A stretch of DNA of 64,000 nt, taken from Corallium rubrum. Its lineage: Eukaryota; Cnidaria; Anthozoa; Scleralcyonacea; Coralliidae. Every line of letters begins with the position of its first letter. The first letter of the stretch is position 1. Below are positions 1 through 64,000 of the stretch, piece after piece. The stretch lies in the NCBI GenBank assembly GCA_964035015.1, contig OZ036013.1:6156501-6220500 (forward strand), given 5' to 3'. Both the position numbers and the translations under genes were made by a program. Below the pieces are notes generated by a model. That model was not told the DNA's origin, did not search any database, and saw only the letters and a program-made list of their open reading frames with translations.

Positions 1-326
1 GGAACTTCAAACGCCAACTGACAAGTACCTCGTCAAGTCAATAAGTTTGCAATACCTATGTAAGTTTTTAATTGAATTTCTCAAGTTTCAAAAAATACCA
101 AAAAGACAACAAAGTCAACCGCCGTATGATAATTATTGAGCTTCAATTTAATTATCTGAAAAACAGATCCAAGTTTATTTTAAGTGCAGCTGTGGCCAAG
201 CTACGAGTTGCGCTTTTGGCAAACGATTTATTTTGCAGCTGTGAATTCTTTCTGTTGTATATCTATCCAGAAAGGTGATAAAATTGTCAGTCAAATTTTT
301 TTCTTGTGAGAGTTGAGTCCAATTTG

Positions 327-504
327 ATGATGTATAAAGACAGGAGCTTTCTCATCAAGTCTTCGGGTCAACGACTATTCTTTCGCCTGATTTTTTTCTT
401 TCTGGTATATTGCGTTTTGAATTTTCACCTTGTTCAATCCCATGATAATCCCTCTTCCGGAAAATGTAAGAAAATATTCGCAGCAGATTTACGGAGCAAC
501 GCAG
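327..504 (+). CDS. Exon 1: signal peptide of PAN-EGF-FReD gene
   Basis: Starts at the ATG-ATG pair. A polar N-region of about 20 residues is followed by a hydrophobic stretch ([17 protein letters not shown]) that fits a signal peptide or signal anchor. The exon ends at the GTACGT donor at 505, phase 1. The last residues ([14 protein letters not shown]) begin the PAN-like domain. Confidence 0.75.
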
Positions 505-3500
505 GTACGTCAAATCTAAAATACTGATTAATTGATTTGTCATATATAGAATCGTTATGTGCTACATTGTAGTTTCCTTAACAAGAGTTTAATAGTGGGT
601 AAATTTTGCTTGGTCAAAATCTTTTAATTGAAAGAATGCGTGCAGAGGTGAAAGGCACATGGGCTAACCACTGTACTACTAACACCCTTTTGGTTTTAAT
701 GAAATTTTGTTTTAATGTAAAAGGTTTTCTTTTGAAAATTTCTCTTGTTTCTATTCTGCCTATAGGTCATCGTTTAACTAACAGCACGATGAATATAAAA
801 GTACATGCCTTGTCGCAAATACATTGTATGTTTCAGTGTAATCAGGAGCCGTGTTGCAGATCAACAAACTTCAGAAAAGGCGACTCTTCTGACGGAAAAG
901 AAAATTGCGAGTTACTTCACGCCCTGGCATCCGAACAACCTAAAGATTTAAAACAAGATAAAGATTACGATTACTGTATATTGCTTGAACCAGAAAGAGT
1001 AAGTACGTTGCTAAAATAGAAGACTAATTTCAAACTAATTTTGAAACTACAAAGAAAATTTTTACAAACGGAAAATAGCTGTAGCTGTAAGAAGCAGACT
1101 ATAGTCATGACGAGTCTTTTTTGAATGAACAGCTTTTGCTTGTCGGACACGAACACTTAAGCCACGCACAGACGATCAAGTTTTCCTCGTCAAGTTCTAT
1201 TTGTTTGAAGCTTTGCATTGCGATGAATAAAATATATAAATGTACACAATTTGTGGGTTTCACCACGTTTTATTTTCAACATGTAATTAAACGGTGTTTA
1301 GTTTTGCGCGTGCGTTTTGTCTGATTTTTGAGAGATTTTTTAGAACTAGATGTTCAACTTGAGCTAGAGATTAGAGTGTTCAAAATAGAGTTGACCAGGT
1401 GTCATTCAAAGATGAAAGATGTAAACGCACAAAAATGTTATAATTTAAACGTTTATTCAGAGATAAAACGATATTAACTTTAACTTTTATATTTTTGGGC
1501 CCGCAGTAATTGGCTTTCACGCTGTTGCGGTGACCCTGCCATAGGTATACATGTATTTAGTCAAGTCTATGGCGAAGCTTATAAAATAAAATAAATAAAT
1601 AAATATACGGGCCGAAAGTTCATAATTTTAATAAAACATGGTGAAACCCACAAGTTTTATTTGTTCGTGTGTACGACACAAATTGACAAGTTTTTCGTTG
1701 ACAAGGAGCCTTGTTTAAAAGTTAGTTGTGCCTGCTTTTGAACAAGGAAAATTGTTCGTGTTATAGTCGTCAAGGAAAAGTTAACAAGATATTACGCAGT
1801 ACGTCACTGCGCACTTATCTCCGAAGCTTAATTATTATATGCCATCATTGCCGTCAAGGGAAATTTGTCTAACCGCACACACGAGCAATTATAACTTGAC
1901 AAGGAAAATTGTTGGAAAAAGACTTGTTCACAGTACATACGAGCAAGAAAAGTTACCAAGGCACTTGTCAAGGAAAACTGTTTACTTGGTCGTCTGTGCG
2001 GGACTTTACATATTTTGGTATACACTATAATCCATTATTTCCATCGTTTAAACCTGTTAAGTTTTCTATAAAACTTATATAAGAGTTATAGTCGACACTT
2101 AATGCTTTTGGCAGCATTAAGAGATCACTCTTATTTTTAGTGCTTTTTTTAGAGTGTTTTTGGAAGAGTTTTAACACTCCAATGTTTATAATCATGTGTA
2201 TAATAACAAAATTATTTATACCAAGTCTTGAAAGAAAATATGGTCAATACTATTTGCTCAAATTAATCTTCTTAGTTTTTATTTGCAATAAAACAGTTAT
2301 TAATTCTTTGAAAGTTTGCATGGTGACAAATATCAATAGAAGCGAGAATTTGTGAAAACACCACGTTTATTATTTATTACTATTTATAGCAATAAATAAT
2401 AACGTAGTGTTTCTACAAATTCTCATTTATATAATAAAACATCCGGGTAATTCTTTCATCTAATTAAATGTCTATTTTACTTTACTGTTACTTCTCAATC
2501 TTTTCTAATTAAAATTTTAAAACAGAGTGACTTAATTCATCATTATAAAAACTATTTCACTTCGTTTTTAGTTACTTAACTGTAGCTGTCTTTTGTGTAA
2601 AAATAATGGAAGATGTGAAACGTCCAAGAAGTTATGTTCATGTGATTCTGGTTTTGCTGGAAAGCAGTGTGAGAAAGGTAATAATGAACTGAGATGTTAA
2701 ACTCAAACTTTTATATTTAGACTACATTGATTTTGTTCCTGTTGCGATAAATTTTCAGTAAACAATGTTTTAAATTTGTTCTATTATTTTCAGACGTTGA
2801 CGAATGCAGCTTGAAAAATGCACATTTTCTAGTTCAACAATTATTTCTATATTCTTGAATACGTAGAACCTTTTTAGCAGTCTAACATTTTGGCTTGCTA
2901 AAATTGTTAGAATTTCCAGTTGCATTTCTCCCAGATTATAGGATATTAAACTAAAATCTATACTATTATATACATACACTTAAACTAAATTGACTCTTTT
3001 TACTCGTAAACAACGTTTTAACTTTATTCTATTATTTTTCAGACATTGACGAATGCATTTCCAATCCCTGTCACCAAAATTCCACTTGCAATAATACTGT
3101 TGGTTCTTTTACTCATAATCAAGGATTTACTGGAAATGGAACCAATTGCACAGGTGATTAGTTCTTCTAGTTCATCAATATTCTATAGTTTGGCATATGT
3201 GAAGAATTATTTAAGCAGTTTAACATTTTGGTTCGTTAAAACTGTTAGGATTTCCAGTTGTATTTTTTACAAATGAGTCATATAATAGGATATTTAACTC
3301 AAATTTATACCATTATATACTTAAAATAAATTGATTTTTTACCAGTAAACCATGTGTGCTATATAACCGTGTTCTAATATTTTCAGACGTTGACGAATGC
3401 GGTAAATCTAATTCCTGCCACAAAAACTCCACTTGCAATAATACTGTTGGTTCTTATATTTGCACATGCAATCAAGGATTTACTGGAAATGGAACCAACT

Positions 3501-6500
3501 GCACAGGTGATTAGTTTATCTAGTTCTACAAATATTTATTATTTTGGTATACGCAAAATTACTTTAAAAAATTTAAATTTTTGTTGGTTGAAATTGTAAA
3601 AATTTCCAGTTGTATCTTTCGCAGATAATATATACGGTCTTTAACTCAAATTTATACCATTATATACTTAAACTAAATTGATTTTTTAACTCGTGAACAA
3701 TGTTTTAACATTGTTCTATTATTTTTCAGACGTTAACGAATGCAGCTTAGGTTTGAATATCTGTCACCAAAATTCCACTTGCAATAATACTGTTGGCTCT
3801 TTTACTTGCACATGTAATCAAGGATTTACTGGAAATGGAACCAACTGCACAGGTGATTAGTTTATCTAGTTCTACAAATATTTATTATTTTGGGTATACG
3901 CAAAATTACTTTAAAAAATTTAAATTTTTGTTTGTTGAAATTGTAAAAATTTCCAGTTGTATCTTTCACAGATAATATATATATACGATCTTTAACTCAA
4001 ATTTATACCATTATATACTTAAACTAAATTGATTTTTTAACTCGTGAACAATGTTTTAACATTGTTCTATTATTTTTCAGACGTTAACGAATGCAGCTTC
4101 GGTTTGAATATCTGTCACCAAAATTCCACTTGCAATAATACTATTGGCTCTTTTACTTGCACATGTAATCAAGGATTTTCTGGAAATGGAGACAACTGCA
4201 CAGGTGATTATTTGTTGTCAAATTAAACAATTTTTTTTTTGCGTTTTGGCATACACAGGATTATTTTAAGCAGTTTAACATTTTGTTTATTTAAAATTGC
4301 TGGGATTTTTAGTTGTGTTTTTTGCAGATCATAAGTCATAAGATATTAAGTTTAAACATATATTAATACATTCCTAAGCTACATTGATTTTGTTTCTATA
4401 CTTTGATAAATTTTAGTAAACAATGTTTTAACGTTTTTCCATTTTTTAAACGTTGACGAATGCAACTCGAAGCTCTGTCATCAAAATTCTACTTGTAATA
4501 ACACTGTTGGTTCTTATACTTGCACATGCAATCAAGGATTTACTGGAAATGGAACCAATTGCACAGGTGATTAGTTCTTCTAGTTCATCAATATTCTATA
4601 GTTTGGCATATATGAAGAATTATTTAAGCAGTTTAAAATTTTAGTTCGTTAAAACTGTTAGGATTTCCAGTTGTATTTTACAAATGAGTGATATAATAGG
4701 ATATTTAACTCAAATTTATACCATTATATACTTAAACTAAATTGATTTTTTACCAGTAAACCATGTGTGCTATATAACCGTGTTCTAATATTTTCAGACG
4801 TTGACGAATGCGGTAAATCTAATTACTGCCACAAAAACTCCACTTGCAATAATACTGTTGGTTCTTATATTTGCACATGCAACCAAGGATTTACTGGAAA
4901 TGGAACCAACTGCACAGGTGATTAGTTTATCTAGTTCTACAAATATTTATTATTTTGGTATACGCAAAATTACTTTAAAAAATTTAAATTTTTGTTGGTT
5001 GAAATTGTAAAATTTCCAGTTGTATCTTTCACAGATAATATATACGATCTTGAACTCAAATTTATACCATTATATACTTAAACTAAATTGATTTTTTAAC
5101 TCGTGAAAAATGTTTTAACATTGTTCTATTATTTTTCAGACGTTAACGAATGCCACTTAGGTTCGAATATCTGTCACCAAAATTCCACTTGCAATAATAC
5201 TGTTGGCTCTTTTACTTGCACATGTAATCAAGGATTTACTGGAAATGGAGACAACTGCACAGGTGATTATTTGTTGTCAAATTAAACAATTTTTTTTTTG
5301 CGTTTTGGCATACGCAGGATTATTTTAAACAGTTTAACATTTTGTTTATTTAAAATTGCTGGGATTTTTAGTTGTGTATTTTGCAGATCATAAGTCATAA
5401 GATATTAAGTTTAAACCTATATTAATAAATTCTTAACCTACGTTCATTTTTTTTCTACTTTGATAAATTTTAGTAAAGAATGTTTGAACGTTTTCCATTA
5501 TTTTTTAGACGTTGACGAATGCAACTCGAATATTTGCCATCAAAATTCCTCTTGCAAAAATACTGTTGGTTCTTATACTTGCACATGTAATCAAGGATTT
5601 ATTGGAAATGGCATCAACTGCACAGGTGATTAGTTCTTCTAGTTCAACAAATATTTCTTATTTTGGCGTACGCATAATTATTTTAAATTACATTTTGCAT
5701 GGTTAGGAAAATTGTGAAAATTTTAAGTAGGATTTTTACAGATGATAGGATATTAAACTCAAATTTATACTATTATATACAGTACTTATTGTTCTGTATT
5801 ATTTTGCAGTCGAAGGTAATTGTTGAACGATGATGATGATAGATTAATGATATGTAGCTACTGTTAAAAATGCCGGTCAATGTTAAGCCAAGCCTTCGGT
5901 TTATATACCTTTGTAAAGTGGTTTCATTTGAGGGCTTCTATTTATATTTTAAGGAGATGTGTGATTTTCTCTTAACGAATTAGAAACCGTCAGCTGGCGT
6001 CAGATTTTTAATTTATATTAAGAAATAAAGTTGTAGTGGGAAGGTGAGCTTAGGTATACGGAGGTCATATAATCAGAGGGTGTGTTTTGTTACACGTGGG
6101 ACGACTACAACCGTAAAGCTTATAAACGGGTTTCTTATAGGATAGGAATTTTACGTTAATATATAAAAATGTGCAACAACCATGCAAGTTTTTCATTCGC
6201 TAAATGTCCTCTAAATCGTGAAAGACATTGTTCAGGTTGATTTAGCTCTGTTTTATCTGTTCTACATTTTTTTCTGAAACTCCACTATCTCGTCTTTACA
6301 TGATAGTACCAAGTTGTGCTGATTTGTATAAAAATGGAGTAAAAGAAAATGGCGTCTACATAATTGACCCAGATGGTAAAGGAGCTTTTAATGTTAGCTG
6401 TGACATGACAACTGATGGAGGAGGCTGGACTGTTTTTCAAAGACGAATGGATGGAAGCGTGGATTTTTATCGAAATTGGACTGACTACAAAAACGGATTT

Positions 6501-6725
6501 GGTAATCTCAGTGGAGAGTTCTGGCTTGGACTCGACAAGATAAATCGTTTGACAGAGAGTGGTCAAGATGTTTTGAGAGTTGATCTGGAAGATTTTGAAA
6601 ACCAGGAACGTTTTGCTCAGTACAACACATTTGCTCTGGCAGATGAGAGTGCTCAATATAAGTTGACAGTTGGAGGTTATTCAGGTGAGTGACTCTCCAC
6701 GTACTAGTTTAATCTACTGTTGACA

Positions 6726-6793
<68 letters not shown>

Positions 6794-9700
6794 TTTTACA
6801 ATATGAGTGGCCGTGTTGCATTGGATATACAACACGGACACGGATATTGTAAATAGCTTAAAATACTCCAAGTCTTTGATGTTAATATGAGTAATATTTG
6901 TTCAGATTAATTCAGAAAAAGCTCATTTTCAAATTTTTAGAGCGGAGATGGACCTAATATACAACCACGTGTGGTTTGTATCAGATATACAACCTCCTTC
7001 ACGGTCATGATTTCTTTTGTGTTTTCTTCATGAATTATTAACGAGTATTTTAAGTAATGTTTACAACACTCGCGTCCTTGTTGTATTGAATATACAATCA
7101 CTCGCCGAACAACTTGTGAAATGAATAAATAGTAAAAATCCCTTTGGGATAATCATATTGAGATGCTAATTAGTTACAAGCACTAGTGGTTTGTATGGGG
7201 TTTACAGGGGTATACATGTGACGTAATTTCTGAAATTGGATTGGCTGCAAAACTCATGAATTATTAATGAATTTCACAAATATATTTCTCACACATCATT
7301 ATATAGATATTCATAGCATTTCGGCCAATCCGGTTGCTTGATTTACGTCACATGTACTTACCTAGAAACCCAGTCTAAACCAGAGACCAATTTATTCAAG
7401 TGCGAGAACAATACATAATTATGTTAATTTAAAATTTCAATACTGTATTTAGAAATGTTTTCTAAATACAGTAAACTGTATTTAGAAAACATTTCTAAAT
7501 ACAGTACAATGTATTTAGAAATCATTTCCCAATACAATTTTCTGTCGCTATAGAAACCAGTTCCAAATGCAACAGATTTTTTATATGCACACCACCATTA
7601 TATATGGTTTAGTTTTTAACCTCCCTCTTACTATTTTTCAATCAACAGCAACAAACATATATTTGTGCTTTCAGTTTACTGTCATGTACTATTTACAATA
7701 TGAGCGGCCGTGTTGTATCGGACATACAACATACTGCTTGTGATACGAATATGGCCATAAACGTTCGTATTCGTCGAAACTCCTGGAGATAGGAATGATA
7801 TTTGGTGAGAAAATTGAACTAAAAGTTTATGTAAATCAGCAGTATTTTGTACCAGATATATGCAACCTCCTCCTGAATTTTATGTAATATTTCAAATCCG
7901 AGTTAGTGTTCTAGACGTGGTTTCTAAATCGATATCCCATACAGTTCGGTCGCTCATATTGTATATATTACAAACTTGACTATGCCTGAGCTATACTTGC
8001 TGTCTGTTGGTGATTTACAACGGCCAGCCGAATTACTTCAGCTACCATGAGTTTATATCATGAATATTTTGCTTAGCAGTCGTAGAAAAGGCAAAAACAA
8101 ATTATTTAAACAAGCTAGCGAAAAGCTGAATTTGAGCCAATGGGTCCTAATTAGTATGCTGTGAATCGGATACAGCTAGACCGATAGCAAAACTCCCTGG
8201 AAGCGAGGCTTTTCGGTGGTTACCATTTTTAGGGCCCGATACACGTTAGTTTATCGGCCGTTATTATTGGTGCAATCGATCAATTGATGTTTTATTAATA
8301 TCGGATTTACAACACTTGATTAAACATTAATTTCTTTTGAATTTTCTTCATGAATTATTAATGAGTAGTTTGAATACTAATTCGAATTAGTGAAATTATC
8401 AGATTCCCTTTTTATGTAAATAGTATTAATGCTAAATTACTAGGTACTTTAAACATTATGCTCTAATCGATATCCTTTTATTAATTTCTTTTATTCGGAA
8501 ATTTCCAGCAGGGCCATTTGTTCCGCCATTTTGTTTTTGTTCGCCATCTTGACCCAGTTCCTTACAAATGGCCCTGGGTACGAGGTTTCGTTCACACTTG
8601 ATGAAGACCAATCATAGAAATAATATACCCTAATCCAAGGCATGCAAGTCGGAAGGCCCACCTCCCCGCTGCCAAACGTTTGCGCATGCGTGAATTCGCT
8701 AGAATAAACATCAAGAGAAGCCGTGGCGACAACAGCCAGACAGCGAAGACTAAGCGAAGACTCGACTATTCATTTGTGTTTTTAAAAAAGGGTAAAGAAA
8801 ATTACGAAGGGGGTAATTTCAGAATATGTTACGATATTGACAAAGAACCATATACAAATTCCCTACTTTATGTTACATGCACAAGACAAACACACAGGAC
8901 CAGCTTTGGCCAGAACTAACTAGTTTTATTTGGTTTTAGTCTTTTTATAAACATGCTTTACACGTGTGGTCTTTATCTACATTATCACTATATATCTCTA
9001 AGCCTAAGGTGCCGTCCTTATCAGTTGAATGCACTCGCACATCGTCTGCCTAATTTCCTTTCGTTATCTATGTTACATTTATCTTTTTGGTAGTATATAT
9101 GCTTATAATTTTAAGGATTTAGGGTGAAGGAAAATTCGAGTGTAGAATATATTCACCCTAAATCCTTAGAACATGCTATGTAATCGAGTGAAATGCCCAA
9201 TATCACTTATAATTTTAAGTTTTGTATCGGACTCTCGGACCAGTCCAAATATTTCAGCGTTTTCCCGCTCTTTTTTTGAGGGCGAGCTCGGACGTCGCGC
9301 ATGCGCAAAATGTTTGGCAGCGGTGTTACCTCCATCAGATTCAGACCAAAACCCAACCTCGTACCCAGGTTCTTATCGGAAATATTACAATTTCACAATA
9401 GTTCCACTTGTTTTAACTCATATCTTGAGTTTCCAGGATGGTATTATTTTTTGGAATATGTTTTATTCTATATTTTTACCAAATGTTGGCTGCATGGTCT
9501 TTGTTTCTGGTGAACTTGCTATCCTACTCAGTTATAAGTACAAATCACGCGGTTCGATATAGTCAAAAGAGCGATTTATTGCCGTATAATTATAAGCTAT
9601 GCATGAAATCACTTAACTAATGATGTCATAACAGTTTTGGTGTTTTTTTCTCTTTGCAAGGTAATGCTACTGACTCACTTACTTATCACAATGGAATGAA

Positions 9701-9926
9701 GTTTAGCACTAAAGATAATGATAATGACAAATATAGTGGTGCAAACTGTGCTGTGGACTTCAAAGGTGCATGGTGGTACAAACACTGTCATGACTCCAAC
9801 TTGAATGGTTTGTACCTTCGTGGTAATAACACCAAACTTGGTCAAGGCGTTATCTGGCGTCACTGGAAAGAAGACTACTATTCTTTAAAGAAGTCTGAAA
9901 TGAAAGTCAGGCCACGTCACTTTTAG
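327..9926 (+). CDS. Secreted PAN-EGF-fibrinogen-related protein, multi-exon gene
   Basis: Deduced exons: 327-504, 766-998, 2572-2677, eight EGF exons (3043-3153, 3387-3506, 3730-3852, 4081-4203, 4450-4566, 4798-4917, 5140-5262, 5509-5625), 6307-6684 and 9661-9926. They sum to 2115 nt, an unbroken 704-codon frame with a stop. Order: N-terminal hydrophobic signal, PAN/apple-like domain, one short EGF, eight DV(D/N)EC-type calcium-binding EGFs, fibrinogen-related C-terminal domain (FReD). FReD proteins are extracellular lectin-like or matrix proteins, and invertebrate members are often linked to innate recognition or adhesion; the role here is inferred. The start at 327 is the first of two adjacent ATGs opening the signal sequence. 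Introns flanking the EGFs are all phase 1, so exon gain or skipping keeps the frame. Exon 4450-4566 has lost its AG acceptor, so the mature protein may lack it (665 aa). Confidence 0.85.
766..998 (+). CDS. Exon 2: PAN/apple-like domain
   Basis: The acceptor CCTATAG ends at 765 and the donor GTAAGT starts at 999. The frame reads [10 protein letters not shown], then IHCMFQC, CCRSTNF, NCELL and YDYCILL: the cysteine spacing and CELL motif typical of PAN_1/apple domains in cnidarian secreted proteins. It ends on a complete codon (phase 0). PAN domains mediate protein or carbohydrate contacts; the ligand is unknown. Confidence 0.75.
1151..2003. mobile_element. Foldback element in intron 2, interrupted by a LINE tail
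   Basis: The left arm (GCACAGACGATCAAGTTTTC at about 1157) reappears inverted near 1965-1996. A second inverted pair (GTGGGTTTCACCACGTTTTA near 1252 and its complement near 1636) lies inside. A LINE 3' end sits between the arms. There is no coding content. Confidence 0.55.
1495..1605 (+). mobile_element. LINE 3' end fragment
   Basis: CCGCAGTAATTGGC, then GCTGTTGCGGTGACCCTGCC, then an (AAAT)n tail. The same 3' end is found at 46929-47083 (+) and, inverted, at 52660-52810, so it is a family 3' UTR. The RT part is missing here (5' truncated). Confidence 0.65.
2344..2424 (+). repeat. 81-bp hairpin in intron
   Basis: GAGAATTTGTGAAAACACCA pairs with the downstream complement ending AAATTCTC, around an AT-rich centre of ATTATTTATT and AATAAATAAT. 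The stem is about 35 bp with few mismatches. It is either a tiny MITE or a precursor-like hairpin. Confidence 0.6.
2572..2677 (+). CDS. Exon 3: first EGF-like domain
   Basis: The acceptor TTTTTAG ends at 2571, chosen because it alone restores the phase-0 junction with exon 2; an alternative AG ending at 2585 would break the frame. It reads [20 protein letters not shown], then AGKQCEK: a short, non-calcium-binding EGF. The donor GTAATA follows at 2678, phase 1, matching the downstream EGF exons. Confidence 0.75.
2794..2860 (+). pseudogene. Dead EGF exon remnant
   Basis: A good acceptor (TATTTTCAG) is followed by the usual exon start ACGTTGACGAATGC (DVDEC), but after about 25 nt the sequence jumps to AATGCACA and TCTAGTTCAACAA, which in sister units lie at the exon end and in the following intron. 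An internal deletion has removed most of the EGF and the donor. Read through, the frame stops at about 2858. It is a relic of one more repeat unit. Confidence 0.7.
3043..3153 (+). CDS. EGF exon 2 of array, lacking two cysteines
   Basis: Phase 1-1 exon of 111 nt: [24 protein letters not shown], then [13 protein letters not shown]. Sister exons have [10 protein letters not shown] here, whereas this one has SFTHNQGF. A 6-nt in-frame deletion near 3112-3117 removes the C-x-C pair, so the standard three disulphides cannot all form. Confidence 0.75.
3387..3506 (+). CDS. EGF exon 3 of array
   Basis: Phase 1-1, 120 nt. [17 protein letters not shown] begins the domain, followed by [20 protein letters not shown]. 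It has all six cysteines and the D-x-D-E-C calcium-binding signature. Near twin of the exon at 4798. Confidence 0.85.
3730..3852 (+). CDS. EGF exon 4 of array
   Basis: Phase 1-1, 123 nt. It begins [18 protein letters not shown] and ends [11 protein letters not shown], with six cysteines. Very similar to the exons at 4081 and 5140, including flanking introns. Confidence 0.85.
4081..4203 (+). CDS. EGF exon 5 of array
   Basis: Phase 1-1, 123 nt. It begins [18 protein letters not shown] and ends [11 protein letters not shown]. The following intron (GTGATTATTTGTTG start) is shared with the exon at 5140, marking a higher-order duplication. Confidence 0.85.
4450..4566 (+). CDS. EGF exon 6 of array, splice acceptor mutated
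   Basis: An intact 117-nt phase 1-1 reading frame ([16 protein letters not shown] to [11 protein letters not shown]) with a normal donor. The acceptor AG present before every sister exon reads AA here (4448-4449). It is probably skipped, which would keep the frame, unless a cryptic AG is used. Confidence 0.6.
4798..4917 (+). CDS. EGF exon 7 of array
   Basis: Phase 1-1, 120 nt. It begins [17 protein letters not shown], with six cysteines. Near-identical to 3387-3506 at an offset of 1411 bp, with matching flanking introns. Confidence 0.85.
5140..5262 (+). CDS. EGF exon 8 of array
   Basis: Phase 1-1, 123 nt. It begins [18 protein letters not shown] and ends [11 protein letters not shown]. All six cysteines are present. 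Confidence 0.85.
5509..5625 (+). CDS. EGF exon 9, last of array
   Basis: Phase 1-1, 117 nt. It begins [16 protein letters not shown] and ends [11 protein letters not shown]. The acceptor TTTTTTAG is intact, unlike that of its close relative at 4450. Confidence 0.85.
5810..5815 (+). CDS. Candidate 6-nt microexon
   Basis: TCGAAG lies between a strong acceptor (ATTATTTTGCAG) and a GTAATT donor. Phase is 1-1, so inclusion would add two residues (VE) between the last EGF and the fibrinogen domain without changing frame. There is no other support. Confidence 0.25.
6307..6684 (+). CDS. Fibrinogen-related domain, exon 1
   Basis: The acceptor ATGATAG ends at 6306, phase 1; the donor GTGAGT starts at 6685. 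It reads [64 protein letters not shown] and LTVGGYSG. These are the N-terminal disulphide pair and core motifs of FReD domains (tenascin/ficolin type). Confidence 0.95.
6729..6790. repeat. (AT)n microsatellite
   Basis: About 60 bp of uninterrupted TA dinucleotides. Confidence 0.95.
7441..7506. repeat. Double palindrome of TACTGTATTTAGAAA
   Basis: Two adjacent 31-bp hairpins with ACTGTATTTAGAAA arms, themselves inverted relative to each other. The whole 66 bp can also fold as one palindrome. A third, degenerate arm follows at about 7510. Confidence 0.75.
8666..9323. mobile_element. MITE with CCGCTGCCAAACGTTTGCGC termini, copy 1
   Basis: The left end CCGCTGCCAAACGTTTGCGC (then ATGCG) is mirrored at the right end (GCGCATGCGCAAAATGTTTG, then GCAGCGG). 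Interior blocks such as GGACTCTCGGACCAGTCCAA are shared with the copy at 51700-52381. A 57-bp hairpin (9112-9168) lies inside. The superfamily is not assigned. Confidence 0.75.
9112..9168. repeat. Hairpin inside MITE copy 1
   Basis: TAAGGATTTAGGGTGAA and its inverse TTCACCCTAAATCCTTA are separated by 23 nt: a perfect 17-bp stem. Confidence 0.8.
9661..9926 (+). CDS. Fibrinogen-related domain, exon 2 and stop
   Basis: The acceptor TTTGCAAG ends at 9660. It reads [17 protein letters not shown] (the DNDND loop is the classic FReD calcium site), [17 protein letters not shown] (second disulphide) and [10 protein letters not shown], and ends VRPRHF then TAG. Together with 6307-6684 this makes a full-length FReD of about 215 residues. 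Confidence 0.95.
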
Positions 9927-10147
9927 ACGATCACAGTTCTCACCAAACAACTTCCTTATTAGAGAAAAACTTACTTTAATTATAACATGCATAAATACTT
10001 TTGTTAGCATTTTTGTAGACTTTCCTTTCTGTTTTGTTGGTCATTTTAATATAGAAAAATGCCGTACTACGCATTGGATATATTACGTTAGCATGATATA
10101 TAAAGGAGATCGCTTGCACAATGAAGAGATATGATTGACCCGAGTAC

Positions 10148-10927
10148 CGTAGAGTTTCCAAAGTAGCGATCCCCCAGAAAGTAACGACTACACGAAAGTA
10201 ACCCGTTACATGCATTTAACCGATATAACTTTTTATCTGAAAAAGATGCTCACGAACTGTAATGAACTCACATTATTCCTCTAGCCACAAAATGACTGAC
10301 AGTCTCTGAAACCGGCACGGTATATAAACCTGCAATTAATGTAAGGTTTTAAATACACGCACAGTTCAAATTCGTGTCCTTGTGCAGTCGAACCTCTATT
10401 AATGGAACCCCTTTTAACTCTTAAGCGGGCAAATCCATATCAAAATGAACTTTTTCTTTGATAACAGTAATAATCAAAACTCTTGAGATTAACCGAGAGA
10501 CACTTTGAATTGTGAACCTGGTTAAATCACTTGGTGCTGTATTGATTGTTTTATTATAGTAAAACTTAGTTATAGTTGCATTATAGTAAAACAAACTACG
10601 TACATAGACACAAAAAGCTTGTCACCGCGTGCGTACCCCCCACTGTGCAACACTTTAAGCGGAGCCAAAGGTGTCCGCCTAATAGGAGTTCGACGGTAAA
10701 GCTAAACAGAAACAAACACACCAAAGAGCATGTGTATGTGTGGTAATTCATTTCTATTTGCATCATAAATATATCAAATATCTAGGTGTCATATACCAAC
10801 ACTTTTTCACCGAAAATAGCGTCCCCCAAAAGCGGGTACTCCCCCAAAGCAATTGCTAGTTGAGGGTAGCGACCCCTATAGGCGCCCATCTTGAAAGTAA
10901 CTCGTGCCGCTACTTTGGAACTCTACG
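10148..10927. mobile_element. Foldback element after FReD gene, with nested Tigger-like insertion
   Basis: CGTAGAGTTTCCAAAGTAGC at the left is mirrored by GCTACTTTGGAACTCTACG at the right. The interior is interrupted by the element at 10385-10696. No gene was seen in 9927-12554. Confidence 0.6.
10385..10696. mobile_element. Short Tigger/pogo-like non-autonomous element
   Basis: The left end CAGTCGAACCTCTATTA is mirrored by TAATAGGAGTTCGACGG. The CAGTxGAACC end type is typical of Tigger/pogo-like MITEs. A clean TA duplication is not visible. Confidence 0.5.
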
Positions 10928-11429
10928 CCAACGAAGTAAGCTAACGACCGTGATTTCCATGTCGTAATCAGTTCGGATGCCAATCCAAGATTAAGCTACA
11001 TAGTAATTGCCATTGTATGGATCTTGTGTATGTTATTGTACACATTTAATTGTAGTCTAGTTATGTTCGTAGTGATTAAAATACGCAAAGCTTATAGAAA
11101 TAGAAATAGAAATAAACAAAAAAAACCCAGCCAATGTCAACCCAATATTCTTGTGTTCCTCAAAGGTCCGAAGGGTGAATCACAGTTGTTACCGCGCATT
11201 CACTGAGTTTGTCCAGTAAAGAACTATACCTTGAATTGATTGGCCATATAAGTAATTACCAATTATATTGTCACTTACGTACCAATTCGTTCCCATGCAT
11301 GCTCGCTCGTTGCTGATCAGGGTTCGGGCTTGGGTTTGGGTTTGAGTTTATAGGTCATCTAAATCAATCATAAATTACGGCCTTTTTACTATAGGCCAAC
11401 CTATATATACGGTGACCCAGTTTGTTTAC

Positions 11430-12142
11430 GACCAACCAACCAACCAACCAACCAACTAACTAACCAATCAATCAATCAACCAACCAACCAACCAATCAAC
11501 CAACTAACCAACCAACCAACCAACCAACCAACCAACCAACCAACCAACCAACTAACCAACCAACCAACGAGTTAACCAAACAACCAACTAACCAACCAAC
11601 CAACCAACCAACCAACCAACCAACCAACCAACCAACCAACCAACCAATCAACCAACCAATCAACAACTAACCAACCAACCAACCAACCAACCAACTAACT
11701 AACCAATCAACCAACTAACCAACCGGTACCAATCAACCAATCAACCAACCAACCAACCAACCAACCAACCAATTAACCAACCAACCAATCAATCAACCAA
11801 CCAACCAACCAACCAACCAACCAACCAACCAACCAACCAACCAACCAACCAACCAATCAACCAACCAACCAACCAACCAACCAACCAACCAACCAACCAG
11901 CCAACTAACCAACTAACCAATCAATCAACCAACCAACCAACCAACCAACCAACCAACCAACCAACCAATTAACCAACCAATTAACCAACCAACCAACCAA
12001 CCAACCAACCTACCAACCAACCAACCAACCAACCAACCGACCAACCAACCAACCAACCAACCAACCAACTAACCAATCAACCAATCAACCAATCAACCAA
12101 TCAACCAATCAACCAATCAACCAACCAATTAACCAATCAACC
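11430..12142. repeat. (CCAA)n microsatellite array
   Basis: About 700 bp of CCAA/ACCA units with scattered variants (ATCA, ACTA, ATTA). It grades into the AAAAC, AAAC and AGAC tracts that follow. Confidence 0.97.
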
Positions 12143-12457
<315 letters not shown>

Positions 12458-12554
12458 CAGGTTTATGTGCCCTAACATGAAGTACATTCCTATAATCATT
12501 TCCATGCCGCTGTCTTAGATGATCGACTGCTTAGCGAGATACCAGTTTGTCGAA

Positions 12555-12620
12555 GTTGAAAACCGGTTCTGGCTTCGAATCGACTTTCGAATTCATCAGC
12601 GAGGAGGTCTTGTTTTGAAA
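12555..12620 (+). promoter_or_regulatory. Gene A proximal promoter/5' UTR with AACCGGTT
   Basis: The palindrome AACCGGTT at 12561-12568, in the context TTGAAAACCGGTTCTGG, lies 60 bp upstream of the ATG. The same context precedes genes B and C. It matches the known Grainyhead/CP2 consensus; binding is inferred. No TATA box was seen here. Confidence 0.55.
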
Positions 12621-12720
12621 ATGCCTGAAGAAGCGAAATTACATATTGGAAATCTTGCGTTCGATGTAAGAGAAGACGAACTTCGAGATAAGTTTGAGAA
12701 GTATGGCGTCGTAGAAGAAG
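12621..12720 (+). CDS. Gene A exon 1 (RNP2 half of RRM)
   Basis: 100 nt, phase 1 at the end. It reads [16 protein letters not shown] onward to KYGVVEE. The donor GTGAGT starts at 12721. Confidence 0.92.
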
Positions 12721-15700
12721 GTGAGTTTTTGTGAATTTTGTGGACTGTACACCGCCATAATTTGTTGGTGTTTTTTCATGTCCAAGTTTCCTGGCCGTGT
12801 TCGTTACTGTTCTACAGAAATTATAGAGTTTTGGGGGCTCTGAAACGGCAGTTCTTTGGGTTCATGTTTAGTGTAGAGTTTTCACTACATCCCAACAATA
12901 AAAAACGGTGCTGGAATACAAACTACTACTTTACAAAGGCGGTAATTCCTCAGGTCTGTTCGCATGAAATCGGTGAGGCAGTAGAATATAGACATGGGGA
13001 GTGTGTGTGTGTGTGTGGGTGGGAGGGGGGGGGGGGTGGGGGGGGGGGGGGGGGGAGTCAAAGTGGCTTTGGCGTGAATAGGCAATACAGGGGACCTTCA
13101 TCAAATGTTTTATTATTTATATATATGCTCTAAGATGCATTCAAGTGCATTCGTAGGTTAAAATATGCAGAAATATTATTAAAACACAATTTTTGCAGTC
13201 ATGTTATTTAATCATTGATAGAAAATTAAGTAATTAACCCTTTAATCCAAATAAAAAAATATCCTGGTTGCTCATCAGCACCTGCATTTGAAAATGGAGC
13301 TGGGTTTTTTTATATATATTTAATATATTATATTTAATATATTAAAAAATGTTATGCCAAGGCCAAGAACTGAGACTCATAATTTATTGAACTGCTTTTA
13401 TATATAAAAATTGCTTTTTAAATACAGTATATATAATAATGTGAGTATATCCCATTTGTCACTGCAAGTATATGATCCTATTTTGAGTTGGGAACAATTA
13501 ATAGGGGAAAAAAAGTGCATCCCTCATGTATTTTTTGTGTAAGTTCTGATGAGAAACCGGGATATTTTTTTATTTGGCCTTTCTAGCAACAGTTGCTTTT
13601 TGTTTACAGTAGAACCTGAGTTTTACAACCCCCATGTTTTACGACCACCTGTCATATATGACCACTTTTTCTGGCATGGACAATTTGTAGTTGAAATATA
13701 CCTGCAATGAGCGACCACCTGCCTTACACGACCAGTGACCCATTTTTTGTGTCCCAAACAAGATATTTACCTGTTATGAGTGACCATCTCAACGTAAAAC
13801 TGCTGAAATAGGTTAAAGAAATACCCAAAATACAGTACCCATTTTTTCGTAGTAAACAAACGCAAATGTGACCACATGTGAAAACAAGAAACCAGAAGTG
13901 TTGCTCAATTGCCGTGTTACTGCATTTTAGTCTTGTTTTTCTTCTCTTTTGAACATTATTTGATGAAAATCTGTGTGAATTTCTGCTGCCAAAGACAAAC
14001 ACTGTACTTTTTACTTGATGTTGAGAGTTAATACAATGACTGAACAATCCAAAACCATGAGTAATATTTGTTAACTTTAGACAAGTTGATCTTGATGATC
14101 GTTTACCATGACAAGTTTGTATATTTTACAATGGCTTTTTAACTTGGAAAGGAAAGTGACAAAACTGAGTGTTCACATCTAAAAAATACTACTGGAAGAT
14201 GGTAAATAAAGCCAAGAGCTTTTAACAAGACCAAACCAGTGCAAAAATTGAGTCAAACGTAACAAAGACACAGCACAAAAACTGAAGTGAACGACAGTAC
14301 GAGACCATTTTGATGTGGAGAACATTGCTCTAAGGCCATGATATTATTATTAAACACAAATGTCAAATTTATTTTATTTTAATAACCAAATAACATATTA
14401 ACATTAATAAATCAAGACTGCACTTCTTTGAAGTGTTCTTGCTTTTTCCGTTTCCCTTGGAAATCTTTATAAATCACCATTTTCCTAACCTTCAAACAAT
14501 GTTTGTATAAAGAACCGCTGCGGGTCATGGCACTGCCGAAATGGCTGCTATGACATCACATCACTACCACTTTTACCTGGCAACAGGGGTGGTTGTAAAA
14601 GCCCGGTTCTACTGTATTTATTAATTTTACTCTGGCTAATGCCAGATGATTTTACTGGTCAAGGGGAGTGCTCCCAGAAACCTGGCCAATAAAGGGTTAC
14701 ATGTAATGGGAAAAATCAAATTATTGGGGGCCTGAAAGCTAAGGATGGATCGTAGCGAACTAGTAACTTGTAAGTTTGTCATTGTAGTGAACTACAATTT
14801 TCAAGAAGTGAATAGTTTTTGACTATTTTTCCAAAACAGAAGCTGTAGTTGTGACAAACTGCATTTTTTTCTGTAGTGAAGCAGGCAGCTACTAAAATTG
14901 CAAAACAATTCCTTTTTAAATAGTAAATGTAAACAAAAATATGATAATTAAATTACAGTTCTGTGGCTTAGAGCCTGTTCATATGATCCTGGTAACCAGG
15001 TTCTCTGACTTGTTGGGATGAAATATTTGTTGCAAGATCGTTTTAGGTTTGTTTGTTCTTCAGTCTTTACTTAATTTGCAATTTGAGACTCAGTAGCCAA
15101 CTCGAAATCTTTGGCTGATGCACATAATTAAGTATTGCTTATACACATCATATTTATCTTCAAAGTTTTTTCTTCTGTTGTGTACACTAATAATGACCTT
15201 GTCAGTATTATTTATGTAAATATTGTGATGTTATTAAAATGTTAAAAAATGTCAGTATACATCCGGACCAAGTTTGTAAACAGTAACTATAAGGTAGCTT
15301 TAATTGTAGTGAATTACAAAATGTTTCTAGTAACTCAAGTAAATTCTTTTTTAAATTTTCTGGAATTAATATTTAGAGCCCTTGATAAAAATATTAAATT
15401 ACTACCAAGAAAATCATTCAGAAAGTAAAGTAAAGAATATTGCTTAATTGCAATATATTTTTTACAATGTATGACTGCATGTGTAATGTAGTCTTACTGT
15501 ATATATCTCAAACTCATTAAATTAATAATTCATGAATAATCAGCCAATTACAATAGTTTATTCAATCACCTGATTGAAGTTGGATACTCCAGTGAAACCC
15601 AAGATATTAGATGAAAACCAGTGTTCATCTAATTCTTAAGATCTCGATTTAATATCTATGCAAAATAAACAAGTTGATGTGAGTAAATTTTACACGCACT

Positions 15701-18700
15701 CATGAATAAAATCTCATGATAGTTTATTTTAATTGTATTTTTCAATAAACCTTTTGCACGATGACGTGAGATGGCATTGGGTGACTACAACTACCAGAAT
15801 GCTTTGCCAGTATTCTAGGGTTTCGGCTAAAAGGGATGACTGGAATGGACCTGTCCAGTCCTTTTGCAGCTTTTCCAAAATACATGTATGTTGTCAAATT
15901 AATGTTTTTCTAAAAAGCTACTGTAGGGGGTAAACCAGATTTCTGATTAGGGTTCGGGTTTATGTTGTGGTTAGGGTGTCCAAAATATTTCTAAAATCTT
16001 GAGACTCACTGAAACTTGATGACAAATTTGGAAATAAAAAACAAATTCAATGACATATTTTGAAAAAGCGACAAAAAGGACTGGATGGGTCCTTTTTGAG
16101 TATCCCTTTTAACTGAAACCCTAGAATACTGGCAAAGCATTCTTGTAGTTGTAGTCCCTCACACCATCTCACGTCATCGTGCAAATGGCTTATTGAAACT
16201 GCTCAATTGAAATGCCATATAAACAACTTGTTTATCATGATGTTTCATCAGGGGAATCCAAATACTAGAAAACAATAAAACCACTTAGCCTTCTGGAGCT
16301 CCTCATGATGAAACATTTAAACTCGTTGTTGATATATAATGTGGATGCTTTATCCCAAGTTATCCTGGGTTTGCCAAATTTAACTTCAATCTCTCTTTGG
16401 CAAATTGGTGAGCAAGATCTTAAACTGTCGATGTTGTTATTTCTCCCTTTTTTAGTTACCATAATCAAAGATAGAGATACTGGCAGACATAGGGGCTATG
16501 CTTTTGTGATGTTTGAGAAGGTTGAGGATTCAAAAGTTGCCATGGATGCACTTCATAAAGCAGTAAGTTGTTGTGCTTCTTTTTCTCAAGTCAGATACAG
16601 TGTACAATGTTTTACAACACACAGCTGTAAAAGTTTTATTAAATCTCCCCTAAAATAAGCCCCCCTCTCTATACATTAAGCCTCACTCTTTAGATCTCCA
16701 ATTTTGAAATAAGCTCCCCCCTCTTAAGCTGCTTTCACTTTCCAAAAACCAAAATAGTTTGTGATTGAAGTGTAATATACATGCAGGGTTTTATCCAAGC
16801 ACTTTTCTAGGTCCAGTAACCAGAAAGTTATAAAGATTTAAAGATGTCCAAATGAAGAAAAAATATGGCACAAACAAATTGCTGATTCAGCGCAAATTGT
16901 GACGTCATGAATGGTGAATGTTTAAATGAACTAGCTCAGTTACTATGTGTCAGAATCAAATGAACCTTTGTACATGTATGGTGCAAGATGAAACACAGTT
17001 GATAATATTGCCAATTTTGTTGTCAAGGTAACACTGTTGTACCCAGGCCCCTTGCACGGATTTTATTATAAACCACCTCTGTCCTAAGGATAAAATAATA
17101 TCAGACAAGTACTTGTCATACCTATGCATGCCTAAAATACGTTTATACTATAAGAATTTGAAAATTATTCCCACAGAGATAAATACATGTTGTTTTATAA
17201 AATCCTTGCAAGGGGCCTGGGTACAACAGTGCTACCTTGACAACAAAATTGGTGATATCAACTGTGTTTCATCTTGCACTATATGTGTGCAAAGATTCAT
17301 TTGATTCTGACACATAGTAACTGAGCTATAGTTCATTTAAAAACATTCACCAAATTAACATGCAAACCACATGACGTCACAATTTGTGCTGAATCAGCAA
17401 TTTGTGCCATATTTTTTCTTCATTTTGACATCTTTAAATCTTTATAACTCTGGAACTATAAAAGATATCAAGGAACGGTAAACTGCATATTGTCCTACTT
17501 TTTGATGCTCTTTGAAATGAAGCAATAAAAAATTTAATTTCATAGGCTCTTTAAAGTGTCAATATCATGATTGGGGATTTTACGTATTTAGGATATTTGG
17601 AACCTTCAGAGAAGATTTGTAATATATCTTCCTTTTCTAAAATTTCATCTTCACGAACTTGGAAGGTGACGTCAAAGCAGGCATTTGTCTATACAAAAAC
17701 CACTTTACAGATTCCTGCACAATCTCGTTCCCAGAGCCTGCGATCCTTTTGGTCATTACCAAATACCAAGGAACGGAGACTCTGGGAAACTCCGATGAAA
17801 AAGTCCCCAAATCTGGGTCTTTGGTCCCAGTCCTCTGGTTCCCAGCTCCTCATAATTTGTAACTGTCATGTTCATGATCGTTCGTTAGTCCGAAGACCTG
17901 GGAAATATTTGTTTACCGATGAATAAAATCAATATGTTTTACAAGGCTCTCGACAAAGCATTTCGTGTAAGAATGGCCATTCTTTGCTTTTCTTCTAATC
18001 CTTGACCGGACGATTTGAGCCGTAGGTTTCATTTGTCCGCGTCGGCCGTGATCGGCTCGGCTCAGCTGCTCAGGTAAGGAATTGAATTGTACTTTCTGTT
18101 AAGAATTTTGGCTAAATTATATCGACCTTGCATTCTCTAATGTTATTTTTAAAGTTCTGAGACTAAACTGTGAAGAAATACGAGACGAGTCAGACGACAG
18201 ATGTTTGTTTGGCGACAAAGCGACAATAATAATAGTTTTAACTTGTAAATTATCGGGATTTTTACTGTTTTGAATTATTTCATGTGTTCAATTGTATATT
18301 GGGTTTGTCGTGTATAATTATGTGTTACAGAACGTTGATAAATCAATAAACAAGTTAGCAACGTGCACAGAATTTTGATTTTCACTGTTATTTATTGCTG
18401 GGTCGAGATTGATTGAACTAACCAATTAGATGCCGAGTTTCATCGGAGTTGCCCAGAGCCTCCGTTCCTTGGTAATGACCAAAAGGATCGCAGGCTCTGG
18501 GAACGAGATTGATTCCTGCATAGACATCACTTCCGTCAAGTTTAACAGCGAAAAAGTCCATTGAAGATGAAATTTTGGAAAAGGAAGATATCAGGCCTTA
18601 AAAAATGTTTCAAAAACCCCGTAGGATGTTGTACGCTTTGTACAAGCTAAGATTTTGAAATTTCGAAATTTTATACGCGAAAAAAAATTCACATTTCGAC

Positions 18701-21700
18701 CCAGTCCCTTTATTCGTCTAAAAATGCTGGAATTAAATGACGGAAATATATAAACATTAAAGATGGCGGTCTACGAAGGGGCGAATGTTTGGTTGTTCTT
18801 GTCTGAAGGAAACACGATGAAGCAGCTATATTCAGTGAGTCAATAGAGAGTTTTAGATTGAAGTTCTTTTTTTTAACCGCAAACTGCAAACCGCGGTTAG
18901 ACGTTTGCGGTTAGAAGTTTGACGTTAACATGTCAAAGAGCATTTAGATTGGCGTTCGTGTTTTCACTTGTTGCGAACTGCCATGTTTGGTTTTCAATCG
19001 TTCATACATATTCACCAAAAATTGACATGAGCTTCAGTGTTCAATAAAAAAACGTCGTGATTCAAGAACAACAGACATGTAAGAGTATAAATTTACACCC
19101 CAAACGTGGGTTGGTTGAGTAAAAGTTACATAAAAACCTTGCCGTAATTCAGTTACCTCAAGAAGCCGTTATAGCAGTACAAACGTGAACCGCAAACGTG
19201 TAATCTGACCGCTGGACGTTGGTCACGTGGTTTCTTGCGATTTGCGGTTATCAAGAAAAAACGTCAAACTAAAAGTCTCTAGTGTACGACGTCGTACGTT
19301 TTTTAGATACTTGGCGTGCGTCAAGCTATTTTCGGTGAGCTGTCGTGCGTTCGTACGCCTATTTTTTAAGCCTTGTGATATATTAGAAATCTTCTCAGAA
19401 TGTTGCAAATATCCTAAATATGTAAAATCCCCAACCATGATGTAGCTTTTTAAGATATCAACAATTCTATTTGACTAGCATAATGCACTGTACATGTTTC
19501 TAAATAAGCATTTCAGTAATATAGTTATATAGTATAATACTTCAATAATCCCCACCCTCCTATTAATCCTCTTATCTCTATTGAGCCCCCTCATTATTAA
19601 TACCCCATCTCTATTAAGCCCCTCACTCTATTCACCAGTTTCACTCTAGAAACCACGTGTGTAGTCACGTGGTCAAATATGTAAACAAAGCCGAAAGTTC
19701 GTACTACCGTACGAACAGGCACGGTATTAAAGCAAATGCAATATGGTTGTCATGAAAAGATTTTCTTGGGGAACGTGCAGAAATGATACGCGGTATCCTC
19801 ATCTAATAGAGTAAAATGAAAACAATGCTCCTGTGACATTTTATCATTTCCCTGGCCCTAAGAGATCGGCGGACGGCGGGGAGACGAAAGAAGTTGATAA
19901 TAGCGTGCCATCGCGATCGTGGGGACAAATTTGTGTGTACAAAGGACAGCTACGTCTGTAGTTTACACTTCGTCGGCGGCAATGGACCAACTACAAAAAA
20001 ACAAACAGATCCTATTATATCTGCTGTGGCAAGCAATGAAAAGGTATTGGGCGTATTGCATATTGACGTCGTATGTCCGTTTCATAAATTCTTCAAAGAA
20101 AACGACGCAGTCCTGTGAAAAGGCTTGGGAACTTTCTTCCGAAGAGACGACGTGCTTTCGAGAAAGAAGTCGCCCAGTCGCGAATTGGCCTCCATGCAGC
20201 GCAGTGAATAAGCAGAGATCAGAAGAAAAGTTGCAAATGGCTGAAAGTATGCTGAATCTGTCTGAGAGCAATCCTACTATATGGGTTCATCGAAGTCAGC
20301 TATTGTCAGCGAGATCAAGATGAGATTGTCAAAATGGACATGCAACTGCAAGAAGCTGGCACAACTATTAAAACTAGCAGTACACATGTTTGCGCTTTAT
20401 TTCTTTTACAGTTCTATAAACTGCTCGCAACAATTAGTAAATTAATAAAGGCAGCCAATTTCATTTTTTATTTTGACTGATTCAGAACTTATGGACCTTT
20501 CTCCCTATCCTGACAAAATCCTAAAGTGCACCAAACGACTGCGGAGACATTTATTTATGGCTGCTTGAAGACGAAAAATACACAGCTCACTACACAGGTT
20601 ATCGAAATTTTATCTTCTTTATTCTTTAATAACCGCTTTAATATCACTTTAGTTTATTAAATCATCGAGGAGTACTGGCTAGCCAGTTAAGTTGATATTA
20701 AAGGTTATTAAAGAGGATAAAATTTCGATAACCTGTGTAGTGAGCTGTGTATTTCTCGTCTTCAAGCAATACCATAAATAAATGTGTCTCCGCAGTCGTT
20801 TGGTGCACTTGAGGATTTTGTCAGGATAGGGAGATAGGTCCACAAGTTCTATATCAGTATAAATATAAAAAATGAAATTGGCTGCCTTTATTAATTTATT
20901 AATTGTTACGAGCAGTCTATAGAACTGTAAAAGAAATAAAGCGCAAACATGTGTACTGCTAGTAGTTGTGCCAGCTTCTTGCATGTCCATTTTGACAATC
21001 TCATCTTGATCTCGCTGACAATAGCTGACTTCGATGAACCCATATCGTCGGATCTGCTCTCAGACAGATTCAGCATACTTTCAGCCAGTTGCAACTCTTC
21101 TTCTGATCTCTGCTTATTCACTGCGCTGCATGGAGGCCAATTCGCGACTAGGCGACTTCTTTCTCGAAAGCACGTCGTCTCTTCGGAAGAAAGTTCCCAA
21201 GCCTTTTCACAGGACTGCGTCGTTTTCTTTGAAGAATTTATGAAACGGACATACGACGTCAATATGCAATACGCCCAATACCTTTTCATTGCTTGCCACA
21301 GCAGATATAATAGGATCTGTTTGTTTTTTTGTAGTTGGTCCATTGCCGCCGACAAAGTGTAAACTACAGACGTAGCTGTCCTTTGCCCCACGATGCCACG
21401 CTATTTATTATCCACTTCTTTCGTCTCCCCGCCGATCTCTTTATAGGGCCAGGGAAATGATAAAATGTCACAGGATCATTGTTTTCATTTGACTCTATCA
21501 GATGAGGACACCGCGTATCATTTCTGCACGTTCCCCACGAAAATCTTTTCATGACAACCATATTGCATTTGCTTTAATAGCCCGTGCCTGTTCGTACGGT
21601 AGTACGAACTTTCGGCTTTGTTTACATATTTGACCACGTGACTACACACGTGGTTTCTAGAGTGAAACTGGTGAATTAAGCTCCCCCTTCCTCTGGGTCT

Positions 21701-22952
21701 TGAAATTGTATAAGCCTCTTGAGGGTTCAAAAGAGGTTTTACAGTGTAATGTAATGTAATGTAATGTTAATCAGATTACTGCAAATTTAATTGAGGAACT
21801 GTAAAATTTTTCTAGGTTTCAAATAAAATTTCAATATTAAAATTACAATATTACAAAATAAATTTCGATTACATTTCTGATAAATGTAATCGAGAAGGCA
21901 ATTGTTCACCCTGCGAGCAAGGCCTTATAAATATTCGCCGCTGTCAAATCTTTGTCGAACATGCGTGACAGATGTTGCTTAGGAGTGGGTGGGTAGTGGG
22001 CGTGTCGTAATTAAAGTCGGGCATTCATTGGTTATATCTTTCTCGGTGTTGACCAATCAACATAGAGTATGCGTTCCATAGCAACGGCGAACCAAGGGAC
22101 TCAGATTTGGCAAGTGCTTTTCCGCTAAACTCAATGCGTACGATCTAAAAACCGGTTTGACGAGAGAAAACGAGATTGACTAGATCAAACGTTTGGACTG
22201 CGGCGACTTAAAAGATTCGACTCGATTTCGGCAGAGCCTTATTTTACTGCGAGTTTTTTTAAGGTTCTGCTCGCAGGATTGCTCTTCTGGCATTTTCATT
22301 AGGAAAAATAATGTTAACCCTTCTTGTTGTTTGTTTACACTCTTTACGTTTCTCTCTGACGAAGGGCTTTCCCCTGAAACGTTAGAAACTTCGTTCAATA
22401 TTTTCGGCAGTGCTCTAACCTTACTATATTTCGATTTGTATTTCAACACTGCCTACGCAGTACACTACTTTTATTTCACTGCTTGGAAAATTTCAAATAA
22501 GCAGCTCTTCAGATAAATGTAATCGAGAAGGCTCTTCTGGCATTTTCAATAGGAAAAATAATGTTAACCCTTCTTGTTGTTTCTTACAGGACTTTGGTGG
22601 CAGGTATATCGAGGTCGAAAAAGCCAAGCCCCGTAGATACGATGGTGGCGGTAGAAACAGTGGTGGTGGTGGCAATCGATATACAAGTGATGGTCGTTAT
22701 GACAACAGAAATGATGGTTGGAATGGTCGCAGAAACTATGATAACAGGGGGAGGGATTACCAACGTGATAGCAGATACAGTGATCGTGGTGGTGGTGGCT
22801 ATGACAGGGATCAAGGCCGAGGTGATAGATATGGTGGTGGTGGTGGATATGATAGGGATCGAGGTGATAGATATGGTGGCGGCGGTGGTGGATATAATAG
22901 AGATCGAGGTGACAGATATGGTGGTGGCGGTGGTGGATATGGTAGGCGTTAG
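12621..22952 (+). CDS. RRM gene A: CIRBP/RBM3-like glycine-rich RNA-binding protein
   Basis: Exons 12621-12720, 16456-16562 and 22590-22952 join in frame to 570 nt (189 aa plus stop). One RRM occupies residues 7-80, with RNP2 LHIGNL at 7-12 and RNP1 RGYAFVMF at 46-53. The tail of about 110 residues is rich in Gly, Arg, Tyr and Asp, with repeated [15 protein letters not shown] blocks. This is the layout of cold-inducible RNA-binding proteins and plant GRPs: single-stranded RNA binding, mRNA stability and translation, nucleus/cytoplasm shuttling (family knowledge). The start is MPEEAK at 12621: paralogue B starts identically with an in-frame stop just upstream. An in-frame ATG at 12519 would add 34 unrelated residues and overlap the promoter motif. 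The stop is followed after 5 nt by a GTGAGT donor, so the 3' UTR is spliced. Confidence 0.88.
13018..13056. repeat. G-rich tract in intron 1
   Basis: Runs of G broken by single T, following (GT)n. Able to form G-quadruplex on the + strand. Confidence 0.85.
13607..14614. mobile_element. Tigger/pogo-like non-autonomous element with TA duplication
   Basis: CAGTAGAACCTGAGTTTTAC at the left is mirrored by TTGTAAAAGCCCGGTTCTACTG at the right, with TA on both sides (13605-13606, 14615-14616). It is about 1.0 kb. The interior repeats ACGACCACCTG-type motifs. No transposase was seen. Confidence 0.75.
14615..15740. other. Intron 1 sequence without recognised genes
   Basis: It begins with a fragment of a dispersed repeat (TTTACTCTGGCTAATGCCAG at about 14626) seen at several other places in the window. 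The rest is AT-rich with no ORF or structure I could assign. The duplicated block starts at 15313. Confidence 0.6.
15741..16198. mobile_element. Foldback MITE in gene A intron 1
   Basis: TTCAATAAACCTTTTGCACG, then ATGACGTGAGATGG, mirrored by CCATCTCACGTCATCGTGCA, then AATGGCTTATTGAA. A second inner pair contains CAGTATTCTAGGGTTTC. Duplicated at 26486-26943. Confidence 0.75.
16456..16562 (+). CDS. Gene A exon 2 (RNP1 half of RRM)
   Basis: 107 nt. The acceptor TTTTTTAG ends at 16455 and the donor GTAAGT starts at 16563. It reads [19 protein letters not shown], then EKVEDSKVAMDALHKA, and ends on a codon boundary. Confidence 0.92.
16810..17460. mobile_element. Foldback MITE in gene A intron 2
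   Basis: Arms of about 230 bp: TTATAAAGATTTAAAGATGT at 16828 is mirrored at about 17430-17449, and GTACCCAGGCCCCTTGCACG is mirrored by the complement near 17205. Copy 2 counterpart: 27555-28205. Confidence 0.75.
17549..19455. mobile_element. Composite foldback element with nested foldbacks
   Basis: The outer ends share CATGATTGGGGATTTTAC followed by TATTTAGGATATTTG, inverted at 19388-19440. Inside are an inverted pair built on CAGAGCCTGCGATCCTTTTG (about 17735) with its complement at about 18475-18505, and a third foldback at 18844-19281. Copy 2: 28294-30199. Confidence 0.65.
18844..19281. mobile_element. Inner foldback with AACCGCAAAC arms
   Basis: TAGAGAGTTTTAGATTGAAG, then TTAACCGCAAACTGC, is inverted at the right as GATTTGCGGTTA... 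ending AAAAGTCTCTA. Copy 2: 29589-30025. Confidence 0.6.
19743..20053 (+). pseudogene. THAP-domain fragment, left arm
   Basis: Starts ATGGTTGTCATGAAAAG (MVVMK) and runs through a THAP finger with an in-frame stop (TAGAGTAAAATG context near 19808) and a frame change near 19890. It ends near GCAATGAAAAG. The inverted twin lies in the right arm. Confidence 0.6.
21251..21561 (-). pseudogene. THAP-domain fragment, right arm
   Basis: Inverted twin of 19743-20053. This arm keeps the first half open longer (CRNDTRCPHLIESNENND, then VTFYHFPGPIKRS), but a shift at about 21410 joins it to a wrong frame before the SYVCSLHF half. Confidence 0.6.
21898..22279. mobile_element. Foldback insertion in gene A intron 2 with CCTGCGAGCA ends
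   Basis: CACCCTGCGAGCAAGGCC at the left is mirrored by TTCTGCTCGCAGG at the right. It interrupts a segment duplicated at 22513-22583. An AAACCGGTTT (about 22149-22158) lies inside, but no start codon or exon follows it. Confidence 0.5.
22333..22512 (+). mobile_element. 180-bp insert with hammerhead-like core
   Basis: Flanked by two copies of a 73-bp direct repeat (split at the left by the 21898-22279 element, intact at 22513-22583). It contains CTGACGA (22356-22362), a short GGG/CCC helix and GAAAC (22376-22380), the core order of a hammerhead ribozyme. Similar CTGACGAAGGGC...GAAACG ends are known from Penelope-like elements. Stem I is not evident. Confidence 0.4.
22590..22952 (+). CDS. Gene A exon 3 (RRM beta-4 and Gly/Arg/Tyr tail)
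   Basis: 363 nt. The acceptor TTCTTACAG ends at 22589. It starts DFGGRYIEVEKAKPRR (RRM C-terminal strand), continues into low-complexity RGG/YGG repeats and ends GGYGRR then TAG. Other-frame readings of this GGT-rich exon are artefacts. Confidence 0.9.
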   Translation, partial: DFGGRYIEVEKAKPRRYDGGGRNSGGGGNRYTSDGRYDNRNDGWNGRRNYDNRGRDYQRDSRYSDRGGGGYDRDQGRGDRYGGGGGYDRDRGDRYGGGGGGYNRDRGDRYGGGGGGYGRR

Positions 22953-23337
22953 TATAGGTGAGTGGTGTAACAGTTAATTTCTTATGCTACAATCATTAGC
23001 ATTAAGTTCTCAGTTTGCAAGTCGAGCTTTGAATACTCCCTTCCAATTCCCAAGTGAAATCAGCGTTAACTTTTGAAAAACACCTTTCAAATTGGGCAAG
23101 ATTTACCACTCACTAGTTCCAGTGCTATCTACAATGTACTCATTGAAGTTTATGGAAAAATCCATTGCCACTTCAAAATCGCACTGGAGTGAAAGTTTCC
23201 CCAAGAAAGTTATCACCTGGGAGTAGTTTCAATATACAATTGTCCCAAATGGTTTGATGATCAAGCGTTAATGTTTCTGAATATGTATATATTGTTCTCA
23301 CTTTAATCATCGTTTGTTCTTGTTCAGTCCTCTAAAG
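22953..23337 (+). other. Gene A 3' UTR intron directly after the stop
   Basis: TAG is followed by TATAG and a GTGAGT donor at 22958; the acceptor TTCTTGTTCAG ends at 23337. The intron's second half is strongly conserved in gene B (42160-42376). Copy 2 intron: 33701-34070. Confidence 0.7.
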
Positions 23338-23620
23338 GCCTTCGACGTCCAACCAATTGCTTCAAACTGTACCATGTAACTGCACATTCAACTACCGAGT
23401 ACACTGTAGCCAAATGATCACCATTGACCTTTGTTTTTCCACGTCCGTATCTCGCGTATACAAGATTGGACAACTACCCCCGTTGCCGACGTCCAGGCAT
23501 GCATCCAAGCCAAGACCTACACCGAAGATGTAATATTATATAGTTACCTCTTGTATACAGCTATAGTTATGTTCTGAACCAATGTTTCATTAAAAGACAA
23601 TGCTACATTTTTTACACGTG
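23338..23620 (+). other. Gene A 3' UTR exon and poly(A) signal
   Basis: CCTCTAAAGGCCTTCGACGT onward is nearly identical to 42377-42640 after gene B. ATTAAA at 23589-23594 with GT-rich sequence after it is the best poly(A) signal. Copy 2: 34071-34360. Confidence 0.6.
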
Positions 23621-25856
23621 TCCTCTCGTTCGCCAAATAGGACAATGGTGTCTGATTTCTCAAAACTGTACAGTATACCCTTATTCGATGATTTAAAATT
23701 GAAAACAACTCGTTAGCTCTATGTTCAATCGTAGTCCATTTACTTTCGAACCTGCATCAACTTATTCAAAGTCCAAACATGTCAAATTTCACATCCTGTT
23801 CCCTGAACAAATTTGGAAAATGTACCATTGTTCAATGATTTTAGATTGCAAAGAACCATTATACAAATAGTCATGCTCTGAGCAATGTTCCATTAAAAGA
23901 CAATGCTGGTATTTCAATTTTTGTCTTCTCGTTCGCCGATTGTGAAAATTATATCTGATTTCCTTGTATTACAGCTTCGTAAACTGTACCTTTGTTCACT
24001 GATTTGGGATTACCCAGTATAAATGCTCATAAAAACAATCGATCTTTCAAATTCAATTTCCTCGCATTCAGAAGACAAACATAGGATGCTTCCGTCTATG
24101 ACAACTCCGGAACATGTACTTTCAATATTCAATGATTTGGGAGTGAACACGATTAACTTATCAGCTCTATGTTCAAGCACTTTCGAACCTGTTCCAACTT
24201 ATCAAATCCGTCCAATTCTTAAAAATTGACATTGCGAAGACAGACATTTGATGCTTTCTCATACAACAATGCTGCTTTTCCCTTTTCCATACCACAACTT
24301 CAAGACCTTCAGAAAATGTACCTCTATATTCAGTGATCTGGTGGGATTGAAAACAAGCTTTTAGCTCAATGTCCAACTGTTAACTTGATATTAGATCAAC
24401 GTTCAAGTATAGTCCAAAACAAATGACAAATTTTTACACACAATCCTCTAACATTCAGAAGGATGCTTCAACACACGACAACTTTGGAAAGTGTACTCTC
24501 AGTATTTAATGATTTATAGGATTGAAAAGATGTTTAACCGGTATTGTCCACTTTTGATGCTTCTGCCTAGGACAGTGTTTTTTATTGAATGATCTGGGAT
24601 TGAAAACAATCTGTTAGCTCTATAATGTTCAGGTATAGTCCAACAAGTTTCAACTTATCGAAACAAATGTTATTTCACATTCAATTTCTTGACGTTTCCA
24701 CATATACAACAAAGATGCTCTTCCATACCACACATTCGAAAAATGTACCTTTATTCAGTGATTTGGGATGGAAAACAACCTGTTACAGTATCTCCATTTT
24801 TAACCATGCACAGTTCACTTTTGAATCTGCTTCAACTTATCGAAACAAATGTTATTTCACATTCAATTTCTTGACGTTTCCACATATACAACAAAGATGC
24901 TCTTCCATACCACACATTCGAAAAATGTACCTTTATTCAGTGATTTGGGATGGAAAACAACCTGTTACAGTATCTCCATTTTTAACCATGCACAGTTCAC
25001 TTTTGAATCTGCTTCAACTTATCGAGACAAATGACTCTTCGCATCCGATTCTCTGACATTCAGAAGGATGCTTCAGCACACGACAACTTTGGAAAGTGCA
25101 CTCTCAATATTTAAATCAATGATTAAGGGTTGAAAAGATTAACTCTATCGTCAAGCATGCATTGTCCACTTTTGAACCTGCTTCAACATATTGAAACAAA
25201 CAATATTTTGTATCCAATTATTTTAATTACAACAACTTCAGAAAATGTACCTTTATTCAATGATCTGGGATTGAAAACAGTCTTTTAGCTCTAATGTTCA
25301 ACCAGTAACCATTAGTTCGATCTTCAAATGTTCAAGGATAGTCCAACATGTTTCAACATATCGAAACAAATGTTATTTTACATTCAATTCCTCGACGCTT
25401 CCACACATACGACAAAGACAGTTACTATTTCATACCACACATTCGAAAAATGTACCTTTATTCAATGATTTGAGATTGAAAACAACCTGTTACCTATATG
25501 TTCCACTGCACAGTTCGATCACTTTCGAATCTTCTTCAACTTATCGAAACAAATGATTTTTCACATCCAAGGATCATGCTTCCGCACAACTTTGGAAAGT
25601 GTATTCTCAATATTCAATTATTTGGGATTAAAAAGATTAACTCTGTTCAAGGTTTGTCCACTTTTGAACCTATCCACGTAAGTTCCAACTTATTGAAACA
25701 AATGATTATCTTAAAAATTGACATTGAGAATACAGACATTTGATGCTTTCGCATAGGACAATGCTGCTTTTCCCTTTTTACACCACAACTTCAGAAAATG
25801 TGCCTTTATATTCAATGATCTGGGATTGAACACAACCTTTTAGCTCCATGTTCAAC
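23560..25856 (+). repeat. Degenerate tandem array 3' of gene A
   Basis: Recurring blocks: GTACCTTTATTCAATGATTT, GGGATTGAAAACAACCTGTT, TTTCGAACCTGCTTCAACTT, ATCGAAACAAATG. A nearly exact 180-bp tandem copy sits at about 24668 and 24848. It begins at the poly(A) region. No protein is implied; small ORFs here are chance. Confidence 0.8.
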
Positions 25857-26056
25857 NNNNNNNNNNNNNNNNNNNNNNNNNNNNNNNNNNNNNNNNNNNN
25901 NNNNNNNNNNNNNNNNNNNNNNNNNNNNNNNNNNNNNNNNNNNNNNNNNNNNNNNNNNNNNNNNNNNNNNNNNNNNNNNNNNNNNNNNNNNNNNNNNNNN
26001 NNNNNNNNNNNNNNNNNNNNNNNNNNNNNNNNNNNNNNNNNNNNNNNNNNNNNNNN
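25857..26056. other. Assembly gap (200 N)
   Basis: Exactly 200 Ns, a typical placeholder length. Flanked by the end of copy 1 and the start of copy 2 of the duplicated block. Confidence 1.
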
Positions 26057-27200
26057 ATTACAAAATGTTTCTAGTAACTCAAGTAAATTCTTTTTTTAAA
26101 TTTTCTGGAATTAATATTTAGAGCCCTTGATAAAAATATTAAATTACTACCAAGAAAATCATTCAGAAAGTAAAGTAAAGAATATTGCTTAATTGCAATA
26201 TATTTTTTACAATGTATGACTGCATGTGTAATGTAGTCTTACTGTATATATCTCAAACTCATTAAATTAATAATTCATGAATAATCAGCCAATTACAATA
26301 GTTTATTCAATCACCTGATTGAAGTTGGATACTCCAGTGAAACCCAAGATATTAGATGAAAACCAGTGTTCATCTAATTCTTAAGATCTCGATTTAATAT
26401 CTATGCAAAATAAACAAGTTGATGTGAGTAAATTTTACACGCACTCATGAATAAAATCTCATGATAGTTTATTTTAATTGTATTTTTCAATAAACCTTTT
26501 GCACGATGACGTGAGATGGCATTGGGTGACTACAACTACCAGAATGCTTTGCCAGTATTCTAGGGTTTCGGCTAAAAGGGATGACTGGAATGGACCTGTC
26601 CAGTCCTTTTGCAGCTTTTCCAAAATACATGTATGTTGTCAAATTAATGTTTTTCTAAAAAGCTACTGTAGGGGGTAAACCAGATTTCTGATTAGGGTTC
26701 GGGTTTATGTTGTGGTTAGGGTGTCCAAAATATTTCTAAAATCTTGAGACTCACTGAAACTTGATGACAAATTTGGAAATAAAAAACAAATTCAATGACA
26801 TATTTTGAAAAAGCGACAAAAAGGACTGGATGGGTCCTTTTTGAGTATCCCTTTTAACTGAAACCCTAGAATACTGGCAAAGCATTCTTGTAGTTGTAGT
26901 CCCTCACACCATCTCACGTCATCGTGCAAATGGCTTATTGAAACTGCTCAATTGAAATGCCATATAAACAACTTGTTTATCATGATGTTTCATCAGGGGA
27001 ATCCAAATACTAGAAAACAATAAAACCACTTAGCCTTCTGGAGCTCCTCATGATGAAACATTTAAACTCGTTGTTGATATATAATGTGGATGCTTTATCC
27101 CAAGTTATCCTGGGTTTGCCAAATTTAACTTCAATCTCTCTTTGGCAAATTGGTGAGCAAGATCTTAAACTGCCGATGTTGTTATTTCTCCCTTTTTTAG

Positions 27201-27307
27201 TTACCATAATCAAAGATAGAGATACTGGCAGACATAGGGGCTATGCTTTTGTGATGTTTGAGAAGGTTGAGGATTCAAAAGTTGCCATGGATGCACTTCA
27301 TAAAGCA
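27201..27307 (+). CDS. Gene A exon 2, second copy
   Basis: Acceptor TTTTTTAG and donor GTAAGT intact. RNP1 RGYAFVMF. Confidence 0.85.
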
Positions 27308-30300
27308 GTAAGTTGTTGTGCTTCTTTTTCTCAAGTCAGATACAGTGTACAATGTTTTACAACACACAGCTGTAAAAGTTTTATTAAATCTCCCCTCAAA
27401 TAAGCCCCCCTCTCTATACATTAAGCCTCACTCTTTAGATCTCCAATTTTGAAATAAGCTCCCCCCTCTTAAGCTGCTTTCACTTTCCAAAAACCAAAAT
27501 AGTTTGTGATTGAAGTGTAATATACATGCAGGGTTTTATCCAAGCACTTTTCTAGGTCCAGTAACCAGAAAGTTATAAAGATTTAAAGATGTCCAAATGA
27601 AGAAAAATATGGCACAAACAAATTGCTGATTCAGCGCAAATTGTGACGTCATGAATGGTGAATGTTCAAATGAACTACAGTTACTATGTGTCAGAATCAA
27701 ATGAACCTTTGCACATGTATGGTGCAAGATGAAACACAGTTGATAATATCACCAATTTTGTTGTCAAGGTAACACTGTTGTACCCAGGCCCCTTGCACGG
27801 ATTTTATATATAAACCACCTCTGTCCTGATAAGGATAAAATAATATCAGACAAGTACTTCTCATACCTATGCATGCCTAAAATACGTTTATACTATAATA
27901 ATTTGAAAATTATTCCCACAGAGATAAATACATGTTGTTTTATAAAATCCTTGCAAGGGGCCTGGGTACAACAGTGCTACCTTGACAACAAAATTGGTGA
28001 TATCAACTGTGTTTCATCTTGCACTATATGTGTGCAAAGATTCATTTGATTCTGACACATAGTAACTGAGCTATAGTTCATTTAAAAACATTCACCAAAT
28101 TAACATGCAAACCACATGACGTCACAATTTGTGCTGAATCAGCAATTTGTGCCATATTTTTTCTTCATTTTGACATCTTTAAATCTTTATAACTCTGGAA
28201 CTATAAAAGATATCAAGGAACGGTAAACTGCATATTGTCCTACTTTTTGATGCTCTTTGAAATGAAGCAATAAAAAATTTAATTTCATAGGCTCTTTAAA
28301 GTGTCAATATCATGATTGGGGATTTTACGTATTTAGGATATTTGGAACCTTCAGAGAAGATTTGTAATATATCTTCCTTTTCTAAAATTTCATCTTCACG
28401 AACTTGGAAGGTGACGTCAAAGCAGGCATTTGTCTATACAAAAACCACTTTACAGATTCCTGCACAATCTCGTTCCCAGAGCCTGCGATCCTTTTGGTCA
28501 TTACCAAATACCAAGGAACGGAGACTCTGGGAAACTCCGATGAAAAAGTCCCCAAATCTGGGTCTTTGGTCCCAGTCCTCTGGTTCCCAGCTCCTCATAA
28601 TTTGTAACTGTCATGTTCATGATCGTTCGTTAGTCCGAAGACCTGGGAAATATTTGTTTACCGATGAATAAAATCAATATGTTTTACAAGGCTCTCGACA
28701 AAGCATTTCGTGTAAGAATGGCCATTCTTTGCTTTTCTTCTAATCCTTGACCGGACGATTTGAGCCGTAGGTTTCATTTGTCCGCGTCGGCCGTGATCGG
28801 CTCGGCTCAGCTGCTCAGGTAAGGAATTGAATTGTACTTTCTGTTAAGAATTTTGGCTAAATTATATCGACCTTGCATTCTCTAATGTTATTTTTAAAGT
28901 TCTGAGACTAAACTGTGAAGAAATACGAGACGAGTCAGACGACAGATGTTTGTTTGGCGACAAAGCGACAATAATAATAGTTTTAACTTGTAAATTATCG
29001 GGATTTTTACTGTTTTGAATTATTTCATGTGTTCAATTGTATATTGGGTTTGTCGTGTATAATTATGTGTTACAGAACGTTGATAAATCAATAAACAAGT
29101 TAGCAACGTGCACAGAATTTTGATTTTCACTGTTATTTATTGCTGGGTCGAGATTGATTGAACTAACCAATTAGATGCCGAGTTTCATCGGAGTTGCCCA
29201 GAGCCTCCGTTCCTTGGTAATGACCAAAAGGATCGCAGGCTCTGGGAACGAGATTGATTCCTGCATAGACATCACTTCCGTCAAGTTTAACAGCGAAAAA
29301 GTCCATTGAAGATGAAATTTTGGAAAAGGAAGATATCAGGCCTTAAAAAATGTTTCAAAAACCCCGTAGGATGTTGTACGCTTTGTACAAGCTAAGATTT
29401 TGAAATTTCGAAATTTTATACGCGAAAAAAAATTCACATTTCGACCCAGTCCCTTTATTCGTCTAAAAATGCTGGAATTAAATGACGGAAATATATAAAC
29501 ATTAAAGATGGCGGTCTACGAAGGGGCGAATGTTTGGTTGTTCTTGTCTGAAGGAAACACGATGAAGCAGCTATATTCAGTGAGTCAATAGAGAGTTTTA
29601 GATTGAAGTTCTTTTTTTAACCGCAAACTGCAAACCGCGGTTAGACGTTTGCGGTTAGAAGTTTGACGTTAACATGTCAAAGAGCATTTAGATTGGCGTT
29701 CGTGTTTTCACTTGTTGCGAACTGCCATGTTTGGTTTTCAATCGTTCATACATATTCACCAAAAATTGACATGAGCTTCAGTGTTCAATAAAAAAACGTC
29801 GTGATTCAAGAACAACAGACATGTAAGAGTATAAATTTACACCCCAAACGTGGGTTGGTTGAGTAAAAGTTACATAAAAACCTTGCCGTAATTCAGTTAC
29901 CTCAAGAAGCCGTTATAGCAGTACAAACGTGAACCGCAAACGTGTAATCTGACCGCTGGACGTTGGTCACGTGGTTTCTTGCGGTTTGCGGTTATCAAGA
30001 AAAAACGTCAAACTAAAAGTCTCTAGTGTACGACGTCGTACGTTTTTTAGATACTTGGCGTGCGTCAAGCTATTTTCGGTGAGCTGTCGTGCGTTCGTAC
30101 GCCTATTTTTTAAGCCTTGTGATATATTAGAAATCTTCTCAGAATGTTGCAAATATCCTAAATATGTAAAATCCCCAACCATGATGTAGCTTTTTAAGAT
30201 ATCAACAATTCTATTTGACTAGCATAATGCACTGTACATGTTTCTAAATAAGCATTTCAGTAATATAGTTATATAGTATAATACTTCAATAATCCCCACC

Positions 30301-33300
30301 CTCCTATTAATCCTCTTATCTCTATTGAGCCCCCTCATTATTAATACCCCATCTCTATTAAGCCCCTCACTCTATTCACCAGTTTCACTCTAGAAACCAC
30401 GTGTGTAGTCACGTGGTCAAATATGTAAACAAAGCCGAAAGTTCGTACTACCGTACGAACAGGCACGGTATTAAAGCAAATGCAATATGGTTGTCATGAA
30501 AAGATTTTCTTGGGGAACGTGCAGAAATGATACGCGGTATCCTCATCTAATAGAGTAAAATGAAAACAATGCTCCTGTGACATTTTATCATTTCCCTGGC
30601 CCTAAGAGATCGGCGGACGGCGGGGAGACGAAAGAAGTTGATAATAGCGTGCCATCGCGATCGTGGGGACAAATTTGTGTGTACAAAGGACAGCTACGTC
30701 TGTAGTTTACACTTCGTCGGCGGCAATGGACCAACTACAAAAAAACAAACAGATCCTATTATATCTGCTGTGGCAAGCAATGAAAAGGTATTGGGCGTAT
30801 TGCATATTGACGTCGTATGTCCGTTTCATAAATTCTTCAAAGAAAACGACGCAGTCCTGTGAAAAGGCTTGGGAACTTTCTTCCGAAGAGACGACGTGCT
30901 TTCGAGAAAGAAGTCGCCCAGTCGCGAATTGGCCTCCATGCAGCGCAGTGAATAAGCAGAGATCAGAAGAAAAGTTGCAAATGGCTGAAAGTATGCTGAA
31001 TCTGTCTGAGAGCAATCCTACTATATGGGTTCATCGAAGTCAGCTATTGTCAGCGAGATCAAGATGAGATTGTCAAAATGGACATGCAACTGCAAGAAGC
31101 TGGCACAACTATTAAAACTAGCAGTACACATGTTTGCGCTTTATTTCTTTTACAGTTCTATAAACTGCTCGCAACAATTAGTAAATTAATAAAGGCAGCC
31201 AATTTCATTTTTTATTTTGACTGATTCAGAACTTATGGACCTTTCTCCCTATCCTGACAAAATCCTAAAGTGCACCAAACGACTGCGGAGACATTTATTT
31301 ATGGCTGCTTGAAGACGAAAAATACACAGCTCACTACACAGGTTATCGAAATTTTATCTTCTTTATTCTTTAATAACCGCTTTAATATCACTTTAGTTTA
31401 TTAAATCATCGAGGAGTACTGGCTAGCCAGTTAAGTTGATATTAAAGGTTATTAAAGAGGATAAAATTTCGATAACCTGTGTAGTGAGCTGTGTATTTCT
31501 CGTCTTCAAGCAATACCATAAATAAATGTGTCTCCGCAGTCGTTTGGTGCACTTGAGGATTTTGTCAGGATAGGGAGATAGGTCCACAAGTTCTATATCA
31601 GTATAAATATAAAAAATGAAATTGGCTGCCTTTATTAATTTATTAATTGTTACGAGCAGTCTATAGAACTGTAAAAGAAATAAAGCGCAAACATGTGTAC
31701 TGCTAGTAGTTGTGCCAGCTTCTTGCATGTCCATTTTGACAATCTCATCTTGATCTCGCTGACAATAGCTGACTTCGATGAACCCATATCGTCGGATCTG
31801 CTCTCAGACAGATTCAGCATACTTTCAGCCAGTTGCAACTCTTCTTCTGATCTCTGCTTATTCACTGCGCTGCATGGAGGCCAATTCGCGACTAGGCGAC
31901 TTCTTTCTCGAAAGCACGTCGTCTCTTCGGAAGAAAGTTCCCAAGCCTTTTCACAGGACTGCGTCGTTTTCTTTGAAGAATTTATGAAACGGACATACGA
32001 CGTCAATATGCAATACGCCCAATACCTTTTCATTGCTTGCCACAGCAGATATAATAGGATCTGTTTGTTTTTTTGTAGTTGGTCCATTGCCGCCGACAAA
32101 GTGTAAACTACAGACGTAGCTGTCCTTTGCCCCACGATGCCACGCTATTTATTATCCACTTCTTTCGTCTCCCCGCCGATCTCTTTATAGGGCCAGGGAA
32201 ATGATAAAATGTCACAGGATCATTGTTTTCATTTGACTCTATCAGATGAGGACACCGCGTATCATTTCTGCACGTTCCCCACGAAAATCTTTTCATGACA
32301 ACCATATTGCATTTGCTTTAATAGCCGTGCCTGTTCGTACGGTAGTACGAACTTTCGGCTTTGTTTACATATTTGACCACGTGACTACACACGTGGTTTC
32401 TAGAGTGAAACTGGTGAATTAAGCTCCCCCTTCCTCTGGGTCTTGAAATTGTATAAGCCTCTTGAGGGTTCAAAAGAGGTTTTACAGTGTAATGTAATGT
32501 AATGTAATGTTAATCAGATTACTGCATTGAGGAACTGTAAAATTTTTCTAGGTTTCAAATAAAATTTCAATATTAAAATTACAATATTACAAAATAAATT
32601 TCGATTACATTTCTGATAAATGTAATCGAGAAGGCAATTGTTCACCCTGCGAGCAAAGCCTTATAAATATTCGCCGCTGTCAAATCTTTGTCGAACATGC
32701 GTGACAGATGTTGCTTAGGAGTGGGTGGGTAGTGGGCGTGTCGTAATTAAAGTCGGGCATTCATTGGTTATATCTTTCTCAGTGTTGACCAATCAACATA
32801 GAGTATGCGTTCCATAGCAACGGCGAACCAAGGGACTCAGATTTGGCAAGTGCTTTTCCGCTAAACTCAGTGCGTACGATCTAAAAACCGGTTTGACGAG
32901 AGAAAACGAGATTGACTAGATCAAACGTTTGGACTGCGGCGACTTAAAAGATTCGACTCGATTTCGGCAGAGCCTTATTTTACTGCGAGTATTTTTAAGG
33001 TTCTGCTCGCAGGATGGCTCTTCTGGCATTTTCAATAGGAAAAATAATGTTAACCCTTCTTGTTGTTTGTTTACACTCTTTACGTTTCTCTCTGACGAAG
33101 GGCTTTCCCCTGAAACGTTAGAAACTTCGTTCAATATTTTCGGCAGTGCTCTAACCTTACTATATTTCGATTTGTATTTCAACACTGCCTACGCAGTACA
33201 CTACTTTTATTTCACTGCCTGGAAAATTTCAAATACACTGTAAGCAGCTCTTCAGATAAATGTAATCGAGAAGGCTCTTCTGGCATTTTCAATAGGAAAA

Positions 33301-33695
33301 ATAATGTTAACCCTTCTTGTTGTTTCTTACAGGACTTTGGTGGCAGGTATATCGAGGTCGAAAAAGCCAAGCCCCGTAGATACGATGGTGGCGGTAGAAA
33401 CAGTGGTGGTGGTGGCAATCGATATACAAGTGATGGTCGTTATGACAACAGAAATGATGGTTGGAATGGTCGCAGAAACTATGATAACAGGGGGAGGGAT
33501 TACCAACGTGATAGCAGATACAGTGATCGTGGTGGTGGTGGCTATGACAGGGATCAAGGCCGAGGTGATAGATATGGTGGTGGTGGTGGATATGATAGGG
33601 ATCGAGGTGATAGATATGGTGGTGGCGGTGGTGGATATAATAGAGATCGAGGTGACAGATATGGTGGTGGCGGTGGTGGATATGGTAGGCGTTAG
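27201..33695 (+). CDS. Second copy of gene A exons 2-3 (no exon 1)
   Basis: Exons 27201-27307 (107 nt) and 33333-33695 (363 nt) encode the same residues as gene A; the differences seen, such as GGC/GGT in a glycine codon, are silent. There is no exon 1 because the copy begins inside intron 1. If the block is an unmerged overlap, this is the other allele of gene A and should be joined to exon 1 at 12621-12720. If the duplication is real, it is a promoterless partial gene. Confidence 0.65.
30375..32418. mobile_element. Foldback element with inverted THAP fragments, copy 2
   Basis: Counterpart of 19633-21675 with the same breaks in both THAP arms. Confidence 0.75.
33092..33115 (+). ncRNA. Hammerhead-like core, copy 2
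   Basis: CTGACGA, short helix, GAAA, as at 22356-22379. Activity is doubtful because the pairing of stem I is not visible. Confidence 0.25.
33333..33695 (+). CDS. Gene A exon 3, second copy
   Basis: Acceptor TTCTTACAG ends at 33332. Same Gly/Arg/Tyr tail. TAG at 33693-33695, then a GTGAGT donor at 33701. Confidence 0.85.
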   Translation, partial: DFGGRYIEVEKAKPRRYDGGGRNSGGGGNRYTSDGRYDNRNDGWNGRRNYDNRGRDYQRDSRYSDRGGGGYDRDQGRGDRYGGGGGYDRDRGDRYGGGGGGYNRDRGDRYGGGGGGYGRR

Positions 33696-34299
33696 TATAG
33701 GTGAGTGGTGTAACAGTTAATTTCTTATGCTACAATCATTAGCATTAAGTTCTCAGTTTGCAAGTCGAGCTTTGAATACTCCCTTCCAATTCCCAAGTGA
33801 AATCAGCGTTAACTTTTGAAAAACACCTTTCAAATTGGGCAAGATTTACCACTCATTAGTTCCAGTGCTATCTACAATGTACTCATTGAAGTTTATGGAA
33901 AAATCCATTGCCACTTCAAAATCGCACTGGAGTGAAAGTTTCCCCAAGAAAGTTGTCACCTGGGAGTAGTTTCAATATACAATTGTCCCAAATGGTTTGA
34001 TGATCAAGCGTTAATGTTTCTGAATATGTATATATTGTTCTCACTTTAATCATCGTTTGTTCTTGTTCAGTCCTCTAAAGGCCTTCGACGTCCAACCAAT
34101 TGCTTCAAACTGTACCATGTAACTGCACATTCAACTACCGAGTACACTGTCGCCAAATGATCACCATTGACCTTTGTTTTTCCACGTCCGTATCTCGCGT
34201 ATACAAGATTGGACAACTACCCCCGTTGCCGACGTCCAGGCATGCATCCAAGCCAAGACCTACACCGAAGATGTAATATTATATAGTTACCTCTTGTAT

Positions 34300-37200
34300 A
34301 CAGCTATAGTTATGTTCTGAACCAATGTTTCATTAAAAGACAATGCTACATTTTTTACACGTGTCCTCTCGTTCGCCAAATAGGACAATGGTGTCTGATT
34401 TCTCAAAACTGTACAGTATACCCTTATTCGATGATTTGAAATTGAAAACAACTCGTTAGCTCTATGTTCAATCATAGTCCATTTACTTTCGAACCTGCAT
34501 CAACTTATTCAAAGTCCAAACATGTCAAATTTCACATCCAGTTCCCTGAACAAATTTGGAAAATGTACCATTGTTCAATGATTTTGGATTGCAAAGAACC
34601 ATTATACAAATAGTTATGCTCTGAGCAATGTTCCATTAAAAGACAATGCTGGTATTTCAATTTTTGTCTTCTCGTTCGCCGATTGTGAAAATTATATCTG
34701 ATTTCCTTGTATTACAGCTTCGTAAACTGTACCTTTATTCAATGATTTGGGATTACCCAGTATAAATGCTCATAAAAACAATTGATCTTTCAAATTCAAT
34801 TTCCTCGCATTCAGAAGACAAACATAGGATGCTTCCGTCTATGACATCTCCGGAACATGTACTTTCAATATTCAATGATTTGGGATTGAACACGATTAAC
34901 TTATCAGCTCTATGTTCAAGCACTTTCGAACCTGTTCCAACTTATCAAGTCCGTCCAATTCTTAAAAATTGACATTGCGAAGACAGACGTTTGATGCTTT
35001 CTCATACAACAATGCTACTTTTCCCTTTTCCATGCCACAACTTCAAGACCTTCAGAAAATGTACCTCTATATTCAGTGATCTGGTGGGATTGAAAACAAG
35101 CTTTTAGCTCAATGTCCAACTGTTAACTTGATATTAGATCAACGTTCAAGTATAGTCCAAAACAAATGACAAATTTTTACACACAATCCTCTAACATTCA
35201 GAAGGATGCTTCAACACACGACAACTTTGGAAAGTGTACTCTCAATATTCAATGATTTATAGGATTGAAAAGATGTTTAACCGGTATTGTCTACTTTTGA
35301 TGCTTCTGCCTAGGACAGTGTTTTTTATTGAATGATCTGGGATTGAAAACAATCTGTTAGCTCTATAATGTTCAGCCATGCATTAACCTATTAGATTAAT
35401 GTTCAAGTATAGTCCAACAAGTTTCAACTTATCGAAACAAATGTTATTTCACATCCAATTTCTTAACGCTTCCACATATACGACAAAGTTGCTCTTCCAT
35501 ACCACACATTCGAAAAATGTACCTTTATTCAGTGATTTGGGATGGAAAACACCTGTTACAGTATCTCCATTTTTAACCATGCACAGTTCACTTTTGAATC
35601 TACTTCAACTTATCGAAACAAATGTTATTTCACATTCAATTTCTTGACGTTTCCACATATACAACAAAGATGCTCTTCCATACCACACATTCGAAAAATG
35701 TACCTTTATTCAGTGATTTGGAATGGAAAACAACCTGTTACAGTATCTCCATTTTTAACCATGCACAGTTCACTTTTGAATCTGCTTCAACTTATCGAAA
35801 CAAATGACTCTTCGCATCCGATTCTCTGACATTCAGAAGGATGCTTCAGCACACAACAACTTTGGAAAGTGCACTCTCAATATTTAAATCAATGATTAAG
35901 GGTTGAAAAGATTAACTCTATCGTCAAGCATGCATTGTCCACTTTTGAACCTGCTTCAACATATTGAAACAAACAATATTTTGTATCCAATTATTTTAAT
36001 TACAACAACTTCAGAAAATGTACCTTTATTCAATGATCTGGGATTGAAAACAGTCTTTTAGCTCTAATGTTCAACGAGTAACCATTAGTTCAATCTTCAA
36101 ATGTTCAAGGATAGTCCAACATGTTTCAACATATCGAAACAAATGTTATTTTACATTCAATTCCTCGACGCTTCCACACATACGACAAAGACAGTTACTA
36201 TTTCATACCACACATTCGAAAAATGTACCTTTATTCAATGATTTGAGATTGAAAACAACCTGTTACCTATATGTTCCACTGCACAGTTCGATCACTTTCG
36301 AATCTTCTTCAACTTATCGAAACAAATGATTTTTCACATCCAAGGATCATGCTTCCGCACAACTTTGGAAAGTGTATTCTCAATATTCAATTATTTGGGA
36401 TTAAAAAGATTAACTCTGTTCAAGGTTTGTCCACTTTTGAACCTATCCATGTAAGTTCCAACTTATTGAAACAAATGATTATCTTAAAAATTGACATTGA
36501 GAATACAGACATTTGATGCTTTCGCATAGGACAATGCTGCTTTTCCTTTTTACACCACAACTTCAGAAAATGTGCCTTTATATTCAATGATCTGGGATTG
36601 AACACAACCTTTTAGCTCCATGTTCAACCATTAACATTTAACCATTAGCTTTGTGTTCAAGTATAGTCCAACATGTTTCAACTTATCGAAACAAATGTTA
36701 TTTCACTTTCAATTCCTTGATGCTTCCTGTATACGACAAAGTTGCTATTTCATACCACACAATCGAAAAATATACCATTGAATATGATTTGGGAAGAAGA
36801 CAGACGTTTGATGTTTCCGCATAGGACAATGCTGCTTTTCCACACCACAACTTTGGGAAATATATTTTGAAAACAACCTTTTCGCTTCGTGTTCAAGTAC
36901 AGGTTTCAACTTATCGAAAGAAATGTTAGTTCACATCCAATTCCTTGATGCTTTTACATATACGACAAAGTTGCTCTTCACCACACATTCGAAAAATGTA
37001 GGCCTACCGTTTATTCATTGATTTGGGATGGTAAACAATCTGTTCGCTATATGTTCAACCGTGCACAGTCGACTTTCGAACCTACTTCAACTTATCGAAA
37101 CATGTTATTTCACACCCAATTCCTTGATGCTTTTACATAGACGACAAAGTTGCTCGTCCATACCGCACATTCGAAAAATGTACCCTTATTCAATGATTTG

Positions 37201-37330
37201 GGATTGAAACCAATGTGTTAACTCGATCTATCTATATTCAAGCACAGTTCACTTTCTAAGTTCCTTCGGCAGCATATGACAATTTGAGAAATTGTATGTA
37301 TCCCATTTCAGTTATTTGAAAGCAATCTTA
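34300..37330 (+). repeat. Degenerate tandem array between gene A copy 2 and gene B
   Basis: Same units as 23560-25856, continuing past the duplicated block to about 37300. Units carry CGAAAAATGTACCTTTATTC, TTCAATGATTTGGGATTG and CAACTTATCGAAACAAATG. ATTAAA at 34332-34337 is the probable poly(A) signal of the copy 2 transcript. Confidence 0.8.
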
Positions 37331-37484
37331 GCTATATTTTATGTTCGAAAGAAATGGTATTTTCCCTCCCCTCCCCCGACATTCAGAATTATGGCATTTG
37401 GAAAAAGATGACGTAAACGGCTACAGTTCACAACGCCACCGCTGACTCTAAAGATTGCTGAACAAAAATACTCGTTGGTCGAGG

Positions 37485-37573
37485 TTGAAAACCGGTTTTG
37501 ACCCGAGTCGTCAAGCTTTCGAGTTTGCATGTGACCTAACTGCTGTGACGAGATTGTGGTTTGAAAATTGAAA
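37485..37573 (+). promoter_or_regulatory. Gene B proximal promoter/5' UTR with AACCGGTT
   Basis: AACCGGTT at 37490-37497 in TTGAAAACCGGTTTTGAC, 84 bp before the ATG. The same extended context occurs in genes A and C. Confidence 0.55.
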
Positions 37574-37673
37574 ATGCCTGAAGAAGCAAAATTACACATT
37601 GGAAATCTCTCGTACGATGCAACCGAACGCGATCTTCGACATCAGTTTGAGAAGTATGGCGTCGTCGAAGAAG
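37574..37673 (+). CDS. Gene B exon 1
   Basis: [20 protein letters not shown] onward to KYGVVEE; donor GTAGGC at 37674 (weaker than in A and C). Confidence 0.92.
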
Positions 37674-40600
37674 GTAGGCTTTCGTGAATTTCTTGGTACG
37701 TATCGGCATTACACAAATGTTTACTGTTTACAAACCGTGAGTCGTTCGTCCAAATTTCTCGCTGTTCAAGCGGTATTTTAAAGTTCTAAAACGGCAGTTT
37801 TCCTAGTATTGCGTTTATAATAATATTCCCAACAGTTGAAGCTTTTCTCGCGAAGTTTAGCAATGAAATAGTTCAAATCCCTGCTAAATTTATCAAGGAA
37901 CAAGGATTGTGGAGATTTTACTGTCTAGGTAGCCCTCCTCCCCCCCCCCCCCCCCGCCAATTTTTGAAAATTTAAGTTCTTAGAAATACCCTGGGGTCCC
38001 AGGTGTTCTATGCTACTGGCTTCCTATGAAATGCTGAAAACGGTGAGTGAACCTCAACCTCTGGTCAAAGACACCACCAATCAAGGCCGGTGTCACGGTC
38101 TCAGTGATCCCCCAGTCTGAGTTATCCCTAAGACCAACTGCGCAGTTATCTCCTGCTTTTCTGCATTGATATTGTCGTTCTGGTTTCCATGATTATACGT
38201 AGATATATACGATTTATCACGTTCTTTTAAACATTTGGTCAGGTAATCAATATCATAAGTATAAATATAAAATGTCTGTGATTATTACGAATGGCAATAT
38301 ACCGATACTTAAACTAAACTCAATACTTCATCAGAGCATCTAAGATTCTAAGAATATGTAAATTTAATAAGACATAAATAGTCTTTGATGCTCTGATGAA
38401 GTATCGAGTTTAGTGAGACGAAACCTTAGCGAACTATTATTTACATGTGTTACATGGTATTGCCATTCGTAATAATCACAGACGTTTTATAGTTATACTT
38501 ATGATTTTGATTACCTTGCGACCAAATGTTTAAAAGAACGTGATAAAAGTATGGTTTCCATGATTATACGTATTTTTTGAGTTAGAACAAAGTTGGTCTT
38601 AGGGGATAACTCAGACTGGGGGATCGCTGAGACCGTGACACCGGTGAGAGGGGGGGGGGGGGGGTTGGCAGAGGGGGGCAAAATACCCAGGGCCCAGGAC
38701 CTTGCAAGGGGCCTGGTGAAGCCAGGCTGCATCGCCCATCACGACGTCAATCACTAGTGACTGCTGTAACGCAGACCAAAGAAATGTTGAAACCATTGTG
38801 TACCCAGAGCTTGAAATTTGCTGTATACCAATATCCATGGGATACTAGATTTTAGTTTTGGATACTAGGAGTCTTAACATCAGTATCCCAACAGCATACA
38901 AAAAAATTTTGATAGCGCACAGCCACAGAATGTGAAGTAATGTCTTACAATCAATACAATGTAACGTAATGTCTTACAATATAATGTAATGTCTTATAAT
39001 GTAGCACACCATCTTATAATGTAGTGTAACGTCTTACAATGTAATGTAACATCTTATAATGTAGCGTAATGTCTGCCTTAACCATCGTGCAGTCATACAT
39101 TTCATGTAAATTTAGGGGAGGGGGGCCCTGTACACATGTCAGTCCAGGGGCCTGGCTTTTGCTCTCGCTGGCCCTGCCAACCAATCTTGTGTTTGTGTTT
39201 CAGTAATCTAATTAATGCCTGACCAATAAAACACCTGCCTAATGGATTTACCCACTAACAGTTTTCTGAGCCTGTCAGAAAATAGTGTGAAGATCTCACC
39301 CTAGCAACTTCATTGGCTCAGAGATATCAAAGAAACAGCATCTTCCATCAGAGATTTTCACCACTTTCAACACTGGGTCATTCCAGAAAATATCCATACT
39401 CCCCACTATGTGAAATTGAGCATATCATATGGCTGTATCTTATGGCATGAAATCTCTGGAAATGTCACGATTCAGAACCTGAAATCTCTGGAAATTCCCT
39501 AATTTGGACTGTAAGTCAGCATTAGTCTGAATTGGAAAATTTCCTGAGATTTCATGTTCCGAAAAGTGAAATTTCCAGAGATTGTGTACTATGATACGGC
39601 CATGATACACTCAATTTTACACAGTGCCCCCTGTGGAGGAAATGGCCAATTGTTCCTCCTCTCCTTTTTGGACATCCTAAAATAATTTAAGTAAATCTGT
39701 AGTTAATAGTAACCCCCCTCCCTCTTCAGATGGCAGATAGAAGCTCTGGGACCATGGTAAGCATTTATGGGCTTTGGAGACCATTTTTGAGTTTAAATTG
39801 AAAAACAAAAATGTTTCAAAATTTGGCTAAATATCAATAAAGCTGCTGGTGTGTAATGACGTTGAAAATATGAGATTAAGTGATTTCATTACTTAATTCA
39901 AACTTTAGTTGCCATTTGATCATGAATGGTCAATATGAGTATTTTATAAGCTTTAGAATTTTGTAAATTATTTCTCAAAATGGAAAAGAAATGGCATTTC
40001 AAAATATTTCAAAAGAGAATGTCCCCAGTGCCTCAGATGGCACAAGTTTGTATTTTCTATCAATTTTCAGTCCCCCTAAACCTTCCTATGACCTTGTTTG
40101 GGAGTGCAGTATTGTAAGATGTGTTAGTTGTTGCAGTTACCAAGAGTAAATATTGTTTTAATACCCAACTAAGCTAGCTAGGTACTTAACCCATTGCTGC
40201 CAAGTAGGATGTCAGGGTTCTCCATTTGACAAGTAAAATTGTCTCGCATTAGAGTAAAACTATAAAGAGGTTGTTTTTGGCTGGCTGAGGCAGGAATGGG
40301 TTAATCACTTGTTAACCCTTTGTTGACTAGGCTGTTTGAAAATTCTCTGTTTGATGAGTAAAACTGTCTGACATTAGGCAGAGTAAAACAGTAAAGGGCT
40401 TTATTTGGCCGGTGCAGGCAGGAATGGGTTAACTCATAATGACATACAGTTTTGACCATGCTGCTTTGAGTTGAATACATTTTTTTTTATTCTGATGTAA
40501 TTTATTTTTCCTTTATTTAGTCAATATAATCAAAGATAGAGATACTGGCAAACCCAGGGGCTATGCTTTTGTGATGTTTGAGAATGTCGATGATGCCAAA

Positions 40601-41275
40601 GATGCCATGCGTGCACTTTATGATAAAGTAAGTCATAGCTTACTTTTAATGTTCTGATACAGACTATATGTACAGTGCTATCATTTAGAAAATTACTGGC
40701 TTGCTAAGGTGTGCACCGCATGGTTCCAGCTATATAGTACAGTCTGTAGAACTTGAGTTCAAATTGGGTCATTCCAGAAAAGATCCATACCTCCCCCACA
40801 GAGGAAATTTGTGCCATCTGGGGAGGGGAGGGGGATAAATCTACTTCTGATAATAGTAAAGTGTACTAGGATGTCTGAAGGGGGGAGGGGGTCAACTTCA
40901 CATTTCCTCTGTGGGGGAGGTGTGGATGTTTTCTGGAATGACCCATTTCACACAGCTCTTGTAAACTTCTTTTTCGTTTATATTTTACAGGAGATATGTG
41001 GCAGATGTATAAAGGTGGAAAAAGCCAATCCTCTTAGAAGGGATGGTGGTGGTGGGAGCTACAATGGTGGTGGACGAAGTTATGGTGGTGGTGGTGGTGG
41101 ACGAAGTTATGGTGGTGGTGGACGAAGTTATGGTGGCAGAAGTGATAGTTATAATGATGATCGCAGAAGCTATGGGGGAAGGGATTATCAACGTAGTGGA
41201 GGTGGTTATGACAGAGATCAGGGAAGGAGAGGTGATCGATATGGTGGTGGTGGTCGATCGTATGAACGTTACTAG
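37574..41275 (+). CDS. RRM gene B: CIRBP/RBM3-like glycine-rich RNA-binding protein
   Basis: Exons 37574-37673 (100 nt), 40521-40627 (107 nt) and 40991-41275 (285 nt) give 163 aa plus stop. RNP2 is LHIGNL, RNP1 RGYAFVMF (residues 46-53). The tail has [10 protein letters not shown] repeats, then [20 protein letters not shown], ending RSYERY. It starts [12 protein letters not shown] exactly like gene A, with an in-frame TGA 9 bp upstream of the ATG confirming the start. Exon lengths and phases match genes A and C, so the three are tandem paralogues; A and B are closest. RNA-binding role by family. The stop codon touches a GTGAGT donor (intron 41276-42376). Intron 1 carries a foldback MITE; intron 2 carries a 179-bp MITE 46 bp before the acceptor. 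Confidence 0.9.
38087..38644. mobile_element. Foldback MITE in gene B intron 1
   Basis: CCGGTGTCACGGTCTCAGTG, then ATCCCCCAGTCTGAG, mirrored by CTCAGACTGGGGGATC, then GCTGAGACCGTGACACCGG. The inner arms (GAAGTATCGAGTTTAGT region near 38395, complement near 38325) extend the stem. Confidence 0.8.
38645..39185. repeat. G-tract and element-like segment with 17-bp tandem repeat
   Basis: A G-tract follows the MITE, then GTTGGCAGAGGGGGGCAAAA with a loose inverse near 39160-39178 (GGCCCTGCCAACC). At about 38930-39075 AATGTAATGTCTTACAAT-like units repeat in tandem. Confidence 0.5.
39186..40440. other. Gene B intron 1 distal part, dispersed repeats
   Basis: A foldback with GGGTCATTCCAGAAAATATC (39376) and inverted GAAATCTCTGGAAAT motifs, then two adjacent copies of the dispersed repeat (AGTAAAATTGTCTCGCATTA at about 40235 and AGTAAAACTGTCTGACATTA at about 40357). 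No coding content. Confidence 0.5.
40521..40627 (+). CDS. Gene B exon 2
   Basis: Acceptor CTTTATTTAG; reads [19 protein letters not shown], then [16 protein letters not shown]; donor GTAAGT. Confidence 0.92.
40766..40944. mobile_element. 179-bp MITE just upstream of gene B exon 3
   Basis: GGGTCATTCCAGAAAAGATC and its inverse GATGTTTTCTGGAATGACCC, with CCCCCACAGAGGAAA also inverted. Flanked by AAATT/ATTT. Its right end is 46 bp from exon 3. Confidence 0.75.
40991..41275 (+). CDS. Gene B exon 3 and stop
   Basis: Acceptor [27 protein letters not shown] closes the RRM, followed by the Gly/Ser/Tyr/Arg tail. TAG at 41273-41275 abuts the donor GTGAGT. Confidence 0.92.
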   Translation, partial: EICGRCIKVEKANPLRRDGGGGSYNGGGRSYGGGGGGRSYGGGGRSYGGRSDSYNDDRRSYGGRDYQRSGGGYDRDQGRRGDRYGGGGRSYERY

Positions 41276-42376
41276 GTGAGTTGCCATTACTGATATATCA
41301 GTAACCACTGATCTGTCTCTGATAAATGAATTCAAAATTGATTGGATTAATTGAACTGCATGTGTGGCTGAGCCTACACTGTTATAAAATATAGCAGAAT
41401 AAGGTCAGCAGTGAGTGGTTGCTTAGTACCATGAGAGAAAGGACCCATATTTCTACTATCTCTCATTCTTTGTATTAAACAGACTCTGTAGTCCAGTTAT
41501 ATAATCTGATAATTATGGGTTAGTGTTAAATACATGTACTTGATTTTCTTATGCTATACCGTTACATGTGTACTAGCATATTCGGTCAGCTTTATAAACT
41601 TTTGAAAAATGTATTTCAATTAGGCAAGATTGATTGACCATTCACTAGAGCTGCTCCCATCAGTTCATTTTGTCAACAATCGATTAATATTGATTAATCA
41701 TATTGATTAAATATGTCATGAATTAAATACGACATGTCCATGGTGGTTTGTCCACTCAAAGGAAGGGGGGTGCTTTTATAAAGTTTTTACTAAATTTGTT
41801 GGGGATTGCCTCCCCTGTTGTCACCCAACAATTCAGTCATTCAACAATTCAGTTTTAAATTACTGTTTAATCACGGTTATAGATTGCGCACTTTCTCGCG
41901 CTCTCACAGTTGTTTAGTTTACACTTGACACTCCTAAATGATACTGCGATACTATTGGCTAATCAGTTTATGAATAATTGGTTTAACTAAGGCGTGTTTG
42001 TAATCAGTCATTACTTTCTGTTTAACAAAACACGATTAAATAATTCTGGCATCATGCTGTGCAGGGTTGTTGTAGATGATCCGATTATTGTTAAGTATAA
42101 TCGATTGTGGAAAAAGCCGAAAAAATAATCGATTAAATGGGAGCAGCTCTACCATTCACCAGTAATTCCAGTGCTATCGACCATGTACTCATTGAAGTTT
42201 ATGGAAAAATCAAGTGTCACTTCAAAATTGAACCAGAGTGAAAGTTTCTCCAAGAAAGTTGTCACCTGGGAGTAGTTTCAATATACAGTTGCCCCAAATG
42301 GTTTGATGATCAAGCGTTAATGTTTCTGAATATGTATATATTGTTCTCACTGTAATCATCGTTTGTTCTTGTTCAG
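41276..42376 (+). other. Gene B 3' UTR intron
   Basis: The donor GTGAGT starts immediately after TAG; the acceptor TTCTTGTTCAG ends at 42376. The last 215 bp match the gene A 3' UTR intron. Enlarged by the hAT-like MITE. Confidence 0.7.
41646..42151. mobile_element. hAT-like MITE with 8-bp target duplication
   Basis: TAGAGCTGCTCCCAT at the left and ATGGGAGCAGCTCTA at the right, flanked by CCATTCAC on both sides (41638-41645, 42152-42159). The matching gene A intron has a single ACCACTCAC-type site, i.e. the empty state. Related copy at 63393-63755. Confidence 0.85.
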
Positions 42377-42660
42377 CCCTCTAAAGGCCTTCGACGTCCA
42401 ACCAATTGCTTCAAACTGTACCATGTAACTGCACATTCAACTACCGAATACACTGTAGCCAAATGATCACCATTGACCTTTGTTTTTCCACGTTCCACGT
42501 TCATCCGTCGCGTATACAACATTGGACAACTACCCCCGTTGGCGACGTCCACCCAAGCAAAAGCTACACCGAAGTTTTAATATAGTCGCATCTTATATAT
42601 ACAACTATAGTTATGTTCTGAACCAATGTTTCATTAAAAGACAATGCTGATTTTTAATAT
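42377..42660 (+). other. Gene B 3' UTR exon and poly(A) signal
   Basis: CCTCTAAAGGCCTTCGACGT, then CAAACTGTACCATGTAACTG, conserved with gene A. ATTAAA at 42633-42638 is followed by a GT-rich stretch. Confidence 0.6.
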
Positions 42661-45450
42661 GTGTTCTTTCGTTTGCCAAATGCGACAATATGGTATATGT
42701 GATTTCCGGATAGCTCAGCTTCGTAAACTGTACATTTGTTCGATGATTTGAGATTGAGAGCTCTATGTTCAACCATAGTTCACTTTCGAACTTGCTTCAA
42801 CATATCGAAACAAACTATATTTCACATCCAGTTTCCTAACGTTTAGAAGACGAAGATAGTTCCTTTCGCATACGGCAACTTCAGAAAATGTACCCTTCTT
42901 CAATGATTTTGGATTAAAAAGAACCATTAAATACGAATAGTTATGTTCTGGGCAATGTCGGTTCCATTAAAGGAGAATACTGCTATTTCATTTTTGTCGT
43001 CTCTTCACTGGATGTGCATGGCAATGATATCTGATTTCCTAATTATCGCAGCTTCGTAAACGGTACCTTTGTTCAATGATTTGGGATTCAGTGAAAACAA
43101 CTCGTTAGCTCTATGTCCAACCATAGCCCACTTTCCAACCTGCTTCAACATATCAAATCAAATTATATTTCATATCCAGTTGACATTTGGAAGATAAACG
43201 TATACAGTATAGTTCATTGGCGCACTGCAACTTCAGAAAATGTACCCTTGTTCAATGATTTTGGATTAAAAAGAACCATTATATACAAATACTTACGTTC
43301 TGAGCAATGTTCCAGTAAAAGACAGTACTGCTATTTCATTTTTGTCTTCTCTTTGCCTGGATGTGCATGGCAATGATATCTGATTTCCTTATCACAGCTT
43401 CGTAAACTGTACCTTTGTTCAATGATTTGGAATTCAATGAAAACAACTCGTAAGCCCTATGTTCAACCATAGTCCACTTTCCAACCTGCTTCAACATATC
43501 AAATCAAATTATTTCATATCTAGTTTCCTGACATTTGGAAGATAAACGTATACAGTAGTTCCTTTTGCACACCATAATATGCCGTCCATAACTTCAGAAA
43601 ATGTACCCTTGTTTGATGATTTTGGGTTGAAATGAACAATTGAATATACAACTATAATTATGTTCTGAACAATGTTCTGTTAAAAGACAATGTTGCATTT
43701 TCATATACGTACTCTCGTCCCCTTCGCCGGATATGACAATGGTATCTGGTTTCCTGAAACTGTACCTTTGTTCAATGATTTGGGATTGAAAACAACTTAG
43801 TCCACTTTCGAACTTGCTTCAACATATCGAAACGAATTATATTTCACATCCAGTTCCTTGACATTTAGAAGACAAACATAGTTCCTTCGGCACATGGCGC
43901 CTTTGGAAGGAAAATGTATCCTTGTTCAATGATTTTGGATTGAAAAGAATTATACAACTAGATATGTTCTGAACAATGTCCCATTAAAAGACAATGTTGC
44001 TATTTTTTGTCTTCTCGTTCGCCGAATGTGGCAATGATATCTTCCACAGCTTTCTAAACTGCTCCTTTGTTCACTGATTTGGGATTGAAAACAACCTATA
44101 TGTTCAACCGTAGTCCACTTTCAAACTGCTTTAACTTATCGAAGCAAATTATATTTAACATGCAGTTCTCTGACATTTAGAAGACAAACATAGTTCCTTC
44201 CGCACACCACAACTTCAGAAAATGTACCCTTGTTCAATGATTTTGGGTTGAAATGCACCAATTGAATATACCACTATATAATTATGTTCTGGACAATGTT
44301 CCATTAAAAGACAATGCTGCATTTTCATATACGGGCTCTCATCTCCTTCGCCGAATGTGACAATGGTATCTGATTTCCTGAAACTGTACCTTCGTTCAAT
44401 GATTTGGGATTAAAAACAACTCGTTAGCTCTGTGTTTCAACCATATATAGTCTATTTCATATCCAGTTTCCAGACATTTGGAAGTCAAAGATAGTTCCTT
44501 TCGCGCACGGCAACTTCGGAAAATGTACCCTTTCTCAATGATTTTGGATTGAAAGGAACCATGCAGCTTATAACGTGTTATGTTCAAAGCAATGTTCCAT
44601 TAAATTTCAATAGTCCACTTTCGGACTTGCTTCGACGTATCGAAACAAATTATATTTCACATCCAGTTCCCTAACATTTCGAAGACAAACATAGTTCCTT
44701 CCGCACACGACAACTTCGAAAAATGTACCCTTGTTCAATGAATTTGGATTGGAAAGAACCTGTTAGCTCATGCTTCAACTATGCCTCAGCTTATCCAAAC
44801 AAACTATATTTCATATCCAATTTCCTGACATTTGGAAGACAAAGATAGTTCCTTTCGCACCCTTTTTCAATGATTTTGGATTGAATGGAACCATGCAGTA
44901 TACAACTTGTTATGTTCTGAGCAATGTTCCATTAAAAGACCATAGGTCTACTGCTGTTTCATTTTTGTCTTCTCTTTGCCTGGATGTGCATGGCAATGAT
45001 ATCTGATTTCCTTGTCACAGCTTTCTAAACTGCACCTTTGCTCACTGATTTGGGATTGAAAACAACCTGTTAACTCTATATATGTTCAACCATAGTCCAC
45101 TTTCGAACTTGCTTCAACATATCGAACAAATTGTATTTCACATCCAGTTTCCTAACATTTAGAAGACAAACATAGTTCCTTCCGCACACCACAACTTCGG
45201 AAAGTGTACCCTTGTTCGATGATTTGGGATTAAAAACAACCTGTTTAAACAGGTCGTTCAAGCACAGTCCAGTTTTGAACCTATTTCAACATATTGAAAC
45301 AAATGATGTTTCGCATCCAGTTCCCGCACACGACAACTTCGGAAAATGTACCCTTGTTCAAAGATTTGGGATTAAACAATGTTCTGTTAAAAGACGATCA
45401 GTGCTGCTATTTTATTTTTGTCTTTTTGTTCACCGAATGTAGAAATATCT
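42590..45450 (+). repeat. Degenerate tandem array 3' of gene B
   Basis: TGTTCTGARCAATGTTCCAT, then TAAAAGACAATG, recurs at about 42611, 42935, 43289, 43669, 43965, 44286, 44580, 44912 and 45379, a period of roughly 300-380 bp. Between these anchors lie AATGTACCCTTGTTCAATGA and CAACATATCGAAACAAA blocks. The first unit is the gene's own poly(A) region, so the array looks like amplified 3'-end sequence. Confidence 0.8.
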
Positions 45451-45454
45451 GATT

Positions 45455-45567
45455 TCCTTCTTTCTTTTCTTCTTTCTTTCTTTTTTTCCTTCTTTCTTTC
45501 TTTCTTTCCTTCTTCTTTCCTTCTTTTCCTTCTTTCCTTCTTTTCTTCTTTCTTCTTTCCTTCTTCA
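45455..45567. repeat. Polypyrimidine (TTTC/CTT)n tract
   Basis: About 110 bp of T and C only; lysine/glutamate-rich antisense frames are shadows. Confidence 0.95.
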
Positions 45568-45605
45568 TGATTTTGGATTGAAAAGAACCAATACACAACT
45601 ACATG

Positions 45606-46110
45606 CAGTTGAAGCTCAGATAAGCGACCACCCTTGGGAACTGTAAAATGTGGTTGCAACTAGAACTGGTCGCTTACGAGAATTCGTGCTTACGAGAATT
45701 CGTTCTCGTATGCGACCACCCACTGAAATGGCTGAAGTTGGTCTCTTACGAGAGATTGGACCTCAAAAACACTGCAGCGTTTCTATTCTAGGCAACCTGC
45801 CGGAAACAGCAATACTTTATTGTTATGCATTTTATAATGACATTACTGTATTAAAAGTTATCAAATTGCTTTTTAGCGCAATGTTGACTGATTGCAAAGG
45901 GTCTTTCAAGGGTCGCTTACAAGAGCTTAAAAACAAAGAAAAAGCTCAGTTTGTAAATCTGAAAGGTTGTCGCGGTTGCTTACGGGAGTGGTCGCTTACG
46001 AGAGTTTTTAGTAACAGAGTTTAATGGGAATTCGTGAGTTTAAGGGTTTCGTGAGGGTGGTCACACTCACAGGTCGCTTACGAGAGGGGTCGCAAGGAGA
46101 GCTTCGACTG
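45606..46110. mobile_element. Tigger/pogo-like non-autonomous element
   Basis: CAGTTGAAGCTCAGATAAGC at the left; GAGCTTCGACTG at the right. The interior repeats GGTCGCTTACGAGA. Inserted into the gene B 3' array, which resumes at 46111 (to about 46480). Confidence 0.6.
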
Positions 46111-46559
46111 TCGTTTATATGTTCTGAACAATGTTCCAAATATTCATTAAAAGACGATGCTACCTTTCCATGTTTGTCTTCTCGTTTCGTTTGCTGAATG
46201 CGACCATGTATCTGATTTTCCGAAACTGTACCCTTGCTCAATGATTTGGAATTGAAAACAACCTGTTCATTCAGAAGACGTCTGACAAACCTAGTTCCTT
46301 CGACAAACGACAACTTTCAAAAATGTACCCTTATCATTGATTAATCTATAGTACACTTTTGAGCCTGCTTCAACTTATCGAAAGAAATGATATTTTGCGT
46401 CCAATTAGTTTGATTGACATTGAGAAGACATTCGGTTACCACAACTTTAGAGAATGTAACCTTTTGTAAAACGTAAAGACTTCACCTATAGCTTACAATT
46501 ACATTACATCGCATCACTTTACTTACTTCGGTTATCGCCTCGTTTTTCAACACACTTCC

Positions 46560-47083
46560 CCCGGTGTTTTCAAAGCAGATAATAAACGGCTTCTCGTGTA
46601 TGATAAGATTAACAAGATCCAGCTCGACTGCCAATCACATTCATTTTCGCCCGCGAAAATGTAGAACACTGACTTTTCAGCGTTCCTTTTTTATGAGAGC
46701 GTGTAGGACATGGAACGTTTTACCAGTTGAGATGCGGCTACAAGGAGCCATACTACCAGGCAACGTTGGGCGAGCTCTACGACCCAGATGATCTAAGGAC
46801 GTGGAGAACAATATGCACAAAATGCAACGCTTATCTGCTGGAGTCCTTCACTGTTGTATTTAGCTAGAACAAATTTCTATTGTTATTGTTGTTATTGTTA
46901 TTGTTGTATATTTTTTCTAATCTGGGACCGCAGTAATTGGCGTAAGCTGTTGCGAGAACCCTGCCACTTTTTATCATTTTGCTAAAGTTGTTACTTTTGT
47001 TTGTTGCGTTATTAATTGCTTGTACATTGTTTACCTTATCTGCTTTTTGATACTATCTTGTGGCAAAATAAATAAATAAATAA
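46560..47083 (+). mobile_element. LINE 3' fragment with ORF2 C-terminus
   Basis: A short frame (46564-46791) includes RKCRTLTFQRSFFMRACRTW, then NVLPVEMR, the conserved end of ORF2 in many non-LTR elements (FFxRxxxxWNxLP). It is followed by the family 3' UTR (GGGACCGCAGTAATTGGCGT, GCTGTTGCGAGAACCCTGCC) and an (AAAT)n tail. 5' truncated and dead. Confidence 0.75.
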
Positions 47084-47804
47084 AAAATATATTACTTACA
47101 TATTATGGAACTATTATGGAATTTATTACTCGGGCTACCTGTGGTAGCCGAGTCTATCGCGATTTTTGTTTTCTTGGGGTTGCGATATTGCCCCAACAGG
47201 CCTTGCGAAACTGCAGGCATGACGTCACAGCTCGAATGCTGATGTTTCATCATGGCGGATTTTCATGCAGGAGTGGCGAGTTTTTTCTTCTCCTGACGCG
47301 TTTGGTTGTGTTGTTCGAAGTGAAATTGTGTTTTAACGATAAACACGCTCGCAATGTTTTTATACTATAGTAGACGTGGGTTGTTCCGCGATCTCGATAA
47401 CCGTACGCTAAAAATGTGTAGTACTCGATCAAACTTTTACAAAAATTCTCGATCAATGTGTTCTCGACAATTTACATGTGTTATTAATTTAATAAATGGT
47501 ATTGAAAAATGTTGCTCAATGCTGTAAATCAAAGAACAAAGAAAGTTGATAAAGCAACTTGCAAGTGGAAGGTAAACATGCTGTGTTTTACATCTTCATC
47601 GAAGTTGTCATTTAGCTGAACTGACTTGTGTCTGTGAATGCCGTATGTAAGCTTAAATGTATTGAGGCAATTGTATTAATATTTGTGGTTTGCTTTATTT
47701 GCTTGTATTGTTTATTATTGTACTGATGTCTTGCACCAAAAGTCGATTTTGGTAAACAGTTTATACATTACTTTCATCAAGTGTGTATTATTGTTTGGGT
47801 ACAT
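47084..47804. other. Spacer without recognised gene
   Basis: It contains ACTCGGGCTACCTGTGGTAG (47128), inverted as GTAGCCCGAGT at 48927, possibly the ends of a larger element spanning the minisatellite. No credible ORF. Confidence 0.35.
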
Positions 47805-48260
47805 GCACCAATATGGCCCGACCATTTCAATGTTTTGATACACCAGTATGGCTGGCATTTCATTGTTTTGGTACACCAGTATGGCTACCATTTCATTGTT
47901 TTGGTTCACCAGTATAGCCACCATTTCATTGTTTTGGTACACCAATATGGCCGATTGGCCACTATTTCATTGTTTTAGTACACCAGTATGGCCACCATTT
48001 CATTGTTTTGGTACACCAGTATGGCTACCATTTCAATGTTTTGGTTCACCAGTATAGCCACCATTTCATTGTTTTGGTACACCAATATGGCCGATTGGCC
48101 ACTATTTCATTGTTTTAGTACACCAGTATGGCCACCATTTCATTGTTTTGGTTCTATGGCTACCATTTCAATGTTTTGGGGCATGTACACCAGTATACCC
48201 ACCATTTCATTGTTTTGGTACACCAGTATGACCACCATTTCATTGTACGCTTGTACTGAA
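47805..48260. repeat. 33-bp minisatellite
   Basis: Units of TGGTACACCAGTATGGCTAC followed by CATTTCATTGTTT, about 13 copies with A/G variants and two longer units containing GATTGGCCACTATTTC. Because 33 is a multiple of 3, several frames stay open; they are not genes. Confidence 0.92.
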
Positions 48261-48521
48261 GTTAGTTTTGTTCTTGGCATGGTTGCCATTTAGCAACTTC
48301 TTACTTTTACTCTGTCTAATGGCACATGATTTTATTTGTCAAGTGGAGACCGCCTGGTAATCTTGCCTGGTAAAGGGTTAATAGTTGCGTAATGTTTACA
48401 GAAAAGGATTGATAAATTTTTTTGTGTGCACAGAATTCCCACCTTAATAATTATGTTGAACAAATTCAAGTTTTTCTTGACAACTATCCTAATAGCATTT
48501 GTTAGCACACAGGTTATACAC

Positions 48522-48841
48522 GAATCAATGTTAAGCCGAAGGCGGGGGGGGGGGGGGGGGGGGGGCCAGGCAAAAGGTGGGGGATTTGAATTTTTTTAAA
48601 TGAAGTGTTCAAAAGCGCGACCCTGGGATAGAGAATTATGATCAAATACAGTATAGGCAAATTGCCCCTCTGCCTAGGAACGTTTGAAAATTTCCTTTTG
48701 AATATTAAATGTCCCCACCCCGGCGGTTGCGATTCAAGAGCAAATGCCACAGGGTGGGGATAGAGATGTTTACCAAATCCCCACCTTTACCTGGCCTTCC
48801 CCCACCCCTCCCCCCCTCCCTTGGGCTTAACACTGATTCCT
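48522..48841. mobile_element. Foldback MITE with long G-tract
   Basis: GAATCAATGTTAAGCC, then G-run, then CCAGGCAAAAGGTGGGGGAT, mirrored by ATCCCCACCTTTACCTGGCC and GGGCTTAACACTGATTC. A run of more than 20 G lies at about 48545. Confidence 0.75.
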
Positions 48842-49073
48842 GCATTAGAATCATGGTGTACTGGATTATTTGCGTAGCATAATCTTCCCATACCAGCCTG
48901 TACCACTGCCCAGTGCCCACTATTAAGTAGCCCGAGTTCACGCCTAGCAGGCGTCTTGTTTCATTTTATTATATAAAATAGAGTGTTGTATTGATGTTTC
49001 CGCCACTAATAAAAACGATAATCTCATATATGTGAATATTTACGATCAGTCGTTTATCGTGAAACGCATTAGA

Positions 49074-49242
49074 GTATTGCCTAATTTCATGTCGCGAAAG
49101 AGACTGGCACTGTCCTGGAAAATCCGTTAGTACCAGCCTCCGGCGTGCAATATTCCTTTGTTTCACACCACGCCGGAGACTGGCACTAACGGATTTTCCA
49201 GCACAGTGCCAGTCTCTTTCGCGACATGAAATTAGGCAATAC
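49074..49242. repeat. 169-bp near-perfect hairpin
   Basis: GTATTGCCTAATTTCATGTC, then GCGAAAGAGACTGGCACTGT, is inverted at 49201-49242. The arms are about 74 bp with only a few mismatches around a loop of about 20 nt (49151-49170). Confidence 0.85.
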
Positions 49243-49259
49243 CTTTGTTATATTTTGTG

Positions 49260-49600
49260 TCGACAAACTTGACCCGACAGGCTTTGCGAAACCGAGATTT
49301 CACCTTCATGGCGAGTTGTCTCTTGAACGAAGCTTTTCTTGCCATTTTATCGATGTTTCGTCTCAAACAAAGATGTCAGTGTAGTCGGACTGTCAGCGAA
49401 TCAAGGTGTAATAAAAATAATTGGAAAAGTTTAAACTGAAGGAGTGAAGGACGTCAGAGAACAGTCCTGTTTAATAATTGCGAAATCGAGTTTTGGCCGA
49501 GTTGTCTCCAGATGATCAGTGGTTGTCTCTTTTGAACGAAGCTTTTATTGCCATTTTATCGATGTTTTTGAATATTTGAAAGACATTCACTGTTTCAGTT
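49260..49600. repeat. Imperfect tandem duplication
   Basis: TTGAACGAAGCTTTTCTTGC, then CATTTTATCGATGTTT, occurs near 49323 and again near 49530. Confidence 0.6.
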
Positions 49601-49810
49601 ATTTACTTGTTTGAGTAGCTTTGCAAGTGACCGAGTTATAGTTAGTTTCCGAATGTAATACGACACACCATATCTAGACATGCACCGAACAGTTCAACAT
49701 ATTGATATCTTACCGGTATTTGCTCTATTCGGTGCTTATAGTCCGACAACCACAAAATGCAAGTATAATCATAAAGTAGCAAGGCCAGGTCTACCGCGAT
49801 CGCCGGCATG

Positions 49811-50754
49811 CAGGCCCGCCCAGAGGGGGGGGGGGGGGGGTCAACTGGGGCAATTTGCCCCGGGCCCCCAACTCGAGAGGGGCCCCCTAATTATATTGCT
49901 AGTTTACGTTGTAGAGAATCGATAGACGGGGTAGCCAAGCGGCTGTAGTAGGGCGAGGGCCTCCTGACAACTTCAGAACAAATGTGGTTTTTCTTTATAT
50001 CACAGATGAAGACCAAATAAGGTTCACAATTTGCTTAATTTAATCAAATAATCGAACGTAGACCATAGTCTTCCCTCGGCCCAGGCTCTTTGGTATTGAA
50101 AACGATAAAGCATTACCGTCACAGAATAAGACAACCAGAAGTTCGACTCGAGTGAAAGCTTGTCCGCATTTCTTCAATGCGCAGGCGCGATATTTTACGC
50201 CATCCGACGCCATCCGGCGCGATCCGACGCAATGTTCTACACCATCCTACGCAATCCTGGCAAGTTCCCCCAGCAGTTTTAACCTTTTGAAGGTCCAAAC
50301 TGCCGGGTGAACTTGCAGGATTGCGTAGGATGGCGTAGGATGGCGAGGAATCAAAATGCTCGAGGACATAAACTTCAAAGGTTCCGACGCGAGTCGAACT
50401 TCTGGTTGTCCAAGAGGTTGCTGGTTGTCTTGCTATTCTGTGTTACCGTCAAGCGCAATATCCACCAAAGTATGTGTGTTATTGAAATTTAATATGAAAG
50501 TTATCAAACAATATTTTCTGCTTCTCTATGTTAGTGATTATTCACTGTATTTTGTCCTTAAAGGTTTTATTTTATATGTACATCTTTTACGTCCTTACGA
50601 AAATTTGCGTTGTCATTTCACATGTAAAACTGAAACATTTTCACTTGAAATATCCTTATATCCGATTTATCCGTAAAATGGCATGCGAAATTTTTGCAAG
50701 GGGGGCCCCAATTCTTTATTTTGCCCCGGGCCCACTTTAGTCTGTGCGGGCCTG
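49811..50754. mobile_element. hAT-like non-autonomous element with 8-bp TSD
   Basis: Ends CAGGCCCGCCCAGA / TCTGTGCGGGCCTG, flanked by CCGGCATG on both sides (49803-49810, 50755-50762). Subterminal G-tract and GCCCCGGGCCC blocks are inverted. A nested foldback (50110-50420) occupies the centre. Confidence 0.85.
50130..50415. mobile_element. Foldback nested in hAT-like element
   Basis: GACAACCAGAAGTTCGACTC is inverted as GAGTCGAACTTCTGGTTGTC. An inner pair ATCCTACGCAATCCTG / CAGGATTGCGTAGGAT carries short repeats of CCATCCGACG type. Confidence 0.7.
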
Positions 50755-50896
50755 CCGGCATGTGCAGTTGTAAACACTGTAATTTGAAATATATTAGATT
50801 CAGAAGGACTCTTGTGATAACAGTAAACTTTGTAATTACTGATAAGATATCCTGAATAAAAATGCATTCCATTCCATTAGCAAACACCTTCGGCGC

Positions 50897-51217
50897 TAGC
50901 CTGCGTAGCTGGCGGTTTTTAGGGTTGGGGGGCATCGGTTTTAAGGAGTTGGGGGGGGTGGGGGCAGAACGGGTGAGGGCGAAGGAGCGGGCGAGGGAGA
51001 AAAAGCGGGCGGAAGATCGCGCGGGCGGAAGAGCGGGCGGGCGGAAGAACGGGAGCTGGAAATACAGCTCCCGCTCTTCCGCACGCGCGCTCTTCCGCCC
51101 GCTTTTTCTCCCTCGCCCGTTTCTTCGCCCCTCGCCCGCTCCTTCGCCCTCACCCGTTCTGCCCCCCAATCCCCCCCCCCCCCCCCAACCCCTTAAAACC
51201 GCCAGCTACGCAGGCTA
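50897..51217. mobile_element. GC-rich palindromic MITE with 9-bp TSD
   Basis: TAGCCTGCGTAGCTGGCGGT at the left and ACCGCCAGCTACGCAGGCTA at the right, flanked by CTTCGGCGC (50888-50896 and 51218-51226). The arms (GCGGGCGAGGGAGAAAAAGC and its inverse) run almost to the centre at about 51066. A 9-bp duplication suits a Mutator-like origin. Arg-rich ORFs here are artefacts. Confidence 0.85.
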
Positions 51218-51479
51218 CTTCGGCGCTTCCTGCACCGCAGCAGTTCATATAAGACCATGGATTCTATTTGTGAAAATCTATGCAATTATGCTTTGCCATT
51301 GTCATGTAGTCTTGCTAGAGTACGCACAGGCTAGCCTGAGTGAACGCCTGCGCAGGCGTCCTGTTATTTTATATAATAAACAGAACAATATGGATGCTTG
51401 AAAATATGACATTTATTTTCTCGTGTTGACCAAGATATCTCACGAGTGAGCAAAAACAAGTCATATTTTCCCACATCCA

Positions 51480-51690
51480 TGTATTGTTCTCTATACATTA
51501 CATATGGAACTATTATGGAATTTATTACATACAGTACATTTCATTTTATTTCATATTACATTACATTGCATTACATTACATGCCTTACATATTACGGAAC
51601 TATTATGGAGTTTATTACATTCATCTATTTTATGAATTTTATTACGTTACATATGGAACTATTGTGTAATTCATTACATCACATTACATT
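51480..51690. repeat. ATTACAT-rich simple repeat
   Basis: Interspersed TTACATTACATTGCATTACA and repeated GGAACTATTATGGA(A/G)TTTAT phrases. Confidence 0.75.
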
Positions 51691-51699
51691 ACTCAACCC

Positions 51700-52381
51700 A
51701 ACACCGCTGCCAAACGTTTGCGCATGCGTGAATTTGTTAGAGTAAATATTGCAAGAAAAGTGGGAACAAGTAAGACTCAACTACTCATTTGTGTTTTAAG
51801 AACAGCATATCCTCTACCTAGAATTACCAATAATCAGTAAGTGTGAAATGCCTAGAATTACCAATAATCGTTAATTTTAAAAACTAATTCCCAACCCCCA
51901 CACCCCAACCCTAACCCTAACCTCTAAACCTTACCCTAACCCTAACCCACAACCCCCCGGTGGCCCTAAACCTAACCACAACCCTCCGGGAAAAAAGTCC
52001 CGCCTCTCAGACCCCGACCACAACGCCCCTACTGGTTTTTTAGTTATATGCAATTTAGTTTAACATCCCGCATGTGGGACAGACAATTACCTACAATTTC
52101 CAATTATTGGTAATTCAAGGCCGTTTCACACTTACTGATTATTGGTAATTCTAGGTAGGAGGACATGTTGTTTAAGAAAAGGGTAATGAAAATTACGAAT
52201 GGGGGCATTTCAGAATATGTTACAATATTGACAAAGAAGCCATGCACAAATTACCTAGTATGCTTAAAATTTTAACTTTTGTATCGGACTCTCGGACCAG
52301 TCCAAATATTTCAGTGTTTTCCCGCTCTTTTGAGGTGCGAGCTCGACGTCGCGCATGCGCAAAACGTTTGGCAGCGGTGTT
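51700..52381. mobile_element. MITE with CCGCTGCCAAACGTTTGCGC termini, copy 2
   Basis: Left AACACCGCTGCCAAACGTTT, right AAACGTTTGGCAGCGGTGTT. Shares interior blocks with 8666-9323. The middle has CTAGAATTACCAATAATC (repeated and inverted at about 52150) and a telomere-like CCCTAA stretch at 51905-51955. Confidence 0.8.
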
Positions 52382-52659
52382 TGTCCACCCAGACCACGAG
52401 CACCATGCATTGCTCGTGGCAATGGGACGCAGCTCTCTTCACCAACCTCAACACCTGCAACCATATACTGTAACAAGTATTATATCATTCATGCATAAGT
52501 TTTGTGGAAAACACACGTAAAATATTTCTTTCCTTATAACTCGAAAACTACGTCTAGAATACTAAATTTTTGTTAAATAACGAGCTGTATAGTCTATCAT
52601 TCATGATATAAGTATAAATTATACGGATGTCGGCTATATGCCAGATACACCCCTCGGGG

Positions 52660-54262
52660 TATGTATATGGCTTATTTATTTATTATTTTTATTTATTAAC
52701 TTTGCCTCAATACAAGACACACAATTAAGATATGAAACTACAAAGTTATACTATATGAGGCTGGGTAACCGCAACAGCTAAAGCCAATTACTGTGGACCC
52801 TTAACAAACGAGTTATAAAATATGAGATACTGGACAATCAATCAGACGAAACGGTACGACTAACACACTAATAACAACACGAAGGTACATTAACGAGATT
52901 ACGACTACAGTTACATTTAACAAACGCCTTTCCAGGTGCGTGGATCATTAGAGGAGTACGTGTCCTTTAAAGCTGTAAGGTAGTAGTTATGACTTAAAAG
53001 TTGTGAGTGATAGAGATTTCAAAAAGAGACTTTTTGGTAGAGAGTTCCAGGTTCTTGTTGTCCGGCAGATATAAGTGGGTAGAGGTTTTGCATTTCTTGG
53101 TTTGGTAGAGGTAACAGTTTCAGTCCGATGATCGTGTATTTCTATTAGCTTGTGGCGTTGCAATAGCGTTTTTGTCGAGGGTGATTATACCGTGATTAAT
53201 CTTGTAAAAGAACAGCACAAGAATTTTGCAAGCCAGAAGCCTTTGTTTATAGATCATATCACAGTTAAAGGGTAGATTGAGCATATATTTGGAGGCTCGT
53301 TGTACGTGTTCGACTTTTCTAATTACTTCAGTGGATTGAGGAGACCAGATTTGCGAAGCGTATCCCAAGTGTGAGCGAACCCATGCAAAGTACAGTTTAC
53401 TCGTATACGTCCTAACATTTTGTTAGCTGCACCGTTTTGGTTTGAGACTTGTTTTGACCAAGTAAGATCGTCATTTGTCAGAACACCTATAGGTCGCGTT
53501 CGCACTTGGTTGTCTCTAGCTTGTTGTTATTCAGGCTGTAGGTATGGATAGTTTTTGCATGCTTTCTGGTGATATGGAGGACTTTACATTTTTGAGGGTT
53601 CAGTTGTAGATTAGCGTTCGAAGAGAGTGTTTGGAAGTTTGAGAGATCTTGTTGCAAACTTATAGGGTCCATCTCGTGTCTAATTTCTTTAAAGATTTTT
53701 GTGTCGTCTGCAAACGCTGCAATGGAGGAATTAGTGACGATGAGTAAAGGTTGTTGGCGTATATCAGAAACAATACTGGCCCAAGGATAGAACCTTGTGG
53801 TACCCCAGATGTTACTTGTTGGGGTAAAGTAGTAGCACCAAGAACAGTTGTTTGTTGTCTACGGTTATTCAAGTACGACTGGAACCACGCTAGCAAATTT
53901 CCACTAAAGCCGAAGTCATGGAGACGGTTGAGAAGTTGTTTGTGGCTAACCTTGTCAAATGCCTAACTGACTTCCAATCTTGTCAAGAACTTCGATTAGT
54001 TGTGTAACGCAAGATCTACCTGGAGTAAAACCATGTTGACAAGCGTTAATTTTGGAAAAAACATGTTGTTTAATATTGAGGAATACGCAGCGTTCCAAGA
54101 CTTTAGATATGAGGGATAGTAGCGAGATAGGGCGGTAGTTTTCTACTTGTTCATTGTCACCTTTCTTATGCACTGGAACGACATTTGCTATTTTCCAGTC
54201 GTGTGGTAAAGTGCCAGTTCTAAGTGATTTATTAAATAGTGATTCCCTCTTGAAATAAAGAC
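52660..54262 (-). mobile_element. 5'-truncated LINE with broken reverse transcriptase
   Basis: Minus-strand translation shows LRTGTLPHDWKIANVVPVHK, YRPISLLSLISKVLERC, HGFTPGRSCVTQLIEVLDKI, AFDKVSHKQLLNRL, VTSGVPQGSILGPVLF, AFADDTKIFKEI (FADD box, 53703-53714) and downstream thumb-like sequence. The element is jockey/CR1-like. Between GSQL and AFDKVS the segment holding the first catalytic Asp is deleted, and frames change several times. The 3' UTR (ACAGTAATTGGC, GCTGTTGCGGTTACCC) and TAAA-rich tail lie at 52660-52810. Confidence 0.9.
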
Positions 54263-54264
54263 TA

Positions 54265-54266
<2 letters not shown>

Positions 54267-54341
<75 letters not shown>
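54267..54341. repeat. (ATT)n microsatellite
   Basis: About 75 bp of pure TTA units at the 5' truncation point of the LINE. Confidence 0.95.
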
Positions 54342-55960
54342 GTGTACAACTTCTGAATACTCAGTAAATCAAAAACACCAATTGGGCGCGAACGTAGCCA
54401 ATTGTTGCGTTAAATATTAAATGACAAATTCTAAAAGTTAGTTAAAAAAAAACCAACAGAAAAAACAAGTTGTTCCGCTAATATAAAATAACTAGTTGGT
54501 ATAAGTTCTATCCTTTTAAAAATTAGCTATCTAAACATTAATGTACTATTCCACTAGAACCTTAAAGGAACGTGCGATGTTCAAACTGTTGCGGAGTACT
54601 GCTTTCTGCATTCGCCTTGTGTTGCTGCATTATTCCAAAGTGCGCCAAACTGGAGTGGATGCTTCTTGTTGCTAGAATTGGCGCCAACACTGGACGTTGA
54701 CGCCATATTGGTCATTGAAGGAAGGAATTTTTAGGCGATAAATTTGGCGAGGCGGTAAAATCACCTCATTTTATCGCCTTTCCGGCGAGCTTATCAATAT
54801 CAATAGCATGCGTAGCCCGCAACTAAACCCCCTAAAATTGTCAGGCTACGCAGGTTTAGACAAGTATCGAAACGATCGATATTTTAAAAAAGAATCGATA
54901 CCATCTTGGATTTTGAGTATCGAAAGTATCGATATTTTTTTCGATTATCGCCCACCACTATTGAAAATATACAAAAGCTAAGACAATCAACGAAATTGAA
55001 AAGAATTCAAAAGAAAAATTGAAAAGAAATTAACGTCATAAGGTGAAAATTACGTATTTAGCCTTATTTCAAAAATTGAAAAATCGGCGAAAGTGTAAAG
55101 GGGGGAACCTATTCATTTTGTTTGATTTTGGCCATTTCTTGAACTTCAAATATTTCGTAAAAAAACGATGCTTTGGATCGGATAAAGCGTTTTTAAAGGG
55201 TCCATATTTTTTTGTAAATAAAGCTGTAAACATTAGTTTCGTACATACGCAGAACGGACTGGACGGCACCTTTAAATAGTGAAACAAAAATTTTTTTTAT
55301 TAAAAACTTATTGATCTAGCGGGGGGTCTTTACGGCAAAAATAATTATCCTTCCCGCGGTCTCAGACTGAACGACTTACTAATGCGCCTATCCATGTTCA
55401 GCACCACCTTGGAGGGGGGGGGGGGGGGGCATATGTGGGGTATTTGGTTTTCTTTGCGAATTTTTGATCAAACGCCCATATGGGGATTTCCTTGATTAAA
55501 AGAAATATAGGTTCGCGCAAAGTCGCTAAAAATCGCGAATTAGTGTAAAATGCACAAAATTTTGGCCATTTTCGAATTTCCCACCAACCAGGATAACAGA
55601 TTTTAACTGGCCAGATTTTTCAAAAAATGTGAGAAACAGTCTGGAAAATGGACACAAGACCATTGCAATAAGAACAAGCTTTCAACAAACATTATATTAA
55701 CTGAACCTCTGGGGCTTAATACCCCCCCCCCCCCCCCTCTGCCCAGTTTGTCACGGTTTACGTACTGTAACATGCATGACGTCAATATATTAGACGCTTT
55801 GGATATAACAATATAATCACTTAATTACGTTACACAAGTTCACACTTCAATCACTTATCCACTCGTTGCGGATTTGTTTGGGCATGCAGTCCCTGGTTGG
55901 GGGGGGGGGGGGGGGGTGCAAGAAAGAAATTTGGGGGGCGGTAGGCGCGTGCCCGCTTGT
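54342..55960. other. Intergenic, no recognised gene
   Basis: AT-rich. Contains G- or C-runs at about 55414, 55722 and 55898, and a GCGTAGCCCGCAACTAAACC / GTCAGGCTACGCAGGTTT inverted pair near 54812-54856, similar to TAGCCTGCGTAGC-type MITE ends. ORFs here are short and unsupported. Confidence 0.6.
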
Positions 55961-55966
55961 GGGTAA

Positions 55967-56097
55967 TTTGAAAACCGGTTTTGAACTGGTTCTCGTATAT
56001 AAACGTTGCAGATGAACAGTGTTCTTCCTTTTGGGCGCAAAACTAAGTACTTCTTGAGTTGGGTTGTGCTCTATACGTCGTTGACAAAAGGCGAATT
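55967..56097 (+). promoter_or_regulatory. Gene C promoter: AACCGGTT and TATA box
   Basis: AACCGGTT at 55973-55980 (context TTTGAAAACCGGTTTTGAAC) lies 15 bp before TATATAAA at 55996-56003. A start site about 30 bp after the TATA box would give a 5' UTR of about 65-70 nt. Confidence 0.6.
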
Positions 56098-56197
56098 ATG
56101 GGAGAAGAGGGCAAGTTATACGTGGGGCAACTTGCTTACAGTATAGATGATGATGCTCTTCGAGAGCCATTCGAGGCGTACGGTAAAGTAGTAGATG
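56098..56197 (+). CDS. Gene C exon 1
   Basis: MGEEGKLYVGQLAYSIDDDA onward to YGKVVD; donor GTAAGT at 56198. Confidence 0.92.
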
Positions 56198-59100
56198 GTA
56201 AGTTCCCTTCGAGAAGACGACTTCGACCGCGTGGTCTGACTAGCTATTCGAAGCGATTTTGTTCTCAATGTTGAGGTTTAATGCTGAGAACACGTTGCTG
56301 TGTATTTCTTGTTAGTAACAAAGTTGTTTCTGTCCAGTTTGATTCGTTGAACGTCTTGGGGAAGATCAATTTTTTGACTTTATCATTGATATGTTGGTTA
56401 TAATTTATAAATTGGCAATATAATTTTGGGAAAGCTATTATAGGGATTCAAGGGGGGCTGTTTATGAAATATAGGGGTAGTGAACTCTTCTATATTATAT
56501 ACTGTAATGAAGTGTTTATACGGGGCGAGCAGCCTGGCTACTCGAGCTAGCCCAGTTTCATTCATGTTTTACATCAGAAGGGTTAGCTGTGCTGACTTGT
56601 TTTGCAAATTCTGTTATCAGTTCTCACAAGACATGAAATCTCATTGTTTTAAATATGAATTGTAAATGAACAACAGAACATGTGAAAATATATTGTTAAT
56701 ATGTCAAAAAAGCTGATAAAAACAAATTTTGTAGCATGTATGGAGCTTTTTGTGCCAGCACAGGTAGGCAAGCCAGCCCACAAAACAGACCATTTCAAGG
56801 TTATTGATGCCATGATGTAAGGAGTGTAAAACCATTGGGGTGAGCACACAGCCATGCCTATTTATCCTTGTTAAAATCATGGTGAAACCTGTAGAGCAAG
56901 AAGCATTTCTTCAGGTTGATTGTCAGTGATAATGGTTTTGAATTAAGAAACGAATATTCCACCTCACAGAAAACTGCTTCAAACAACGATTAAAGACAAA
57001 TTTGACTTTCACCATGATTTTAACAAGGATAAATAGACATGGCTGTGCACTCGCCACAATGGTTTTGCACCCCTTGTGTCACTGTCATTGATAACCGTGA
57101 AAGGGTCTATTGTGTTTACATGGTAAAAAACCAGCCTGGTATACAAGTTTGTAAGAATGATGTTGATGCTGTTTCTGTGCAGAGCTTTTGACAGTTAGGG
57201 AAAATTTTGTCATCACATCACTCACACCATCCTATTACCCACAGCAGCTTCAAAAATAGAAAAATTAACAGATTCTATTCTATCCCAGATTCCCAGGACA
57301 GAATCGGAACTTTTGATGAATGTCTTACTATTTTCAAATAATGATACATTTACTTGTTATCTATTATACAATGTTATCACAGTTTTGATTGTGGCACGCA
57401 GTTAATATTTTGTTCATTATGCTTAATAAATAAAAGCAGGATCTGAATTAGCGTTTCAGAACAGCTTCACTTTTTTTTCAGTTGTTACTCCCCTAATTAA
57501 TTAAACATTTCCCCTCAATTGATGATTACTCTTCTCTCTGTGAACATCAAGGACAACATCTTTAATACAATAGAATTTACTTCACACAACAAAGAAAATG
57601 AATAATTTTTAGTCCCAAGAGTAATCCCTAATAACACTGTCCATTCTATACAGTATATACAATGTTATTCGGATCATGTTCACATCTTCAGGATGATGTT
57701 AACTTGTGAAATGGTGAAACCTATTAGTTGAATTTGACTTCAGACTATGTGACAAAATCCATTTAGAACTCTAAAGCTTTAGGATGTTGATGAACTTTGA
57801 ATTGCTGTCATTGTCCTAGCTTGCTTTCAAAGCTCCCTAGTTATGTTCAGAAGTTATCCGTTGTTCAAAGAAGTTGCACTACGTTCAAGGTAGTTAAGAT
57901 ATATACATTCGGAAAAGTTGTGCTACACTTCTAAGAAGTCACTGTAAAGTATCTTCTGAAATGTCACCTAAGTACATTCTAAAAAGTTCATGTTACATTG
58001 CATTTTGAGTTGTTACGGTACATGTGAGATGATACTACATTAGTCGTTATGCTACATTTTTCAAAAATGTGCTAAGCAATTTTTTTGTAGAACTGCTTCA
58101 CAGTTTTCAGAAATTTTCCCAATTGCTTCATGATTTGTGAAGCGTTAATTCAGACCTTGTTCTTCTTTTTCTTACCAAAGAAATAACAGTTTTTGAGAAT
58201 TGTGTTGTTCAATAAGTACAGAAACTAACTTATACCAGCTACACAAGACTACAGTAACTGAAAAAAAAATGACTGGTAAACCCTCCATGACCAGCAAATT
58301 TCATTTCTTACCAGTCACAATGACTGTCAGATCTCCAAGATTTTAATATTTCAAAGTTTGATGGCATTGCCATTTCAGCTGTGTTTGCAAACCTTGTGGG
58401 AGTGGAGAAAAGACCCTGGTACCATTCTCAGTCAAACAAATGCATGCTTTGTGAACAAGAGATCCCTATCTACACTCAAGCCTGGATATTAGTGTTCGGT
58501 CATGGACATTGTCCGGTACAAATTTGTTATTTACAAGGTTTTGACAGTCACAAATTTGATTGTGTCAGTCTTTTTGTCCGGAACGTTTTTCAGTAAAATT
58601 TACTTCTATTTTCATGGCAGAATCAACTATTATTTGTTTTGAACCAATCACTTTTCATTTGTATATTAAATACCCGTTTCGTGGCACGTGAACTTCATTT
58701 AGTGGAGCACACGTGAATACGCGCAAGGGCTTTTGGAAATACGTGCAAGGGCTTTTGGAATACTCACGCAAGCATGTCCTGTTTAGACCACATGGCAAAG
58801 TGCAGCCATCTTGAATTCTTGATTGTCTGCAATCACTCAAGCATGTAAGTTATACAGTATGTCGAAGAAAATAACTGCATTTTTCATGTCTGCTGACACA
58901 AATAGTGTTAGTAACAAGGACTCAGTTACTTCTGATGAATCATGCTCGGTACAACTAGGACAAAAGAAGTCAAGCCGAACTTTAAAATCGAGCACTGTAG
59001 TGAAATGGATCAACAAAGATCTAGCAAAAACGAATGCATCTGTGTGGTTAAAACAAGAAGACAACGGGAAAGGAGAAGTTGTAACACTTGTTAACACTTG

Positions 59101-61392
59101 CTATAATAGTAATACATTACTGTAGTGTACATTACATTTACATAAGAAATACAGACATACAGTGCATTATATAATTATATTATTTAATTATAGACTATTG
59201 TTTACAATTGTTTAGTGATGGGTACGTTTTGTTTTATGACAGGCACAATCTGATTGATGCTGGGCAAAAAAAATTATATCCAGGCTTGTCTACACTATTT
59301 CACTCAACTTTTTTCTAATTATTATATGTAAAAAATAGGGTTGGGTGTTGTCAGTTGTGAAACTGGAACCAAACAAAAAATTTTTAGGCCTAGAGGACCT
59401 GGATTATTTGGAACCTCTAACTGCAAATTAGACAAATTGTTTCTCATCTCTAAATCTATTTTCTTTTCAGTTAAAGTAATTATTGACAGAGACACTGGTA
59501 AATCAAGAGGGTTTGGCTTTGTGACATTTGAAGATCCTGCCGATGCAGAGAAAGCCATTGAAGCTCTAAATGACACTGTAAGTTTTGATTCACTTGTGAT
59601 GTGCAATCTTTATCCCTCTTAGATCATGATCACCTCAGTTTTCTTCGATGTACTGTGGTTGTTTATTTATAATAATTACTCCCAACCATGCATAAATCAA
59701 GTTAATACCCTGGGCTAATATATATTAGTCCGGGGCAATTAACTTGATTTATGTGTGGTTCTTTATGCAGGCCTATCACTGAAGAAAAAAAACAGGTGTG
59801 CTGAGGTTAGCACGCCGCACGCCTCGGCTGACCTGGGTGTGCAATGACGTGCGATGGTGTACAACGCTTTCACAACACAATAAATAGTTTGCAAAACATA
59901 ATAATACATGTTTTATTTGGACTGATTTTTAGAAAACAATGAATCATTTTTGGTTGTCTGACCAAAATACATGACGACCAAAATGCTGTAAAAGGTGGTG
60001 AACTTCCAAAATCATTAAACGAAATTATTTCACTGCATTTTGATTTTTCATAACAAACACTACCTACGCAGTACTACACTTTTTTACATGATCTGAGAAT
60101 TAGCTCACTGTAATCAAACATCACCAACAGGATCGCCATCAACATCATCGTCAGATTGTCACTGAGATCAGTGCTACTCTGGTTGTTGTAGTCGTTGCTG
60201 CTCAGATCATCGGTAATTTTGAACATTACATAGTGTGGAGAACAGTTTTAGTTCTTTTTTAGAGAAAAAATAGCCTGGACAACAAGCTGAATAAAGTGAT
60301 TTAAAAAATCACTAGCATGCACTGTTCATTTCGCACCATCTACTGTAGTTATTGTTTTCAGATTATTCCTGTTTTGTATTTTTGGTGCACTACCATGCGT
60401 GTGAACATGTGACGGCTACTGATTTGTAAATTCAATTTCTTTGAGCCGTTTTCTTCTCACGACGGAGCTCATTACACATTGTTATGTATGAACCAATGGA
60501 TGCGACTGCAGGACAAACAACCTGACAAGAGTAAACAGATACACCATAATCTGAGTAAAAAATCCTGAATTTATGATCTTTTAGGCGTGCGACCAAACAC
60601 ATGCCTCGTGTTCTTCAGGCGTGTGCCAAGGCATGCCCGTGCAATCGCATGCCTCTCAGTGATAGGCCTGCTTTATGTGATCTTGAACTATGGTACGTAA
60701 GTTATTTATTTCATTAAAGTGCATATGAAACAAAACGGTCCATAAGTTATTTACCTCAGCCCTTTGTGAATAAACTATCTCCTTAACCCTTTCATGCCCA
60801 CCAGTGCTGTTTGGCACTTTTTATGTTTTACTCTGTCTAACGCCAGATGATTACAGTACTTGTGAAGGGAAGACCTGACAAGGTTCAGTAACTAAGCTAT
60901 ACTTAATATTAATTGTCAATCAAATGAACTATTTTGTTAAACCAATTCTGTCCTGAGCTGGCCAAAAATGGCTCTTTTTATTGTTTTACCCTAACTCCAG
61001 ACAATTTTACTCATCAAAGGGAGAAACACCACCTAGGCAGCAATGGGTTAATAAACAAGACAATTCAGTAGATGAAACTTGTTATAACATTAATGGTGTG
61101 TAATTGTTACATTTCTTTTCAGGAGCTTGACAATAGGACCATCTCAGTAAACAAAGCAAAACCTCGCAGTGGTGGTGGTGGTGGTGGTGGTGGATATCGT
61201 CGTGGTGGTGGTGGTGGAGGATATGGTGGTGGTGGTGGATATGGTGGTGGTGGTGGATATAGTGGTGGTGGTGGTGCGTATGGTGGTGGTGGTGGATATG
61301 GTGGTGGTGGTGGATATGGTGGTGGTGGTGGATATGATGGTGGTGGTGGTGGCAGATATGGTGGTGGTCAAAGCCGAGGTGGTCGTTATTAG
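56098..61392 (+). CDS. RRM gene C: glycine-rich RNA-binding protein
   Basis: Exons 56098-56197 (100 nt), 59471-59577 (107 nt) and 61123-61392 (270 nt) encode 158 aa plus stop. RNP2 is LYVGQL, RNP1 RGFGFVTF (residues 46-53, closer to the vertebrate CIRBP/RBM3 consensus than A and B). The tail is an almost pure array of GGGGGYGGG units ending QSRGGRY. Exon lengths and phases equal those of A and B, so common descent is clear, but the sequence is more diverged and the 3' UTR is not shared. An upstream in-frame ATG at 56059 would add 13 residues; 56098 (MGEEGKLYVG) matches the paralogues. TAG abuts a GTAAGT donor, implying a 3' UTR intron here too, but its acceptor was not identified. Confidence 0.9.
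56788..57117. mobile_element. Foldback MITE in gene C intron 1
   Basis: GCCATGCCTATTTATCCTTG, then TTAAAATCATGGTGAAA, is inverted at about 57012-57050. The arms extend outward to GACCATTTCAAGGTTATTG. Confidence 0.75.
57118..58800. other. Gene C intron 1, no recognised feature
   Basis: AT-rich, with many degenerate short repeats of GTTCAAAGAAGTTGCACTAC type (57870-58100). No credible exon seen. Confidence 0.5.
58859..59125 (+). pseudogene. Possible ZNF862/hAT-type N-terminal fragment
   Basis: A 88-codon frame, MSKKITAFFMSADTNS... with STVVKWINKDLAKTNASVWL, then KQEDNGKG. The S-K-K-x-x-x-F-F start and a W-x(n)-WL segment before an expected zinc finger resemble ZNF862-like proteins derived from hAT transposases. 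It ends before a complete finger. The assignment is tentative. Confidence 0.3.
59471..59577 (+). CDS. Gene C exon 2
   Basis: Acceptor TTCTTTTCAG; KVIIDRDTGKSRGFGFVTF, then EDPADAEKAIEALNDT; donor GTAAGT. Confidence 0.95.
59685..59760 (+). repeat. 76-bp hairpin in gene C intron 2
   Basis: CATAAATCAAGTTAATACCC, inverted ending AACTTGATTTATG, loop TAT at the centre. The outer stem extends to AACCATG/TGTGGTT. Adjacent to the element at 59768. Confidence 0.7.
59768..60670. mobile_element. hAT-like non-autonomous element
   Basis: CAGGCCTATCACTGA at the left and TCAGTGATAGGCCTG at the right, flanked by CTTTATG (59761-59767, 60671-60677). The interior carries GGCGTGC/GCACGCC motifs. No transposase. 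Confidence 0.75.
60780..61055. repeat. Dispersed repeat, two copies in gene C intron 2
   Basis: TTTACTCTGTCTAACGCCAG, then ATGATT, and TTTTACCCTAACTCCAGACA, then ATTTTACTCATCAAAG, each ending near AATGGGTTA-type sequence. Further copies: about 14626, 40235, 40357, 48310, 61468, 61573. Confidence 0.7.
61123..61392 (+). CDS. Gene C exon 3 and stop
   Basis: Acceptor TTCTTTTCAG; ELDNRTISVNKAKPRSGGGG closes the RRM, then a GGY-rich tail. His-rich and Val-rich readings in other frames are shadows of the GGT repeat. Confidence 0.92.
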   Translation, partial: ELDNRTISVNKAKPRSGGGGGGGGYRRGGGGGGYGGGGGYGGGGGYSGGGGAYGGGGGYGGGGGYGGGGGYDGGGGGRYGGGQSRGGRY

Positions 61393-61467
61393 GTAAGTAC
61401 ACTAATTTTACAAATTTACTCTGTATCCTTTTACTTGACTCTTTTCCTGTCCGAATAGGTCTTTGGT

Positions 61468-61650
61468 ATTTTATTCTGGCTAACACCAGACGATTTTATT
61501 TACCTCTGGGGAAGCCCTCGGACAGGAATGATTTACAAACTATCTCTCTAACTCTTTCTTGTTTTGAATTGGGCTTTGGTATTTTATTCTGGCTAATGCC
61601 AGACAATTTTATTCACCTCTGGGGAAGCCCTCAGACAGGAATGAGTTAAT
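61468..61650. repeat. Tandem pair of the dispersed repeat after gene C
   Basis: TATTTTATTCTGGCTAACAC, then CAGACGATTTTATT, and a near copy 104 bp later, each followed by ACCTCTGGGGAAGCCCTC. Confidence 0.8.
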
Positions 61651-61652
61651 CA

Positions 61653-62244
61653 GACACAGCTTGTGAATTTTGAGCAGAAAACCCCCCAGAAAAACCCCCA
61701 TCACTTTAATGGTTTCAAAACAATAAAAAAGTCGATATTGCTTCGATGTTGATGCTAAAAAAGTCCATTTGAAATTTTTAACTAGAGTTTTTAGGGCCAC
61801 AAGTTTGTTAGTATTCTACTACAAAGGCCCAGATTGCATAGTTGCTTGTAAAGAGCACATGGGTAGGAAAAATATTTCACTTTCTGCAACTGCTGAAGAA
61901 AATCAGCAAATTTGGAAGATTTGGGTTTGGGTTGGAGTCCCATCTGGAGGTTGGAGTTTTCTGTGTTCAACAACTTAGAATACGGTTAACATCTGTGGGT
62001 AAATAGCATGTTTTATTTGAATTTTGAACAACTATTTTTCAAAGCAAATAAGGGAATCAATTGAAACCAGACACAGTGCTACAAAGCAGCGCCCTGTGGT
62101 GTTCAAAACATCGCATTAAAAATGTCACGTCAAAAATGTGGCTTGCTATTGATTCCTAACGAATGAATGAAATCACACGCAGAATTTATAAAGTGGTTTG
62201 AAAGTTAGCTGCGCCCACAAGCTAACTTTCAGGGCACTGCAATA
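61653..62244. other. Downstream of gene C, nothing recognised
   Basis: No gene or element ends seen, apart from GAAAGTTAGCTGCGCCCACA and the short inverse AGCTAACTTTC next to the THAP foldback. Confidence 0.5.
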
Positions 62245-63367
62245 ATTCACCACTTCAACGCTAAAAACACGTGTAGTGTCACGTGATGCAAAATGTAAAC
62301 AAAGTCGAAAAATGCGGACATTCAGTGCGGTGCGTCAATATGGTGGTCACTAAGATGCGCTTGTGGAACTGGTAGAAACGATTCTCGATACCCCCATTTG
62401 ATGGTCAAAAATAAGAATGGCGATCCTGTACACTTCGTTCGATTCCCTGCTTCGAGAAAATTCGTGGATAAGTGACTGCGATGGATTGCGGCTTGTCATC
62501 GAGGCGATTCGTTTGTCTGCACAAAAGACAGCTATATCTGTTGTTTGCACGTCTTTGGAGAGAACCAAAACACAGATTCCATTTCGGTGATAGCTAGGAA
62601 AGAAGAGGTAAGTTGTCTTTTTCTTCAGTATATATACTTCATAAGGCTCTCGATCATTGTTTTGTATAGGCAAGGCGCAAACTCATATTACATGTTAAGT
62701 GTAATTTGAGTCTATACGCTCCCGCAGAGGAGCGAAGACGATTGTCAGTGGAGAGGCTGCCCTTTCATTTTAAAATTAGCTGAACCTGTTCACAACGAAG
62801 TTTGAAAACCAATGGAGGAATTGTCTATTGCAGAAATTTTGATGGCATTGGGCAGTCTCCACTAACAATCGTCGTCGCTTCTCTGCGGGATGTGGACTAG
62901 CAGTGGTGTTTCTTTTGAAGTCGCCTTGCCTATCACAAAACAATGATCGATCGAGAGCCTTAGGAACCTAACAAAAAATTCAAGTATATATATACTGAAG
63001 AAAAAGACAACTTACCTCTTCTTTGCTAGGTATTGCCGAAACAGAATCTGGGTTTTCTGATGTGGGTCCGTTCTCTCCAAGGACGTGCAAACTACAGATG
63101 TATAGCGGTCTTTTGAGCAGACAAATTCATCGCAGTCGCTTATCCACGAATCTTTTCGAAACAGGGAATCCAACGAAGTGTACAGGATCGCCATTCTTAT
63201 TTTTGAGCATCAAATGGGGGTATCGAGAATTGTTTTTACAAGTTCCCCAAGCGCATCTTAGTGGCCACCATATTGACGCACCACGCTGAATGTCCGCATT
63301 TTTCGACTTTGTTTACGTTTTGCATCACGTGACACTACACGTGTTTTTAGCGTTGAAGTGGTGAATT
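62245..63367. mobile_element. Second THAP-fragment foldback element
   Basis: AATTCACCACTTCAACGCTA at the left is mirrored at 63348-63367. Each arm begins with a THAP-like fragment (RNDSRYPHLMV, DPVHFVRFPASRKF, in another frame AISVVCTSLERT), followed by a GTAAGT donor-like site. The inner arms (CAGAGGAGCGAAGACGATTG and inverse) continue to the centre at about 62810. Unrelated in sequence to 19633-21675 but of the same build. Confidence 0.7.
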
Positions 63368-63392
63368 GTTAAACATCAAACAATGCTTCAAG

Positions 63393-63755
63393 TAGAGCTG
63401 CTCCCATCGGTTCATTTTCGTAATCGATTAATCGTTGTCAACAATCGATTAATATCGATTAATCATTGATTAAATATGTCATGAATTAAATACGACATGT
63501 CCATGGTTGGTTTGTCCATTCAAAGGAAGGGGGTGCTTTTATAAAGTTTTTACTAAATTTGTTGGCGATTGCCTCCCTTGTTGACTTGTCGCCCAACAAT
63601 CCAGTCACTATTCACGTTTTAAATCACTGTTTAATCACGGTTATAGATTGCGCACTTTCTCGCACTCTCACAGTTCACACAAGAGACACATGACAAGACA
63701 GAGATGATTTTAGTTTACACTTGACACTCCTAAATGATACTGCGATACTACTGGC
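63393..63755. mobile_element. hAT-like MITE, partial copy
   Basis: TAGAGCTGCTCCCATCGGTT onward matches 41646-42000 up to GATACTGCGATACTACTGGC, then diverges; the right end is missing. 63756-64000 holds nothing I recognise. Confidence 0.75.
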
Positions 63756-64000
63756 TATTGCGTCTCTTAAACCTTTATTTAAGCAATGAAAACTAAACTT
63801 TAGATATATTCATCAATATGTTCCAAGGTGGTTCGTCTGACTCAGACTTGGCGGAAGAAATTTTGGTGTTCCGACTGTGACGCAAATGTGACATAGATTT
63901 ATCAGTTAGAGCCCAGGTCCAAGAAAACGGTCTAACTTTCAAAATGCGCGATTTGGGTTGATTTGGCCAACTTCGGAGCGCTGTTAATGGGCGAGCATTT

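What the first reader, a model, noticed from the sequence alone, without database searches (positions are those of the whole stretch)
12621..61392. Cluster of three RRM/glycine-rich paralogues with invariant exon design
Genes A, B and C have coding exons of exactly 100 and 107 nt, the same phases, the split at the same RRM codon, and all three glycine tails begin in exon 3. Each also has a splice donor at or within 5 nt of the stop codon. Tails diverge strongly ([13 protein letters not shown] in A, GGRSYGGG in B, pure GGGGGY in C), suggesting one RNA-binding module with differing low-complexity tails.
Basis: partly seen in the sequence, partly recalled or inferred. Interest (0 to 1): 0.7.

Follow-up and report, generated by a model that had tools for sequence, protein, structure and literature searches.

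The report
Three CIRBP-like RNA-binding protein genes
This stretch carries three neighbouring genes for small RNA-binding proteins of the cold-inducible/glycine-rich kind that share one exon plan, most simply by common descent; two of them also share an unusually well preserved non-coding 3' end that may control how their messages are spliced.

Summary
Genes A, B and C each have coding exons of 100 and 107 nt, intron phases 1 and 0, an RRM split at the same codon, a glycine-rich tail in exon 3, and a strong splice donor 5, 0 and 0 nt after the stop. They are single-RRM, glycine-tailed proteins of the CIRBP/RBM3/GRP class. A and B are close (58/83 in the RRM); C is further off (40/83, 42/83) and a tree neither joins nor separates it. 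Shared descent explains the exon plan. First, 15313-25856 recurs at 26057-36628 (49 substitutions in 10529 aligned bases) with 200 N exactly at the join: probably unmerged haplotypes, not a fourth gene. Second, A and B share a predicted 3'UTR exon and its upstream intron half, 266/280 identical over 23140-23420, above their coding exons (86%, 82%), while introns 1 and 2 no longer align. Mouse CIRBP has temperature-switched, NMD-coupled 3' exons in that part of the gene (PMC12795684, passage), so an ancient regulated 3' end is open and testable. Otherwise ordinary.

The parts
12621..12720 (+). gene A coding exon 1 (100 nt)
   Evidence: ATG..AAG|GTGAGT; RRM residues 1-33 plus first base of codon 34
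16456..16562 (+). gene A coding exon 2 (107 nt)
   Evidence: TTTTTTAG|..GCA|GTAAGT
22590..22957 (+). gene A exon 3: end of RRM, glycine-rich tail, stop TAG at 22950-22952, predicted donor after 22957
   Evidence: donor 10.92 bits
22958..23327 (+). gene A intron 3, predicted, in the 3'UTR; the half 23112-23327 is 93% identical to gene B
   Evidence: 201/216 aligned columns, 3 gap columns
23328..23613 (+). gene A predicted terminal 3'UTR exon 4 (end approximate); acceptor TTGTTCAG| shared with B; ATTAAA at 23589
   Evidence: 250/280 aligned columns over 23328-23620 identical to B, 20 gap columns
25857..26056 (.). 200-N assembly gap exactly at the junction of the two copies
26057..36628 (+). second copy of 15313-25856 (49 substitutions in 10529 aligned, 12 indels); probably the other haplotype
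27201..27307 (+). second copy of gene A exon 2 (identical)
33333..33695 (+). second copy of gene A exon 3, coding part (one synonymous change)
34071..34356 (+). second copy of predicted gene A exon 4
   Evidence: one difference over 293 nt compared
37574..37673 (+). gene B coding exon 1 (100 nt)
   Evidence: AAG|GTAGGC
40521..40627 (+). gene B coding exon 2 (107 nt)
40991..41275 (+). gene B exon 3 with glycine-rich tail; TAG is the last codon, predicted donor directly after it
   Evidence: donor 10.92 bits
41276..42376 (+). gene B intron 3, predicted, in the 3'UTR; holds a probable insertion with 15-bp perfect inverted ends at 41646-42151
   Evidence: the scan also lists an acceptor-like site at 41910, inside the insertion
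42377..42655 (+). gene B predicted terminal 3'UTR exon 4 (end approximate); ATTAAA at 42633
56098..56197 (+). gene C coding exon 1 (100 nt)
   Evidence: ATG|GTAAGT
59471..59577 (+). gene C coding exon 2 (107 nt)
61123..61392 (+). gene C exon 3, tail 71% glycine; TAG is the last codon, predicted donor directly after it
   Evidence: donor 10.55 bits; the three acceptor-like sites found after it (62629, 63030, 63674) lie in repeat elements

Best explanation
A head-to-tail cluster of three paralogous genes for small single-RRM, glycine-rich RNA-binding proteins of the CIRBP/RBM3/GRP class. The common exon plan (100 + 107 + tail exon + 3'UTR intron starting at or just after the stop) was inherited from the copied gene. 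Shown: exon borders at consensus sites, RRM homology, tail divergence, stop-abutting donors, and in A and B a shared 3' terminal acceptor/exon far better preserved than introns 1 and 2. Inferred: each RRM binds RNA while the arginine/glycine/tyrosine tail adds weak RNA and protein contacts that tune condensation and affinity. Also inferred: with the last junction 0-5 nt after the stop, normal mRNA escapes nonsense-mediated decay, so choice of the terminal splice could set mRNA level, as reported for mouse CIRBP. The second set of A exons is most likely an unmerged second haplotype.
For: RRM_1 in all three at 74-86 bits against a cut-off of 20.7. Best single-RRM PDB chain: CIRBP for B (84 bits) and for A (72); for C glycine-rich RBPs 4c7q and 2mpu (75, 74), then mS86 (73), RBM3 (72), CIRBP (70). 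Identical phases and lengths. Donors after stops at 10.5-10.9 bits; 13 of 3771 + strand GT sites reach 10.5, these and the repeat copy included. A/B identity 266/280 over 23140-23420 against 41-56% for the 300-nt ends of introns 1 and 2 and 300 nt upstream. A conserved polyadenylation block and a diverged exon-4 middle suggest site-wise constraint. Copy 2 begins and copy 1 ends exactly at the N gap, with one synonymous change in 470 coding nt.
Against: No transcript data. Kinship of C to A/B is unresolved, A+B group with nucleolin RRM3 rather than CIRBP in the tree (87/76), and a clade of A, B, CIRBP, RBM3, RBMX and RBMY has no support (p-AU 0.42). For A and B, multi-RRM chains such as PUF60 or hnRNP A1 have higher total scores than CIRBP, since domains add up. 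The 3' block is absent after C within the window. No strong conserved internal donor and no marked RNA structure in the block, so no switch mechanism is visible in the sequence.
Confidence: 0.82

Rival explanations
1. The 10.5-kb repeat is a true recent tandem duplication, so A has a second, partial copy (exons 2-4 without exon 1) that could give duplicated or alternative exons.
For: Tandemly duplicated genes are common in corals (PMC10236652, passages). A true tandem repeat whose junction was unresolved would give the same geometry around a gap.
Against: Both copies abut a round 200-N gap. 0.47% difference, unevenly spread (0 to 15 substitutions per kb), is within allelic range: that paper's passages report heterozygosity of 2.3 and 1.14% in two corals, allelic duplications in the first assemblies, and Ks very distinct between tandem and allelic pairs. 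The coding parts differ by one synonymous base. That the window is from a coral or other cnidarian is itself untested.
Confidence: 0.18
2. The strong A/B similarity at the 3' end reflects gene conversion or a later local copying event, not constraint.
For: A and B are neighbours; similarity continues, weaker (290/369 aligned columns, 79%), into downstream satellite-like repeats.
Against: The profile has two peaks (acceptor block; ATTAAA block) with a diverged, indel-bearing middle. A single conversion tract would be more evenly similar.
Confidence: 0.3
3. C belongs to a separate ancient GRP lineage and lies beside A/B for another reason; the shared exon plan is older than the cluster.
For: C's nearest rows in the tree are bacterial RRMs (64% to L004 over 76 columns), not A/B, and C lacks the shared 3' block in the window.
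Against: Weak tree: 21 of 35 inner branches open, bootstrap not settled; A+B+C as one clade not rejected (p-AU 0.41). Same orientation, same phases, same stop-donor layout.
Confidence: 0.3

Closest known systems
CIRBP / RBM3 (vertebrate cold-inducible RNA-binding proteins)
   Same: One N-terminal RRM and an RG/GY-rich tail. For A and B the best-scoring single-RRM PDB chain is CIRBP. By recall, same RRM split and 107-nt exon. Mouse CIRBP has temperature-regulated 3' exons (PMC12795684, passage).
   Different: Intron placed at or just after the stop rather than before it (recall for CIRBP). Cold induction and NMD switching untested here. RNP1 of A/B is RGYAFVMF.
Plant class IVa glycine-rich RNA-binding proteins (GRP7 type)
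   Same: Best single-RRM PDB matches for C are 4c7q (75 bits) and 2mpu (74 bits), plant proteins by recall; glycine-rich tails.
   Different: In five plants, 76.92% of branch I genes have one intron and 90.48% of branch II genes three (PMC11021534, passages). Intron positions were not compared.
RBMX / hnRNP G
   Same: Single RRM of related sequence (51-67 bits).
   Different: Tails here are short and RG/GY-rich; RBMX has a longer, different C-terminal region (recall).
Bacterial RRM proteins
   Same: RRM 62 and 64% identical to C (L003, L004).
   Different: No introns (recall); their tails were not examined.

Membership tests
CIRBP/RBM3/GRP class (single RRM, glycine-rich tail) | One canonical RRM with RNP1 and RNP2 | tested here: met
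   One RRM_1 stretch each in A, B, C; RNP2 LHIGNL/LYVGQL and RNP1 [16 protein letters not shown] read, motif names recalled
CIRBP/RBM3/GRP class (single RRM, glycine-rich tail) | C-terminal glycine/arginine/tyrosine-rich tail following the RRM directly | tested here: met
   Tails 35, 38 and 71% G; 12-14% Y; 23, 20 and 8% R for A, B, C
CIRBP (orthology) | RRM groups with CIRBP/RBM3 in a tree | tested here: inconclusive
   A, B, CIRBP, RBM3, RBMX, RBMY as one clade: p-AU 0.42, not in the best tree; A+B sit with nucleolin RRM3 there, 87/76 (38 rows)
CIRBP (orthology) | Same coding-intron positions as vertebrate CIRBP | not tested
   Recalled only; no vertebrate gene sequence was looked at
CIRBP (function) | Temperature-responsive expression through 3' alternative exons and NMD | not testable with these tools
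   Needs RNA-seq at two temperatures; only a shared, well preserved 3' acceptor/exon was seen

The most novel reading that the evidence does not exclude
The stop-abutting 3'UTR intron and the strongly preserved terminal acceptor of A and B are the invertebrate counterpart of the temperature-switched 3' exons of mammalian CIRBP. On this reading, splicing-coupled control of cold-inducible RNA-binding proteins predates the cnidarian-bilaterian split. An exon-3-skipped form (E2 joined to E4, in frame, 29 residues, 28 of 29 alike in A and B) would drop the end of the RRM and the whole tail.
Probability: 0.12. Interest if true: 0.6.

Novelty: new member of a known kind. Interest (0 to 1): 0.33.

Why it matters
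It gives a compact, testable case for how small RNA-binding protein genes duplicate while keeping the RRM and gene plan and letting the low-complexity tail change. The preserved 3' block gives a defined place to ask whether temperature-linked splicing control of CIRBP-type genes is ancient. It also warns that automatic annotation here may list an extra A gene or duplicated A exons.

Tried and rejected
Invariant exon lengths as something beyond descent: rejected as unnecessary. Second A copy as a mutually exclusive exon set: possible but unlikely, because the gap lies exactly at the join. snoRNA or structured RNA in the preserved intron half: Rfam gave 0 hits at gathering threshold in the window, and folding z-scores were -1.68 (A; 11 of 200 shuffles as good) and +0.29 (B). 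Cassette poison exon inside the block: in 23115-23620 the one candidate donor above 2 bits in both genes is 23376 at 4.6 bits, weaker than the nine predicted donors of the models (6.3-12.3 bits). Exon 4 as normal coding sequence: the frame-0 reading is open for 29 codons only, which by my arithmetic happens by chance about one time in four, and a 7-nt indel separates A and B later in the exon. RNA G-quadruplex autoregulation through the tail exon: exon 3 holds 5, 4 and 9 two-layer motifs in A, B and C, and human RGG motifs are often encoded by rG4s (PMC11789052, abstract); kept as an untested possibility. Literature on cnidarian glycine-rich RRM genes: one search gave 0 papers; one search gave one, on temperature-dependent sex determination (listing seen only); one search matched 13,175 papers because two general terms sufficed, and the 15 listed hold neither 'cold-inducible RNA-binding' nor 'glycine-rich RNA-binding', so it says little. 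I saw no description of this cluster, but did not search for it well enough to claim there is none.

Full report
Check of the finding. Gene models were rebuilt from the sequence. Each gene has a 100-nt first coding exon and a 107-nt second coding exon; intron 1 is in phase 1 within codon 34 and intron 2 in phase 0 after codon 69. Exon 3 codes the last part of the RRM and the glycine-rich tail and differs in length (363, 285, 270 nt). Proteins are 189, 163 and 158 aa. The six donors and six acceptors of the coding introns are GT and AG. The stop is followed after 5 (A), 0 (B) and 0 nt (C) by GTGAGT, GTGAGT and GTAAGT. In B and C the stop codon TAG itself forms the last three exon bases and supplies the AG of the donor consensus; in A the stop lies slightly earlier. 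Donor scores after the stops are 10.55-10.92 bits; 13 of 3771 GT sites on the + strand score 10.5 or more, these sites and the repeat copy included. The site weights were recalled, not fitted to this genome.

What the proteins are. Pfam finds one RRM_1 stretch in A, B and C at 74, 79 and 86 bits. RRM identities are A-B 58/83, A-C 40/83 and B-C 42/83; NG86 dN and dS are 0.17 and 0.35 for A-B, dS is 1.98 for A-C and undefined for B-C. Among PDB chains holding one RRM, CIRBP is best for B (84 bits) and A (72 bits); for C it is 4c7q and 2mpu (75 and 74; glycine-rich plant proteins by recall), then mS86 (73), RBM3 (72) and CIRBP (70). Chains with several RRMs rank higher because domain scores add. 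A tree of 38 RRMs (3 window, 16 from PDB chains, 19 from fetched prokaryote/viral loci) left 21 of 35 inner branches open, with the bootstrap not settled. A+B are sisters (95/61) and group with nucleolin RRM3, a long branch (87/76). C's nearest rows are bacterial RRMs. A+B+C as one clade is not rejected (p-AU 0.41), nor is A+B with CIRBP, RBM3, RBMX and RBMY (p-AU 0.42); neither is in the best tree. Eighty-one columns are too few to settle this, so class membership rests on domain layout, not on the tree.

Bases 15313-25856 recur as 26057-36628 with 49 substitutions in 10529 aligned bases (0 to 15 per kb) and 12 indels, the largest 31 nt. The second copy starts at the first base after a 200-N gap and the first copy ends at the last base before it. 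It contains A exons 2, 3 and predicted exon 4; no second exon 1 was found (tblastn). The two exon sets give the same protein; the coding parts differ by one synonymous base. This is what two unmerged haplotype contigs with overlapping ends look like. Passages of PMC10236652 report allelic duplications in first coral assemblies and heterozygosity of 2.3 and 1.14% in two species. A true tandem duplication would have the same geometry; only reads can decide.

Downstream of the stops, A and B share a segment whose acceptor (CGTTTGTTCTTGTTCAG|) is identical and which ends in an identical ATTAAA block. Identity is 201/216 over the intron half 23112-23327, 250/280 aligned columns over 23328-23620, and 266/280 over 23140-23420. 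By comparison exons 1 and 2 have 86.0% and 82.2%; the 300-nt ends of introns 1 and 2 and 300 nt upstream give 41-56% in forced alignments, and the first half of intron 3 76/143. blastn finds no A/B match inside introns 1 and 2 beyond the exon edges except one short reverse-strand piece that also matches near C. Against 72% as a rough neutral guess from dS, 266/280 has a binomial p of 4e-23; against the coding identity, 1e-8. The stretch was picked after seeing the profile, so these values are too favourable. Two peaks with a diverged, indel-bearing middle speak for constrained sites rather than a single conversion tract, but conversion is not excluded, and weaker similarity (79%) runs on into downstream repeats. 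B's intron 3 also carries a probable insertion with 15-bp perfect inverted ends at 41646-42151, part of which recurs at 63393-63757 after C. C has no such block in the 2.6 kb left in the window; its three acceptor-like sites there lie in repeat elements, so its terminal exon, if any, may lie beyond the window.

How it most likely works. Shown by sequence: RRM modules, tails, splice-site consensus. Inferred: RRM binding to RNA with tail-tuned weak contacts, as in CIRBP and plant GRPs. Inferred from the EJC rule (established knowledge): a last junction 0-5 nt past the stop does not trigger NMD, so the normal spliced message is stable. A passage of PMC12795684 says that in mice lower body temperature gives CIRBP exon 7a and the full-length transcript, higher temperature exon 7b/8 and NMD; RBM3 has a heat-induced poison exon in intron 3 (PMC10165353, passages). 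The preserved terminal acceptor of A and B lies, like the CIRBP switch, at the 3' end of the gene, so a regulated 3' splice is plausible. But no competing exon or strong internal donor was found, the block has no marked RNA fold, and no expression data are at hand. Skipping exon 3 would join phase-0 ends and add 29 residues read from exon 4 (28 of 29 alike in A and B); an open run of that length is not rare by chance.

Verdict. A real, correctly described cluster of an ordinary gene class. The exon design is most simply inheritance. Source species, synteny and further genomic copies could not be checked: the own-genome search did not complete.

Noticed in passing
15313-25856 and 26057-36628, gap 25857-26056: 10.5-kb near-identical repeat meeting exactly at a 200-N gap; probable unmerged haplotypes at contig ends, which would inflate gene A in annotation.
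   Followed up: partly
23112-23620 and 42160-42680: Non-coding block shared by A and B, in its best part better preserved than their coding exons, around a predicted terminal 3'UTR acceptor.
   Followed up: partly
41646-42151 and 63393-63757: Probable insertion with 15-bp perfect terminal inverted repeats (TAGAGCTGCTCCCAT) in B's 3'UTR intron; related sequence downstream of C.
   Followed up: partly
19630-21676 (and copy at 30374-32419): Long foldback element in A intron 2, with arms up to 99-100% complementary; two of its ORFs were tried and gave no Pfam match.
   Followed up: partly
62241-63370: Foldback element with 247-nt arms, 94% complementary, after gene C; one ORF tried, no Pfam match.
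   Followed up: partly
603-9926: ORFs with PAN, calcium-binding EGF and fibrinogen C-terminal domains on the + strand; 2825-5780 is an array of similar units, of which one (5100-5285) was tested and is an EGF domain.
   Followed up: partly
53487-54266, - strand: Reverse transcriptase pieces (RVT_1) in different frames, a probable broken retroelement between B and C.
   Followed up: no
11431-12457: About 1 kb of short tandem repeats (four-base units judged from the translations) ending 164 bp before the A start codon.
   Followed up: no
12539-12571 and 37468-37500: 33-nt block (84.8% identical) 50-82 nt upstream of the A start codon and 74-106 nt upstream of B's, containing TTGAAAACCGGTT; possible shared leader or promoter element.
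   Followed up: no
L003, L004, L001: Two bacterial RRMs (62 and 64%) and one from a viral-collection contig (55%) match C better than A or B do (48 and 51%).
   Followed up: partly
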